Part shown: positions 1-64,000 of the stretch, piece by piece
Layout: the number at the start of each line of letters is the position of its first letter
How positions within the stretch are numbered: the first letter of the stretch is position 1
Assembly (NCBI RefSeq): GCF_004193775.1
Contig: NC_041004.1
Span: forward strand, 33,628,411 to 33,692,410
Direction: 5' to 3'
DNA: 64,000 nt
DNA from: Glycine soja
Lineage: Eukaryota; Streptophyta; Magnoliopsida; Fabales; Fabaceae
Made by a program: the position numbers and the translations under genes
Notes under the pieces: model-generated
Told to the model about the DNA's origin: nothing
Database searches by the model: none
Seen by the model: the letters and a program-made list of their open reading frames with translations, nothing else

Positions 1-1065
1 TTAGAACAAAATATTAACTTGATGAAGAAAGCAAGAATATATAAACGACCCAAATCAAAATACCAATTTTTGAACAAATCATAGAATAGATATTACATAT
101 TTATTATTTTTTGCCTATTTGTTACTCTTTTACATAGTTTGGTTATCTGTGTTGACTATTTATAAATCCTTCTAAACACATTTTCCCCACTTCCTTACCA
201 TTCTCAGAGCTGCCCCTCAAAAAATCTCCGCATCCTTTCATATATATAGAAGAATCCTTAATTAATTAAGTTTAAAGTTATCGATATATAGTTGTAGTCG
301 CTAGTCACCGATTTTAGCAAATTAAAATCTTGTCCCTTATTGAGGATAATAACTGTTTCTTTCAACACGTGATTTTGATTAATTTATTATGATTAATTTT
401 GCTCCCTGAGTAAAGAGGAAGTAACCCTCTTTATTAGAGCATCTGATTGTAGAATGATAACCACAAATAAATATTTAATTTATGGTGTCCACACCCACCC
501 TCACTACATACGAATGTTCAAATAATAAAGAGTATGCATTACGTAATCTTATTAGTTTTCTCTTTTCTTCTGGCTTTCTTCAAATTATGAAGCAACACCA
601 GCAAATTATGTCATTAATATGAAAATATAGTAGAATCAAAATACACGTTTATCATATGTGAATGATTATGCGGATCTATTGACTTCTGTCTTTCTTCAAA
701 TGCATCATCATTATCATCATTAATTGGAGGGGAACAATGAACTTAAAGTATTGATTAAGTTTTAAAAAAACGAAACTTGTGAAAATTCTTTGGTGTTTTA
801 CAAAAGAGCCAAACACCAAAATTATAATAATTAACAAAAGGAAAATTAAGACTATCACAAATTATCATCACACTTCTACAATCCCATAACAATGGGGAGA
901 CATACATTAACACATTTCATATAAACATTAATTCTCTATTATTATTGCCACCTACTGTCCATAGAAAAACTGCAACATGTTTGAATCATTCAGCTCCAAA
1001 TATGTGGAAGAGCCATTCTTACTCCGCTTTGGAGCCACCTCCAATGATGACAAGGAAACATCCAA
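1..1065. other. intergenic, no gene recognised
   Basis: AT-rich DNA without a convincing coding region on either strand. The short open frames are low-complexity Ile/Leu/Phe or His-rich translations. It lies downstream of the minus-strand ERF pseudogene and may hold its 3' untranslated region. No terminal repeats or RNA genes were seen. Confidence 0.5.
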
Positions 1066-1646
1066 TTAACATTTTTTTAAGTTAACCCTAATTGGCTCGA
1101 TATGATAATCCAAGTCAATTAAATGAGAAAAATTCAGCTTTGTTTTCGAGCCGTGAATTTTGAACGCGACTCGATCATAAGACAAAGCTGCATTTTCAAC
1201 AGTTTTGTAGGTTCCAAGGCCCACTCTCACACTTATCTCTCTACTGCATACTTTTCCCACAGCCTCCTCCTTAGGCCCCGATAGCTCAACCCCCTCCTAG
1301 GAGGCGCGTGAGTGCCACGCGCAATTGAATTGTCACTATTTTGACTCTTAGTTTCCATTTTCACAGTTATCCCTACGTTGCTCACCCCATTGGCATTAGC
1401 GGGGAGCCATCCGGTGGTGGCAGCCTCATGCAAAACACCGTAGATAACCATGTCTTCCACGTTATCCTCCTTCAACGGCAGCTCTGCCCAGTTCTCCACC
1501 AAGAAAACATTCCGAAAGCTGGAGTTCCATCCAAACATTGCCGTTGTTGGCGGCACCAACGCGGAAGCATCGTTAAACGACGTCGTTATAGGGAGCTCAA
1601 TGTCATCAAGGGTATTCATGTTGATGTTTAAAGCATGAGGGTTCAT
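1066..1646 (-). pseudogene. AP2/ERF transcription factor pseudogene (group IX-like)
   Basis: The first ATG is at 1646, and the frame runs through an acidic N-terminal region including the motif EDMVIYGVL, typical of group IX ERF activators. It then enters an AP2/ERF DNA-binding domain ([13 protein letters not shown]). The frame stops in mid-domain at 1233. The rest of the domain continues in another frame: [17 protein letters not shown], then [12 protein letters not shown], ending at 1066. Compared with the intact ERF at 53109, the strand between the WGK and LGTY motifs has lost several residues and shifted frame, and the conserved Trp before LGTY is Gly. The DNA-binding surface is therefore destroyed and the gene should be non-functional. 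A probable CACTA transposon begins about 140 bp upstream of its start. An intron or sequencing error is an unlikely alternative, because the missing residues are in the core beta-sheet. Confidence 0.85.
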
Positions 1647-3104
1647 TATTTCGTACAAGTTTGATTTTTTTTTTTTTTTTACTTTCGTAGGTTCTCTTGT
1701 TTGTGACTTGTGAGTGTCGTGTCTATGTTTTTATAAGGAAAAAGGTAGACATAGTGAAGATGCAAAATAACACTGGTATATTCACACTACTGCAAAAATA
1801 CTATTTAACGACGATTAAATAGGACTTTCAACAATGATTATAGACCGTCGTTGTAGCCAACATCATTGAAAATAAAACACCATTAACGACGGTTCTAAAA
1901 AATACCGTCGTTAAAAAAGCGAGTTTTCTAACGGTTCTTATGTAACACATTGCAGATGTTTTTTTATGTTTCTACCGAAAAAGAAAAAGGCAAATCAAGG
2001 ATTACAAATATTAATCATTGACAACTGACAATACTAAGAAAATGACAAATGCTATGTTACCAGCCAGTGTATTAGAAAACAATTAAATTACCTAAATCTT
2101 TGCACTCGTTTATTAGGTTGAACTGTTAAAGTAACTACTAAGCAATAGATTCAAACCCCTCAATCCTCATTCACCCAAAACAGGCATAATACTAGAATCA
2201 ATAATCAAATAACAAAGCCTGCAAATTTCACACTTCTATAGCATGCCACATTGCATTTTGTTAGTATTTATATGCGTACTATAAATTATTTAGTGTATTA
2301 TAATATTTAAAATAGCCGCACTGTTTCCTGCTATAGCATCTTCAAATTAAGATGAATGCTACATACCACTATTTGAGATGAGTAACTATGATGTAAAGTA
2401 TTTTTTTTTAATTCATGTTAACATATATAGGTGGTATATATCTTGAATTTTTAAGAACCCTTCCTCTCCATACCTATTTGATATTACCCATGTTTCAAGT
2501 ATTCAAGCTTTCATAGGAAATAATCCTTCCTCTCCATACCTATTTAATATTACCCATTCAAATCCATTAACTATATGAAACAAATTACAACCATAGTTCT
2601 TGTAATATAAAAATTTATGTTTCAAGTGAAGGGGAATATTAAATAATATCCAGTACCATGAATTCACAATAATAATTCAGATTTCAGCGAATTATAAAAT
2701 CATCACAGAACTAACCTTAGAGTAGTTCTTTGGAGCAAACAACGTTTTTGAAGATATTAACTAAACATGTGGATCTTTTTTCATTGATAACACATTTCCT
2801 GTTTTTTAGTGCACGAAGCCTGGAAGTCCTTGAGAAGCCATTGTAATGAATAATAATAATGATACTAATAATTAAGCCCCAAATCTAAGAAACACACATC
2901 CAAAGTAAAGCTAAATAAGAAAGAGTGTTACAAAAAGCAAAAATTCACAATCACTTCAAAGAGACATTTGTGTAATATAAAGCTCATTCGAATGCATAAA
3001 AAGAAAAAATAAGCAGCAATATAACACCTCATAGCACGCATTAACAACAAACAAATTAAACCAAAAATAAAAAACCTGCGCAAGTTTGCATCATTTCCAT
3101 TCAA

Positions 3105-3416
3105 CTAAAAAACTATGACCAAAATTCGAAATAAAAATTCAAAATTTAACGCATAGAGAAGCTCAAACATACCTTCGCCATAGGTACTAAACCTTTTCAT
3201 AATCGCTCGCACTGTCTCGAGGTTGTCCACGCTGTCATCGTCATTGTCGGACACGGAAGCCAGCGGCAAAATAACGAACAAAGGCTGGTAGAGGCTCCGC
3301 ACTCTCTTGAGACACTCGAGGTTGTCTCGGTTGTCGTCGGAGTCAGTGGCAGTGGGAATGGTCGAGTCTCTGGCGTGGAGGAGCGGGTCCCAATCATTTT
3401 TCAGTATTAAAATCAT
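3105..3416 (-). pseudogene. possible captured fragment of a SNAPC4/Myb-like protein L gene
   Basis: A 103-codon open frame of unusual composition lies inside CACTA-1. It contains two acidic repeats of the form DNLECLKRVRSLYQPL and DNLETVRAIMKRFSTYG. Alternating Asp/Glu-rich stretches followed by an L-x-x-hydrophobic-(R/K)-x-x-x-R-F pattern resemble the N-terminal repeats of plant SNAPC4-like Myb proteins (Myb-like protein L). GC content rises here relative to the surroundings, as expected for captured exon DNA. The match is from pattern memory only, and no DNA-binding Myb repeat is present. Any product would be a short fragment without the functional domain. Confidence 0.35.
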
Positions 3417-3741
3417 TTTTCAGTGAACAAACACTATTAATTTCCTCCCAATCATTCCACATCAGGTCAAAACACAACGAATCATCGCATCTAAGTCGCC
3501 ATTTGCGAAATCAAGGATTACCTTGGACAAGAACTATAAACATCGAGGATTACCTTGGACACGTATGCGGTGTTTTGGAGGGGAAAATGGAAGGTAGGGG
3601 GACGAGACTAAAGCAGAATGAAGGGCACAATAGACCTAGCCTGCGACAGACAAGGATCTCACGCGGAATATATCAAGAGCGGTGGCCATAATTAAAAATG
3701 ACTTGCATCAAAGACAGTTTTTATAAAATTGCTTTTGTAAC

Positions 3742-3746
3742 GTTAA
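3742..3746. other. target-site duplication GTTAA (left) of copia-1
   Basis: GTTAA directly precedes the 5' LTR and is repeated directly after the 3' LTR at 8518-8522. This is the expected 5-bp copia duplication. Confidence 0.9.
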
Positions 3747-3954
3747 TGTTAGAATATATGATAATATATTCTGATTTTATATAGTTGTTATATCTATTAG
3801 ATTTATCTTTAGTCATATCTTTAGCTATTAGGTTTATCTTTAGTTTTATAGTTGTTATATCTATTAGATTTATCTTTAGCCATATCTTTAGCTTGTAATC
3901 TTGTATATAAGCGAATGGTGCTTAATGAATTATTCAAGGAAACAATTTCTTTCA
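3747..3954 (+). repeat. 5' LTR of copia-1
   Basis: Runs from TGTTAGAATATATG to AATTTCTTTCA. It contains an internal tandem similarity, with GTTATATCTATTAGATTTATCTTTAG occurring in two variants, and a TATA-like stretch near TTGTATATAAGCG that probably serves the element's promoter. Confidence 0.92.
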
Positions 3955-4092
3955 TGGTATAAGATTGCTTAGGGAAAGATTTTTGAACCTTCCTCAGCCT
4001 TCTGCACACAGGCCCTAGCGCCATTCAGCCCCTTTCTTCTTCTTCTCTCCTTATTCTCGATCACCATATCTGACTCAAAATCTACCTTTCAC

Positions 4093-4930
4093 CCTGCTCT
4101 TGTTGTATCCAACATCAAGAATCATGTCCCAATCATTATTGAGATGGAAAATGTCCAATATGCGACATGGGTTGAACTTTTCAAAATTCACGCACGATCC
4201 CATAGAGTAATTGATCATATAATTCCTCTATAGGATGGCAAGCAGAAGGTGCCACCAACGAAGGAGGAGACAGAACTCTGGTTGATACTAGACGCCACTG
4301 TTCTACAATGGATTTATGCCACCATTTCTCATGATCTTTTACATACTATTCTTGAACCCGACACCACAGCAATGGAGGCTTGGAATAGGTTGTGTGATAT
4401 ATTCCAAGATAACAAACACTTTCGTGCCGTTACACTTAAGTATGATTTCATCCACACAACCATGGAGGCTTTTTCAAGTGTCTTTGCTTACTGTCAACAT
4501 CTCAAGTCACTGTCAGATCAACTCAAGAACGTTGGCTTTCCGGTCGATAACAGCAGGTTGGTTCTACAATTGGTGTCCGGTCTCACTAAACCCTACAAGG
4601 GAGTGGCCACACTCATTTGTCAAAGTGATCCCTTGCCTTAGTTTTATCAAGCATGGTCGATGCTTGTTCTCAAAGAATCCGGCCTCAAAAAGGCGGCTCA
4701 AACCTCGTCCTCCACCATGGTGGCTCATGACTCGGATGAATCTCAAGAGATGTCTGATCATTCATTAGCACGCCGCACAAATAATGGTGGAAAACGGTAT
4801 TCAAACTGTGGCAATTCTAGAAAGAATCGCAACAACATTGGTGGGCGTGATAACTCAGGCGTTGGCAAGGGAGGCTCTGGTGCCGGGGGTAAAGGTGGCG
4901 GTGGCAGCAATTGCGGGGGTGGACAACAGT
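4093..4930 (+). pseudogene. copia-1 gag remnant
   Basis: The retroelement-type gag region (UBN2-like) is visible as [27 protein letters not shown] and [13 protein letters not shown]. The frame is broken by a TAG at 4639-4641 and continues in the same frame to another stop at 4930-4932. A long Gly/Asn/Ser-rich tail occupies the place where a CCHC zinc knuckle would normally stand, and no intact CCHC knuckle is visible. In a working element gag forms the particle that packages the RNA. This copy cannot make a complete gag. Confidence 0.8.
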
Positions 4931-5136
4931 AGCCCCAGAACAACCTTTGGCCTGCAGGACAGTAATGGCCTTGGCCATGGATGTAGTGGGTTGCTCTACC
5001 TTGTCCGTACCCAGCTGCTCCATGGGTCAGGCCTAATTATCAGCAACCTCCGCGCCAACAACCCGATATTCTTGGGTCCAGACCTCAGCAGGAAAACACA
5101 ACGACAACTCCTACTCCAACAGACATCGAGGCTGCA

Positions 5137-6540
5137 ATGCACACCCTCGATATTACTTCTCCTGACCCAAATTGGTATATGGACATCGGTGCCACCTCTC
5201 ATATCACGTCCACCTCAGGTAATCTCATGTCTTATTTTAATATGAGCAATCATCGTGGTATCACTGTTGGTAATAGACAATCAATTTCTATTCGTGGTTA
5301 TGGTCAAACTAACTTGCCTTCCACACATCCTCCTTTAGCCTTGAAAAATGTCCTTCATGCTCCTAAACTAATCAAAAACTTAGTGTCGGTTAGAAAATTT
5401 ACCATTGATAACTCTATGACTGTTGAATTTGATCCCTTTGGGTTTTCTGTGAAGGATTTTTAGACAGAGATGTCTCTAATGAAGTGTGAGAGTCGGGGCA
5501 CACTTTATCCTATCACCGAGTCCACCACTCCAGCCACTTCTTCCTCTACTTTTGCTGCCTTAGCTCCTTCTCTTTGGCATGAGCGGTTAGGACACCTGGG
5601 AGTATCTATCTTGCATTCTCTTAGGAAAAATAAATTTATTGAATGTAATCAAATTAGAGATTCTCGTATTTGTCATTCATGTTCTCTTGGAAAACATATT
5701 AAGTTACCTTTTGTTTTGTCACATTCTCATACTCTTATGCCATTTGATATTGTTCACACTGATCTTTGGACATTACTTGTTTTGAGTTCCTCAGGGCACT
5801 GATATTATATCCTGTTGTTAGATGATTAGTCTAAATTTTTGTGGACTTTTCCTTTTTCAAACAAATCAAATGCTTATTCCACATTCATAAATTTTAGAAC
5901 TTTCATCCGAACTCAATTCGAACAGGAAGTAAAGAATATACAATGTGATAATGGTAAAGAGTTTGATAATAAGCCTTTTTGGGATTTTTGTAAAGTGAAT
6001 GGTATTTCTTTTTTATTGTCTTGTCTTCATACTTCTTCTCAAAATGGGAAAGCCGAAAGGACAATTCGTACAATTAACAATATTGTTCGTACGTCACTTG
6101 CCCATGCATCATTACCTCTTTCCTTTTGGCATCATGCCTTACAAATGGTGACTTACCTTCTCAATATTCTTCCTCATAAGTTATTGAACTATAAATCTCC
6201 TCTTAGGGTTCTTTATCATAAGGATCCGACCTATTCTCATCTTTGGGTTTTTGGATGTTTATGTTATCCTCTATTTCCTTCAACTACCATAAATAAACTT
6301 CAACCCCGCTCTACTCCATGTGTTTTTTTGGGATATCCTTTGAATCACCGTGGTTATAAATGCTATGACTTATCTTCTGGGAAAATAATTATAAGTCGTC
6401 ATGTCATTTTCAATGAGACACAATTTCCATTTGCTAAATTACATATTCCTCATATTCAGACTTATGATTTCTTAGATGATGGCCCAAACCTATACGTGGT
6501 CCACCATTTAGTGTCTCAATCCACTACTCCTAATGCTTAA
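5137..6540 (+). pseudogene. copia-1 protease and integrase remnant
   Basis: The aspartic protease region has DIGATSHITS where the active site should read DSGAT, so the site is altered. It is followed by a stop at 5461-5463 and then the integrase zinc-binding region (WHERLGHLG with a downstream C-x2-C, CHSCSLGKH). The integrase core follows, with QCDNGKEFDN and QNGKAERTIRT, after stops near 5800 and 5824. The C-terminal integrase tail (VFGCLCYPLF, CVFLGYP) is readable to the stop at 6538. All pieces share one reading frame and differ from an intact polyprotein mainly by stop codons. Confidence 0.87.
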
Positions 6541-6780
6541 ACTCCTGGTCTAGTTCCATTCAGGCCCAACTCCCCTAATCTTGCAACCGGCCCAACCATT
6601 GAGCCAAAGAAGAATATTTTTAATTGTACGAATTGTCCAGCGACTGTTTCTCCTCCTCCTAGTCCAGCCCCTTCTTCACGTCCCAACCCACCTCCTCGAG
6701 CTGTTACACGCAGCCAACATGGGATAGTTAAGCCAAAGAAGATCTTTAATCTTCATACCATTGTTGCTAAATCCCCTCTG

Positions 6781-8315
6781 CCACGTAACCCCATGTCGGC
6801 CCTTCGGGACCCGAATTGGAAAAAGGCTATGGATGATGAATTTGATGCTCTTATTAAAAATAAGACGTGAGAGTTGGTGCCCCGTCCACCTGATGTTAAT
6901 GTAATTCGGTCATTGTGAATTTTTGCTCATAAAGAAAAATATGATGGTTCTTTTGAGAGGCATAAAGCCCGTCTTGTAGGTGATGGCAAAACTCAACAGG
7001 TTGGCGTAGATTGTGGTGACATTTAGTCCAGTGGTCAAACTAGCAACTATGCGCACAGTTCTGAGTCTGGCTTTGTCTAAGGCATGGCCCATTCATCAAC
7101 TTGATGTCAAAAATGCCTTCTTACATGGTGAACTTAATAAGACTGTCTACATGCATCAACCTATGGGTTTTAGGGACCCGCAAAAACCTAATCATGTTTG
7201 TCTGTTAAAGAAGTCTCTATATGGGCTTAAACTGGCACCGCGGGCTTGGTATAAGAGATTTGCTGATTTTGTTCATACACTCAGGTTCTCTCATAGCACT
7301 TCGGATCATTCTCTTTTCATCTATCGACAGGGTACTTCTATGGCTTATATTTTGTTATATGTGGATGTCATCATTTTGACTACTTCCTCTAATGAGCTTC
7401 GTAAGTCCATTATTACCCTTCTTAGCTCGGAATTTGCTATGAAGGACTTGGGATAGTTGAGCTATTTTTTGGGCATTGTTGTAACTCATCATGCAGGTGG
7501 TTTATTTTTATCTCAAAAGAAATATGCCATGGAGATTATTGATCGTGCTGACATGTCTTCTTGTAAGTCATCACTTACCCCTATTGATACTAAACCAAAG
7601 CTTAGTGCTACATCAAGCACTCCATTTAAGGATCCGAATCTCTATATGAGTCTTGCTGGGGCTCTACAATACCTTACTTTTACCAGACCCAATGCAACAG
7701 GTGTGCTTATTCATGCATGACCCAAAGGATGAGCACATGCAAGCTCTCAAGTGCATATTGCGCTACATTTAGGGTACTATAGACCATGATGGTCTTCATC
7801 TTTATCCATCATCTACATCCATTCTTGTTTCTTATACGGATGCTGATTGGGGTGGATGCCCGGATACGAGACGGTCTACTTCTGGGTATTGTGTATTTCT
7901 TGGTGATAATTTGATCTCTTGGTTAGCTAAATGACAGACTACTTTGTCAAGGTCTAGTGCAGAGGCTGAATACCAAGGGGCTGCCAATGTAGTTTCATAG
8001 TCATGTTGGTTGCGAAATATGCTTTTGGAGCTTCATTGTCTGATCCAGAAGGCTACATTGGTTTATTGTGATAATGTAAGTGTGATATATATTGCGGGTA
8101 ATCCGGCTCAACATCAATGCACTAAACACATTGAGATGAATATACATTTTGTTCGTGAAAAGGTTACTCGTGGTCAAGTTCGAGTTTTACATGTCCCGTC
8201 TCGTTATCAAATTGCAGACATATTTACCAAAGGACTTCCTTTGGTGTTATTTGAGGATTTTCGAGACAATCTTAGTGTCCGTCGACCTCCCGCTTCGACT
8301 GCGGGGGTGTTTTAG
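6781..8315 (+). pseudogene. copia-1 reverse transcriptase and RNase H remnant
   Basis: Reverse transcriptase begins with LRDPNWKKAMDDEFDAL and is interrupted by TGA at about 6868 and a stop near 6916. It then shifts frame near 7010 to QLDVKNAFLHGEL and KKSLYGLKLAPRAWYKRF. The catalytic YVDD box is YVDV at about 7358, which would abolish polymerisation even without the stops. After a stop at 7453 come the connection region and RNase H, including YTDADWGGCPDTRRSTSGY near 7835 and IADIFTKGLP near 8215. The remnant ends about 0-25 bp before the 3' LTR purine tract. Confidence 0.87.
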
Positions 8316-8517
8316 AATATATGATAATATATTCTGATTTTATATAGTTGTTATATCTATTAGATTTATCTTTAGTCATATATTTAGCTATTAGGTTTAT
8401 CTTTAGTTTTATAGTTGTTATATTTATTAGATTTATCTTTAGCCATATCTTTAGCTTGTAATCTTGTATATAAGCGAATGATGCTTAATGAATTATTCAA
8501 GAAAACAATTTCTTTCA
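8308..8517 (+). repeat. 3' LTR of copia-1
   Basis: Begins TGTTTTAGAATATATG after the purine tract GCGGGGG and ends AATTTCTTTCA. It differs from the 5' LTR by an extra TT near the start and about four substitutions. GTTAA at 8518-8522 is the right target duplication. Confidence 0.92.
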
Positions 8518-8661
8518 GTTAACATCAAAAACAGTTTTATAAAAATCGCCATTAACGGTGCAATATAGTCGACATTAATTACAAAAATATCACCGCATCA
8601 TATACTATATCGGTTTTTTATAATCGACGTAGATACCACCATGTGAAAAAACATAGTAGTG

Positions 8662-11600
8662 TGAATTCAATTGTTGCATTGATTTATGATGGTTGCTCGA
8701 AGGTTCTTATATGTACTTTTTTATTTCAAAACACGATAAAATTTGATGATTAGTCGGTGTGTGTTTGTCCCCATTTTTTTTCTCTCTTTATTCTATTACC
8801 ACATTTCTATTAATATAGCATTGGTCAGATTTGAAAGTTGAAAGTGACGAACGTCACATCACGTTAGTTTTTTAAGTAAAGAATGTCTCCCAAGGTGTAC
8901 ATGTGCTGTGCGTGCTACTATACTAAACTGTTTCCTTGATTCGATTTGTTGTTTAATTAGTTAGCATTATTTTTTTTTCTAAATCTTTTAGTGTGTGTGG
9001 AACGGAATTGTTTTGCAGTATTATATACGAGGTTTTTTTCTACAGAATTTCAAAAAAAAAAATTCCTTTCTCCGAAAGAATGCTAATAAGTAAACCGGTC
9101 AAACATTGTAATTCTTTTAAATGTAAGAGCGAAGGCCATGATTGCAAAAAAGTATCAAATAATGCATTGCACGCGTTCAAGGGGCAACCATGCCTTCAGC
9201 TAGCTGAACTTGGAATATGTTATTCGTTCTAAGCTAGTTCCCACCTACGTCTCGTCTCATACATTACATAATATTTACACTTATTTATTAAAATAAGTAT
9301 TTATTTTAATAAAATAAACAGTTTTTTTAGTATGTTTATCTATTTTTTTTGCTTAAAAATAAATATTTTTTATTTATTTTAAAAAGAAAATTCTATCTAT
9401 TTCTTTTAAAAATATTTAATTTAAATTTAAACAAACTCACCCAATAATATATAAATGCTTCTAGAAGTTTGCGCACAGTTTGGAGATGAAAATTACAGAC
9501 TAAGTTACCCTTAATATAAGAAAATTCACTGTTAGCCTCAACAAAAGCATGATTAAGTAAATCCTAACTATATATACCAACTCGAGTCTTATTCACTATT
9601 CTAAATAAGTTTCTTCGAGGCCTTCCTTACCTTGGCGAGAATATTTGCAAAACATTATGAGCAATGTTGATTAAAAGTGTTACGGATAATTTGCTTATGA
9701 GAAGGATCCCGTGAAACTTTCTTTTGCATATTGATTGGGAAATATTTATTCAGTAGGTAAGTAAATTAAAATACAACTTAATTGTAGAATTAGCTATTTC
9801 ATATTATTTTTTTGAAAGAATTGAAATTATGTTAAAAAAATATATCGTGGTTGTATAAATCTATACATCGTATACAGGCTTAATTAAGGACAATCTGACA
9901 TAATCATCGAGACAATATTTAAACTTAAAAGATCGAATGAAATGATACCTAAACAAATATATCTCTTATCAATTTTGAGATACTCTTTTATTTAATTAAT
10001 TAATTTAGTTAATCAATTTTTTTAATAAGCATGAATAACATGATACAACTTATATTAAATATCTTCCACCAGTCTTCCCTAGCTAACACCCTCAAGGGTC
10101 TTAGACCAACGATGCTAGAAACGTTGAAATTAAATTGCATGTGTCCTGACGCCATGCCTAATTGCAAGGACTAAATGTAGCATAATTCACTTGCAAAAAA
10201 TCAAAAATCAATATCAAAAATCAAATTTAGTGCTTAAATATATTTTATTGAAATATACAACTCGGCATGTTGGAAAAGAATTTACTTCAAGTCAAAGGAC
10301 TACATATTTCAAGGTCACTTTGAGAATCACTTGTTTTCGATCCAAGAACGTGAAAATTTTAAAATTAATATAAAAATAACTTAAAGCAAAAGCTAAACAA
10401 ATGATTAGATTAGTACATTCTTTTATATAATCTTTAATCGATGATAAAAAAAAAAAAAAAATACCGTGCATGTCTAATACAATTTATCCATCACCCGAAA
10501 GGCATCGTGCGAAACGTGGAAGATATACCCCAAAACATAAACTTTAAAGCTAAACTATGTTATGCAATATGTGGCTCCAAGCTCCATTAGCACGCAACAT
10601 TTCTTATTTCTCGAAAAAGATATACTTAAAAGAAATTAGATATTATGTTTTAGTGAGTGGTCTAAAATTTTTACCAATGTGTAAGATGTTAGAATTAATG
10701 CCTTATGAGAGATGTGATTTATATAAGGACTGATAATAAATAATTAATAATTAGAGATTAAATTATAATTGACTTAAATAGAAGAAGTTTCTAAACATAA
10801 CTGTTACTTGATAAGAGTAGTGATTATAATTAATACCCAGAAATATGAAATAAGTTTTCTTTCCTAACAAAAAAAATATTTTATCTAATCTCTGATCATC
10901 ACAAAAGTAGAAAGACAAAAAAAATAGTTAAAAGAGTGAAATTTTGTTTCTATCTTTATCCAAGAAATCAAAGTGCATCGAATAGAAGTTTCACTATAGA
11001 GAAAAATACATATTATTTATTTATTTATTATCTATGAGAATCATAAGTTTTAAGATCTTGTTAGTTTTTTTTATAATCGTTAAAAAATCCTTAAAATTTT
11101 TAGATAACACTCTTCTATCAAAATATTCCTTTTATTTATCTCTCATGACTTTGTCATAAATTTTTCATACCTATGGCTAGATATTAACCTTTCAATTATT
11201 AATACCACTATTGTTATTATCTTAGGACTTTATTCTTATCCATATTTTCTTATTACCACTCATCTTTCTAGTAAATTACCAAACGTATGTTTTAACCCCT
11301 CTAATATATTATGTGTTAACATGACATGTCAAGCGGTTGCTAACGTGTGATAAGTGGTGATGTGGCACGCCTAGTATATTACTAACATGACACTTCCATT
11401 ACAAATGATGATTTTATTCAAAGACCAAAAGTCAAGCAAAGTATTATTTAATTAGTGAAAAAAAACAAAATATAATTATATTTTAGGAACCAAAACATAT
11501 TTGAACCTAAATAAAATATCTAGCAATCATCATTAAATAAAAGCAAGATACCATTATACACAAGTATGTTGGAATAAAATATTTGCCTTTAGGACTTACA

Positions 11601-11720
11601 CTGCCATAATAAACTTATTTTAACAAACCATAACCATAATTAACTTGGAAAGATTAATACCTTCCATAGAGAAACAACAACATAACAAAACACATTAATT
11701 ATTTAATTTTCCACTACTCA
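8662..11720. other. AT-rich intergenic stretch, no gene recognised
   Basis: No ORF on either strand carries a recognisable protein pattern. Short frames (for example 8993-9232 and 10191-10373) are Lys/Ser/Ile-rich and lack ATG context or homology cues. The stretch includes A/T homopolymers (around 10445) but no terminal repeats of the families seen elsewhere. It is the sequence downstream of the CER1-like pseudogene. Confidence 0.5.
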
Positions 11721-12805
11721 TTAATAATGAGTTAACTCCTTATTAATTGGGACACGAAGAGGTTGGAACCCATGTTGAAGAGTTGAACTCCAAACTTTGT
11801 CTACGTTATGCATTGTGTAGTTGCACTCATGTTCACTCCATCCTTCTAAAGAGTGCAATATCACAGCTATGCGCCATCCACTCATTACTTTCCTTGGCAG
11901 CCAATTCTACAATACATATACAATGTTTGACATTTTATCTTTTGACATTTCAACCAAATTAATTCAATCCTCCAAGTAGAAACTGAATAGGACAATTGAA
12001 TCGATTGAACAATGAAAAGATGATATGAACAAACCTCACAAGAGTGGACATTTTCAACAGAACTTGGAATTTGCATTACTGGGGTGAAGTGGTAGGAGTA
12101 GTCCTTACAGTATTTAATTGGTGGGAATTGTGAGTAATGAATAAATAATGTTCCTTTGGGTGCCTTTGGTTGTTCCTCTTCGGTTAATCCTTCTCCTACT
12201 ATCCAAGTCTATAAAAAAATAACGTGAAAAATGAATGATGAAAGAAAGAAAACCTTATTAGTCATTGTTGACAAAACTGGTTGTCTACACATTAAATATG
12301 GGTAAGTAAAAAATAGGAATTATTGTTTCATTAATCTTTTTTGTTTAAATATTATCCATGAAAATTTGTTCATATTTTTAAGGGTATTTCTCTAAAATGA
12401 CCTTCATAATGGATTCTCATAACCCAAAAACAAGAACATTAAAAGACTCACTAGAATTAATTTCATGGTCCCTTCAAAAATAAAAGAATTAATTTCATGA
12501 TGTGGAAACTAATACCTTTTGATTGCAATTAACAAGAATTTGTTTCTAGTAAAGTACATTTTGAAAATGAAACTATGAAAATTTATTGCATTACTGTCTG
12601 GGTGTAACTTTTTGCAATGATCAATTTTTTTTTCAAAGCTATTGAACGAATTTTTTAGCTTCACATAATCATCCTTATGCTTTGTAGCAATCTGAAATAT
12701 AATTAATCATGAGATAAAAAAATTTAATCGCGTGGTCAAAATTTTGATAGATAAAGAAGTTTACGAACGCCTTGTTGACACAATGTGAATGCAATAATAT
12801 AATAT
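11721..12805 (-). pseudogene. CER1-like aldehyde decarbonylase pseudogene, 3' exons
   Basis: Four exon pieces of the C-terminal WAX2 domain of a CER1-type protein, which helps make very-long-chain alkanes of cuticular wax in the ER. In transcription order: 12805-12765 (IAFTLCQQGV); about 12691-12609 (IATKHKDDYVKLKNSF); 12208-12035 (VGEGLTEEEQPKAPKGTLF to VENVHSCE, donor GTTTGT); and 11906-11721 (NWLPRKVMSGWRIA, LEGWSEHECNYTMHNVDKVW, TLQHGFQPL) to a TAA stop. Acceptors TTTATAG and TTGTAG are intact. The first piece starts exactly where CACTA-A ends, and its reading frame continues that of the exon at 43925-44193. These are therefore the 3' part of one gene split by the transposon nest. The first exon/intron junction looks altered (GTTC|GTAAAC), suggesting a small deletion. 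Confidence 0.88.
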
Positions 12806-12960
12806 CACTACTACAAAAGTGTGATTCAACATCGTTGAATCTAAGTCGGTTATAAAAAATCGATGTAGTAAAGCTTGCAGTGACAATTTTGAAATTAATA
12901 CTAAACTTTATAAAGCGTTAACGACGGTAGCCCAAACTGCCTTAGATATAAATGTTACGA
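12806..12960. repeat. left terminal and subterminal region of CACTA-A
   Basis: CACTACTACAAAAG followed by AACATCG, AAGTCGG, ATCGATGTAG and AACGACGG motifs in both orientations. These are degenerate forms of the subterminal transposase-binding-type repeats seen at the right end (43535-43924) and in CACTA-B. Confidence 0.75.
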
Positions 12961-13108
12961 AGGCGGTTACTTTATTAATTTTTGCTTTTCATTCTTTGGA
13001 ATTCACGCGCATGCCTTTTCATCTTCTGTCTCGCCCTTCACCCTTCCATGACCTCCGTAGTCTGCCACAACCTCCGTTGTGACCTTCGATACTTGCCGCA
13101 AGCTCGTC

Positions 13109-13325
13109 ATGGACATTCCCTCTAAAGCCACCATCGTTGCTTCCACAAATCCCCTTCACACTCTCAGGTAAGGTGCCCTTTGGTCACACCACTTCTTCTT
13201 CATTCGCCTTTTTCCCCTTTTAACAAAGGTTTTCTTTTTTTGTTATTCCAGGTTTACTGCTTTCTCGTCCCACACTCAAAATCAAACCCCGAAAATCGAT
13301 TTATCTAACGAAGAAAGCAAAAGAA
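13109..13325 (+). pseudogene. SDHAF2: captured SDHAF2 (succinate dehydrogenase assembly factor 2) exons 1-2
   Basis: Two exon pieces separated by a short intron. The first ends ASTNPLHTLR with a GTAAGG donor after 13167. The second starts after TTCCAG at 13252 and reads FTAFSSHTQNQT then KIDLSNEESKR, the start of the SDH5/SDHAF2 domain. That mitochondrial protein promotes flavinylation of succinate dehydrogenase subunit 1. The donor after the second exon seems mutated (AAATAAATTT instead of a GTAAAT type). The next exon of the same gene is at 29077-29203, with copia-2 inserted in the intron between them. It lies just inside the left end of CACTA-A, so it is transposon-borne and incomplete. 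Confidence 0.82.
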
Positions 13326-13421
13326 ATAAATTTGTTTAATCAGTTCGTTTCTTTCTTTCTTCTTCATTTTTTTAGCTTTACCCTTTTTGATTTCTATGGC
13401 AAAATTTTTATTTTTCTAATG

Positions 13422-13904
13422 TGTTGGAAGCCCACGTTCACGTTCCATGTGCTTCCTTTTTTTATTTTATTATTTTGGAAAATTTTGTTATTTATGAATC
13501 TGGTCCATTTTCCATCCACATTCAACACATATCTTTGCAACATAGTTGTAACCACCTTCAGTAACAAATCACGTACTCATCCTTTATCTCACGTACTAAT
13601 AACTTCTATCTCATGTTCTGATAACAAGTTGAGCTCTATGATGGACATACTCTATAAATAAGATGGAGTACTCTCAGTTTTGTATCACCAAACCCACTTC
13701 TCTATTCAGAAAAAATACACCATCTATTCAGAGCGAGTAAGGGTCTGAAAGAACAAAATTGCCTTTCAAGTTTGTGTATGCGCCGCTTCGCGTTCGATTT
13801 GCAATGGCTGGAGGTACGCTCGTAATATTTAATTTCCGTTGTTTGATCTGAATATGCCATTTAAATTGATTTGCATGTTTAGACCAGTATATGTATATTT
13901 TACA
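13422..13904 (+). repeat. 5' LTR of copia-2
   Basis: Starts TGTTGGAAGCCCAC and ends GTATATTTTACA, about 483 bp. It contains a likely TATA box, CTATAAATAAG, near 13652 and is followed within two bases by the primer-binding site. Confidence 0.92.
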
Positions 13905-15060
13905 TTTGGTATCAGAGCCTCTGCCTTGCTTTTATTATGCTTTGTTCAATTAAAAAAGAAAAGTGAACAATAAGCGTTAAATGAATTTTTTTTAAAAGCG
14001 TACCCTCCTCAAAAGGCTGAATTTAATATTTAAATATTAAAAGTTTGAACCTTTTCAGTAAAAGGGAAGCAAACTTTTATATATTAAAATAATGTGATAG
14101 GCTGGAGGATGAAGATGTACATGCGCATGTTTACTGATATGAAATTGTTAATATATATTTGTTTCTGAGAATTCTAAACAAAGCATGACTTGATCCAATG
14201 GTTGATGTGGTTAATATTACCTCTTTGTCGCGGGTTCGAATTTTATTGGTAGCCTTTTTGTTGCTTGTTTTTAATTAATTAAAAGGAACACATAAATGAA
14301 ATAAAAACACCTTGGGCTGGTCTTGACTCCTTGCCCTACAACATGAAATGACTCCCTCTACCACTAAGCTATTGCAATTTATTTGTTTATTAGGTGCAGT
14401 TCATTTATATTTATAACTTATGAAGGATAAATCATTTATGTGCAAGCTATTTAAACTTGTGTGTCTCTAAGTTATGCTGAACATGCAATATTATGTTAAA
14501 TACTGGTATGCATTGGATTTGATCCTTTAAAGTTTATTACATGTTGAATGGATATACGTGCAATGTTATTTTGAATTGGTATACATGGAATTTTTATGAT
14601 CTAATATTGAGCACGCTTGCATTATTAAGTATGTTATGCAAAGATTATTTTTGAATGTTATGTGATTAATATAATTTTATTAAATTAGAGAATAGCCACA
14701 ACATCTTTAATTGAGTAAAATTATATGCTAAATTTATATTCACATTAGAAATATTAATTATGATTAATCATATGTATTGTGATGAAATCTACCCACAAGA
14801 ATTTTGTTGTATTTGTATGATTAATTAGGATAAAATATTATACTATATTTCTTAATTTACCCACAGGAATTAAGGAAAAGAACATGATTTAATAGTTTTA
14901 TCATAAAGTTGCATGATGAATCTAATTGAGTAGGACTTTAGCCCACAGACAAGTTTTGTGTCACTAGATTCATATATTGAGACATGATTTGCATTGGCAA
15001 AACATGACATTTGTTTAGTCTCAAATTTTCTTAATAAACATGTGTGTTTGTTTATAGTTT
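13905..15060 (+). other. copia-2 leader between primer site and gag
   Basis: About 1.1 kb of untranslated leader without an ORF. A tRNA-like B-box (GGGTTCGAAT near 14230) occurs but no matching A-box or tRNA fold was found, so no RNA gene is called. Confidence 0.6.
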
Positions 15061-15068
15061 CACAATCT

Positions 15069-16208
15069 ATGAATATTTCTTGTGACCTTCCCATATTGAA
15101 AGGTGATAATTATAAGGTTTGGAAGGAAATAAGTCTCCTTCATTTGGGCTGGATGGATATTGACTATGCTATAAAGAAGGATGAGCCATTGACTATTACT
15201 GAAACTAGCAAACCTGATGTTGTTGACCTTTATGAAAAGTGGGAGAGATCTAATCGTCTCTCTGTTATGTTCATAAAAACCAACATATCCGATAGTATCC
15301 GGGGTTCAGTTGACCAGCATGATAAAGTCAGAGATCTGTTGAAAGCCATTGATGAACAATTTACGACCTCTGAGAAGTTGCTTGCTAGCATACTCATTAT
15401 GCAATTCCCTTCCATTAAGCTTATTGGAATGAGAGTTGTACGTTAACATATCATGTGCTTAAGGGACATAGTGGCTCAGTTGAAAATCCTAGAAGTTACC
15501 ATGTCTGAATCCTTCTTGGTACATTTCATTTTGTGCACCCTACCTCAATAGTATACACCCTTCAAAATCTCCTACAACACACATAAGGATAAATGGTCTA
15601 TTAATGAATTGATGACCATGTGTGTTCAAGAAGAGGAGAGATTGATAATGGAAAAGGGTGAGAAGGTAAATTTGACTACTTCTACTTCTGGAAAGGATAG
15701 GAAGAAGTCTATAGGCACCAATAAAGGAAGGATTCCGACTCAACCAACAATTAAAAAGGAGTCAAAGTATTTCTTTTGTAAAAAGAAAGGACACATGAAG
15801 AAGGACTACCCCAAATTTAAAAGTTGGTTTGAGAAGAAAGGTACACCATTTACTTTCGTTTTTTATGAATCTAATATGATTAATGTGAATCATAATACAT
15901 GGTGGATTGACTCTGGTTCTACAATCCATGTTTCTAATACCTTGCAGGGTATGGAAAGCCTAAGGAAGCCAGTGGGAAGTGAGCAGTGCATCTACTCAGG
16001 GAGTTGGATGAGCTCGCATGTAGAGGCCATTGGAACATGCATCTTAGTTTTAAGTAGTGACTTTAAATTACATTTGGAGAAAGTTTTTTATGTTCCTAGT
16101 TTTTGTAAAATCTTAATTTCTGTTTCTAAACTTGCACCTTTGGGATTTTATTTTAATTTTACAGACTTTGGTTTTAATTTACTAAATAAATCTGAAATTA
16201 TTGGTTGA
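15069..16208 (+). pseudogene. copia-2 gag and protease remnant
   Basis: The gag start is visible as ILKGDNYKVWKEISLLHLGW and continues to about 15446, where the frame stops. A further gag frame at 15609 leads to a zinc knuckle YFFCKKKGHMKKDYPKF, in which the last Cys of CCHC is Tyr. The protease active site WWIDSGSTIHVSN near 15900 keeps DSG. The frame ends at 16208. In intact elements gag builds the virus-like particle and protease cuts the polyprotein. At least one stop and a frame change separate the pieces here. Confidence 0.85.
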
Positions 16209-16287
16209 TGGTCTTTATTCGATTGAATTGAAAAGCAACGCTACTTATAATTCTATGCACATTCCTGTTGGGTTAAAATGATGTATT

Positions 16288-17140
16288 GTGAATGAAGAAT
16301 CCTCTATGTTGTGGCACCGAAGATTAGGACATATCTCTATTGAGAGAATCAAGCGATTAGTAAATGAAGGAGTGTTTAGTACTTTGGATTTCGTTGATTT
16401 TGAGACTTGTGTAGATTGCATTAAGGGTAAGCAAACTAACAAGTCTAAAATGGGTGCAAAGAGGAGTTCTAATTTATTAGAAATCATACATACGGACATA
16501 TATTGTCTAGACATGGAAGCAAATAGTCTGAAATACTTCATAACCTTTATAGATGATTATTCACGATATATGTATCTCTACTTACTTCATTCTAAGAATG
16601 AAGCTTTAGATGCCTTTAAAGTTTTTAAGGCTGAAGTTGAGAAACAATGTGGAAAACAAATTAAGATCGTGAGATCAGATAGAGGTGGGGAGTACTATGG
16701 TAGATACACAGAGGATGGACAAGCACCAGGTTCATTTGCGAAATTTCTTCAAGAACATGGGATTGTTGCCCAATACACTGTGCCTGGTTCTCCGGATCAG
16801 AATGATGTGGCAGAATGAAGAAATCAAACCTTATTAGACATGGTGAGAAGCATGAGGAGTAATGTAAAGCTTCCTCAATTTTTGTGGATTGATGCTCTTA
16901 AGACGGCTGCGTATATATTAAACCGAGTTCCAACCAAGGCTGTCTCAAAGACACCTTTTGAGTTATTCAAGGGTTGGAAACCAAGTTTACAACATATACA
17001 CGTTTAGGGATGCCCGTCTGAAGTAAGAATTTATAATCCACAAGAGAAGAAACTAGACCCTAGGATTATTACTGGGTATTTCATTGGATATGCTGAAAGG
17101 TCTAAAGGGTATAGGTTCTATTGTCCATCCCACAACACTA
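16288..17140 (+). pseudogene. copia-2 integrase remnant
   Basis: The HHCC zinc-binding domain (LWHRRLGHIS and CVDCIKGKQ) is followed by the core with FIDDYSRYMYLYLL and VRSDRGGEYYG, where two catalytic Asp residues are seen. A TGA at 16816 interrupts the frame (VAE then stop). The sequence after it ([28 protein letters not shown]) is the remaining core and C-terminal part, with another stop near 17007. Confidence 0.85.
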
Positions 17141-17145
17141 GGATT

Positions 17146-19109
17146 GTGGAATCAAGGAATGCAAAGTTTCTTGAAAATGACTTGATCAGTGGGAGTGATC
17201 AATTTCAGAACATTTCTTCTGAAAGGGATCACTATGAAGCAGAACCTTATGGGACAAGTAATAGGTTGGTAGTCATTCCCACCCCTCAAGTTAAAATGGG
17301 TGTTAGACTACCAGTGATTGAAGTTCCACAAGCTGTTGAAAGTGATCATGTAGATCAAGTTATTTGTGAGGAACAACATGATGATATTGAACAAACTGGT
17401 GAAGAACCAGTTGAACAAGTTCCTCAGCAAGATGACCAAACAACATTAAGAAGATCTACTATAGTAAAAAAGACAACAATTCCTTGTGATTATGTAGTGT
17501 ACCTACAAGAATCAGACTACAACATTGGAGCCGAAAATGATCCTGAGACGTTTTCACAAGCCATGAGTTCTAAGAAATCAAATTTGTGGTATAATGCTAT
17601 GAAGGATGAGATGGATTCTATGACATCTAACCAAGTTTGGGATCTCGTTGAGTTGCCTATTGGTGTAAAAGCCATCGGATGTAGATGGGTCTTCAAAACA
17701 AAGAAAGACTCAGAAGGCAACATTGAGAGACATAAGGCAAAACTTGTTGCTAAAGGATTCACTCAAAGAGAAGGAATCGATTACAGAGAGACCTTTTCCC
17801 CTGTGTCTAAGAAAGACTCTCTTCGAGTAATTTTGGCATTAGTAGCTCATTTTGATCTTGAGCTGCATCAAATGGATGTGAAAACGGCGTTCCTGAATGG
17901 TGATCTAGAAGAAGAGGTTTACATGAAACAACCTGAGGGATTCTTATGTAGTGTTGGTGAGCACTTAGTCTGCAAGCTTAATAAGTCCATCTATGGCTTG
18001 AAACAAGTCTCCCGCCAATGGTATTTAAAATTTCATGAGGTCATTTCTTCATTCAGCTTTGAAGAAAATGTCATGGATCACTGTATATACCAGAAGGTCA
18101 GTGGGAGTAAGATTTGTTTCCTTGTATTATACATAGATGATATTCTACTTGTGACTAATGATAAGGGTATGCTATATGAGGTGAAACAATTTCTCTCAAA
18201 GAACTTTGATATGAAGGATATAGGAGAGGCATCTTAGGTCATAGGCATAAAGATCCATACAGAAAGATTTCGAGGCATTTTAGGCTTGTCTCAAGAAACC
18301 TATATCAAAAAAGTTTTAGAGAGCTTTAACATGAAAGATTGTTCACCAAGTGTAGCTCCCATTGTGAAGGGTGACAAACTCGCTTTGAGTCAGTGCCCCA
18401 AAAATGATTTTGAGCAGGAACACATGAAAAATATTTCATATGCTCAGTAGTTGGAAGCCTTATGTATGCTCAGGTTTGCACTAGACCTGATATTGTGTTT
18501 GCTGTTGGAGTCTTGGGAAGATATCAAAGTAATCCAGGTATTGACCACTGGAAACCTGCAAAGAAAGTGATGAGATATCTTCAAGGAACAAAGGATTACA
18601 TGCTCATGTACAAACAAACTGATTGTCTAGAAGTGATTGGCTACTCCGACTCAGACTTTACTGGTTGCGTTGATTCACGAAGATCAACATCTGGTTATAT
18701 TTTTATGTTAGCCGGTGGAGCTGTATCTTGGAGAAGTGCCAAGCAAACCTTAACTGCTACTTCCACTATGGAGGCTGAGTTCGTTTCCTGTTTTGAGGCT
18801 ACCTCGCATGGTGTATGGTTGAAGAATTTCATGTCTGGCCTTAGAGTTGTGGACTCTATTTCTAGGCCATTAAAGTTGTATTGTGACAACTTTGCTGCGG
18901 TGTTTATTGCTAAAAACAACAAAAGTGGAAGTCAAAGTAAACACATCGACATCAAGTACTTAGCCATAAGAGAACGTGTTAAAGAAAAGAAAGTGGTCAT
19001 TGAACATGTCAACACTGAGTTGATGATTGCTGATCCTTTAACTAAAGGCATGCCACCAAAGAATTTTAAGGATCATGTAGTACGAATGAGACTTGGTTCC
19101 ATGATATAA
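17146..19109 (+). pseudogene. copia-2 reverse transcriptase and RNase H remnant
   Basis: The longest frame (17146-18237) covers the linker and reverse transcriptase: RWVFKTKKDSEGNIERHKAK, MDVKTAFLNGDLEEEVYMKQ, SIYGLKQVSRQWYLKFHE and the catalytic box YIDDILLV, so the polymerase core looks intact. A TAG at 18235 stops it, and a frame change near 18450 leads to RNase H (18462-19109). That region contains YSDSDFTGCVDSRRSTSGYI, TATSTMEAEFVS and IADPLTKGMP. The Sirevirus insertion begins 240 bp downstream. Confidence 0.88.
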
Positions 19110-19350
19110 TTTCATTGTACGTAAATTTGTTATTTTTAATGAAACTCTTATTCTGTTAGATATTTTCTCATATGGTTTTATGCACATATTTATTTATTTC
19201 AAGAAAAATAATTCGGTTTAGATATAGAATAAACATATGGTTTATGCATTAAGTTGAGAGCTAGTGTTGAGAGACTTGATATATTGTGGCACATGGAAGA
19301 TACTACTCATCATCAGAGGACCTATCGCCATGACTCATATATTATGTTTC

Positions 19351-20439
19351 TGTTAGACAAGTGGCCTCAGATATCTTAAGAAGGGTGGTTGAATTAAGAT
19401 ATTACAAACTATTTTCCCAATTAAAATTCTATTTCACTTTCTATTCAAGTTACAAATTCCCTTAACAATGAACTTCTTAAATAATGATTCAAATAGAACA
19501 ATCTGAATATAAATATAGAACAATAATAAATAAAAGAGTTTAAGGGAAGAGAAAGTGCAAACTCAGATTTATATTGGTTCGGCCACACCCTTGTGTCTAC
19601 GTCCAGTCCCCAAGCAACCCGCTTGAGAGTTCCACTATCTTGTAAAATCCTTTTACAAGTTCTGAACACACAAGGACAATCATTCCTTTGTGTTCAGAAT
19701 TCTTTTACAACAAGAGACCCTCGGTCTCTTAATCCCTTAGAGAATTAGAAAGAAGAGAAGAATGAATCTCTCTTGAAAGAGATAGATTTTACAATCTGAG
19801 CACTCAAATGATTCCTTATTGAATTGCAAGTGTATTGGCCAAGGAATTCTTAAGAGGATAAAATGATTTTGCTTTTTGAGAGAATAAACACTTGTTGTTC
19901 TGAAAAACTCTAAGCAAATTCGTATTCTAAGTCACATATATATAGACCTTTGGTGGTCATGTAAAACCATTTGAGAAGATGTGACTCTTAGAAATAATTT
20001 TCTGAAAATCTTCTCTGGTAATCGATTACAGGATTTGTGTAATCGATTACAGCTTTTAAAATTTGAATTAAAACATTTATTAACTGCTGGTAATCGATTA
20101 CCAATATTGTGTAATCGATTACACAGTCTAAAATTTGAATTCAAAATATTTAGTAGCTGTTGTAAATCATTTTTGGCCACTGGTAATTGATTACATCCTC
20201 TGGTAATCGATTATCAGAGAGTAAATCTCTTGAAAAACACTTTTTAACTTAAATTACTTGGCCAAACCTTTTGCTATATCAATTAGGAATTCCCTTCCTA
20301 AAATACTAGTGATCATCTTGATGTTGTGGCTTGTATTCTTGAATCATTGTCTTGAATTTAAACTTGAAAGGCGCATTTGCATCATTTGCATCAAATCATC
20401 ATGATCATCATCAAAACACCAAAGTCTTTTGCTTCTACA
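19351..20439 (-). repeat. 3' LTR of the Sirevirus (left copy)
   Basis: From TGTTAGACAAGTGGCCTCAG to TTTGCTTCTACA in plus coordinates. It contains six copies of a palindromic core TAATCGATTA or one-base variants between 20020 and 20216. It is about 25 bp longer than the right copy, mostly because one repeat is missing there. Confidence 0.92.
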
Positions 20440-21001
20440 ATCTCCCCCTTTTTGATGATGACAATATAAGTCCTGAAATCAAGATACAAGCAAACAATGT
20501 ATATGTATAAAATTGGCGTTCACTCCCCCTATGTTTTGGAATTGATGATCACTTGATTGATCACTTGATTTCTAAGCTTTTCTAAGCTTTTCTACACCCC
20601 CACTTGATTTCTAAGCTTTTTCTAAGCTTTTCTACACCCCATTTTTCTCCCCCTTTGGCAACATCAAAAAGCCAAAGTACTTGGGAATCAAAACAGATAT
20701 AATAATGATGTGGATAAACATCAATTATAAATTATAAGTCATAACTAACCAAAATCATAACTAAGACATAACCAAAATAGAATCCAATCAGTTCAAAATT
20801 CAAAAACACATAGTATCAAAGCATAAAAGTCTAAAATCCAAACACTAAAAGATAAATAAAGTACTGAAAATAATAATCTAAGTAGCATAACCAAAATACA
20901 CGGCTTATAAGAGACATAGAATTATAAACTAAATTCTAAGAAGGTGGAGGTGGTGGTGGAAGATCGAAACTCTGACGAATGTAACCCACATCCTCTTCAA
21001 G
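20440..21001 (-). other. Sirevirus 3' untranslated region and polypurine tract
   Basis: Holds the purine tract complement next to the LTR and a partial duplication of CTTGATTTCTAAGCTTTTTCT near 20560-20640. No ORF is present. It lies between the envelope-like ORF and the LTR. Confidence 0.7.
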
Positions 21002-22072
21002 CTATGTGAGGCGAATATCCATTCCGGCAAAACGAGTATCCAGTGAGTCGAAACGTTCACCAACATAAGAACGAAGACCCCGTAATTCGGAAAGAACTTC
21101 AGTCATGAGTGTTGAATCATCTCGCTGAGGAGGAGGTGAAGGAGTACGCTCATCTTGAGGAGGGAGTGCGTCTTTCTTCAGCCATTGACCATTCCGATCC
21201 TTACAGTATCCAAAGGAAGTCACTGCACCAGCACCAATTGCAAAGGAACGCTTGACTTGAACAAATGGTTCATCATCAAGCGGAATTTGAAAATGACGCA
21301 GAAACAAAGTTATCAATTGAGGGTAAGGGAGAGGTGCATTGGCCAGTAATGCCTTATGCATTCGGTATCGAACCAAGTGAGCCCAGTCGATCTAACGACC
21401 GGTAAGGAAAGCCCACATAAAAATCAAATCCTCCTCAGAGGCTTGTGCCAAATTTGAAGATCGGGGAAGCAAAATTCTAACAATTATATAGTGCATGATG
21501 CGATTATCAAATGTTAATGACCTGTCCAGCAATCTACCGGTCATTTCAGCCTGGTCATTGTAGACCATACGACGAGCATCATGACTAGAATAATCAAATT
21601 TCCAGTCATCAACAATGGTGCCCTCAAAATGTGCACCTTGACTGGGTAAATGAGTTAAAGAAAAGAATAATGGCTGATCAATGATCATGGGAATACCATG
21701 CACCTCAGAAGAAATAATGCCATCCTGAATTTTTAAATTGCAGTAGAAGACCTTTACAAGTTCAGGATAATGTGGCAATTTTAAGGACATGAAATCAACC
21801 AAGCCAGAATTTTGAAACACTTGATAGCAATCAAACGTTTCATCATTAAAGAAATCTACGTCTAGGTACTTAGGGTCTAAGATGATCCTAGAAGAAAATT
21901 GAGAAAGGTACCGTAGACGCTGATCATCGGATGAAAACAAAGTGGATGATCTTGGAGATGACAAAGAGGGATGAATAGGTGTTGTGGGTGCTTCGGATGG
22001 TCCGTGGTGGCGATGGGCAGCAGCAGTGGTGGTGGAGGATGATCCCTTTCTCTTTTTCGATGGTTCTGCCAT
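21002..22072 (-). pseudogene. Sirevirus envelope-like / plant transposon protein ORF, one in-frame stop
   Basis: Two frames (22072-21392 and 21376-21002) are in the same phase and separated by one TAG at 21392-21394, giving about 356 codons in all. The N-terminus is Ser/Pro/His-rich and basic (PSKKRKGSSST). The middle has the conserved region seen in plant retrotransposon-borne putative transposon proteins (FSSRIILDPKYLDVDFF, GIPMIIDQPLFFSLTHLP). The C-terminus has a short heptad-like stretch, LRSYVGERFDSLDTRFAG, compatible with a coiled coil. No clear signal peptide or strong membrane segment is seen, so an envelope role is not supported directly. The position after pol in the same orientation is the Sirevirus hallmark. 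Confidence 0.8.
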
Positions 22073-22254
22073 TTGATGAAGTTTTAGTGAATTTCAATCG
22101 GTGAAAGTGAAAGAGGAGTGAAAAAGAGGAAGATTGGGCTTTACGGGACGTGTTTTGGTGAAGATTTGAGTAAGATACGAAGGTTTGAAGATTTAGGGAT
22201 GGAGGAGGCACGAGGAGAAGCCTTGGCTGCGCAGCAACACTGGTTTCGTAGGTA

Positions 22255-22425
22255 TTTATAGACGAGGATGAGTTGTAATCGATTACAAGGCTTGGTAATC
22301 GATTACAGGAGTAATAAGCCTTCTGGTAATCAATTACAGGATGTTGTAATCGATTACAGGCTGCCTGTTCTTGTGTAATCGATTACACTGGATGGTAATC
22401 GATTACCAGAGCATAAACTAGGCTA
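22255..22425. repeat. array of TAATCGATTA palindromes upstream of the envelope-like ORF
   Basis: Six copies of (G)TAATCGATTAC or one-base variants spaced 15-30 bp apart lie just upstream (in element orientation) of the envelope-like ORF start. The same motif recurs in both LTRs. Confidence 0.85.
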
Positions 22426-22631
22426 GTTTCTCAAAAAATTACCTATGTCTATGCTAAATACATCTAATATTATTAATTATCACTACTAATGCACTTAATT
22501 CAATCATTCAAATATAAAACACACAGGAATTCATAAATTCTATCATAATAACAAGAATTTAAACAAAATCAATCAAAGTAACATACTTAACATAAACAAT
22601 CAATCATAAGAATAAATTAATCAATCAATCC

Positions 22632-25600
22632 TTATTTATCTAAATCACTAACATCTAAGAGGCATAATTCCCTTCTAATAGAGAATAATGTTTCTTTGGG
22701 GAGAGGTTTTGTGAAAATATCAGCAAGTTGATTCTTAGTATCAACAAACTCTAATACACAATCTCCCTTTAGAACATGATCTCTTAGAAAATGGTGCCTA
22801 ATTTCTATATGTTTAGTTCTAGAGTGTTGAACTGGATTCTTGGAGAGATTAATTGCACTTGTATTATCACACCTAATAGGTATATGGTCAAGAAGGATTC
22901 CATAATCAGAAAGTTGTTGCTTTATCCATAAGATTTGTGCACAACAACTGTCGGCATAAATATATTCTGCTTCTGCAGTGGATAAAGCAACACTATTTTG
23001 TTTCTTACTATGCCAAGAAACTATAGCAGAACCAATGAACTGACAAGTTCTGCTTGTGCTCTTTCTATCTGTTTTAGAACCGGCAAAGTCTGAATCATAA
23101 TATCCAATTAAGGTGCATGTGGAATTTCTAGGATACCATAAACCTAAGTTCATAGTGCCTACTAAATATCTTATGATTCGTTTAACAACACTAAGATGTG
23201 ATTGTTTAGGATTTGATTGAAATCTAGCACACATACACACACTAAACATTATATCAGGTCTGCTAGCAGATAAATAAAGAAGTGATCCGATCATACCTCG
23301 ATATTGTTTAACATCTATTGACTGACCGGTTTCATCTTTATCTACATAACAAGCAGTGCTCATTGGTGTAGCCATGTGCTTAGCATTTTCCATGTCGAAT
23401 TTGTGGATTAACTCTTTGCAATACTTGGATTGATTGACAAAGATACCATCCTTAGTTTGTTTAATTTGCAATCCAAGAAAGAAGTTAAGTTCTCCCATCA
23501 TTGACATTTCAAACTCACTTTGCATGTCATGGGAGAATTCCTTGCACAATAACTCATTAGTGGATCCAAAAATAATGTCATCAACATAAATTTGAACTAA
23601 TAAAATATCATGTGATTTTCTCTTTATAAAAAGAGTAGTATCTGCTTTTCCTCTAGAAAAGTCCTTTTATAAAAGGAACTTACTTAGACGCTCGTACCAA
23701 GCCCTAGGGGCTTGTTTCAAGCCATATAAAGCCTTTTTCAATTTATAGACATGATTTGGCTTATCCAATATTTCAAAACCTGGTGGTTGTTCAACATATA
23801 CTTCTTCTTGAATTAAGCCATTTAGAAAAGCACTTTTAACATCCATTTGATAAAGCTTAAAATTCATTATGGATGCATATGCTAAGAGCATTCTAATGCC
23901 TTCTAATCTAGCAACTGGAGCATATGTTTCTTCATAATCTATGCCTTCTTCTTGATTATATCCTTTTGCAACTAATCTAGCCTTATTTCTAATGATTATT
24001 CCATGTTCATCTAACTTATTTCTAAATACCCATTTTGTTCCTATGATGGGATAATTTTTAGGTTTCTCTACAAGTTCCCACACATTGTTTCTTTCAAATT
24101 GATAAAGTTCTTCTTGAATGGCAATAATCCAGTTATCATCTACTATGGTTTCTTTTATATTTTTAGGTTCAATCATAGATACAAAAGCCATATCATTGCA
24201 TAATTCTTTAAGAGAATGTGTAGTCGTTACCCCTTTTGAGATATCACCAATAATGTTGTCAAGAGGATGATCTTTTGAGGCTTTCCATTCTTTTGGAAGT
24301 TCATTATTTGATTTGGCTTCTTCTGGAGGATCTTCATTGCTTCCTTTCCCTTTTCCTTTAGAATCTTGTCCATGAATATGAATTTGTTCTAAAGATTCTG
24401 CAATATCATCTAGCATATTCTTTCTTGACAAGATAGCATTAGATTCATCAAAAGTAACATGAATGGATTCCTCAATATTCATAGTTCTTTTATTATATAT
24501 CCTATATGCTTTGCTTTGCAATGAATATCCAACAAAGATGCCTTCATCAGATTTTGCATCAAATTTTCCTAGATTATCTTTACCATTATTAAGCACAAAA
24601 CATTTGCAACCAAAAACATGTAGATGTGAAATGTTGGGTTTTCTACCATTATATAACTCATATGGGGTTTTCTTTAAAATGGGTCTTATTAAAGCCCTAT
24701 TCATGATGTAACATGCAGTATTGACGGCTTCAGCCCAAAAATATTTTGGAAGAAAAATATCTTTTAATAAAGTTCTAGCAATTTCTTCCAATGACCTATT
24801 TTTCCTCTCAACAACTCCATTTTGTTGAGGGGTTCTAGGTGTAGAAAAATGATGTTCAATACCATGTTCTTCACAAAATAATTCAAAATCTTTGTTTTCA
24901 AATTCACCCCCATGATCACTTCTAATGGATGCAATCTTAAGATTTTTCTTGTTTTGTATAACTTTAGCAAGTTTTCTAAATGCTTGGAATGCATCACTTT
25001 TATGAGTAATGAATAATGTCCAAGTATATCTAGAGAAATCATCAACTATAACAAGAGTATAGTAATTTCCTCCAAAACTCATGGTTCTAGATGGACCAAA
25101 TAAATCCATATGTAATAATTGTAAGGGTTGAGTGGTTGAAACAATATTTTTAGGTTTGAATGAGACTCTAGTTTGTTTACCCTTTTGGCATGCATCACAT
25201 AGTTTATCTTTTTCAAATTTCAATTTAGGCAAACCAACTACTAAATCTTTTGAAATTAATTTGTTTAAGTGATCCATGTTTATGTGAGCAATTCTTTTAT
25301 GCCATAACCATGGATCATCATCTTTGCTAAGAAAACAATGATTGTTATCTAGTTTTAGGCTTAAGTCTATCATGTATACATTGTTGACTCTATGTCCTAC
25401 ATGATTTATATTAATGTCATGCTTATGTTTTATAAGATATTTTTGAGAATCAAATGATACTAGATAGCCTTTGTCACATAATTGACTAACACTAAGCAGG
25501 CTGTGCTTAAGACCTTCAACAAGTAGAACATTTTCAATGGAGTTTGAAGAATTTGTACCTATTTTACCAACTCCAAGGATTCTACCTTTGTTGTTGTCAC

Positions 25601-25712
25601 CATATGTTACATGCCCACTTTTCTTGGGAGAGATATGTGTAAACTTTGATGCATCTCCAGTCATATGTTTTGAACATCCGCTATCTATGTACCACTCTTT
25701 CCTCAAAGACAC
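22632..25712 (-). pseudogene. Sirevirus pol: protease, integrase, reverse transcriptase, RNase H
   Basis: A 681-codon frame starts with the protease motif [15 protein letters not shown], then the integrase zinc region ([30 protein letters not shown]) and integrase core ([36 protein letters not shown]). Reverse transcriptase follows with [20 protein letters not shown] and [18 protein letters not shown]. One TAA at 23667 interrupts reverse transcriptase. The same phase continues through the catalytic box YVDDIIFG (near 23590) into RNase H (YDSDFAGSKTDRKSTSRTCQ, LSTAEAEYI, LADIFTKPLP), ending at 22632. Apart from that stop the region looks nearly complete. Gag lies upstream in another phase. Confidence 0.92.
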
Positions 25713-25720
25713 CTACATAA

Positions 25721-27453
25721 TCAAGTTTTTGAGTTAGGTACCCAAACTTTATTGGGTCCTTGTGTGTTAGTGTAAACTGAAGATCCTTTTGGGACCCATA
25801 TCATTTTAATGTTGTTGTAGTTTTTCTTAAAGTAGCAAGTAGATATGCCATGCCCTTTTCTTCCACAGTAAAAACAAGTGATAGAACTAGAATTATATTT
25901 TTGTGTGGAAGTAGAGAAGTTTTTATGAAATTTTTGTTGTTTTTCAGATTTATATCCTATTCCAGCCTTATTGGAGACACATCTTTGTTTTCCTAATATG
26001 ACATCTAAATTATTTTTACTATAAGAAAATTTTACAAGTGAGTTTTTCAATTCTTTAATTTCTTTTTCATATTTTTCACAACAACTACAAGAATCAGATA
26101 TTTTCTTGTCAGAAATAATAGAGATATGAACTTTTTCATTTGATTTAGAAATTGAGACTTCATTTCTAAGATGATCTAATTCTTTATTTAATTTTGAAAT
26201 TTCATTTTCTAAATCTGAAATTGTCTTCTTAGAAGATGAAACTAACTTTGCAAGTTTAATTGACTCTTTATGCAAATCAGCAAATGCATCTTGTAATTCA
26301 TCAAAAGAAATGGATAAGTTATTTGAAGATGTTACCTCTTCATCACTTTCATAACTTTTAGCCATTAGGCAGAGGTTTATCTCTTCATTTTCTGAATCTT
26401 CAGAAGATTCCATATCATTTTCATCCCATGTGATGTATGCTTTCTTCAATTTCTTTTCACTAAAATTTTTCTTTTCAGACTTCTCCATCTTTTTCTTGAA
26501 GATAGGACAATCAACCCTCAGATGTCCAGGTTGATTGCACTCAAAGCACTTTGGAGTAGAGGATGAAGTTTCTGTCCTTCTTTTAGATTTAAAATTGGGT
26601 CGCCTTTGATTTCCTCTTACTTTAAGAAACTTGTTGAACCTTTTTACAAAAAGGCTAAGATCATCATCTTCATCTAAATCAATTTCCTTATCACTTTCTT
26701 CTTGGATTGAAGATGAGGCTTTAAGAGCAATTCCCTTCTTTTTCTTGTCATTTTCTTCATGTTGACTTAATCTCAATAATTCCATTTCGTGTTCCTATAA
26801 CTTTCCAAATAGAGTAGCAAGAGTCATGTTAGATAAATCTCTTGATTCAGTAATGGCTGTTACTTTAGGTTGCCATTCTCTGCTTAAACATCTTAACACT
26901 TTGTTTATGAGATCTTCATTTTGAAACTCTTTCCCTAAGGCTGCAAGATGATTTACAATATGTGTAAACCTCTTTTGCATGTCTTGAATGCTTTCATTTG
27001 CATTCATCATAAATAATTCATACTCATGAGTTAATGTGTTTATCCTAGATCTTTTAACATCCGTTGTTCCTTCATGTGTTAATTGTAGAGTGTCCCACAT
27101 TTCCTTAGCACTCTTACAATTTGAAACCCTGAAATATTCATCCATTCCCAGGGCAGATGTAATTATGTTTTTGGCTTTTAAATTGTATTGTACTCGTCTT
27201 CTATCCTTTTCAGACCATCTATCTCTAGGTTTTCTATTGTTATGCTTTCACTTGATGTGCTTCCATCTATTGTAATTCTTTCTACTGTGGTGGGTATATA
27301 AGGCCCTATTTCTATGGCTTCCCAAATATTTAAGTCTATTGCCTCAATAAAAATTTGCATTCGGGTTTTCCAGTAGTGGTAACCCTCTCCATTAAAAATT
27401 GGAGGTCTATTGATTGAATTTCCTTCTGGAAATAAGAAGTTTGCTGAGGCCAT
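25721..27453 (-). pseudogene. Sirevirus gag remnant
   Basis: Three frames make up gag. The N-terminal part, 27453-27178 (RPPIFNGEGYHYWKTRMQIF), is out of phase with the next, so a frameshift lies near 27160. The second, 27145-26795 (EMWDTLQLTHEGTTDVKRSR), is separated from the third by one TAG. The third, 26785-25721, has two CCHC zinc knuckles (CFECNQPGHLRVDCPIF and CFYCGRKGHGISTCYF) and a long charged, coiled-coil-like spacer (SDLENEISKLNKELDHLRNE). An extended gag with such a spacer is usual in Sireviruses. Confidence 0.88.
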
Positions 27454-27496
27454 TTTTCTTGAAGCTTCTAAACTTTATACAAGAATGAATACCACT

Positions 27497-28560
27497 TGTT
27501 AGACAAGTGGCCTCAGATATCTTAAAAAGGGGGGTTGAATTAAGACATTACAAACTATTTCCCCAATTAAAATTCTATTTCACTTTCTATTCAAGTTACA
27601 AATTCCCTTAACAATGAACTTCTTAAATAATGATTCAAATAGAACAATCTGAATATAAATATAAAACAATAATAAATAAAAGAGTTTAAGGGAAGAGAAA
27701 GTGCAAACTCGGATTCATACTGGTTCGGCCACACCCTTGTGCCTACGTTCAGTCCCCAAGCAACCCGCTTGAGAGTTCCACTATCTTGTAAAATCCTTTT
27801 ACAAGTTCTGAACACACAAGGACAATCCTTCCTTTGTGTTCAGATTTCTTTTACAACAAGAGACCCTCGGTCTCTTAATCCCTTAGAGAATTAGAAAGAA
27901 GAGAAGAATGAATCTCTCTTGAAAGAGATAGATTTTACAATCTGAGCACTCAAATGATTCCTTATTGAATTGCAAGTGTATTGGCCAAGGAATTCTTAAG
28001 AGGATAAAATGATTTTGCTCTTTGAAAGAATAAACACTTGTTCTGAAAAACTCTAAGCAAATTCGTGTTCTAAGTCACATATATATAGACCTTTGGTGGT
28101 CATGTAAAACCATTTGAGAAGATGTGACTCTTAGAAATAATTTTCTGAAAATCTTCTTTGGTAATCGATTACAGGATTTGTGTAATCGATTACAGCTTTT
28201 AAAATTTGAATGAAAATGTTCATTAACTGCTGGTAATCGATTACCAATATTGTGTAATCGATTACACAGTCTAAAATTTGAATTCAAAATATTTAGTAGC
28301 TGTTGTAAATCATTTTTGGCCATTGGTAATCGATTACCAGAATAAATCTCTTGAAAAACACTTTTTAACTTAAATTACTTGGCCAAACCTTTTGCTATAT
28401 CAATTAGGAATTCCCTTCCTAAAATACTAGTGATCATCTTGATGTTGTGGCTTGTATTCTTGAATCATTGTCTTGAATTTAAACTTGAAAGGCGCATTTA
28501 CATCATTTGCATCAAATCATCATGATCATCATCAAAACACCAAAGTCATTTACTTCTACA
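27497..28560 (-). repeat. 5' LTR of the Sirevirus (right copy)
   Basis: From TGTTAGACAAGTGGCCTCAG to TTTACTTCTACA. Adjacent on the element's inner side is GTGGTATTCATTC, a degenerate primer-binding site. One palindromic repeat block present in the left LTR is missing here (near 28325), consistent with recombination between repeats. Confidence 0.92.
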
Positions 28561-28607
28561 GTTTCTTGTGACGGTTGATGTTGAGTTAAATGAACCAAGT
28601 GGGAGAA

Positions 28608-29042
28608 TGTTGGAAGCCCACATTCACGTTGCATGTGCTTCCTTTTTTTTTTATTATTTTGGAAAATTTTATTATTTTTGAATCTGGTCCATTTTTCATT
28701 CACAAATCACATTCTCATCCTTTATCTCACGTACTGATAACTTCTATCTCACGTTTTGATAACAAGTTGAGCTCTGTGATGGATAGACTCTATAAATAGG
28801 ATTGAGTGCTCTCAGTTTTGTATCACCAAACCCACTTCTCTATTCAGAAAAAATACACCATCTATTCAGAGCGAGTAAGGGTCTGAAAGAACAAAACTGC
28901 CTTTCAGGTTCGTGTATGCGCCACTTCGCGTTCGATTTGCAATGGCTGGAGGTACGCTCGTAATATTTAATTTCCGCTGTTTGATCTGAATATGCCATTT
29001 AAATTGATTTGCATGTTTAGATCAATATATGTATATTTTACA
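28608..29042 (+). repeat. 3' LTR of copia-2
   Basis: Starts TGTTGGAAGCCCAC after the purine tract and ends GTATATTTTACA. It lacks about 48 bp present in the 5' LTR near 13515-13560. TAATG follows at 29043-29047. Confidence 0.92.
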
Positions 29043-29076
29043 TAATGTTCTTTAGTTTGTTCTAATTTCTCAGCAG

Positions 29077-29203
29077 GCTATTATATAGAAGCAACCAGCG
29101 AGGGTTCCTGGAACTGGATTTGGTCCTCAAAAAATGGGTTGACGACAACATTCACTCCTTGGATGAAATTTTGATTAAGGCCCTCGTTCATGTTTTCGAC
29201 ATG
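29077..29203 (+). pseudogene. SDHAF2: captured SDHAF2 exon 3
   Basis: After a CAGCAG acceptor the frame reads LLYRSNQRGFLELDLVLKKW, then IKALVHVFDM, and ends at a GTAATT donor. RGFLELDL is the signature core of the SDH5/SDHAF2 family. It continues the exons at 13109-13325 across the copia-2 insertion. The following exon of the normal gene was not found, and DNA from a different gene follows, so capture ended in this intron. One substituted stretch (DEILIKAL) suggests drift. Confidence 0.88.
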
Positions 29204-29521
29204 GTAATTTATTCATATTATCATGAATTTTTGCGTTGATTTAGGTTCGTATTAATCAAGAAAAGTTAAAAATGCTTTAATTGCTCCTTCTGGACTATTT
29301 TATGGTATTTAGGAACTTGAATGCCTCTATCTATCCTGAATGTTGGGTTTTTTTATACTATCTTCCTATTGTGCTAATCAAAATTCTCATTAAAAGGTTT
29401 TTATGAAAAAATTATGAATCAAAATGTTGACTGACAAATATTTAAAATGGACTTTACTATGTACTTTATATTGGGTTGGAAGGTAAAAGTAAATCTCATT
29501 ACTGTTCCATATATGTTGTAG

Positions 29522-30190
29522 GGATTTGTCATTTAATAATCTCAGTGGTCCCACTCCAAAATTTTTAGCAAAAGGTTATGGGTGAGTTTTTCAATGGTAT
29601 ATGATTTTTCCCTAAACTTTCCTATGTGAATTCTAATATGTGCGTTCAGAAAATGACACTTTCTCTTTAAATTTATAGTGGAAATTAGGATATTAGATAA
29701 CTATATATGTGCTAGTGCTGAAACCATTTCTAGGAAACCTGTAGCAGGATACAACTAGAGCGCATTTCTTGGAAACCCACAGATGCTACTTGTTTACTAA
29801 AAACAAATCTAACAATTTCAAGTAAGTTGTGATATATGAAGCAGAAAATTTATGCCTTAGCTCTAGATTCTTGAGGAGACTGGTTATTGCCTTGTTAGAA
29901 ATAAGTAGTAGTATAAGTTTTATTGTTTTTTTTTGTTCTTTTAATATTTAAATTTTTGTTGCATGCATCAATCTTGTTTCTTGCATTGCTTGACATTTTA
30001 CTTCTTTGGTGATAGTATTTCAGGAAACAATTTCCTCTGCACCTCTTCCTCACAAATTTGTATGGACTTTTCAAAACCATTGAATGGTAGTGTACATTTA
30101 ACCTCTATCTATTAAATTAAAACCCCAATAATCATATGGGCTTTTCAAAACCAGTAAATGGTAGTGTACATTTAACCTCTATCTGTTACA
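29522..30190 (+). pseudogene. captured LRR receptor-like kinase exons (LRR end and hinge)
   Basis: Exon 29522-29581 reads DLSFNNLSGPTPKFLAKGY between a TTGTAG acceptor and GTGAGT donor. This is the last leucine-rich repeat of plant LRR-II/NIK or At5g45780-type receptor kinases. A second piece after TTTCAG at 30024 reads GNNFLCTSSSQIC, the cysteine-pair hinge that follows the LRRs. No transmembrane or kinase domain is present. About 55 bp at 30060-30115 (TTTTCAAAACCA to ACCTCTATCT) is repeated at 30133-30190, a local tandem duplication within the fragment. Confidence 0.78.
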
Positions 30191-31168
30191 ACATGGATGA
30201 GGATTTGCGACCAAGCTTTGAAAATATTTTATTCCAATATTCCCTTTCAATTTGTAGAAATTTATCTTAAATGATTCATGAAGGTTTTGGTAAGAATAAG
30301 GATAATAAAGCAATCCATAATTTATTGTGTCCTCTGGTATATATTTATGGAGTAGAATGCCAGCTTATTCAAGGCTATCTTTTTCCCCTTCACCAGGTAT
30401 GGATAATTTTTTCACCTTTGATTCTCACATTTATTCTATTCATGTTAGCTTCAGTGAGTTTTAATTTCTGATTTGTTGCAAGACTGGACAACTTTCTTAC
30501 TGTTTTGAGTCTCTATCTCTCTGTGTACTTTCCCTACCCTCAGTCCCCTATCTGGTTTTGTGTGGTTAAGTTAGGCTCAATATCTTAAAATGATATTAGA
30601 GCCTATCTTAGATCAATTGTTAGGCCATCATCAACTGGATATCAGACTTAAATCGAGTTAATAAAGTTTGGATGCATATTATAGTAATAGGGGATATTTG
30701 GACTGAAGAAGCTTCCAATAACATCTGCCTTAACTCTGTCTTTGCCTATTCTCATGGGTTATGTCTTCTTATGGGCTATGGCTTCACTTGTAACTAACCA
30801 TGTAGAGTTTAGCAAATGGTTTGTGATGCTAGCTAGGCAATGTTACCTTCAGCTTCTAACTTGTTTCACTTTATATTTGATTATCCTCTGTGTTGCATGT
30901 CCTCTTGATATCCGCATGAATTCCAACCCTTTTGCAAGTGTATTCTCAGTAGCTAAATAAATATCATATCTATAGTAATAAATACTACAAAAAAATATTA
31001 TAATAATTGAGAATAGAAATCTGTAACCACAAAAACTAGTACACTTTTCTCATTATTGCTCCTTCATTTGTATCTCTCAAAGTTATAAAATTAATGATTG
31101 GGTATTTGTTCATATTGTCCATGAACAAATATTGTTCTCATACTGCATTAAAATGCATGCTCATACAG

Positions 31169-31231
31169 AGTTCAAAGAATAGAAGAGTTTACAAAGCAAC
31201 TTGAGGCAGGGGATCTGAAACTTCGGCCAAG
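31169..31231 (+). pseudogene. captured exon, probable ABC1 (aarF-like) kinase
   Basis: A 63-bp exon-like piece between ATACAG and GTAAGT reads VQRIEEFTKQLEAGDLKLR. This resembles the C-terminal segment of plastid ABC1/aarF atypical kinases, where an EFTKQLE-type helix precedes a conserved LKLRVR stretch. It is too short for a firm call. Confidence 0.4.
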
Positions 31232-31396
31232 GTAAGTTCATAATCTGTTTCTGGCTGTGTTTGCTGCAAAAGTTAGCTTTTTCTTTTCCACCAAGGTAAG
31301 TTCAAACAGTGGCTTCTTTGTTTAGCATTTTTGGTTATGGTGTTCACTGGGTTTTGGGGTTCTTAACTGAAGTGTAGAATATGGATTGGATGGCAG

Positions 31397-31491
31397 GTTT
31401 ATGTAGTGTACATGGGAAGCAAAAGTGGGGAAATCCCAGATGATAACCTGAAGGAAAATCATCAAATTCTTGCTTCTGTTCATAGTGGATG
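31397..31491 (+). pseudogene. captured subtilase exon (inhibitor I9 propeptide)
   Basis: After a GGCAG acceptor the frame reads VYVVYMGSKSGEIPDDNLKE and continues NHQILASVHSG before a G|GTCAGA donor. YVVYMG is the start of the I9 propeptide of plant subtilisin-like serine proteases, secreted enzymes of the apoplast. A later exon of probably the same gene is at 32246-32340. The intermediate catalytic exons are absent. Confidence 0.85.
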
Positions 31492-31564
31492 GTCAGAGTT
31501 ATGATCACTTTTTCTTTTCTTGGCAAATTCTGCAAGTCTTTTCCCTTGTTTTAAATGAGTGATT

Positions 31565-31584
31565 CCCCCCCCCCCCCCCCCCCC
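31565..31584. repeat. 20-bp poly-C tract
   Basis: An uninterrupted run of C. It lies between the two captured subtilase exons and may be length-variable. Confidence 0.9.
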
Positions 31585-32245
31585 GCATTGTAATGTTTTG
31601 ACAGCATTGAACAAGCCCAAACTTCTCATATTTATACCTACAAACATGGTTTCAGAGGCTTTGCAGCCAAATGGCATTACTATGGTAGTCAATAACATTG
31701 GAAATTGGACTTCAAATGGCATTACTATGGTAGTCAAATTCTTACTACTAGTGTACTTCATTTATTACTTTAGTGTTACATTTTGATTTTATTTGAGTCA
31801 ACATATAAATTTTTATTAGCTTTGAGTTGTTACATTCAACAAAAACACCGAATTTTCAATTTTTAACCTGCCGCTTGAGGTTAAAAATATATTATTTTTG
31901 TAATTTTTAGAAGTTAAAGTGAATCAAATTTAAGGAAAACACTAACAAGTACTCTTAGAACACTTATAAGAAGGAATAAAAATTAGAAAGTTTTTATAGA
32001 AAAGTGTTACCAATGTACTTCCACCATAATATCCAATGACCATGGATTTAGTTAAAAAAAATCTATTAATTTCTTAACTGATGTTCTTAAGACACTAGTT
32101 AGTAGGATCCAAAATTTAAATAAGAACTAATTTTAGAAGGACATATTTTCATGAATAAAAAAACATTTAAGCCTTTTTTTTTTGTTTAAAGGTAGCATTT
32201 TGGCACACTATGAGGACCCTGATTAGTTTTCCATGATTGAAACAG

Positions 32246-32340
32246 GGTGAAAGTCTCAATCTCTTTGAAGTGAATGCCTCCACAAGGATAATTTCTGCTT
32301 CTACAGCCAATGGAGGATACTTCACTCCTTGTCAATCCAG
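32246..32340 (+). pseudogene. captured subtilase exon (PA-domain region)
   Basis: Between AAACAG and GTGAAG the frame reads GESLNLFEVNASTRIISAST and then ANGGYFTPCQS. This matches the region between the catalytic His and the protease-associated domain of plant subtilases. It fits the same source gene as the exon at 31397. CACTA-C is inserted 18 bp beyond the donor. Confidence 0.8.
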
Positions 32341-32369
32341 GTGAAGCAAGGTACTTAACACTATTAGAA

Positions 32370-33140
32370 AATATGCTTTCTACATCGGTTATTTATGACT
32401 TTCAACATCGATTTTTCAACCGATGTTGAAAGTACCGACGTTGATAATATTATCGTTAACATCGGTTTTTCAAAAACCGATGTTAAAGTAAAATTACCAA
32501 CATCGGTTATATAAATAACCGATGTTGCTAATATGAATTACACCCAGAAAATGTATATTAATATTGAAAGTTAACATCGGTTTTTACAAAAAACCGATGT
32601 TAACGAATGTGTTACTGTTGACAGTTAACATCGGTTTTTTACAGAAAACCGATGTTAACGTTCGTTAACATCGGTTTTTATAAAAAACCGATGTTAACGA
32701 ATGTGTTACTGTTGACAGTTAACATCGGTTTTTATAAAAAACCGATGTTAACGAATGTGTTACTATTCACAGTTAACATCGGTTTTTATAAAAAAACCGA
32801 TGTTAACGAATGTGTTACTACTATTCACAGTTAACATCGGTTTTTATGAAAACCGATGTTAACGTGGGTTAACATCGGTTTTTTCAAAAAACTGATGTTA
32901 ACGGATGTGTTACTATTGATAGTTAACATCGGTTTTTTCAAAAAACCGATGTTAACCCACGTTAACATCGGTTTTTATAAAAAACCGATGTTAACGAATG
33001 TGTTATTATTGAATTTTAACATCGGTTTTTTACAGAAAACCGATGTTAACGAATGTGTTATTGTTGACAGTTAACATCGGTTTTTTTAAAAAACCGATGT
33101 TAACGAATGTGTTACTATTCACAGTTAACATCGGTGTTGT
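32370..33140. repeat. left subterminal hairpin array of CACTA-C
   Basis: About thirteen inverted-repeat units of the type TTAACATCGGTTTTT then AAAAACCGATGTTAA, separated by short spacers such as CGAATGTGTTACTATTCACA. Each unit is a near-perfect palindrome with 2-6 bases at the centre. ORFs read from it are artefacts of the repeat. Confidence 0.95.
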
Positions 33141-33388
33141 TTTCAGGAATTTTTTTTATATAATGTCTTTGTTTTTACAAAAAACCAAAATTTAACCTGT
33201 AAATTTAAAATCAGACCACACAGCACACAACATATATCATTTGCATTCAGTTTTCAAATAGATTTTAGCAAAAAACTAGCTATCAACAAAGGTTGTTCAA
33301 TGTTAAGATGAAACAACAATTGTAAAAAATATAATGCAAAGTACGTAAACTAATTTATTAACCTAAAGTTACATAGTTGCCTAACATC

Positions 33389-34053
33389 CTATGTTTGATT
33401 TCTAACTTTTAGATAATATTGTGCCCACTGTATGCGAAGTGCCTTAAATCTCTCTGCTTCCAATGGTCTAACTTCATTAAAATACTGCATGATGAAATAA
33501 AAAAATAAATTAATAATGTAATAACAATTATAAAAAAACCAAATTTGTTTGTAATAAACAATTACCGTCTCCCAATTATTCCTGAAAGATCCTAAGATTA
33601 TCGTGGACATCCAGTGCATCACGTAGTAGCCACATTCAGTGATTCCTTTTTGTCTATTACACTAAATACATAATGAAATTTGGATATTAATTAAACGTTA
33701 ACTACAATTAGTGTACACACACATAAAATATATATAAGTAGAACTTTTATTTAAATTACGTACCTTAACAACAATCCACCTAGCAGCAGCCTTGGATTTC
33801 GGTTGTGGAGTATCATCAAGTCCTTTCAAAGCACTAGTGTTGAATATAAGGAACATTAAAATATTGATGTTGTTGAGTTATGCCAATGAAAATGTATTGA
33901 AAACAATACTGACCTGTTAATTATTCCCTTAAGGTAGTTGTCTGGCCTGTTATGCAAAGAACAAAACCAGACAACTAGGTTTTCCTTAGGTAGAATGACG
34001 ACCATTTGCCAGTGTCCACTGCAGTAGAGACGAATATCGTGAAGCTGATCCAA
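33389..34053 (-). pseudogene. ULP1-like cysteine protease (C48) gene of CACTA-C, 3' exons
   Basis: Four exons on the minus strand. 34053-33914 has SGHWQMVVILPKENLVVWFC, with the catalytic His of the GHW box. 33833-33764 has LDDTPQPKSKAAARWIVVK (donor GTACGT). 33653-33566 has ITECGYYVMHWMSTIIL, with the catalytic Cys in ECGYYVMHW (donor GTAATT). 33484-33389 has YFNEVRPLEAERFKALRIQW, to a TAG stop. ULP1-type peptidase domains are common passengers in plant CACTA and MULE elements. The domain's N-terminal part is missing or diverged upstream, where the open frame stops. Splice signals are otherwise well kept, so this may be a recent truncation. Confidence 0.82.
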
Positions 34054-34270
34054 AGTATTGCTTTATGGTGACACCGGCTCCAACAGCACGAACACGGCCA
34101 GGGTGCTCTGGTCGCCCAATGGCAGCAGTCAGGATATCCTGACGTCCATGTGTCACATAGGCATGACAATTTCAATTAAGAGAGAAAATTAATAATATGA
34201 CTTATTTGTCGCAGTTTTTACAAATTTGATAACAAAATTTTAATTTTTTATCTTTAAGGGATCTAATTAT

Positions 34271-34520
34271 CACTACAAAAAGAATTACAATTTGTGACAT
34301 TAAAAAAGTGATTTCTAATGGTTAAAAATCACCACAAATTGCATTTCCAACGGTCTGGATTGACCATCAAGAGTACCATTGTCAGAAATTATTTGTGGCG
34401 ACTTTAAGTTGAGCGCTGGTAAATTCGTCAAAAAGTTTGTGGTGGGTTTATATTTTTAGCATTTTTCATTTTCTAGCGGTTTTGAAACCGCCACAAAGTT
34501 TATTTTTCCAATATTATATA
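34271..34520. repeat. left subterminal region of CACTA-D
   Basis: Repeated TTTGTGG/CCACAAA and CGGTTT/AAACCG motifs, including an inverted pair GCGGTTTTGAAACCGC near 34478. The right end at 37798-37843 has TGACGGTTTAGAAACAGCC. Confidence 0.75.
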
Positions 34521-35454
34521 TATTTTTATTTATTATATCTCCTATTATTTTATTTAAAACAAATACTATATAATTCATAATAGATCCATTTTTAATGTAC
34601 AACAGTTTAAAAAAACATATTGTCACTTAATTAGTATCTCATTGCATGAACCACCTTACACCTGTCAAGTCACTTTTTCATTCTTCCTCAATCTTACAAT
34701 TAAACCTGCAGCAGAGTGCAAAAATGATTTAGAAAATTGAATCAGTCTTTTTCTACTATCTGTTTGAAGGGGTGCAACTTATGATAGCTTATGAAGTACC
34801 TTTAATTTATGTGTCAAGAGGAAGAAATCACCCATTATGAAGTCAATTTGATCATCCACCGACCCCATAAGTAGTAGCTTTATACCTAACAAAGAAAAAA
34901 GAATTAGATTTATTTTCCTTTGGATGTAAGAACAGGCTCATATATTTTATTTTATTTTATCATGCGTTATGCGCTCTGCCAACTCAAGAGAGTAAAAAAA
35001 TACTTCCCCCATATATCACATTATGGGCTCTGCCTCCTCTGAGATTAACAAAACAAGACTCAAGATTTTGCAATAAAGACACACTTATGTTGAGTGTGTA
35101 AGACAGAGAAAGTATATATATTTGGTTTGCCGGTTCAAGCAATGGAGGGTCTAACTTCTAACTTCTTTAACTTGCTATATCAACAAAAACTTTCAAATTT
35201 GAATTAACTCACTCAAAATTTATTCCTATTTTTACAGATAAATATAAATAAAAAAGATAGCTAACTTAGTTCTATTTTTCTAGGTAAGGATAAATATAAG
35301 GATAAGTAACTTATTCATATTATCTAAGCTAAACGTCACCTAGCAATTTCTATTGTTTTGATAATCTAACATTCTAGAGTCACTTTAACAAGTTAAGCCC
35401 ATTCTAGTTATCAAAATCACTACAACAAAAAGGATTAGTAGTTAGTACTTACAG

Positions 35455-35525
35455 TATAAACCGCTTATGGTTGCTCCCTCACAAGAATAGATATTTGGCT
35501 TCCCATTGGTGTGTCGAGTGCACCT
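35455..35525 (-). pseudogene. unidentified exon-like fragment in CACTA-D
   Basis: A stretch bounded on the minus strand by a pyrimidine-rich TTTTTAG acceptor and a TACT|GTAAGT donor, so it has exon form. One frame reads CTRHTNGKPNIYSCEGAT, another ALDTPMGSQISILVREQP. The family was not recognised. Its place between other captured exons suggests captured DNA. Confidence 0.35.
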
Positions 35526-35825
35526 AAAAAGGGGGAAAAGACAAAGATTATTAAAAATGAGAATTGAAGAGATTAACCTTGATACAAAAACATAAAGGAA
35601 ATACAATAATTCCAAATAATACACACAAAACTGAGAAGCTGCATTAAAGCTTCAATGTCACTCTCAATATAAACTGAGAAGCTGCATTAAAGCTTCAAAC
35701 ATGAGTCTGGAACATTGCAAAAACATTCACTCAGTTATTCATAGCAGAGCTAAAAAGCAAAACTTGATAGACTGATTTAAAGTAATTTGAGAAATCATTT
35801 TAGCAAGATGAAACAATATTTGTAC

Positions 35826-36196
35826 CTTGGATGCTTTTACAGCAAGCTTTTCTTCCTACTCTGTGACAGACCAGGTTCCTTTGGGGTGGGAAAAGATCTC
35901 TTCCCTATGTGAAATCATCTTTTCGGCCTGCCAATAAGTGCTTGATTTCATTGAAGGGCAAATGTTAAGGATTAGAAAATGAAAACGATCAATACCATAC
36001 AATAAAAATTTCTAAGTGATGCTACTTTGGAATGCTATTTTGCAAGACAAGATAAGAAGTTGAGAACACACAAAAACTGGACATAATTAAATTTGGGTAA
36101 TCCAAGGCATACAAAGATTAAAGGCAAGCAAAACATAAAAACTGATCAATGCCTTTGTGGCCTCAATTTCATTTTTCTCAAAGCTCTTTATTCTCT
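35826..36196 (-). pseudogene. captured DEAD-box RNA helicase (RH28-like) exons
   Basis: The exon 35927-35826 lies between TTGGCAG and GTACAA and reads AEKMISHREEIFSHPKGTWS, then VTE, a stop and EEKLAVKASK. This is the C-terminal region after the helicase core of plant RH28/DDX27-type proteins, which act in ribosome biogenesis in the nucleolus. An exon-like piece just upstream (36196 to about 36148, after TTTCAG) reads RIKSFEKNEIEATKA and fits the preceding segment. The core helicase motifs are absent and the main exon has an in-frame TAG. Confidence 0.65.
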
Positions 36197-36444
36197 GAAA
36201 TAAATTGAAAATATAAACAAATACAATATTAATAAAAACAAAGTGAAAAATGGAAAAGAATGAAGAGTTAACAATTAAATAAAATCAAAACCTCTCTTCT
36301 TGAAGTATTTCAGATACTTATTTACTTTTGACTTCACAATTATGTCTATATGGTGCTTATCTCAGTCAAGCTTGCATTACATAAGAGTGGAAGAGAACAA
36401 TACGTAGGCAATATTATTTACACATCACCTTGTTTATTATTTAC

Positions 36445-36497
36445 CTCTGGAGTTGGAGCCTTTTTACGCTGCCCATTCAACCAACATATCCATTCAA
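36445..36497 (-). pseudogene. captured exon of complex I assembly factor NDUFAF2-like gene
   Basis: A 53-bp exon between TTTTAG and GTAAAT reads EWICWLNGQRKKAPTPE. A Trp-rich block followed by GQRKKAPTPEE is characteristic of plant NDUFAF2/mimitin-like proteins (NADH dehydrogenase 17.2-kDa-like). Only this exon was recognised, so the call rests on one short motif. Confidence 0.5.
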
Positions 36498-37597
36498 CTA
36501 AAATAACCAAACAATAATTATCTATTAATTTAAGAATGGGAAATTGGATAAAAAAAAATCAGAGATTTTTTCTGAATAAATTCAACGTATAAAATAATTG
36601 CCTGGATCCATCCCTAAATCAAAATGTAATAATAGACATATTAATTTAGCAGAGAAAGAGTGTTTCGTCAATGAATCAGATATTGGGGGAAGTAAAACCC
36701 TAATCGAATATTAGAAACAGTACCGAGAGGGAATAAACCGCTGAAGCTATGCATGAACCATTCGAATCCCTTTGAATCTCATCACCACCCAAAAGCTTCG
36801 TTCCACGATGAACAAATAATGCAACATCACCGCCCTTGCTCTGCACTTGACGAGATTCAGAACATAGATGGCACCAGTAAAGTACCTAGTGAGGTTTTGT
36901 TGCGATTGACACGAAAAAAGCTTTAGTCCCAAGGGCGCAGGTAGGGCTCCGGAAAAGCTTTGATTGTTGAAATTTTCTTGGGGCTTTGTTAGCGGTTGAC
37001 GGGATGAGAGATTTCATAGGTTTAAATTGTGTAAACAAGGCCTATGATGGCCAGAACCAACCCCGACGGCGGCAGAGTAGAGGGGGTTCCATGGAGTTCA
37101 AAGAAGAGAAAGGAACCTCGAATATGTGGTTTTTTTTTCGGTAAATACACTTCTTCATTTTTTTTAATTTAAAATATTATAAAATATAAATATTATATTA
37201 TATAATTTTTTTAATTGGTTTTAAAATTATTTATTTATTAAGTTAAATTTTATAATTTAATTTTTTAATTTTTTTAAATAAAATGATATTATTAAATATA
37301 ATTATTTTTATTTTATTATTTAATTTACTTAACATATTTTTAAAGTTAATATTTTTATTTAAAATTTAAATTTTTTAATATAATTATTTTTAATATAATT
37401 ATATTATTAAATATAATTAATTTGTTTATGTTATTAAATTTAATTAAAAATTAAAAACAAAATTGTTTAACAACTTATTTATAAAAAATATTATATTACA
37501 TTATTAATAAAATATTTAAACAATTACATTTGATTAAGAAAAAATTTAAGATAAAAATATACTATGACAATTGTTTTTATTATAGACTATGTTGCTG

Positions 37598-37602
<5 letters not shown>

Positions 37603-37661
<59 letters not shown>

Positions 37662-37665
37662 TTTT
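37603..37665. repeat. (AT)n microsatellite followed by poly-T
   Basis: About 21 AT units followed by about 20 T, inside CACTA-D. Confidence 0.9.
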
Positions 37666-37846
37666 ATTTTTTTATTTTTATTTTTTTTTTTACTTTCTCC
37701 TTTCATTTTCTTGTTTGTCCATAGCATAGCATGTGCGACATTTAAAATATTGAACTCCAGCTCTCACGGTTAAAGAATTTGCCAATAATTACATCATTTC
37801 TGACGGTTTAGAAACAGCCACTAAAAATTATTATTTTGTAGTGTAT

Positions 37847-39355
37847 CAATCAGCACCTAACAAAGTCAAAGTAAAAAATAAGTATCTACCCTAATATAAA
37901 TATGAATTTGAGTAATAAACGTGTAAGTTTCCCAAAAATAAAGGACGCAAATTTAATTTCGTTAATAATTATTATTAAGGTATCTATGTAACATAATTTT
38001 AAGTTTAAATTGAATTTTTTTTTAAAATAACATGAGTATTAAACTTACGTCAGAGTTTTCCCAAAATTAAGGACACAAGTATAATGGTCAATAATTATTT
38101 TAATTAAGGTATATATTTACTATAATTTTTAAATATCTAAATTAAAATTTAGGAAGAACAAAACTCGTTAATGTAATAATCATAATAATAATTATAATTA
38201 TGATTCCGAACTAAATATTTATGAAACATTACATCACAACCCATGCCATACAGGTCGACACATGTACTCCAAACCGTGAAAACCATGAAAGCTTCTGTTT
38301 GATTGTCACGTGAATTTCTTACCTAAGAAAATATTCACAAATTTTATATCACTATAAAGAAGGGGGTTGAATTTTATTTAAAACGTCACAAATCTTTTTG
38401 AAAAACTTAAGCTTTGTTTGTTCAACGGAGGATGCCCAAAGTAAGTTTTTAAGACAGGTTTCGATATAAATCTCTTATTCCAAAACCTTTGTAGAAATAA
38501 GGTAAAGAAATTGTTAGAAACACAAGGTGAGTTTGGGATATAACAAAAGCAATATAAATAATACAAGGTATTTTTAAATTGATTCATCTCTATTATGAAG
38601 ATTAAGTTCCGCTTGTGATAAACTATCAATCACATTTTCATATAATTTAAAAACATGCCTATATACTTTATCAATCAACTTCATTTTGACGAATGATATG
38701 CCTTTTAAAAAATATTAATTTTATATTTTTTATACTCTATTTGAATATTAAAAAATTATTATATTTTTTATATTTCAGTAAATATATATGTATCTTTAAC
38801 GTTTTTTTTCTAAAATATGTATCTTTTTGACGGCATGTATTTAATATTATGCAAGAATCATATCTTAAATTAATTTTTAGAATTTTTTTATAAATAACAA
38901 TGATTTTATATTTATTCTAAAATATGTCCATTGAAATAAATTATTTTATCGGTCATAGAGATCTGACTAAACAATTATTTTTTTTTGTCTTTTCTTGGTT
39001 GAATAGTTATTATATATTTTTATGTTTAATTTTTACGAATAAAAAAAATTAATCAATCCGACCCTACACTTACTTGGATAGTAGTCACACACTATATTTG
39101 GACATTTGCAGTAGATCGATCTTTGACAAAAAAAAGTTACGCAAGATTTTAATTTCTATAAAGAAACCATATAATTTTGTTGATTAAATAATAATAAAAT
39201 TAAATTTACGAAATTCATTTTAAAAATTTAGTTTAATTTTTAAATGTTTACCTTTTGAATTTATAATTGTTTCTTAATTATTATATATTTTTAATTAAAA
39301 TATAATTAATAACGCAATATATGATTTTTTTAAAATATATAAAAATTAAAAAAAA
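37847..39355. other. CACTA-C interior, AT-rich, no gene recognised
   Basis: Between the right end of CACTA-D and the right hairpin array. Short open frames lack family patterns. The sequence is strongly A/T-rich. Confidence 0.55.
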
Positions 39356-39359
39356 ATTT

Positions 39360-39815
39360 ATATTAACATCGGTTTTTTGGAAAACCGATGTTAACATATC
39401 ATATGTTAACATCGGTTTTTCAAAAACCGATGTTAACTAATGATGTTAACATCGGTTTTCCAAAAAACCGATGTTAACGTGTATGTATTAACATCGGTTT
39501 TTTGGAAAACCGATGTTAACATATTACACGTTAACATCGGTTTTTGAAAAACCGATGTTAACGTGTATGCATTAACATCAGTTTTTTGGAAAACCGATGT
39601 TAACATATTATACGTTAACATCGGTTTTTGAAAAACCGATGTTAACAAATGATGTTAACATCGGTTTTCCAAAAAACCGATGTTAACATCATTAGTTAAC
39701 ATCGGTTTTTTGGAAAACCGATGTTAAGAATAATACTTTATTTACAAATATGCCACCGCGTTTAACTTAACATCGGTTTTGTAAAAAACCGATGTTAATA
39801 AGCCGATGTTAAAAC
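39360..39815. repeat. right subterminal hairpin array of CACTA-C
   Basis: About ten palindromic units of the TTAACATCGG/CCGATGTTAA type, with spacers such as CATATTACAC and CGTGTATGTA unlike the left array. It includes a short TTTACAAATATGCCACC segment also found, inverted, in CACTA-E (63882-63897). Confidence 0.95.
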
Positions 39816-40168
39816 TACTTTTTGTAATAGTGTAAAAGTGAGAGCTGCCTAAAAATCAATGCAAAAAGATGACTCTTAAAGTTATATTTTGTTTTACTTC
39901 ACTCTTTTATTGTTGGTCTCCAATGAGTAAAGAATTGGTTTTTGTTGATATTATTGTTTTCTTTTTGGTTTTTGATATGGCAGTATTAATTCTAATTTCT
40001 ATCTATTATATTGGCTTATGTTTCTGTTTGAGGTGATGATCTAACGGAATAAGATTTTGTTGTTCTTGTGTTTGTGTTAGTGATTATGGTTACTTTTGTG
40101 AGAGATATAATTTTTCCTCTTGAAGCTGTATTATGGTTTGGAAAAGTTAAATGGAAACAATAATACAA

Positions 40169-40285
40169 CTTGGTTATTCACTTTGCACCTTCACTGGACA
40201 TTCAACACCTATAATGTTAGTAGATTTTCATCCAAATAAAGATTACCTCATCTGCTCTTGTGATGATAATGGTGACATAATGCAG
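40169..40285 (+). pseudogene. captured LEUNIG-like corepressor exon (WD40)
   Basis: The frame reads LGYSLCTFTGHSTPIMLVDF and continues HPNKDYLICSCDDNGDI. The order TFTGH, V-DFHPNKD and LICSCD identifies a WD40 blade of the plant transcriptional corepressor LEUNIG. The N-terminal LUFS domain is absent. It lies to the right of CACTA-C, in the same orientation as the other captured fragments of CACTA-A. Confidence 0.82.
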
Positions 40286-41552
40286 TTTTTTATTTTATTT
40301 TGTACCTGATCAAGTGCTATATGTAGCACTGTCATGAGATGGGAATCATGCACTGACATGGAAGACCAATTATGCCTGGCAGGACAGAGGTAACAATTAG
40401 CTAACTTAAGCATATGATCATGAAAGAATTTTAATTTTGTGGTTGAAGATGCTTTTTCCTTTTACGTACGACTCCGAGAGAGAAGGTTACAATTTTCATG
40501 TCTGCTCATGTCTCATGCATATTAGAGGAGTTCTTGGTTTTCTTTTCTTGTCTTATTAATTCTATTTCCCCTCTCTCTTTTCATTCTTTTCTATTTCCCC
40601 TCTCTAACATATTACAATAACCTATAGAATTTAAGATGCTAATTTTGTTTTTTTTCTCTCACTCTTTTTATCCCCTCTTCTAAGTTATAGATTAATTGGT
40701 TATATAACTAGTTAAAGATGTAACTGGTTATATAACTAATGAACTAAATTAAAAAGAGATGAATATATAGTTTAAAAATGAACTAAATTTCTGGACCAAA
40801 TAAAAAGAGATCTAAACTAAATATAGGTCAAGCCTAAATTTGATGCATAACCTTTAGCAATTATGGCTCAGTTACAACTTGAAAGTAAATTTGCCATGAC
40901 GAAGGTTTGGGGTTGTTGTCCATGAATAATACTATGTGCATCAAATTTTTTTAAAATGTATTTTCTCTTCTCCCACATGTTGCTTTATTCACATATCATA
41001 GATTAAAATTCTGACATATACTTAAAAGGATTAAACTACTTGCTACTTGTGTTACATATTGTGGATACACTGAAATTTTTTAATACAAAACAAAGATGAG
41101 ATAAATTCTCTCATGGAAAAAAAATTATTTTGGTCCTGAAATGTCACATTAGTCCTAAAGTTAAGAAAATTTAAAATAAGTTTTTAGAATATTAAATAAG
41201 TTTCTAAATAGTTATTGTTATTTTAATTTTTAAACAATGTTAATATTAATAGTTAGGTTAATTTTGTTTTGAAAATATTGCTATTTTAATTTTTAAACAT
41301 GTGTTAATATTTTTTTTTTAATTCTGAAAATATTGTATTTTCAAAATTTTTTTCTTTTTTAAATTTTCTTACTTTAATATTTTTCAATTCATTCTTTTCT
41401 ATTTTGTAAGAATATTTTCAACCCTTTTGTTAATATAAAATTAAGGAGATTGCTTTGACATTACCATATATGTTTCAGCATTGAAATTAACACTTGAAGG
41501 GAAAAGATATTACTCTGTTCACTCTTTACACTTACCTTTTACTCATCTGCAG

Positions 41553-41659
41553 CTCATATACCAATATATTTGTATCCCTTCCTTAATACAACCCGTAAGT
41601 CTAGATTATTTGAGTATTTGAGGCTTACCACTCTTGGAGTCATTGGTGCCTTAGTGAAG
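41553..41659 (+). pseudogene. captured CNOT9 (RCD1-like, CCR4-NOT complex) exon
   Basis: After a CTGCAG acceptor the frame reads [20 protein letters not shown] and [16 protein letters not shown], ending at a GTACAA donor. This block is among the most conserved parts of CNOT9/RCD1, an armadillo-repeat subunit of the CCR4-NOT mRNA deadenylation complex. Only this exon is present. Substitutions such as R for S in NTT(S)KSR indicate drift after capture. Confidence 0.9.
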
Positions 41660-42116
41660 GTACAACCTCCTTGCACAAACAAATTCACTTCTTCTTCCCA
41701 AGAAATTGTTGATGCCTATGGGTAATTTACTACAACGTTATCTAGCTGCTTATAAATGCACTCCACTCTATTTTTTAACAATAAATATTGGTAGTTACTT
41801 TCTCTCTAGGTCATACAGAGATAAAAACAAAAAATAGTTGATACGAGAGTATTTGTCAAAACAAATTTACAAGTTAGTTGAAAATTAAACTTATAAATTA
41901 GTTGAAACTCATAAGAGCTGAAATAATAAAAATTTATGAGCTAGCTAGTTGATTGGATAAAAATATTTAATAATATTAGCCAATAAGCTAGTTGATTGAA
42001 TACAAATATTTAATAATATTAGCCAATAAGCTAGTTAATAAATATAAAATGACATAAATATTTTGATTTAATTACTTGATATAAAGAGAGATATCAAATA
42101 AACCTAGTGTGAGGAG

Positions 42117-42400
42117 TCTGAATGCTGTTGTTGATTGGCAACAACAATGTGGCTATCTGGTTGTTCTTTGATTATTTTTGGGAATGTGGGATATCTCCCT
42201 CTACCCCAATGTCCTAAAATCCTCAATAATTGTTTCCTCATATTGTGATGTTAATGGTTTTCTTATTGTGTTTCTTGTTACATTTATACATATACCAGTA
42301 TGCATCGGGTGATATATCGTCTATTATGCTATGGGATGTTGATAAAGAGCAACTTGTTTATTCTAAATCTTCATCATCAGATTGCAGTGTCTCAGTGTTG
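42117..42400 (+). pseudogene. captured RAPTOR1 exons (TOR complex scaffold)
   Basis: Exon 42117-42159 reads LNAVVDWQQQCGYL and ends at a GTTGTT donor. Exon 42299-42400, after ACCAG, reads YASGDISSIMLWDVDKEQLV and SKSSSSDCSVSVL, ending at GTAAGC. This is the WD40 region of RAPTOR, the TOR-kinase partner that recruits substrates. The two exons join in phase. Neighbouring exons on both sides are missing. Confidence 0.88.
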
Positions 42401-42420
42401 GTAAGCCTCATCTTTGCATG

Positions 42421-43534
42421 ATGTGGTTTGTGTTGGTAATTCTTATGATTGCTTTAGTTATTTTGGCATGACAACTAAGATGTTTTTCAAGACATTTGAG
42501 CCAAATATTGTTTGAGGTTTGACATGCCAATTACATAAGATGTTTAATGGAACAATTTGATTTTGTAAGTATACAAGAAGGCAAAATTTGAGATTTCTAG
42601 TCATAGGTTAGAGTTGAGTGTCAATTTGCCTTCATGTGTCTATCCTTCCCATCGGATTGAGCTATTTTAAATTAGGTGATTTGACATTTATCTAGTAGTT
42701 TCACTTTGAATTGCCACCTAACTGTTATTGGTTTGAACCCACCATACTTTTTATTCCTTTAACTAAGTTTGTTTTAACATGAATTAGCATATCAAAGCTT
42801 CAAAAAGTTGACTGCACCACTCCATTTGTTCATACCTTTGCAAGCAGGCTTCTTATATGAACATGTATTTTTTAGTATCTTTTTAAATATAGTTTGTTGT
42901 ACTTGTGGAGGCCCTTGAAAAATTAAGAAAAACATTGGTGGTAACTGGTAAGAAAGTAAGAAACAGACTATAATACTGACTATGTGGATTGCTTATGATG
43001 TGGTTTTCTTATGAAAATAACTTGTGTAGTTGCAGGTATACATAATTTTTAGTATTGATTTTCTCTCTTCATTGTTAGTATTGATTTGAAACACTTGGAC
43101 CTATTGTGTCCAACTCTTAATTACCTGGGCCATGTTTGATCTCCACTCACACCACAACATCACAACATCAGGGGATGTCCTAGCTACTAAATTTGGATGG
43201 CTTGTAGTACTAGGCCTTGCAGTCTATCTACATCATATCCCTTATGGTATGAGTTGCATATATCATTTGTAATATTGGAGTGTCAGTAGGGAATTAAGTA
43301 TATATAGATGTGGACAAAAAGGTAATAAAATTGTTGAATGTAGCCATTACATCATAACTATATGTATAGCTTCTTTGTGTCAATGATACAAATTGGAAAT
43401 ATTTAATTATATGTTTTTATTACTATACTGCTACCTATTAAAGCATAAGTTATAACTTGTTTTAATGATGTGCACATTAAGATTACTTTTTTCATTGCCT
43501 TTATTCATGAACAAAAAGCAAAAAAAAAAAATTA
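42421..43534. other. CACTA-A interior without recognised gene
   Basis: About 1.1 kb between the RAPTOR fragment and the right subterminal array. It is probably captured intron or filler DNA, with no coding pattern seen. Confidence 0.5.
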
Positions 43535-43924
43535 CAATTCTACATCGGTTATTAGGATAACCGATGTAAAATTGTTGAAAGTTTATGACGGTTATAATTA
43601 TAACCGACGTAGAATCATGATGATACTACTGCGGGTTCATATGGAGAGCCGATGTAGATTGTCCATGAATCTACAACGGGTAGCAAAAAAACCGATGTAG
43701 ATAGGCTAGATTCTACGACGGGTTGTTCAACACAACCGATGTAGATTGCCAATGAAACTAAGACGGGCTTAGGTCCAGACCTGTCTTTGAATGAAGTGTT
43801 TCTACATCGGTCAAACAACCGATGTAAAAGGGTGTTGGTCTTTCAACGATGCGGGCTACAACATCGTGTTATAACCGATGTAGAAGGGGTGTTTTAACTG
43901 ATGTAGAATGGTCATTTTGTAGTA
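43535..43924. repeat. right subterminal array of CACTA-A
   Basis: Multiple TCTACATCGG / CCGATGTAGA units in both orientations, interspersed with GACGGTT, GGCTTAGGTCCAGACC-type and ACGGGTT variants, ending GTCATTTTGTAGTA at the CER1-like exon. Confidence 0.85.
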
Positions 43925-45072
43925 ACCTTGGTGAGTTTGCCCCTAAGTAATACTTGAGTTGTTCTATTTGGAATGCCATTAAGAACAACAACAGCAAGTG
44001 CAAGACTACTTCCATCTACAACCTTAACTCTTAGGTTTGGATGCTTACTGACATATAACCCTCCATAAATGTTAAGATTTTCTCCTTGATTTAAAAGGCC
44101 TAGGCATAACAATTTTATGCCTTTTTGGTGTGCTTCTAATATTGCTTCCTCAATCATTTTGTTGATGGACATTTTTTGTGATATCATGAAGTACTACAAA
44201 AAAAATGCATAGTTATATTATTTTACATATTGTCATATAATAAACAAGAGATCACATAAAATTACATTAAAGTTTTGCTGAAATAATTAATCCCTAAAAT
44301 AATTATATTGAATAAAGCATATGAAAAGGTAATAATTTAACTTGTTAGTTAAATACTGACATTATTGGTTTGTATAATAAGTTCCGTAGACAATTCCATA
44401 ACGAATTAGATTTGAATCTGGCCGGTATAACATTCAACATCCAAAAAGTTAAATATAAACATATCAACTTGATGTGCAATATTCAATAGGATTTTAAGAA
44501 GACATTATCAAACAAAAAACTATAATATTCTATTTTATTTTATATATACTAAATAATTTTCATTAAATATACGACAAATTGATAAAAAAAAATACATATA
44601 TAATTATAAAGAATGAAATTGTTGATATTTACTTGTTGACTGTACTTAGGTATTGCCCAACTTTGCAACTTAAGTTTGTTAAAACGATTCCCCTCCACAA
44701 TGAATGTACGACCATAGACTAATCTGAGCATCATGGAGCAAGCTGTCATTGGCCACATCAAACAAAGGTGCCATTTTGATGTATACGGCTTGTAGGCCAG
44801 GTAAGCAAAACCAAGCCTAAGATGATAAATAGATTCAAGAGTTGTAAGGTATGTTAGGTTCACAACATTTGGAATTTCTTTCTCTCATTTTGATGTTGAA
44901 TCATGTAATTGATCCGAGGCCTTGTCTAAGGTGCCATAAATGTAGTCATAAAATGGCATAAACAAAGAGTAATTTGTCTTAAATTGGGTATGGTGCAAAG
45001 AGTGAAACCTGTAAGATAATGAGTATATTTTGTTACTTGCTGTAATTAAAAATGCAATATAAACATTAATGG

Positions 45073-45137
<65 letters not shown>

Positions 45138-46275
45138 GGCAAGAGAGACTATAAATACATACGATGGGTGTAACTGAGATACTTGAGAAGCGGGAAGATG
45201 TTAACAATCTCAAAGTTGCATTGACCCATATTGTTCATAAAATCAATGTAAGTCACATATCGAAACACAGTCATCATAGAGGCTGCTTTTCTAAAGACAA
45301 GGGTTAACAAGGGAATTGCGAAAAGAAAGAAATGTGATATGTGCTTAGCAAATGGATGGATGACAGTTGCACCAAAGGAAAAAGGGATTAGATAAAGAAA
45401 AAATTGCTAAAAGTTAATTAAGGAAGTAAATAAATAGAAACAAATGAAGTAAATCCTTTTGTACATAAATATAATATAATGAACAAGAAATGTATTCTAA
45501 GAGTGATACACTCAAACAACAAAACAAAGTCAATGTATACTTAGGCTAATGAGTGATTTTTTTCCAACAAATAATTTGCAACATATATTTAAACTGTCGA
45601 ACAACACATGCAAAACTAAAGAAGTAGACTGAATTCAAAATACATTTTTTGACCTCATAAATATATAATTAGTTGAATTTTTTTTCTACAAAAAAATTTA
45701 TTCTCACAAATTAAAATGTGTCATTTTTTTGTTTGAAGTAACGTTCAAACATCCAAACCTATGTGTATTATTTTTTTACATTAATTGGTTACATACATGC
45801 ATAACCAATATAAAAAAATCATATTTTACATAAATAACTAATTTAAAAATTTATTATTATTATAATTTTAAATTTATCTAAAACTACGTTCACACACAAA
45901 AAAAAAATACATTCAAAAGTCATCATTGTAGTGTGTGTGAAAGTATGGACATTGACATTCAAAGTGATAAGATATTTGACATTTTGCATTCATCAACTAC
46001 ACAAGCAAATTAAAAGAGATTAATATTGTGACTCACAAGTAATGGGCTTTGTGACAATGGAAGAATGATGGTGGGAATGGTATCGAGAGTACAAGAAGTG
46101 ATGATGAAGTGCTCTGTGTAACCAGTAATAAAGAAACCCTATTGGTTCAATATGAAAAATTATTGTCATAACTACTCCATCTGTTATCCATAATGGAATA
46201 CGTGATGCCCCAACAACTATATAGTTTGACAAGAAGTATGTTAATCCATTCAACAATATAAGGGAGTTGTGATAA
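43925..46275 (-). pseudogene. CER1-like aldehyde decarbonylase pseudogene, 5' exons
   Basis: Exons in transcription order. About 46275-46037 has PLWITDGVVM, WLHRALHHH and YHSHHHSSIVTKP, two His boxes of the fatty-acid-hydroxylase fold. 45366-45163 has YIDFMNNMGQCNFE. 45008-44633 has FHSLHHTQFKTNYSLF (third His box) and then the linker. 44193-43925 has MIEEAILEAHQKGIKLLCLG, YGGLYVSKHPNLRVKVVDGS and LRGKLTKV, the start of the WAX2 domain. Defects: a premature TGA at 44885-44887, an acceptor reading AA instead of AG before 45366, no N-terminal exons upstream of 46275 (a hAT remnant follows at once), and interruption by CACTA-A at 43924. CER1 acts with CER3 in the ER to convert very-long-chain aldehydes to wax alkanes. 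The 3' exons are at 11721-12805. Confidence 0.9.
45079..45132. repeat. (TA)n-(GA)n compound microsatellite
   Basis: About 14 TA units directly followed by about 13 GA units, in the intron between two CER1-like exons. Confidence 0.92.
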
Positions 46276-46299
46276 AAGAAGAAGAAGAAGAAGCTATAG

Positions 46300-47990
46300 A
46301 TAGGGTATACGAATCTGTAGCATGATTTAAGTACCAAGTTGGGTTGTCCTTAAATATGATCAAGTTGCAAAGCTTTCAGGACATGCTTCGTGAAGTTGGG
46401 CATTTGGAAAGCATTTGTGACCTCCAAGCTATCATGACATTAGAGATCCACTCCTTCAAAAAGAGGTGGAGTACACTAATGATCCAATGAAGGGTCAAGT
46501 GGAAAAATGGACAACTTTTGGGTGTTCCATAATTTCAGATGCTTGGACAGATAGGAAGCAAATAAGCATAATTAGCTATTTGGTGAACTCCTCTTATAGG
46601 ACAATGTCCATCAAGTCCATTGATACATATGTCTGACTGTGTGAAGACCGATGATAAACTATTTGAGTTGTTTGATTCTATTGTGGAGGATATTGGAGAA
46701 CAAAAAGTTATTCAAGTTGTAACAGATAATCGAAGAACTATGTTTATGCCAGTAGGAAGTTAGACGGAAAAAGGCCTAAATTTATTGGGCTCCTTGTGTT
46801 GCATATTGTACTAAACTCGATATTGGAGGATATTGGGAAGCTTCCTAATATAAAGAAGACAATTCAGCGGGTTATCTCTCTTGTTGGCTTCATTTATAGC
46901 CATATAAGCACTTTGAGTATGTTAAGATTCTTTACAAATAAAAGAGAGTTAGTGAGGCATGCAATCACTCAATTTGCAACTTCTTATCTTTCAATGGAAA
47001 GGATTCACCAAGATAAAACAAATCTTAGAACCATGTTTGTATCAGATTATTGGAATGAAAACAAGTTGACAAAGGAGACAAAGGGGAAGGAAGCCACTAA
47101 AACTATATTGATGCCAAGTTTTTGGAAGAATGTAGTTTTTATTCTCAAAGTGATGGCTCATGTAGTGAAAGTGCTTCGACTTGTTGAAAATGAGAAAAAA
47201 ATGACTATGGGCTACACATATGGGCTACACACTTTATTTGCCTTTGTAGCTCAATGGTGGCGAATGTATGGTTCAAATGTTCCCCATTTACAGTAACTAG
47301 CTATAAGGATCTTAAACTTGACTTGTAGTGCTTTGGGTTGTGAACACAATTGGAGTGTCTTTGAGCAAGTAATTAGTTTGCTTCTTAAAGTGAATAGTCG
47401 ATTCCATATCATGCTTATAATTATTCCTTAAGTATTTATCCTATGTTCATATTAAGAGAAGGAACAGGCTTGAACATAAAAGATTGCATGACTTGGTCTA
47501 TGTCAAGTATAATCAAGCACTCCATTGAAGATACAACCTTAGGAATGAAATTGATCCAATTAGACTCAATGAAATTGATGAATGTAATGAGTGGCTACTT
47601 GGTGAGATAGATGAGGATGGTGATGATGAAGATAGGGTTTCGGAGGAGGAAGATGATGACCTTAACTGGAGACACATTTCTATAGTGCTTCGGATCTTGG
47701 CAAGCCTAGATATAGTAGGTGTAAAATGAAGCAACATGAAAATGGAGAAGGGCAAGAGGGAACATCTCAAAGAGCTTCTGAAAAAGACAAAGGAGGAGCT
47801 TCTTTAACTAGGAAGGGAAAAATGGTTAAAGTTAAGGAAGTATTGGAAGATAATACTAGTGAGGAAGGGAAATTAGAGGCAAATTTATCGGAAGAAGATT
47901 GAAGGATTTACGCCATTAAAGAATGTGGAGATTGATTATGTTGACTTGGAGGAGGGGGATGAAAATGAGAATGATGATTATTAGATTTAT
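46300..47990 (+). pseudogene. hAT-family transposase remnant
   Basis: Plus-strand frames, broken by several stops and shifts, follow a plant hAT (DUF659-type) transposase. Recognisable parts are MIKLQSFQDMLREVGHL; CSIISDAWTDRKQ (by frame, near 46525); KLFELFDSIVEDIGE and VVTDN; LEDIGKLPNIKKTIQRVISL with FTNKRELVRHAITQFATSYL; and the hATC dimerisation region, RMYGSNVPHLQ near 47268 and CSALGCEHNWSVFEQ near 47320. An acidic tail follows (EEEDDDLNW, then GDENENDD) to about 47985. The N-terminal BED zinc finger is missing, and the remnant begins immediately upstream of the CER1-like exon. No terminal inverted repeats were identified. Confidence 0.85.
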
Positions 47991-48306
47991 AATTTTATAT
48001 TGTCTTTAATATTGACTCTTTTTTAGTGGTTGCTTATTATTTATCCTTTTTGTTGGTGTTTTTATTAATTATGTATTTATGTTTATGACTTTTATGTGAA
48101 TACAATCATCTGATTATGAATTTTAATTTGTCATTATACTATTTTTAATATATATTTTTTGTTTTTATATATATATATATATGGTGTCCGCCATAGACTG
48201 TCACATCATTGCCATGTTAATAAGCTAGGGACACAAAGGTGGTCACCGCCATCTGCCATAAAAAGTTATTGATACAAGAGCATATTAAGCGGCATTAGGC
48301 TAAGTT

Positions 48307-48850
48307 CTACCATTCAAAAGAAACCAAAGCCCTATTCAATCTACTCATAGCACCACCTGCTGCCGTTACCCAAGTGAACTTTCTTCCCACCGAAGGTAAC
48401 TCCACCACCTCCATGTGATCAATAAAAGCATTAAACTCCACCATTTCTCTATATCTTCGTTGACTACTATCACTACTTCCCACTCTCTCATCACTATTCA
48501 GAATGGGATTAAAATCTTCTATGATGCACCACACTCTATCTCCCACCTTTCTTTTTAAATTCAAGATGTACAAGATCCTCTTTTCATTTAACGCACACGG
48601 TGAGTACACATTAATAATATTGATGACCAAAAAGGATCTTCATTCCACCTTCCTTGAACAAAAAGAAACCCATTGCCCACCACACAATCAAGAAGCTGGA
48701 ATTTACCTTCCTCCCAAAGACACAAGAAGCCTCTCGATGAGTGGACAGTTGGAGCATGTCTCCACTCTACTTGATTGTCCCCCTTTAATTCCCAACACAT
48801 ATTTTTGTATTCATCAAGTGTATTTTTTTACTTTAATTCTTGAGAGGACT
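48307..48850 (-). pseudogene. LINE (L1-type) endonuclease remnant
   Basis: The minus-strand frame 48630-48307 reads VINIINVYSPCALNEKR, WCIIEDFNPILNSDERVG and FTWVTAAGGAMSRLNRALVS, the apurinic endonuclease (EEP) domain of plant L1-type LINE ORF2. The preceding part of the domain lies in another phase at 48800-48588 (WRHAPTVHSSRGFLCLWEEG), so a frameshift is present. The expected GDFN catalytic motif reads EDFN. No reverse transcriptase follows, so the element is truncated. DNA to about 49409 on the same strand has an open frame (DKLFDHIAPFEGHNIAWMKS) that may be the element's upstream part, but this is uncertain. Confidence 0.72.
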
Positions 48851-49061
48851 TAGCCAAATATCATGTGTGTCCTCAGATGAATAGCTAAAGATCAATCCCT
48901 TTCAAAATATAAATATCCTTAGAAACATCCTACTATAGACCAACTTTATAGGTGACTTAGGTTACACCACATTATTTTAACTATTAGATTAATCTTGTGT
49001 TTCTGTTATTATTTTGCACCCTGAAAACTTTATTATATCTCAACCTTCTTTCCCCCTTTGT

Positions 49062-49409
49062 CTATACTTTTTTTGTAAGTGAACTCCTTGTTGTCCCCGA
49101 TGAACCCTGCATCGTTGCCGGTGACACCTCGCTAAAAGCTCTCATAGATAAACCCAAAATCAACAAAGAACCCTTGTAGCAACTCTTCATCCAAGCAATA
49201 TTATGGCCCTCAAATGGCGCAATGTGGTCGAACAACTTGTCTTTTCCTGAGAACGCAGTCAGCACATGCACTTCCACTTGGCCTCTCCTCCATAGTACTA
49301 TTTCGTGTGGCATCTCTAATTTGAGAGCACTGATAAGTGCTTGTTGTCGCACCAATCTCATGAGTACATCATTGGGCAGTGTCTCAATTTGAAGTGGTTC
49401 TTCACACAC
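49062..49409 (-). other. open frame of unknown nature, possibly upstream LINE sequence
   Basis: A 115-codon frame with ordinary coding-like composition (PHEIVLWRRGQVEVHVL, HIAPFEGHNIAWMKSC) upstream of the LINE endonuclease remnant on the same strand. No family was recognised. It may be LINE ORF DNA between gag-like ORF1 and the endonuclease, or an unrelated fragment. Confidence 0.3.
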
Positions 49410-49559
49410 ACCATCGACTTCAGTTGCTAAATCTGTTAGTGCATCTTATTCCGATTGCAACTTTCAAACTAACATGAGAACGGTCAACGTCGAGCTCCTC
49501 AGCCACACCATTCTCTAAAGGTGCACCTTTCTAGTCGAATCTTGAATCTTTGATGCCCA

Positions 49560-52500
49560 TTTCACCATGGTCTTTGCTGGACACCAAAAAACTTATTTTC
49601 AGTGTTAAGCATCATTGGCATGCGACAACGAACAATGATCAAGGATATGGTTAACTGGGGAAAAGACTTGTGAGAGGTAATATGGTGTGGATGATTGTAG
49701 GATATGATCTATGAAATTAAATTAATCTAACGAATCAAAGTAACGGTTAATGGTAGGCCCCCTATTAATAAATACATGTTTGTATTAAAGTTTGCAAACT
49801 TAAGTTTGGATTTAACTTAAATTTGCAATTTGAGTTTGCATAAGCAACCAAAGTCTTACTTCCACAAAACTGTATTTCCAAATAAAATTTCATTGTAGAC
49901 GAACTTTTAAGATTAACCAAACATATTACGGAAATGAATTTAGTTTCCATTGACATAAAACAAAGCATGCCCGAATAGGTGTTACACCATCCTTTGTCAT
50001 ATTATTGAAGTAAATTTTCTCTCTCTTAATTAAAATTAATTCAATACTCACAAATCCTTTTCAAAAAGACTTTAAGCATGGATTTATTCTTACATAGACT
50101 ATGAAAAATTAATAGATCTCATATTATAAATGAAATTATTAATATATAATAAAAACAATACACTATATGGAATGAATAAAAATATGGTACTACTATTAGA
50201 ACGACTAATTAAATAAAGAAATGAAGTTAATTTCTTAAAAAATAATCTTTTTGTTATATATATATATATATAATCTATTTTCTATTCGCAAATGACGCTC
50301 CGTTGTCTCCCAAGGACGCTGGCATTTACTATCCTCAGTTAAAAGCTAAAACTAAAATGAGAGGCATGCCATTGTTTTCTACGTTCCTTCCATTATTCCA
50401 CATTGCCGTGACCTCGTTCTCTATATCATTTTTATGCATTGAGAGACGTTGAAATTGCCATATCATGGAAATTAGGAGTGATTAGCGTAGAAAAAACAAA
50501 CAGCTTGATGAGTTACAAAAAGTATATTTTTATAGTAATTAATTTGTCTCATGGTACATATGCCTCTTTTTTTACTGGCATGGTAAATAATTAAATATGC
50601 TTGATCACACGACTTTTACACGCAAGAATTAGGTCCCGTGCTGCGTAGTTATTGCTTAAAACGTGAAAATTTCTGAGAATTAGACATTCGACTCAAATAA
50701 TTGGATAGATTAATTTGAAACGTAAAATATAAAAAACGAAGTTCATGTGGATGTTTCTCGGATCATATTGTTACGTTTCAAATCTTTCACTTCTTAAATA
50801 TTCTAATCCACCGCCCACAATGTAGATCAGACGCCATAAAATTGTTCTAATTTAATTAATAATTTTGAGTTTAAACTTTAAATATATAAATATTGCATTC
50901 AATAAAGAGAAAAAAGTTTTACTGTCTTCTTTAAAAAAAAAAACAGTTTTATTATCCATTACTAACACAGACAACTAAAATAAGATGATCTTTACCAATA
51001 ATTGGCATGAGTGGTGTGGATTCACTTCTCTTAATTACAGTTTCGGGTTTGAGAGTTTTATAAACAAATAAATTGTGGTTAAAAAAGAAAATTCTATTAA
51101 AGTTGATCAGTCAGATTTTTTGATGAAAATTAATCATAGTAAAAATATGAAATTGATAGATAATTTGTACCAATGTTATGGTGATAAAAAAATTACATCT
51201 TATACAAAAAAAATGATAATCTCAAGTAAGATATACATGCATTTTATAAAAATAAAAAAAAATCAGAGAATGTATACTGTGCACAATATTGTGTTTATTC
51301 ATCTGTTTAAAATTGAAAAATGAAAGAATTAAAAATTATCTTTCATGGAAGGACAAGGACGACAAAGACTATCGTGAAGAATAAATAAAAAGTCTTGAAA
51401 TAAACGTTTAATTCCAAGAATAAAAAATGAGGGTGAAACAAAAATTAAAAAAATATTTTAATTGTTAAAATAAATTTAATTAACTTGATTTTTTAAAATT
51501 TATACTATATTTATCATTTAATATCTCATATAATTTATCTATTTTATTAATGACGTAACGCTTTCATAATATGTATCAACAATTCCTTATTGTACACTTT
51601 TGGAATTTTTATTTGTCAATGAAAAGAAAGTGGTTAATGAAAACAAGCTATTGGCAGCTCAAGTGTGAATTGCACTCCAAATTATTCACTGAAGCATCTA
51701 AGAAACTACCCATCCTTCGAATAAACAAAAACAATATAATTCGAAAACTAGAGGCTTCTAGAACATGAAAATTCGAATCACCATACTGTACAGGACTATA
51801 ACCCTGTTGACTAGACTTAATATCTGTTGGTTAATCACTATTAAGATAAAAAAATACTTTTTAGTAAATCGTTAAATTTGATGTTGAAAAATATCATCAA
51901 TTATTATTTTAAAATATTTTTTTAGTAAAGGATAAAAAATTTGTTTAAAATCTTTTAATATATATTTCATTGATTAAAAAAATTTCTAAAACTAAACGAT
52001 TTTGGTTGAAATCTATTCTTAAAATTATTTTTAATTTATTAAAAGTAAATAGTTTTCTTGAAATTATTTATTAATACTTTTTTTGGTAATTTGGAGTATA
52101 AAACTAATTGGTATATTAACTATAAGTGGTAATTTGGTAAAGAAAAATTATTAGTACGTAAATACTTTTTCAAATAAAAATTAAATAATTTTCAATAAAA
52201 ATTTTCACTTTTAATTATTTTAAATATTCATAATATTAAAAAATATTTAAAAAAATTCTGTAAATTCCTTCTGAAAGATAAAAGCTAGTTACGACACCAA
52301 ATATACCATTTATACAAAAATAGTTCTACAGCGAATACGATGTTCTTAAACCAAAATACTTAGATCATATTTAATCTTAAAAAGTGTTAAAGATTTTAAT
52401 TATGGGAGACAAGATAGGTATTTCATGAAATTGAAAGACAAATTTACTTAGGTTAGGTACAATTTTTATAAGTGATAAAACTCTCTTTCAGGATTGTGTG

Positions 52501-52960
52501 TGTAAGACCATTTAATTGTAAATTTTCCTTTTGAATATTTAATTAATAACTACTCTCTCCGATCTCACAGCAACAAAAATTTCTTATCTTCTATATTTTA
52601 AATATAAATAAATTTTAATTAGCTATGTTTATCTTTATTTAATAAGACTCTCCAAAATATCTTTTATTTAATAAAGTTAAAAAAATATTTTATGTTTAAT
52701 ATTAAATTTTAATGAATGATATATAGTTTAAAAATGATATTTATTTTTCAATTAAAAATAATATAATTTAACGAAGTTACCTAATTTTTTTAATTGATAT
52801 AAAATATGTATTTTTTTTTTTACTTATAATTACTACCAGAGTCAATACTTATCTAGGACTATTTAGAAAACAACATAAAAATAATGTATAAAAAGCATAT
52901 GTGAGGAATACCGTCATTCGTTAACCTAAACAGTCCCAAAACCACCGAAAAACCAAGTGG
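49560..52960. other. AT-rich intergenic stretch upstream of the ERF gene
   Basis: No gene, terminal repeat or RNA pattern recognised. There are many A/T homopolymers and an (AT)n tract near 50258. The last few hundred bases should contain the ERF promoter. Confidence 0.5.
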
Positions 52961-52969
52961 TATATTAAC

Positions 52970-52977
52970 TATAAATA
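52970..52977 (+). promoter_or_regulatory. TATA box of the ERF gene
   Basis: TATAAATA lies 139 bp upstream of the ATG, in a context typical of plant core promoters. Transcription would start about 30 bp downstream, giving a leader of roughly 100 nt. Confidence 0.65.
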
Positions 52978-53108
52978 CAACGCATTATTATTCTTCGAGC
53001 ACACAGACTCATTTGCTTCCGAAAACCGCGAAGCTAACTCCTAAGAAACACACATACATACGAGGTAAAAAAAAGAAAAACAGTACCATCACCATTATCT
53101 TCCAAAAC

Positions 53109-53687
53109 ATGACCAATGATGTTTCTTGTGTACAATCGTACGAGCTTGAACATGATTCCCACACTCTCATGAATGTTTCCGACCACCCAAACAATAATCC
53201 GTTTCAAAACCCTACTCATATCGATGACGTGATTCAATTATTTGCATGCGACACGGAAGCGCCTTTGGTAGCGCGTGAGGTGTACGCGCCTCGGAAATGG
53301 AAGCGCTTCAGGGGCGTGAGAAGGCGGCCGTGGGGGAAGTTCGCGGCGGAGATATGGGATCCAAAGAAGAAGAATGGAAGGGTTTGGCTCGGGACGTATG
53401 AGACTGAAGAGGAAGCTGGTTTAGCTTATGATAGAGCTTGTTTCAAGATGAGAGGTAGTAAAGCAAAGTTGAATTTTCCACACCTAATTGGATCTCACGC
53501 GCCGCCTGAGAGAGTGAGTGTGGTGGCCGCACGGAAGCCGAACTCGCCAGAGCCTTGTTTCCTGCCTTCCCCGCCGCCGGTGACCGAAGATAGCTCACAG
53601 CCACAAGGGTTGAAGAAAAGGAGGAACCTAGCTGATTTACTTAATAGGTTAGCCAAGAACAGAAGCCAAAGTATGAGTTTAAATTGA
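53109..53687 (+). CDS. AP2/ERF transcription factor (ERF subfamily, group IX-like)
   Basis: A single uninterrupted exon of 192 codons, the usual intronless form of ERF genes. The AP2/ERF domain spans about residues 67-126: [39 protein letters not shown] and [13 protein letters not shown]. Ala in KFAAE and Asp in WDP mark the ERF (GCC-box-binding) rather than DREB type. The N-terminal 60 residues are acidic and Asn-rich, a possible activation region. The C-terminus has a Pro-rich stretch and a basic segment [17 protein letters not shown] (about 169-185), possibly nuclear-localising. The start was taken at the first ATG. The longer upstream open frame has no ATG and runs through the leader. Function is inferred: binding GCC-box promoters in ethylene, jasmonate or stress responses. 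A 3' fragment of a sister copy lies at 55031. Confidence 0.93.
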
Positions 53688-53779
53688 AATGAAGCAAATT
53701 AATCATCTGTCAATGTGTTTAAAAGAGAATAAAATAAAATAAACATGAACCATTTTAATTATATTGCCTTAAATTCAGG

Positions 53780-54990
53780 GATTTGTTCTTAACTTTTAGA
53801 AAAATATTAGTATAATTGTCATTGTTTCATTGATGGATGATTATTGATGAACAAATTCATATAATTAGTTCAAACGAGTTTTATACCAACTATATTTCGG
53901 TTTGAGCGAATACGTGAAACGAATCTGAAAGAGCTCCATCATGCTCTTAACTGTTAATTCGACTTTTTTCCTTTTTCTTTTTTATAACTTACATCAGTGG
54001 TTAGTATGTAATTGCCATTGAAGTAGATATTTTGGCTTGAACATGAAAAACGCGCGAAAAATTTTCCTCCTCTAATTTTGTACAAAAAATAATTTAATTA
54101 ATTTTTGTCATTGTTGCTATTTTATAATCCATTTTTCATTGCCTTTTGGTTTGGGTTTCTAAACTCTTAGAAAAATATTAGTATGATTTATTTATTAAAC
54201 AAGACAGGTAATTCAATGCAGTTTGATCTTACACTTGTCTTTTTAAATGAGATAAACAAAAATATTTCTATAAGTTGCTGGTAAGTTTTTTGATAGGAAG
54301 AGGAAGATAATGACTCAACACTTGAAAGATTATGTTTAGTGATTTTGGCACCAATTTCGATAGTGGTTTCTGCAGTAGTGCTCTATTCTGTTATGAGCAA
54401 TAGTGCTCTATGCATTTGTAATTCTGTTAGTCCTATAGTGCTCTCTATTAGTGCTTTAGAGATTCTGTTATTAGCTTTTGTCTTGTAGCAAAAGCATATG
54501 ACTATATATATTGGAGGTGTATTAACAGAAGGATATGTAAAAAATGATAAGGAAATTCCTTCCCCCAGTGTCTTAAGCTTCTTCCTCCGTCTGTATTCTG
54601 GAGGCTTGCCTTGGTCTTTGAATTTCAATGCTTAACATTTTTTCTGCCATAAACATTGGAGCACTAGTTTTCCCTCTTTCTAAATTAAATGTTCAGAAAA
54701 AAAAAAGTAATAAAGTGAGTCTGATCATTGGTCATTGATGACTATTGACGAACAAATCAATTGATATAGCTCAAACGTGCTTAGTACTATATTTGGGTTA
54801 TCTTACTAAATTCTCTAAATCTTTTAATTTGACCAAATATGTGAAACGAATCAAAAGGTGTTCAATCTTGCCCTTAATAGTTAACTCCACTTTTTTTAAA
54901 GTTACACCAGTGGTTATTGAAGTAGATATTTTTCCTCCACTGTCAAATTTTGCCAATCTTTTAAATTAAGAAATTGAGCAGTAAAAACTT
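53780..54990. repeat. duplicated ERF 3'-flank units
   Basis: Sequence downstream of the ERF recurs in diverged form. The block with CTTTTAGAAAAATATTAGTAT and ATTATTGATGAACA-type motifs at 53795-53990 is echoed at 54165-54205 and 54715-54935, with TACTATATTTGGGTT, TCTCTAAATCTTTT and GTGAAACGAATC shared. Further copies are at 55470-55530 and 62445-62690. This marks old segmental duplications of an ERF neighbourhood. Confidence 0.7.
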
Positions 54991-55030
54991 TATATCAACA
55001 ACAAATATAGTCGGAGTATAGCTTATAATA

Positions 55031-55162
55031 TGAACCTAAACTCGCCGGAGCCATGTTTGCCACCTTTGCCGACAACGGAAGATAGCTCACAGCCACAAGG
55101 GTCAAAGAAAAGGAAGAAGCTAGCTGATTTGCTTAATAATAAGTCAATTGATTGGTGTTAGA
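55031..55162 (+). pseudogene. 3' fragment of a duplicated ERF gene
   Basis: An open frame of 43 codons beginning ATG reads [20 protein letters not shown] then KKRKKLADLLNN. This is the C-terminal tail of the ERF at 53109 ([32 protein letters not shown]). The AP2 domain and everything upstream are missing, so it cannot bind DNA. It is best read as the remnant of a tandem copy whose 5' part was deleted. Confidence 0.88.
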
Positions 55163-55549
55163 TAAGTGACTTAGACTTTAGTCACAATAGATGTTACACG
55201 TGTCCCATTAGTGTTGTCAGTCATAGTTTGAGTTGTAACCAAGCTATGACTGATGTATATAAATAGATACATAGGAGTTCCATGTAGACATTGTTGTACA
55301 TTTTTAATTCATTCAATAAATAGAGGATTCTCAACTTTCTTAGCTTGGTCTCTATTTTTCAGTTCTTTAATTTTGAAGGACTTTTATCAAACAATTGCAG
55401 ATTTGTTCATAACAATTTTGCCAAGAAAAAAAAAAGGTTAGCCATTTCTTACAGCCTGGATTTAATTTTGGGTTTTTAAACTTTTAGAAAAAAATAGAAT
55501 GATTTATTTATTAAATAAGATAGGTTCGATGTGAATCCACACTACTAGA

Positions 55550-55955
55550 AAATTATCTTTTTACATCGGTTAAAAGCGTCTTTCTACATCGGTTATCACG
55601 CGTCATTGTAGCCGGCGTCGTTGAAACACACGCGTCTTTCTACATCGGTTGCTCGACCGTCTTAGAATGTCGCGGTTCAAAGACAGGTCTCAAGGGATAC
55701 CCGTCTTAGAATTCTGACCATTCTACATCGGTTGTCTTAATAACCGATGTAGAATATCCAGAATTCTACATCGGTCTTGGTCGAGAAACGTCGTAGAATG
55801 GTACTCGATCATGGTAAAATATTCTACATCGGTTGTCCTAATAACTGATGTAGAATGTCCAAAATTCTACATCGGTCGTGGCCGCGAAATGTCGTAGAAT
55901 GCTACCCATGGTGAAACATCCTACATCGGTTTTCCTAATAACCGATGTAGAATGC
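55550..55955. repeat. left subterminal array of CACTA-B
   Basis: Roughly ten TCTACATCGG or CCGATGTAGAAT units and degenerate variants (TCGTAGAATG, CGTCTTAGAAT) in both orientations, including repeats of about 110 bp that contain GTTGTC(T/C)TAATAAC. Confidence 0.9.
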
Positions 55956-56325
55956 TTAATTTTTTTAATTTTTTTTCCTTTTTGTTCCTGAATGGCAATA
56001 ACAATGCAAATATAATTGAACCTAATGTGTATGAGACTTACTTTATAATTGAATTAGGTTTTATAATTACATATAAGAAAGAATGCCAATTCAGTAGCAT
56101 ATGCCCTAATATTTGGATTCCTAATATGGAAAATCTCCAAGATCAACTTTCTACCTTTGTTTCCATGGGTGACCAACACTCTGTATATGTATCAAATGAC
56201 CATACTACAAAAATCAAAAAGACAATTAGAACAATTTCGCAGCATGAACAAGGACAAAGCTATTACATATGTGAAGAAGATGAGGGTGAACAAAAAATTT
56301 TGTCACTTGCAGGGTCTGTTCCCCA

Positions 56326-56341
56326 CCCCCCCCCCCCCCCC
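56326..56341. repeat. 16-bp poly-C tract
   Basis: A run of C followed by A8. It lies just beyond the stop codon end of the captured HECT ligase fragment. Confidence 0.9.
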
Positions 56342-56350
56342 AAAAAAAAC

Positions 56351-56579
56351 TTAACCAAATCCGAATCTCTCATTTGCTTCATGAATGGCAAGCAGTAACC
56401 TCCCTTCCAAATGTTGTTTAGATGGATAATCTGGAAAATCTAATTGATTGAAATTGCATAAAAAAGACTCTGTTTTACTTACTTGAAGATAAGTGATCAA
56501 AACTCTCATATGCCTTATGTATCTGAAACCTCTGGGCACCTGAAATTCCTTGAAGAGCGCTAAAACCCTCCAAAGGCAC
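56351..56579 (-). pseudogene. captured HECT E3 ubiquitin ligase (UPL1/2-like) 3' end
   Basis: After a TTTCAG acceptor at 56580 the first piece reads VPLEGFSALQGISGAQRFQI and HKAYESFDHLSS, to a GTAAGT donor at about 56482. The second piece reads FNQLDFPDYPSKQHLEGRLL and LAIHEANERFGFG, followed by the TAA stop. This is the extreme C-terminus of the HECT domain of large plant ligases such as UPL1, including the conserved Cys-containing region (the catalytic TCFNQLDLP-type motif). Here the residue pair before FNQ reads CN, so the exact Cys context is altered. The native stop codon is retained, so this is the tail of the minus-strand capture series. Confidence 0.88.
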
Positions 56580-57047
56580 CTGAAATTTTGGTAGTAAAAA
56601 TCAGGCCCCCTAATTATATAATACATGTTTTAATAAACAAAACAAGGAACCATCATCATTTGATTATTCTAAGGGTGATAGTCACTATCGTCTTTTGAGG
56701 GAAACAATTATAGTTTAAATCTAAGGTCTATATTGAGAGGAACAAAACTGTTAGTGTGTCTTATCTCCATCATAAGCCTATTCAGTAAATAGCAGTCACA
56801 CTTCAGAACTTAGATCAATATATCAGTAGTTCTACTTATACTCTGCTTATGTTTTCTTGTACTTGGGGAATTGCATTAGTATTTACTCTTGCAAAAGTAA
56901 AATATAACTAATTCTGAAATGTGTATGTAAATATGAAATCTCAGGAGTGCTTTTTCACTAAATTGTATAGATCGCAGTTTGTATGATGATCCAACAATCT
57001 CCCTCTCATAAATCTTGCAATTCCAAAACAAAGAAATGTCCCCTCAC

Positions 57048-57661
57048 CTGCACGTCGTCTAACAATCCACTCCCGAATTCACCACCAACCACTATCATCT
57101 TATTATGAATAACAACTGTAGCATGCTATTCACAAATAGTGATAGTTAAGTCATTTGCCAAAATTGCTTAGAAGTCATAAAACTTCTAGAAAAAGACTCA
57201 GGAACAAATGTAAAATATAACAAGAATCACAAATTTACATACATAGGATCTAGGAGTAGGCTTATCCCCTGAAATTGACAACACCATCCAGTTCTTTGAG
57301 TTGCCCGATGTACAAGTATGCTTATCAGGTGCAACAGATGAAAGCATTTTCTCAAAATGACCACTTGTCCCTGTAACTTTATCACCCTGAAAGAAGCTTT
57401 ATTAGTGGCCACACTCATTATTTCAAATTCAATGCCAATTCCAAAACAAAGACATATCTTATGATACATTAGCCTTATTTTTTGTTTTACTCCCCAAGGT
57501 ACCTGAATGAGAGGACTCTGGTCAGAAGAAAAAGGAGGAGAGGGTATCTGAGATAAGGCCTTAACATGCTTGAATGCTTTAGCCTCTGAGAAACCTGTCT
57601 CCTTTTTAGTAATGTCAGGCATAGGCACGCTGCTTGCCACTTTAGAAGCAGCTAAAACAAC
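57048..57661 (-). pseudogene. captured kelch acyl-CoA-binding protein (ACBP4/5-like) exons
   Basis: Three exons. The first, about 57661-57503 (KKETGFSEAKAFKHVKALSQ, to a GTACCT donor), is probably the linker. The second, 57386-57243 (after TTTCAG), ends NWMVLSISGDKPTPRSY with a GTATGT donor. The third, 57125-57048 (after AATAG), reads HATVVIHNKMIVVGGEFGSG then LLDDVQ before GTGAGG. The GDKP-PR and KMIVVGGE patterns are the first kelch repeat of plant acyl-CoA-binding domain proteins of the ACBP4/5 class, cytosolic lipid carriers. The ACB domain itself was not recognised. Confidence 0.83.
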
Positions 57662-57699
57662 TTTAGAGGCAGCTGAACCACTTTAGATTGATATATACT

Positions 57700-58850
57700 A
57701 ATATACTACTAACATAAAATAAAACTATATATAACTTGCTCCAATGAAAGACTTCTCCATCATCAATACTTAATTTATTTTTATCAAAAAAGAAACTTCA
57801 TGCACAAAAGGTTTAGATAACAAATAATTTAAGTAGAATTGCTACTCAATTTATGTCACAAATTCATGTCACAAACCATGAGTTAAATTTTTTTTTTATT
57901 TGAAATCATGTATGAATGAGTTAAACTCTTGAAACAAATATTATTTTTGAAATTTTTCATTATAATTTTTATTTGGATAAAAAAAACCTATAAACAAATT
58001 ATATACATTAATTAGGCAACCATACGTCTTCTATTTTATTCTAAAATAGAAACAAACGGGTGATACAGGAAATACAAATATTCACATTATTATTAGAAAA
58101 AAAAAACTAAAAGTTTTAAAAAAACTGAATATTAAGCTTTGTGCTTAATTTTAATTTCCTAATTTCATTAAATAACAATCATATTTAAAAAAATATCAGT
58201 GACTTAATGAGAATTCAATCATAATATTTAAATAGAAAAAATAAATCCTTTTGCTAGGTGTAGAGATAAAAATAAGAGGTGCCAAACCTTTTGCTTTACG
58301 TTGTGTGTATGCATTAATTCCTCTGCACCTAGCTAGTGTATAATAAATATATGCCTAGGCACTACTAGAGATTTTGTTTTTTTTTTTTTTTTTTTTATTA
58401 TTTGAAAGTACTACTACTGCACTAATATATAAGCTACACCATCCATGTACAATAATGCCTTTTCAGCATCAAGCAAATATCATTATTTTTCCTATATGAT
58501 TATATTAACTTGATGTAAAAATAAATTATAAAGAGAATTTTTTAGATATGATACCAGGGAATTAGAATCACATTGGCGTTTAAGAAAAAGTTGTTACTCA
58601 TAAGAGTAGCAATCACCTATCAAAGGTTTATTTAATTTGTTAAAAATTATAGTATTAGGTAATACAAATATAATTGGTTTATGTTGATCTAAAAAACATC
58701 ATGGGACAAAGGTTAAATGAAGATCAGTAAAACAAATTAAATAAGAACAGGCAGATCCTTCTTCACATTGTGAAATTTTCTATCTAATGTTCACATCATT
58801 TAAACTTCATGTAAGAGCTCATCTGCCTATAGCTCATTTAGTTTAACAAG
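57700..58850. other. CACTA-B interior, no gene recognised
   Basis: AT-rich DNA with a poly-T tract near 58375-58396. No exon-like piece was identified between the kelch and acyltransferase fragments. Confidence 0.5.
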
Positions 58851-58861
58851 GTCAACTTGCC

Positions 58862-59780
58862 TGACAAGGGAAAATTTTCAATACCAGAGCAGAAACAACC
58901 TTCCAAGGAAAGATAATTCTCCCAAACATAGTCGTAAGTTGTGATACCCTGTAAAAGAAAAAGACAGCTTAGAATATACATGTCAATAGGAGGAAAAGTT
59001 CATGAATATACCTTTCGTATCAGGATCATATGGAAAAAGAATAATTCTCCCAAAGGTACAATTGCAAGGAATGAAACTGTTGTGCATATGGTCTGTTAAA
59101 GGATTGAATATTATGTGAAAAATAGCAATTCATACTTTATTGAAGCGAAAATAACAAGAAAGAAATTCTTGGTAAAGAACATTATCACTTAGGAACAATT
59201 AACCACTCAAATAGTTAATGATGTTCAAAGATTGGATAATGATAATTACTTTAAGTTTATGTTGAATAATTTTTGGCAAACACAACCAATAAATTTTCCA
59301 ATCAGGATCACTAACCAACAACAAAAGAACTAATTTTTTTAAGAAAAAGTGTGTATGAGATTGAATTGAATGTTTTATATCAATGCATATTTTGACATTT
59401 CAAGCCAAATAAGGGGTCCCATCAGTAGAAAGAATCCATCATTTTAAGTTAACATGAGATGTGCACCAATAGAAGATGCAAATGAAAAAGTCTATTGAAA
59501 ACCCATACAAGGCTCATAGCTCATTATGCGCCATTCCTGCAAACAGAACTCATAGCATATACAAAAGTAGCATTTGTCAGGTAAAGTTTATTTCAGTTTA
59601 TCCTATATAAAAACGGAGAATAAAAATCTGAAAGAAAAAGAGTGAATGTACCACAATAATAGCAAATGGGACTCGAGAGAAACCAGCTCCAAGTTTTTCA
59701 GCTATCTGATTCTCTGTACCTTTCTTATGAACGAAGCATCTGACAAGTACTGCAATCCCAACTCCACATTCAATTATAAG
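58862..59780 (-). pseudogene. captured DHHC protein S-acyltransferase exons
   Basis: Three exons in transcription order. 59780-59652 (after CACAG) has [20 protein letters not shown] and [20 protein letters not shown]. About 59085-59012 has [16 protein letters not shown] and a GTATAT donor. 58948 to about 58862 (after TTACAG) has GITTYDYVWENYLSLEG. The ELFFFH-ILI-KGITTY(E/D)Y pattern is the conserved region after the DHHC-CRD in plant palmitoyltransferases, membrane enzymes that add fatty acyl groups to cysteines. The DHHC domain itself is missing. The first exon includes a predicted membrane segment. Confidence 0.85.
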
Positions 59781-60009
59781 CTGTGACATGTGTCAGCATT
59801 AAGTAAGAAAAATACAAAAAATTCTAATCTGGAAGGAATTTTCTCTGTGAAACTGAAGGACCAGAGGAGGGACAAGGAACTAGATTCAAGATGAACTTTA
59901 TGCAACTTACCCAAACTAGGCTCACTGCCATAAGACACACAAACGTGATGTAATTCTTCTTTATTGATTTAAAAAAGTGACATTGATTTATTCCATATTA
60001 ATATAAAAA

Positions 60010-60160
60010 CTTACCCAAACTAGGCTCACTGGGATACATTGTCTCCCAGAGTTTTTCATTTTCCTCTTTGATCTGGTTCCCTGAGTTGAAGATACCACAT
60101 TCTGATCACCTACTATTCTCCCATACACTTCCATGCAGACTGTTTTGTAACGCACCTGAC
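60010..60160 (-). pseudogene. unidentified exon-like fragment in CACTA-B
   Basis: The minus-strand frame reads RYKTVCMEVYGRIVGDQNVV, then TRSKRKMKNSGRQCIPVSLV, ending near a G|GTAAGT-like donor at 60015. Codon usage looks coding, but the family was not recognised. It lies between the acyltransferase and CTP synthase pieces. Confidence 0.4.
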
Positions 60161-60365
60161 AAATTTTAAAAATAATGATTTTTTTTATAATCAGCAGGGA
60201 ACTTAAGTGTTTTATGGCTTTGCAGTTGCAGACTTGAAATTTATGGCTTTACAGTTGTAGGCTTGAAAATGAATTAACTACATAAGGGCATAAGGAAGGA
60301 TGCAAAGAATTCCAGCCATCAAAATTAGTTATATATTTTATTGTATTAACTACAAAAAATAACAA

Positions 60366-60528
60366 GGAGGGTGAGCCCTGGTGCAGCGGTAAAGTTGTGC
60401 CTTGGTGACTTGTTGGTCATGGGTTCGAATCTGGAAACAGCCTCTTTGCATATGCAAGGGTAAGGCTGCGTACAACATCCCTCCCCCATACCTTCGCATA
60501 ACGAAGAGCCTCTGGGCAATGGGGTACG
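60366..60528 (+). mobile_element. Au-like SINE (GmAu type)
   Basis: A 163-bp element with a tRNA-derived head containing A-box-like GGTGCAGCGGTAAAG and B-box GGGTTCGAATC. The Au-family body follows (GGTAAGGCTGCGTACAACAT, ACGAAGAGCCTCTGGGCAA). It is flanked by a perfect 18-bp direct repeat AACTACAAAAAATAACAA (60348-60365 and 60529-60546), the hallmark of LINE-assisted retroposition. The pol III promoter boxes make it a potential short transcript, but it is not a tRNA gene. Confidence 0.93.
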
Positions 60529-60598
60529 AACTACAAAAAATAACAACCACAAGCTTTTCCATATAGACTTTTGTAGTACCATACGGTACACTATTTAC

Positions 60599-60713
60599 CC
60601 TCAGTGCCTGCCAGTTCAATCACACAAACATCTGCAGGGCCCTCCTTTCCATCCACGGGAATCACAACACCCTCAATCCAATCTTTAATAGCATCAGTGA
60701 TGTGCGAGACCAC
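60599..60713 (-). pseudogene. captured CTP synthase exon
   Basis: Between a TAAAATAG acceptor and GTAAAT donor the frame reads VSHITDAIKDWIEGVVIPVD and GKEGPADVCVIELAGTE. HITDAI and PADVCVIELGGT are invariant parts of the synthetase domain of CTP synthase, which makes CTP from UTP and glutamine. Here AGTE replaces GGTxGD, and only this exon is present. The SINE lies about 70 bp downstream, in intron-like DNA. Confidence 0.9.
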
Positions 60714-60899
60714 CTATTTTAAAACACCAATACCTCATCAAACCAGTCTTTATTATCCATAGTCCCACATAATAAAATAAGTAGCCTTAGCTGATGGAAT
60801 AATTCTTACAAAAAAACCAGGAACTTTAATAAGCTTAGCAGCTGCAATTATTTTCGTTGTTAGCATCATCAGCATTATTTCAAAAGGCATTAGAATTAA

Positions 60900-61062
60900 A
60901 TTTCGAAGCTAACACAGAGTGCAAACCTGGATACACAACGAGCAGGGGTTTTCTGGCCTCATTCTGTAGAGTACGTGAACCATTCAACCCTATCAATAGA
61001 TGAAGACTTCTCCAAATACTTCTTCACCAAGCAGAGATAGAGACACCTCTTGCATGATATCT
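60900..61062 (-). other. unidentified exon-like stretch in CACTA-B
   Basis: The minus frame includes VKKYLEKSSSIDRVEWFTYS followed by a stop and KTPARCVSR. It has coding-like composition, but no family was recognised. Confidence 0.3.
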
Positions 61063-61203
61063 GTAATTCAAATAATCCTTCTCATGAAAGCAAGTCTCAC
61101 ATTCATAAATTAAATTAAACACTTATACCAGGTCTGGGTCTTCCTTTATTTCTTTTTCTTCTCCCAATTAACACACACTGACTCTGTCTCTCTCTCGAAC
61201 ACA

Positions 61204-61634
61204 ATGTCAAACTCCACCACCGGCACCACCGCGGCCTTACCACCAAAGCCCACTTGGGTACTTCCATACCGAATCGAGAATCTCCGCGAGGTCTACACCC
61301 TAAGCTAAAAGCTCGGCACGGGCCAATTCGGCACAACCTTCCTCTGCACGCACAACGCCATGGGATGCCCCTTCACCTGCAAGTCAATCCCGAAGCGGAA
61401 ATTGCTATGCAAGGAGGACTACGACAAAGTATGCACCACCTCTCCGAGCACTCCAACGTCGTTCGCATCCACGACACCTACGAGGACACCGCCTTCGTGG
61501 AGGCTTGCCACTGGCTTGGGGTCATGCATAGGGACCTCAAGCCTAAGAACTTTCTCTTTGATACTGTTGAGGAGGGTGCTAAGGTCAAAACTACTGATTT
61601 TGGGCTCTCCGTGTTTTATAAGCCAGGTTTGGTT
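61204..61634 (+). pseudogene. captured calcium-dependent protein kinase (CPK) N-terminal fragment
   Basis: ATG at 61204 is followed by a variable N-terminus and the kinase start ([10 protein letters not shown], stop TAA at 61306, [17 protein letters not shown]). The VAIK-type Lys region [15 protein letters not shown] follows. A short deletion shifts frame before [14 protein letters not shown]. About forty residues are missing before [19 protein letters not shown], which contains the catalytic loop (HRDLKPKN instead of HRDLKPEN), and then [11 protein letters not shown]. The order and the CKSI/HRDLKPEN/DFGLSVF motifs identify a plant CDPK. The calmodulin-like EF-hands are absent. The stop, frameshift and deletions make it non-functional. 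It abuts the antisense RPI fragment. Confidence 0.9.
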
Positions 61635-61900
61635 GCTCTCTCGTTAGATTTGGTTTTTGTGGAGGATGCCGAGGGGAGGGCTTGGTCGTGGGTTTTGGTG
61701 GAGGTGGGGATTCCGATGATGTCTTTGAGTTTTCCTTGGCGGAGGAGCTCGCCGATGCAGTCGACGACATGCTTGGCAGTGGAGCTGGTGTTGAGGACCA
61801 TGCCGGACTTGACATACTCAACAACCTTGTAGGCGGCAATTTTCTTGAGGTCGTCTTGGGTGAGGATGACGAAGGAGGGGGGGTTGATACTATTGAGGAA
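61635..61900 (-). pseudogene. captured ribose-5-phosphate isomerase fragment
   Basis: The minus-strand frames read (with a phase change) LTQDDLKKIA-type sequence, then [40 protein letters not shown] and QAL. This is the N-terminal half of plastid-type ribose-5-phosphate isomerase (RPI3-like), an enzyme of the Calvin cycle and pentose phosphate pathway. The phosphate-binding loop before STAKH, normally GLGTG, is degraded. The fragment ends at the junction with the CPK fragment, tail to tail. The plus-strand open frame here (61682-61969) is its antisense shadow. Confidence 0.87.
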
Positions 61901-61989
61901 GAGAAAAAAGAATTAGGGTTTTTTGTAACTAAAGGAGACAAATTAAAAAAAAAAAAGATAAAAATATAAAGAGTGAGAGAAAGTCCGCT

Positions 61990-62181
61990 GGCATTCCTGA
62001 AGCGCTCATTCTACATCGGTTCTACAAGAACCGATGTTGTAATTCATTTTCAAAGACGGTTTCACAATTCCGTCTTTAAAATTTTAAAATTATTTACAAA
62101 ATTGTCACTGTGTACTTACAACATCAGTTTTTTACAACCGTCGGAAAACCCGCGTCGTAAAAAGCCATTTTTCTGGTAGTG
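61990..62181. repeat. right terminal and subterminal region of CACTA-B
   Basis: TTCTACATCGGTTCTACAAGAACCGATGTTG-type inverted units (near 62009), AAGACGG/CCGTCTT and ACGACGCGG motifs, ending CATTTTTCTGGTAGTG at 62181, followed by CCA. Confidence 0.88.
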
Positions 62182-62184
62182 CCA

Positions 62185-63038
62185 ATAACTCCACCAAGCA
62201 TGTCATTAATTAATATTGGGTTATTTTAGTTAATCAATAATTTTGAGTTAAGTATTAAGTACACAATTGTTTAATATTTGAAAGGATATTACTATGCATA
62301 AGTAGATCAATCTAACTCGATCATGAGTAAGATATTGTTTCTAGTAAAAGATCCAGGTAATCTGAAAGATGTGTGTTTGATCATGTTTCAATCAATTGAA
62401 TTGTGTTGGAAAAAAAAAACCATTTTAATTACCTTTATTTCTAGGTTTTGAAACTATTAGAAAAATATTAGTATGTATTTATTAAATAAGGCACGTTCAA
62501 TGTGAATTTGATCATTGGTTACTGATGATTATTGATGAACGCATTAAAGTTTAGTACTATATTTGGGTTTGCTTAACTCTCTAAATCTTTTGATTTGGCC
62601 AAATAAGGGAAACAAGTCTAAAAGTACTTAATCATACGCCATTGCTATTAACTCCATTTTTTGAGCTTACACCACTAGGAATGAAGATGTTCATTTTCTA
62701 GGAATGAAGATATTGGAAAATATAAAAGAATAAAAGAGTAGGAAGATAAAATTATAAAGCTGCTTATAGAAAGGGATACTAGGCTAGTGTGTAATATATT
62801 AAAAAATGGTAAAATTGTAAATTTAATTCCCTTATTTATCTCAGAGTTTGATTTTGGTCTCCTTATAATTTAATTCATGAATTTAGTCCCTTGATTTTTT
62901 GCAATCTTGTTATTTCAGTTCTCAATCCTGAAATTGGACGTTGACTGTTAATTGTTTACCTTGACTGCCACATGTTGCGCTTTTATTGGACGTTGAGCGC
63001 CACGTGTTATTATTTTATTGGAGGTTGATGTTAATTAG
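62185..63038. other. intergenic, includes a diverged ERF 3'-flank copy
   Basis: The block 62445-62690 resembles sequence downstream of the ERF (TAGAAAAATATTAGTAT, GATTATTGATGAACGCATT, TAGTACTATATTTGGGTT). The rest is AT-rich, followed from about 62860 by what may be decayed LTR-retrotransposon DNA leading into the gypsy remnant. Confidence 0.5.
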
Positions 63039-63805
63039 GTGCACGAAATTAACGTCCAATTAACGTTCTACCATAGATGCAGAGGAAATTATGGCCGGAG
63101 AAGAGGAGGAACCAAACTGGATGACCCCTACAAGAACTTCCTAATTCGAGGGGAACTACCACCAAACGAGGATGAAGCCCAATGCTTCAAACGGAAGACC
63201 AGGTACTACATCATCCTTGATGGCGAGCTATTAAAAAAAAGGCTGATAGCGCCCGTGCTAAAATGCCTAAAACAGTTAAAAGGCAGACTACGTCATGAGA
63301 GAACTTCATGAAGGGATCTACAGTCTCCATACTGAAGGGAGCTCCCTAGCCACCAAAGTGGTAGGAGCCGACTACTACTGGCTAACACTCAAGGTAGACG
63401 CCTTTGACTTTACCAGGAGGTTCAGATGACGTCAAGAGTTTGTTGACGTGTCACTCACTCCTCCTGACAATTTCCACAGTATGATCTCCCCTTGGTCATT
63501 TGCCATGTGGGGAATGGACATACTGGGATCACTACCAAAGGCCCCATGAGCAGTCAAATACTTACTAGTCGTCATCAACTACTTCACCAAGTGGATAAAA
63601 GAAAGACCACTACGGGAAATTTTGACCAGCGAGGTGGAGAAATTCACCTAGAAACACCTTATCTGTAGGTATGGCCTCCCATACGCCATTGTCATTGACA
63701 ACAACACTCATTTCAAAGCTCATACTTACTAACAAGGCTAGGCATCAAGCACCTAGTTACCTCTGTCGAACATCTTCATACCAACGCTCAGTCAGAGGCA
63801 GTAGA
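63039..63805 (+). pseudogene. Ty3/gypsy polyprotein remnant (integrase region)
   Basis: Plus-strand frames with stops and a shift near 63290 show the zinc-binding integrase N-terminus (RYYIILDGELLKK, then MRELHEGIYSLHTEG and ATKVVGADYYW). The integrase core follows with PWSFAMWGMDILG, VVINYFTKWIKERPL, and YGLPYAIVIDNNTHFKA, where TDNGTQF has become IDNNTHF. The Cys pair of the HHCC finger is partly lost. It ends where CACTA-E begins at 63806. Order and motifs indicate a plant Ty3/gypsy element of the Tat/Ogre-like type (lineage inferred). Confidence 0.82.
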
Positions 63806-64000
63806 CACTAGTAGAAAATATAGAATTAACATCGGAAGATTAGCATCGATTTTTTAAAAACCGATGTTAACAAAAGTGTGGTGGCATTTTTGTAAATAAG
63901 TCGAGTTAGTTGACATCGGTTTTGTCAAAACCGATGTTATCTACCTGATGTTAACATCAGTTATTTAAATAACTGGTGTTAACGTTAGGTAGTTAACATT
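63806..64000. mobile_element. CACTA-E, left end (continues beyond the window)
   Basis: CACTAGTAGAAAATATAG followed by TTAACATCGG/CCGATGTTAA subterminal hairpins like those of CACTA-C. It includes TGGCATTTTTGTAAATAA, the inverse of a spacer near the right end of CACTA-C (39739-39755), so both are the same family. The flanking triplet is AGA, and the other end is outside the window. Confidence 0.85.

Follow-up and report, generated by a model that had tools for sequence, protein, structure and literature searches.

Tgm-Express1, a CACTA element in the wp allele of soybean, carries five host gene fragments, introns included, in 5.7 kb, and according to the available text of its description these become additional exons of the host transcript by splicing (PMC1947982), from which it follows that all of them should be sense to the host. 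The element described here, CACTA-A, resembles Tgm-Express1 in holding several unrelated host gene fragments with introns inside a host gene, but it carries eleven in 8.0 kb net, and it lies in an exon, antisense to the host gene. The subterminal motif reported for the Tgmt*/Tgm-Express1 subfamily, TTGGCAG with AATCTTACAG (PMC2613891), has no exact copy of either sequence in the ends of CACTA-A (12806-13100, 43500-43930), so that an earlier note's description of the locus as Tgm-Express-like holds for the architecture and not for membership of that subfamily.

Pack-CACTA elements (Pack-TYPE) share with CACTA-A non-autonomous CACTA ends around coding DNA, sometimes from several loci, and local insertions with a conserved element orientation have been reported for them; neither one-way captured fragments nor block sharing between elements, both seen in CACTA-A, are described in the available text of that report (PMC8903248). 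The Tpn1 family of Ipomoea nil likewise comprises CACTA elements in which captured host DNA takes the place of the internal sequence, and one copy yields chimeric transcripts with DFR-B; it belongs to a different species and family, and the available text does not state the orientation of capture (PMC5105172). Cactavine-5, a CACTA element of grape, also holds a captured gene piece, but this PPR piece is reported to lie opposite to the transposase frame, unlike the single orientation in CACTA-A (PMC2528002), so that one orientation appears not to be a rule for all CACTA elements.

CACTA-A spans positions 12806-43924 (31,119 bp) of the window, i.e., the whole analysed stretch of 64,000 nucleotides, and is confirmed as a non-autonomous CACTA element of the Pack-CACTA type with host gene fragments inside. 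The span had been taken for one element rich in gene fragments; its own DNA amounts to about 8.0 kb, the other 23.1 kb being later nested insertions, and empty sites rule out the whole 31 kb as element DNA. The features are as follows (strand given where assigned).

11694..12805, minus strand: host CER1-like gene, 3' side, with the CER1-like_C domain
12806..12968, plus strand: left TIR CACTACTACAAAAG and subterminal region of CACTA-A (from sequence)
13029..13123, plus strand: family leader region, which in the small relative L056 continues into a GTAAGT splice donor
13109..13167, plus strand: chimeric exon, element leader joined at 13123/13124 to SDHAF2 exon 1 (alignment to L035)
13252..~13341, plus strand: SDHAF2 exon 2, both splice sites kept, with a small insertion causing a frameshift and stop
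13422..29042: outer LTR retrotransposon inside the captured SDHAF2 intron, TSD TAATG, LTR K2P 0.058
19351..28560 (ends approximate): second LTR retrotransposon, within the first, LTR K2P 0.026
29077..29203, plus strand: SDHAF2 exon 3 (Sdh5), splice sites kept at both ends
29483..30134, plus strand: LRR receptor kinase fragment with intron, donor locus C11:41631887 (95%)
30184..31106, plus strand: OSCA/CSC1-like channel fragment, mostly intron, from C9:43.62 Mb or C18:54.50 Mb
31108..31226, plus strand: ABC1-kinase fragment with internal deletion, from C2:50385166 or C14:403604 (95-99%)
31244..32358, plus strand: subtilase fragment of three exons, donor C9:40.39 Mb (95-97%), resuming at 39833-39893 past CACTA-B
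32359..39832: CACTA-B within the subtilase fragment, TSD TAA
34271..37843: CACTA-C within CACTA-B, TSD TAT
39885..40157, plus strand: intronic piece from a gene for an E2 ubiquitin-conjugating enzyme, C17:7739676 (88%), part at C5:2478534 (97%)
40171..40285, plus strand: WD40 (LEUNIG-like) exon, acceptor AG lost (Pfam WD40, 4.5e-6)
40272..41431, plus strand: CDK-like kinase fragment, 40272-40587 matching the kinase gene L053 and the remainder matching C7, C3 and C12 loci
41425..41675, plus strand: CNOT9 (Rcd1) exon plus flanking intron, both splice sites kept
41727..42102: dispersed repeat, several genome copies (genome search)
42098..42540, plus strand: RAPTOR1 fragment, donor locus C18:49208855 (95%)
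42534..43046, plus strand: sugar-phosphate translocator, region downstream of the last TPT-domain exon, donor C2:49045089 (95%)
43537..43924, plus strand: right subterminal repeats and right TIR, without the last 3 bp and TSD copy
43925..46349, minus strand: host CER1-like gene, 5' side of the interrupted exon

Both TIRs are of the CACTA type, the right one agreeing with the left except in its final 3 bp; GTG and a duplicate are both missing there, and a complete right end is found in the relative L048. All or most of the left TIR and subterminal region matches at least 38 other loci (40 of 159 candidates scored). Regarding subterminal repeats, 43500-43930 holds two exact copies of ACATCGG and six of CCGATGT, and 12806-13100 has no exact copy of either, only diverged copies read by eye. 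No recognisable 3-bp TSD is present, and the right end, where the terminal bases are lost, is the one that would carry the copy; TAT borders the element on the left, at a position occupied by GCA in L054 and L055, and the relative L031 is flanked by ATA on both sides. Six-frame scans of 29043-32358 and 39833-43924, together with plus-frame scans of 12806-13421, gave no Pfam transposase.

The interrupted gene is CER1-like, and its probable homeolog (L054) and a paralog (L055) continue across the insertion point uninterrupted. Immediately to the right of the insertion, the open frame gave no Pfam match, and it may be read as CER1 by eye and by continuity with L054. That several CACTA elements lie side by side here, rather than one insertion, is extremely improbable. 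In its favour are the imperfect right TIR, the lack of a visible TSD, CACTA-B and CACTA-C as separate elements within, and an L031 alignment that passes the left end by 23 bp into A+T-rich flank; against it, the L054 alignment stops at 12802 and resumes at 43925 with 3 bp in between (L055 reads likewise), and the two ends of CACTA-A align to each other and match the ends of other elements.

Within this single insertion, the outer LTR retrotransposon has an empty site in L030 and L031, and CACTA-B has one in L039 and in the donor L041. CACTA-C yielded no Pfam domain at E 0.01, and positions 33190-34270 of CACTA-B no Pfam match.

Donor or closest loci were found in the same genome for the eleven fragments, mostly 88-99% alike, and the introns they include indicate that DNA was captured. 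The earlier note had listed at least six unrelated host genes in one orientation, which is borne out and extended to eleven, all on the plus strand; neither separate intact genes nor an absence of donors was found. Its SDHAF2, CNOT9 and RAPTOR1 were recovered by profile or structure matches (Pfam Sdh5, E 1.1e-10, with a PDB match of only 0.12; Pfam Rcd1, 5e-16, and PDB CNOT9, 7e-14; Arabidopsis RAPTOR1 5wbi, 2.6e-6, with no Pfam family matched), and its LRR receptor kinase, subtilase and ABC1 kinase through matches of 95-99% at the nucleotide level to Pfam-named loci in other parts of the genome. SDHAF2 at 13109-13325 proved to be two exons rather than one (13109-13167, SDHAF2 from 13124; 13252-~13341), and the list lacked the subtilase exon 31605-31671 (Inhibitor_I9, E 1e-3, 20.2 bits against a Pfam cut-off of 21.2) and four fragments, namely the OSCA/CSC1-like channel, the E2 intron, the CDK-like kinase and the translocator downstream region.

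The supposed LEUNIG exon is a WD40 exon for which that name expresses a likeness and not a traced donor: its best genomic match is a chimeric C7 locus (85% aa), the next six loci being 62-67% alike. The WD40 and CDK pieces are joined to each other at C7 as well. L058 has no Pfam match, and its WD40 and kinase parts were named by alignment to CACTA-A and by eye. Where Pfam matches UQ_con, K-box, RNA_pol_Rpb2_6, Ras, TPT and WD40, the names RAD6-like, AP3-like, RPC2, RAB18, glucose-6-phosphate translocator and LEUNIG are our finer readings. Beside the LRR receptor kinase fragment, 30135-30188 is a 54-bp tandem duplicate. Assignment of 39885-40157 to a LINE was rejected: although a LINE open frame borders the C5 copy, the C17 copy is located within an E2 gene.

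For four genes one locus is far closer than the likely homeolog, as assigned from identity alone (LRR kinase 95 vs 78%, subtilase 97 vs 85%, translocator 95 vs 78%, RAPTOR1 95 vs 83%), which places their capture after the duplication. K2P distances between fragment and donor, measured for 7 of the 11 fragments, are 0.035-0.051, with 0.015 and 0.031 for subtilase.

A chimeric transcript from CACTA-A is plausible from the sequence. The leader region, which we read as a leader exon, joins SDHAF2 exon 1, the fusion carrying an ATG at 13109 and a kept splice donor (GTAAGG), most of the splice sites examined are kept, as had been claimed, and exons of Tgm-Express1 are reported to be spliced into F3H mRNA (PMC1947982). 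It is nevertheless very unlikely that the fragments form a working chimeric gene, in which a left-end promoter would drive one transcript and the captured exons would be spliced into a functional mRNA: a frameshift leads SDHAF2 exon 2 into a stop, the leader ATG reads GTG in L056, the WD40 exon has lost its acceptor, 23 kb of nested insertions are present and read-through from the host gene would be antisense. The single transcript joining all fragments that had been envisaged is not supported as worded, given the opposite host gene, the intervening 15.6-kb LTR element and 7.5-kb CACTA element, the lost WD40 acceptor and the SDHAF2 frameshift.

Regarding orientation, 11 of 11 fragments in CACTA-A are on the plus strand, and five more in the sister loci L039 and L048 are element-sense, giving 16 of 16 (further fragments were read in these two loci only, and three of the five fall below Pfam curated cut-offs). 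Six-frame Pfam scans of the two main parts of CACTA-A, L039 and L048 gave matches in 6 of 12 sense frames and none of 12 antisense frames. If captures were independent and unbiased, the two-sided p would be about 0.001 for 11 of 11 and about 3e-5 for 16 of 16. We tentatively suggest, as a possibility that is still rather doubtful, that the family is polarised, only host DNA in the sense of the element's left-to-right transcription unit being gained or kept, and that it acts as a modular exon-shuffling system trading sense exon blocks; sense fragments could join the leader exon and be spliced through, or antisense copies of essential genes might be selected out. Blocks are shared between elements, which means that captures are not all independent, and the WD40 and CDK pieces are also joined at C7; chance or a few capture events with common ancestry could then account for the pattern. 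This is unlikely, however, since all sixteen fragments agree, antisense frames gave no match and even nine independent captures would give a two-sided p of about 0.004.

Blocks of CACTA-A, whether or not polarised in this way, recur at loci on other chromosomes, the left one at C4:42.3, the middle one at C12:15.01 and the right one at C11:20.00 and C15:44.40. None of these relatives was seen with both ends; the right end of the C4:42.3 relative was not found, and its right part (L029 1-5775) has retrotransposon-like frames by eye and a Pfam zf-RVT match. The left end occurs at at least 39 loci (copy counts being lower bounds), two of which have a transposase match downstream on the same strand among the 139 of 150 listed matches compared (those on small contigs left out), and none is a proven transposase-bearing partner for CACTA-A. 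For one of the two, pairing of the left end C3:32333701 with the transposase C3:32339016 was rejected: L056, a complete small element without transposase, reaches its other end in about 0.9 kb and is flanked left and right by CCA (by eye).

We consider it very probable that CACTA-A is a Pack-type CACTA element that captured its cargo stepwise, was mobilised in trans, landed antisense in a CER1-like exon and was later hit by nested insertions, an account built on the observed anatomy, donor or closest loci, orientation, empty sites and block sharing. As a non-autonomous member of a family with ACATCGG-type subterminal repeats, the element would have taken up genomic segments of about eleven host genes, exons together with introns, stepwise and more recently than the last genome duplication, part of the cargo probably arriving as blocks already assembled in relatives. 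We infer that capture took place during repair or re-mobilisation of neighbouring elements, that the transposase was supplied in trans and that a left-end promoter and leader exon exist from which sense fragments could be spliced. The landing in the CER1-like gene would have been followed by insertion of a nested pair of LTR elements and a nested pair of CACTA elements. The outermost three bases of the right end appear to have been lost, so that CACTA-A is probably immobile now.

Capture of gene fragments by CACTA elements was already known, and the origin of one-orientation cargo is unsettled in the available texts of the literature found. At this locus a transposon has split a CER1-like wax gene, and read-through from the host would transcribe the captured fragments antisense. 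With donors, block-sharing relatives and nested insertions in one genome, stepwise capture, block exchange and orientation bias become testable by counting.

CACTA-A, the gene-fragment-carrying CACTA element at 12806-43924 of the window (C3:33628411-33692410 in a genome totaling 1.01 Gb), begins with CACTACTACAAAAG at 12806 and ends with TTTTGTAGTA at 43924, the right end being without the final three bases GTG, which are still present in a relative on C11. Alignment to L054, a CER1-like locus on C7 and probable homeolog, extends to 12802 and resumes at 43925, with the three bases GCA in the gap and 88% identity on both sides; L055, a paralog on C3, gives the same reading at the insertion point. 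This continuity indicates that CACTA-A was added to a CER1-like gene reading on the minus strand. Pfam matches to CER1-like_C were found left of the insertion (3.3e-21 and 2e-21) and one to FA_hydroxylase right of it (3e-4, below its cut-off), while the frame immediately right of the insertion yielded no Pfam match. From the frame ...LLRGKLTKV, its continuation left of 12806 and the continuity of L054, we read the insertion point as probably lying within an exon. No TSD of CACTA-A is visible: the left flank is TAT, versus GCA in L054 and L055, and the right copy is gone. Similar CER1-like loci, besides the probable homeolog on C7, occur on C3 near 30.96-31.25 Mb.

Host gene and nested insertions of CACTA-A
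11694-12805 and 43925-46349, minus strand: CER1-like gene cut by CACTA-A
13422-29042: outer LTR retrotransposon, TSD TAATG, within the captured SDHAF2 intron
32359-39832: CACTA-B, TSD TAA, within the captured subtilase piece
34271-37843: CACTA-C, TSD TAT, inside CACTA-B

Empty sites were found for the outer LTR element (relatives L030 and L031 are continuous from 13421 to 29043) and for CACTA-B (the subtilase donor L041 and the relative L039 are continuous from 32358 to 39833). A second LTR element lies inside the outer one (LTRs 19351-20439 and 27497-28560); LTR-pair divergence (K2P) is 0.058 ± 0.011 for the outer and 0.026 ± 0.005 for the inner element. Minus the outer LTR element, CACTA-B and the TSD copies, CACTA-A measures 8,016 bp. 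Elsewhere in the window are a further CACTA-like end, CACTACTAGAAAATTATC, with tandem ACATCGG-type repeats (55540-55954), CACTA-like ends with ACGACG-type motifs at 62181 (minus) and 1785 (plus), an open frame resembling, by eye, a LINE endonuclease domain (48310-48639, minus), and direct repeats of 206 bp, 98% identical and spaced 4.6 kb apart (3749-3954 and 8312-8517).

The earlier note had counted at least six unrelated host-gene fragments in one orientation, with an ABC1 kinase as a probable seventh gene. The count is borne out and enlarged, the ABC1 kinase included, to eleven fragments, all on the plus strand relative to the strand of the matching gene (the WD40 exon was read directly). 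Family names are based on Pfam and PDB matches.

Captured fragments of CACTA-A
From 13124, continuing to 29439, plus: SDHAF2
29483-30134, plus: LRR receptor kinase
30184-31106, plus: OSCA/CSC1-like channel
31108-31226, plus: ABC1 kinase
31244-32358 and 39833-39893, plus: subtilase
39885-40157, plus: E2 enzyme intron
40171-40285, plus: WD40 exon
40272-41431, plus: CDK-like kinase
41425-41675, plus: CNOT9
42098-42540, plus: RAPTOR1
42534-43046, plus: region downstream of a sugar-phosphate translocator gene

By our sum the captured pieces account for about 6.3 kb of the 8.0-kb element; the figure drops to 5.5 kb when 40588-41431, a part of the CDK-like piece with matches to loci on C7, C3 and C12, is left out. 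No donor was traced for the WD40 exon; its closest match, at C7:20.27 Mb, is already joined there to the CDK-like piece, with an in-frame stop. This second chimeric locus (L058, C7:20271250-20271850) thus combines a WD40 exon with a CDK-like kinase exon. Three loci resemble CNOT9 (C2, C1 and C14), and the C2 copy was the one read.

The fragments include introns, whose identity is mostly 95-98% (one part of the OSCA piece has 88%), so their source was DNA. For four genes a single locus is far closer to the fragment than its likely homeolog, which dates capture after the duplication. K2P distances, covering seven of the eleven fragments, are 0.035-0.051 for SDHAF2, the LRR kinase, OSCA (to C9; 0.070 to C18 and 0.039 to C10), CNOT9, RAPTOR1 and the translocator fragment; two subtilase parts give 0.015 and 0.031. 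At face value, the subtilase would be the last capture, consistent with the stretch in common with the C4:42.3 relative stopping at 31226. Exact ordering from K2P would be unsafe, since the outer LTR pair, likewise at face value, predates capture of the adjoining piece.

Relatives have different blocks in common with CACTA-A: C4:42.3 has 12806-31226 (88-96%, interrupted by some 8 kb of other sequence), C12:15.01 has 32192-42102 (gapped, the largest gap being 40211-40915), and C11:20.00 and C15:44.40 have 42098-43924 (88-94%). Both ends were not observed together in any of these four. At least 38 other loci have the left terminal 163 bp in full or for the most part, with 40 of 159 candidates scored. 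Block exchange is consistent with the model, set out in PMC8903248 and PMC13317346, of neighboring elements re-mobilized from their outer ends. Compact relatives include L031 (C4, about 1.9 kb, ATA on either side), which contains SDHAF2 and part of the OSCA fragment, and L056 (C3:32333650-32334650), a small CACTA roughly 0.9 kb long, flanked on either side by CCA, that carries the family leader region.

Fragment orientation was also scored in two relatives, one of which (L048) is cut at one end. In L039 the fragments are GDI (1.9e-6), a Ras-family GTPase (7.4e-6) and HVA22 (2.3e-5, below its cut-off); in L048 they are a K-box (8.9e-5) and a piece of Rpb2 domain 6 (0.0015), both below their cut-offs. 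All five lie on the element strand, in frames selected by eye from both-strand listings. Unbiased six-frame scans, which are less sensitive (the Ras and Rpb2 pieces were missed), gave a match in 6/12 sense and 0/12 antisense frames; for the left end of CACTA-A the scan covered the plus frames. Overall, 16/16 fragments are element-sense.

The earlier note's remark that most exons are bounded by AG and GT signals is supported by putative splice sites, read from the sequence without annotation and with the OSCA exons outside the tally. Compared with the donor loci, the acceptor is kept in 10/11 exons (SDHAF2 2 and 3; LRR a and b; ABC1K b; subtilase a, b and c; CNOT9; RAPTOR1 b) and lost in the WD40 exon. 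Most donor sites are kept (SDHAF2 1-3; LRR a and b; subtilase a and c; a CDK-like exon; CNOT9; RAPTOR1 b); the ABC1K exon is followed by GT, beyond the part that matches, RAPTOR1 a has lost 7 bp at the donor site, and subtilase b is truncated at that point. Relatives also carry the region 13029-13123, and in L056 this region continues into GTAAGT, which suggests a leader exon of the element family's own transcript. In CACTA-A the region runs directly into SDHAF2 exon 1, and its ATG at 13109 is GTG in L056. A small insertion in SDHAF2 exon 2 causes a frameshift that leads to a stop, so any protein it encoded would be short.

The anatomy of CACTA-A is that of a Tgm-Express-like Pack-CACTA. According to PMC1947982, splicing adds the five fragments of the soybean element Tgm-Express1 to the F3H transcript as additional exons, under the F3H promoter; CACTA-A is instead antisense to its host gene. 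Because the CER1-like gene points the opposite way, the host-promoter route would yield antisense RNA, and any sense transcript through CACTA-A would need a left-end promoter. The Tgm-Express1/Tgmt* motif given in PMC2613891 has no exact match in the ends of CACTA-A, so the element is a member of another subfamily, although it works like Tgm-Express1. The earlier interpretation is partly supported. A single orientation is not general, since a captured piece of grape Cactavine-5 lies in the opposite orientation (PMC2528002). CACTA-A is a further example of an already known fragment-carrying CACTA type; what raises it above the routine is the uniform orientation of the fragments together with the mosaic of common blocks.
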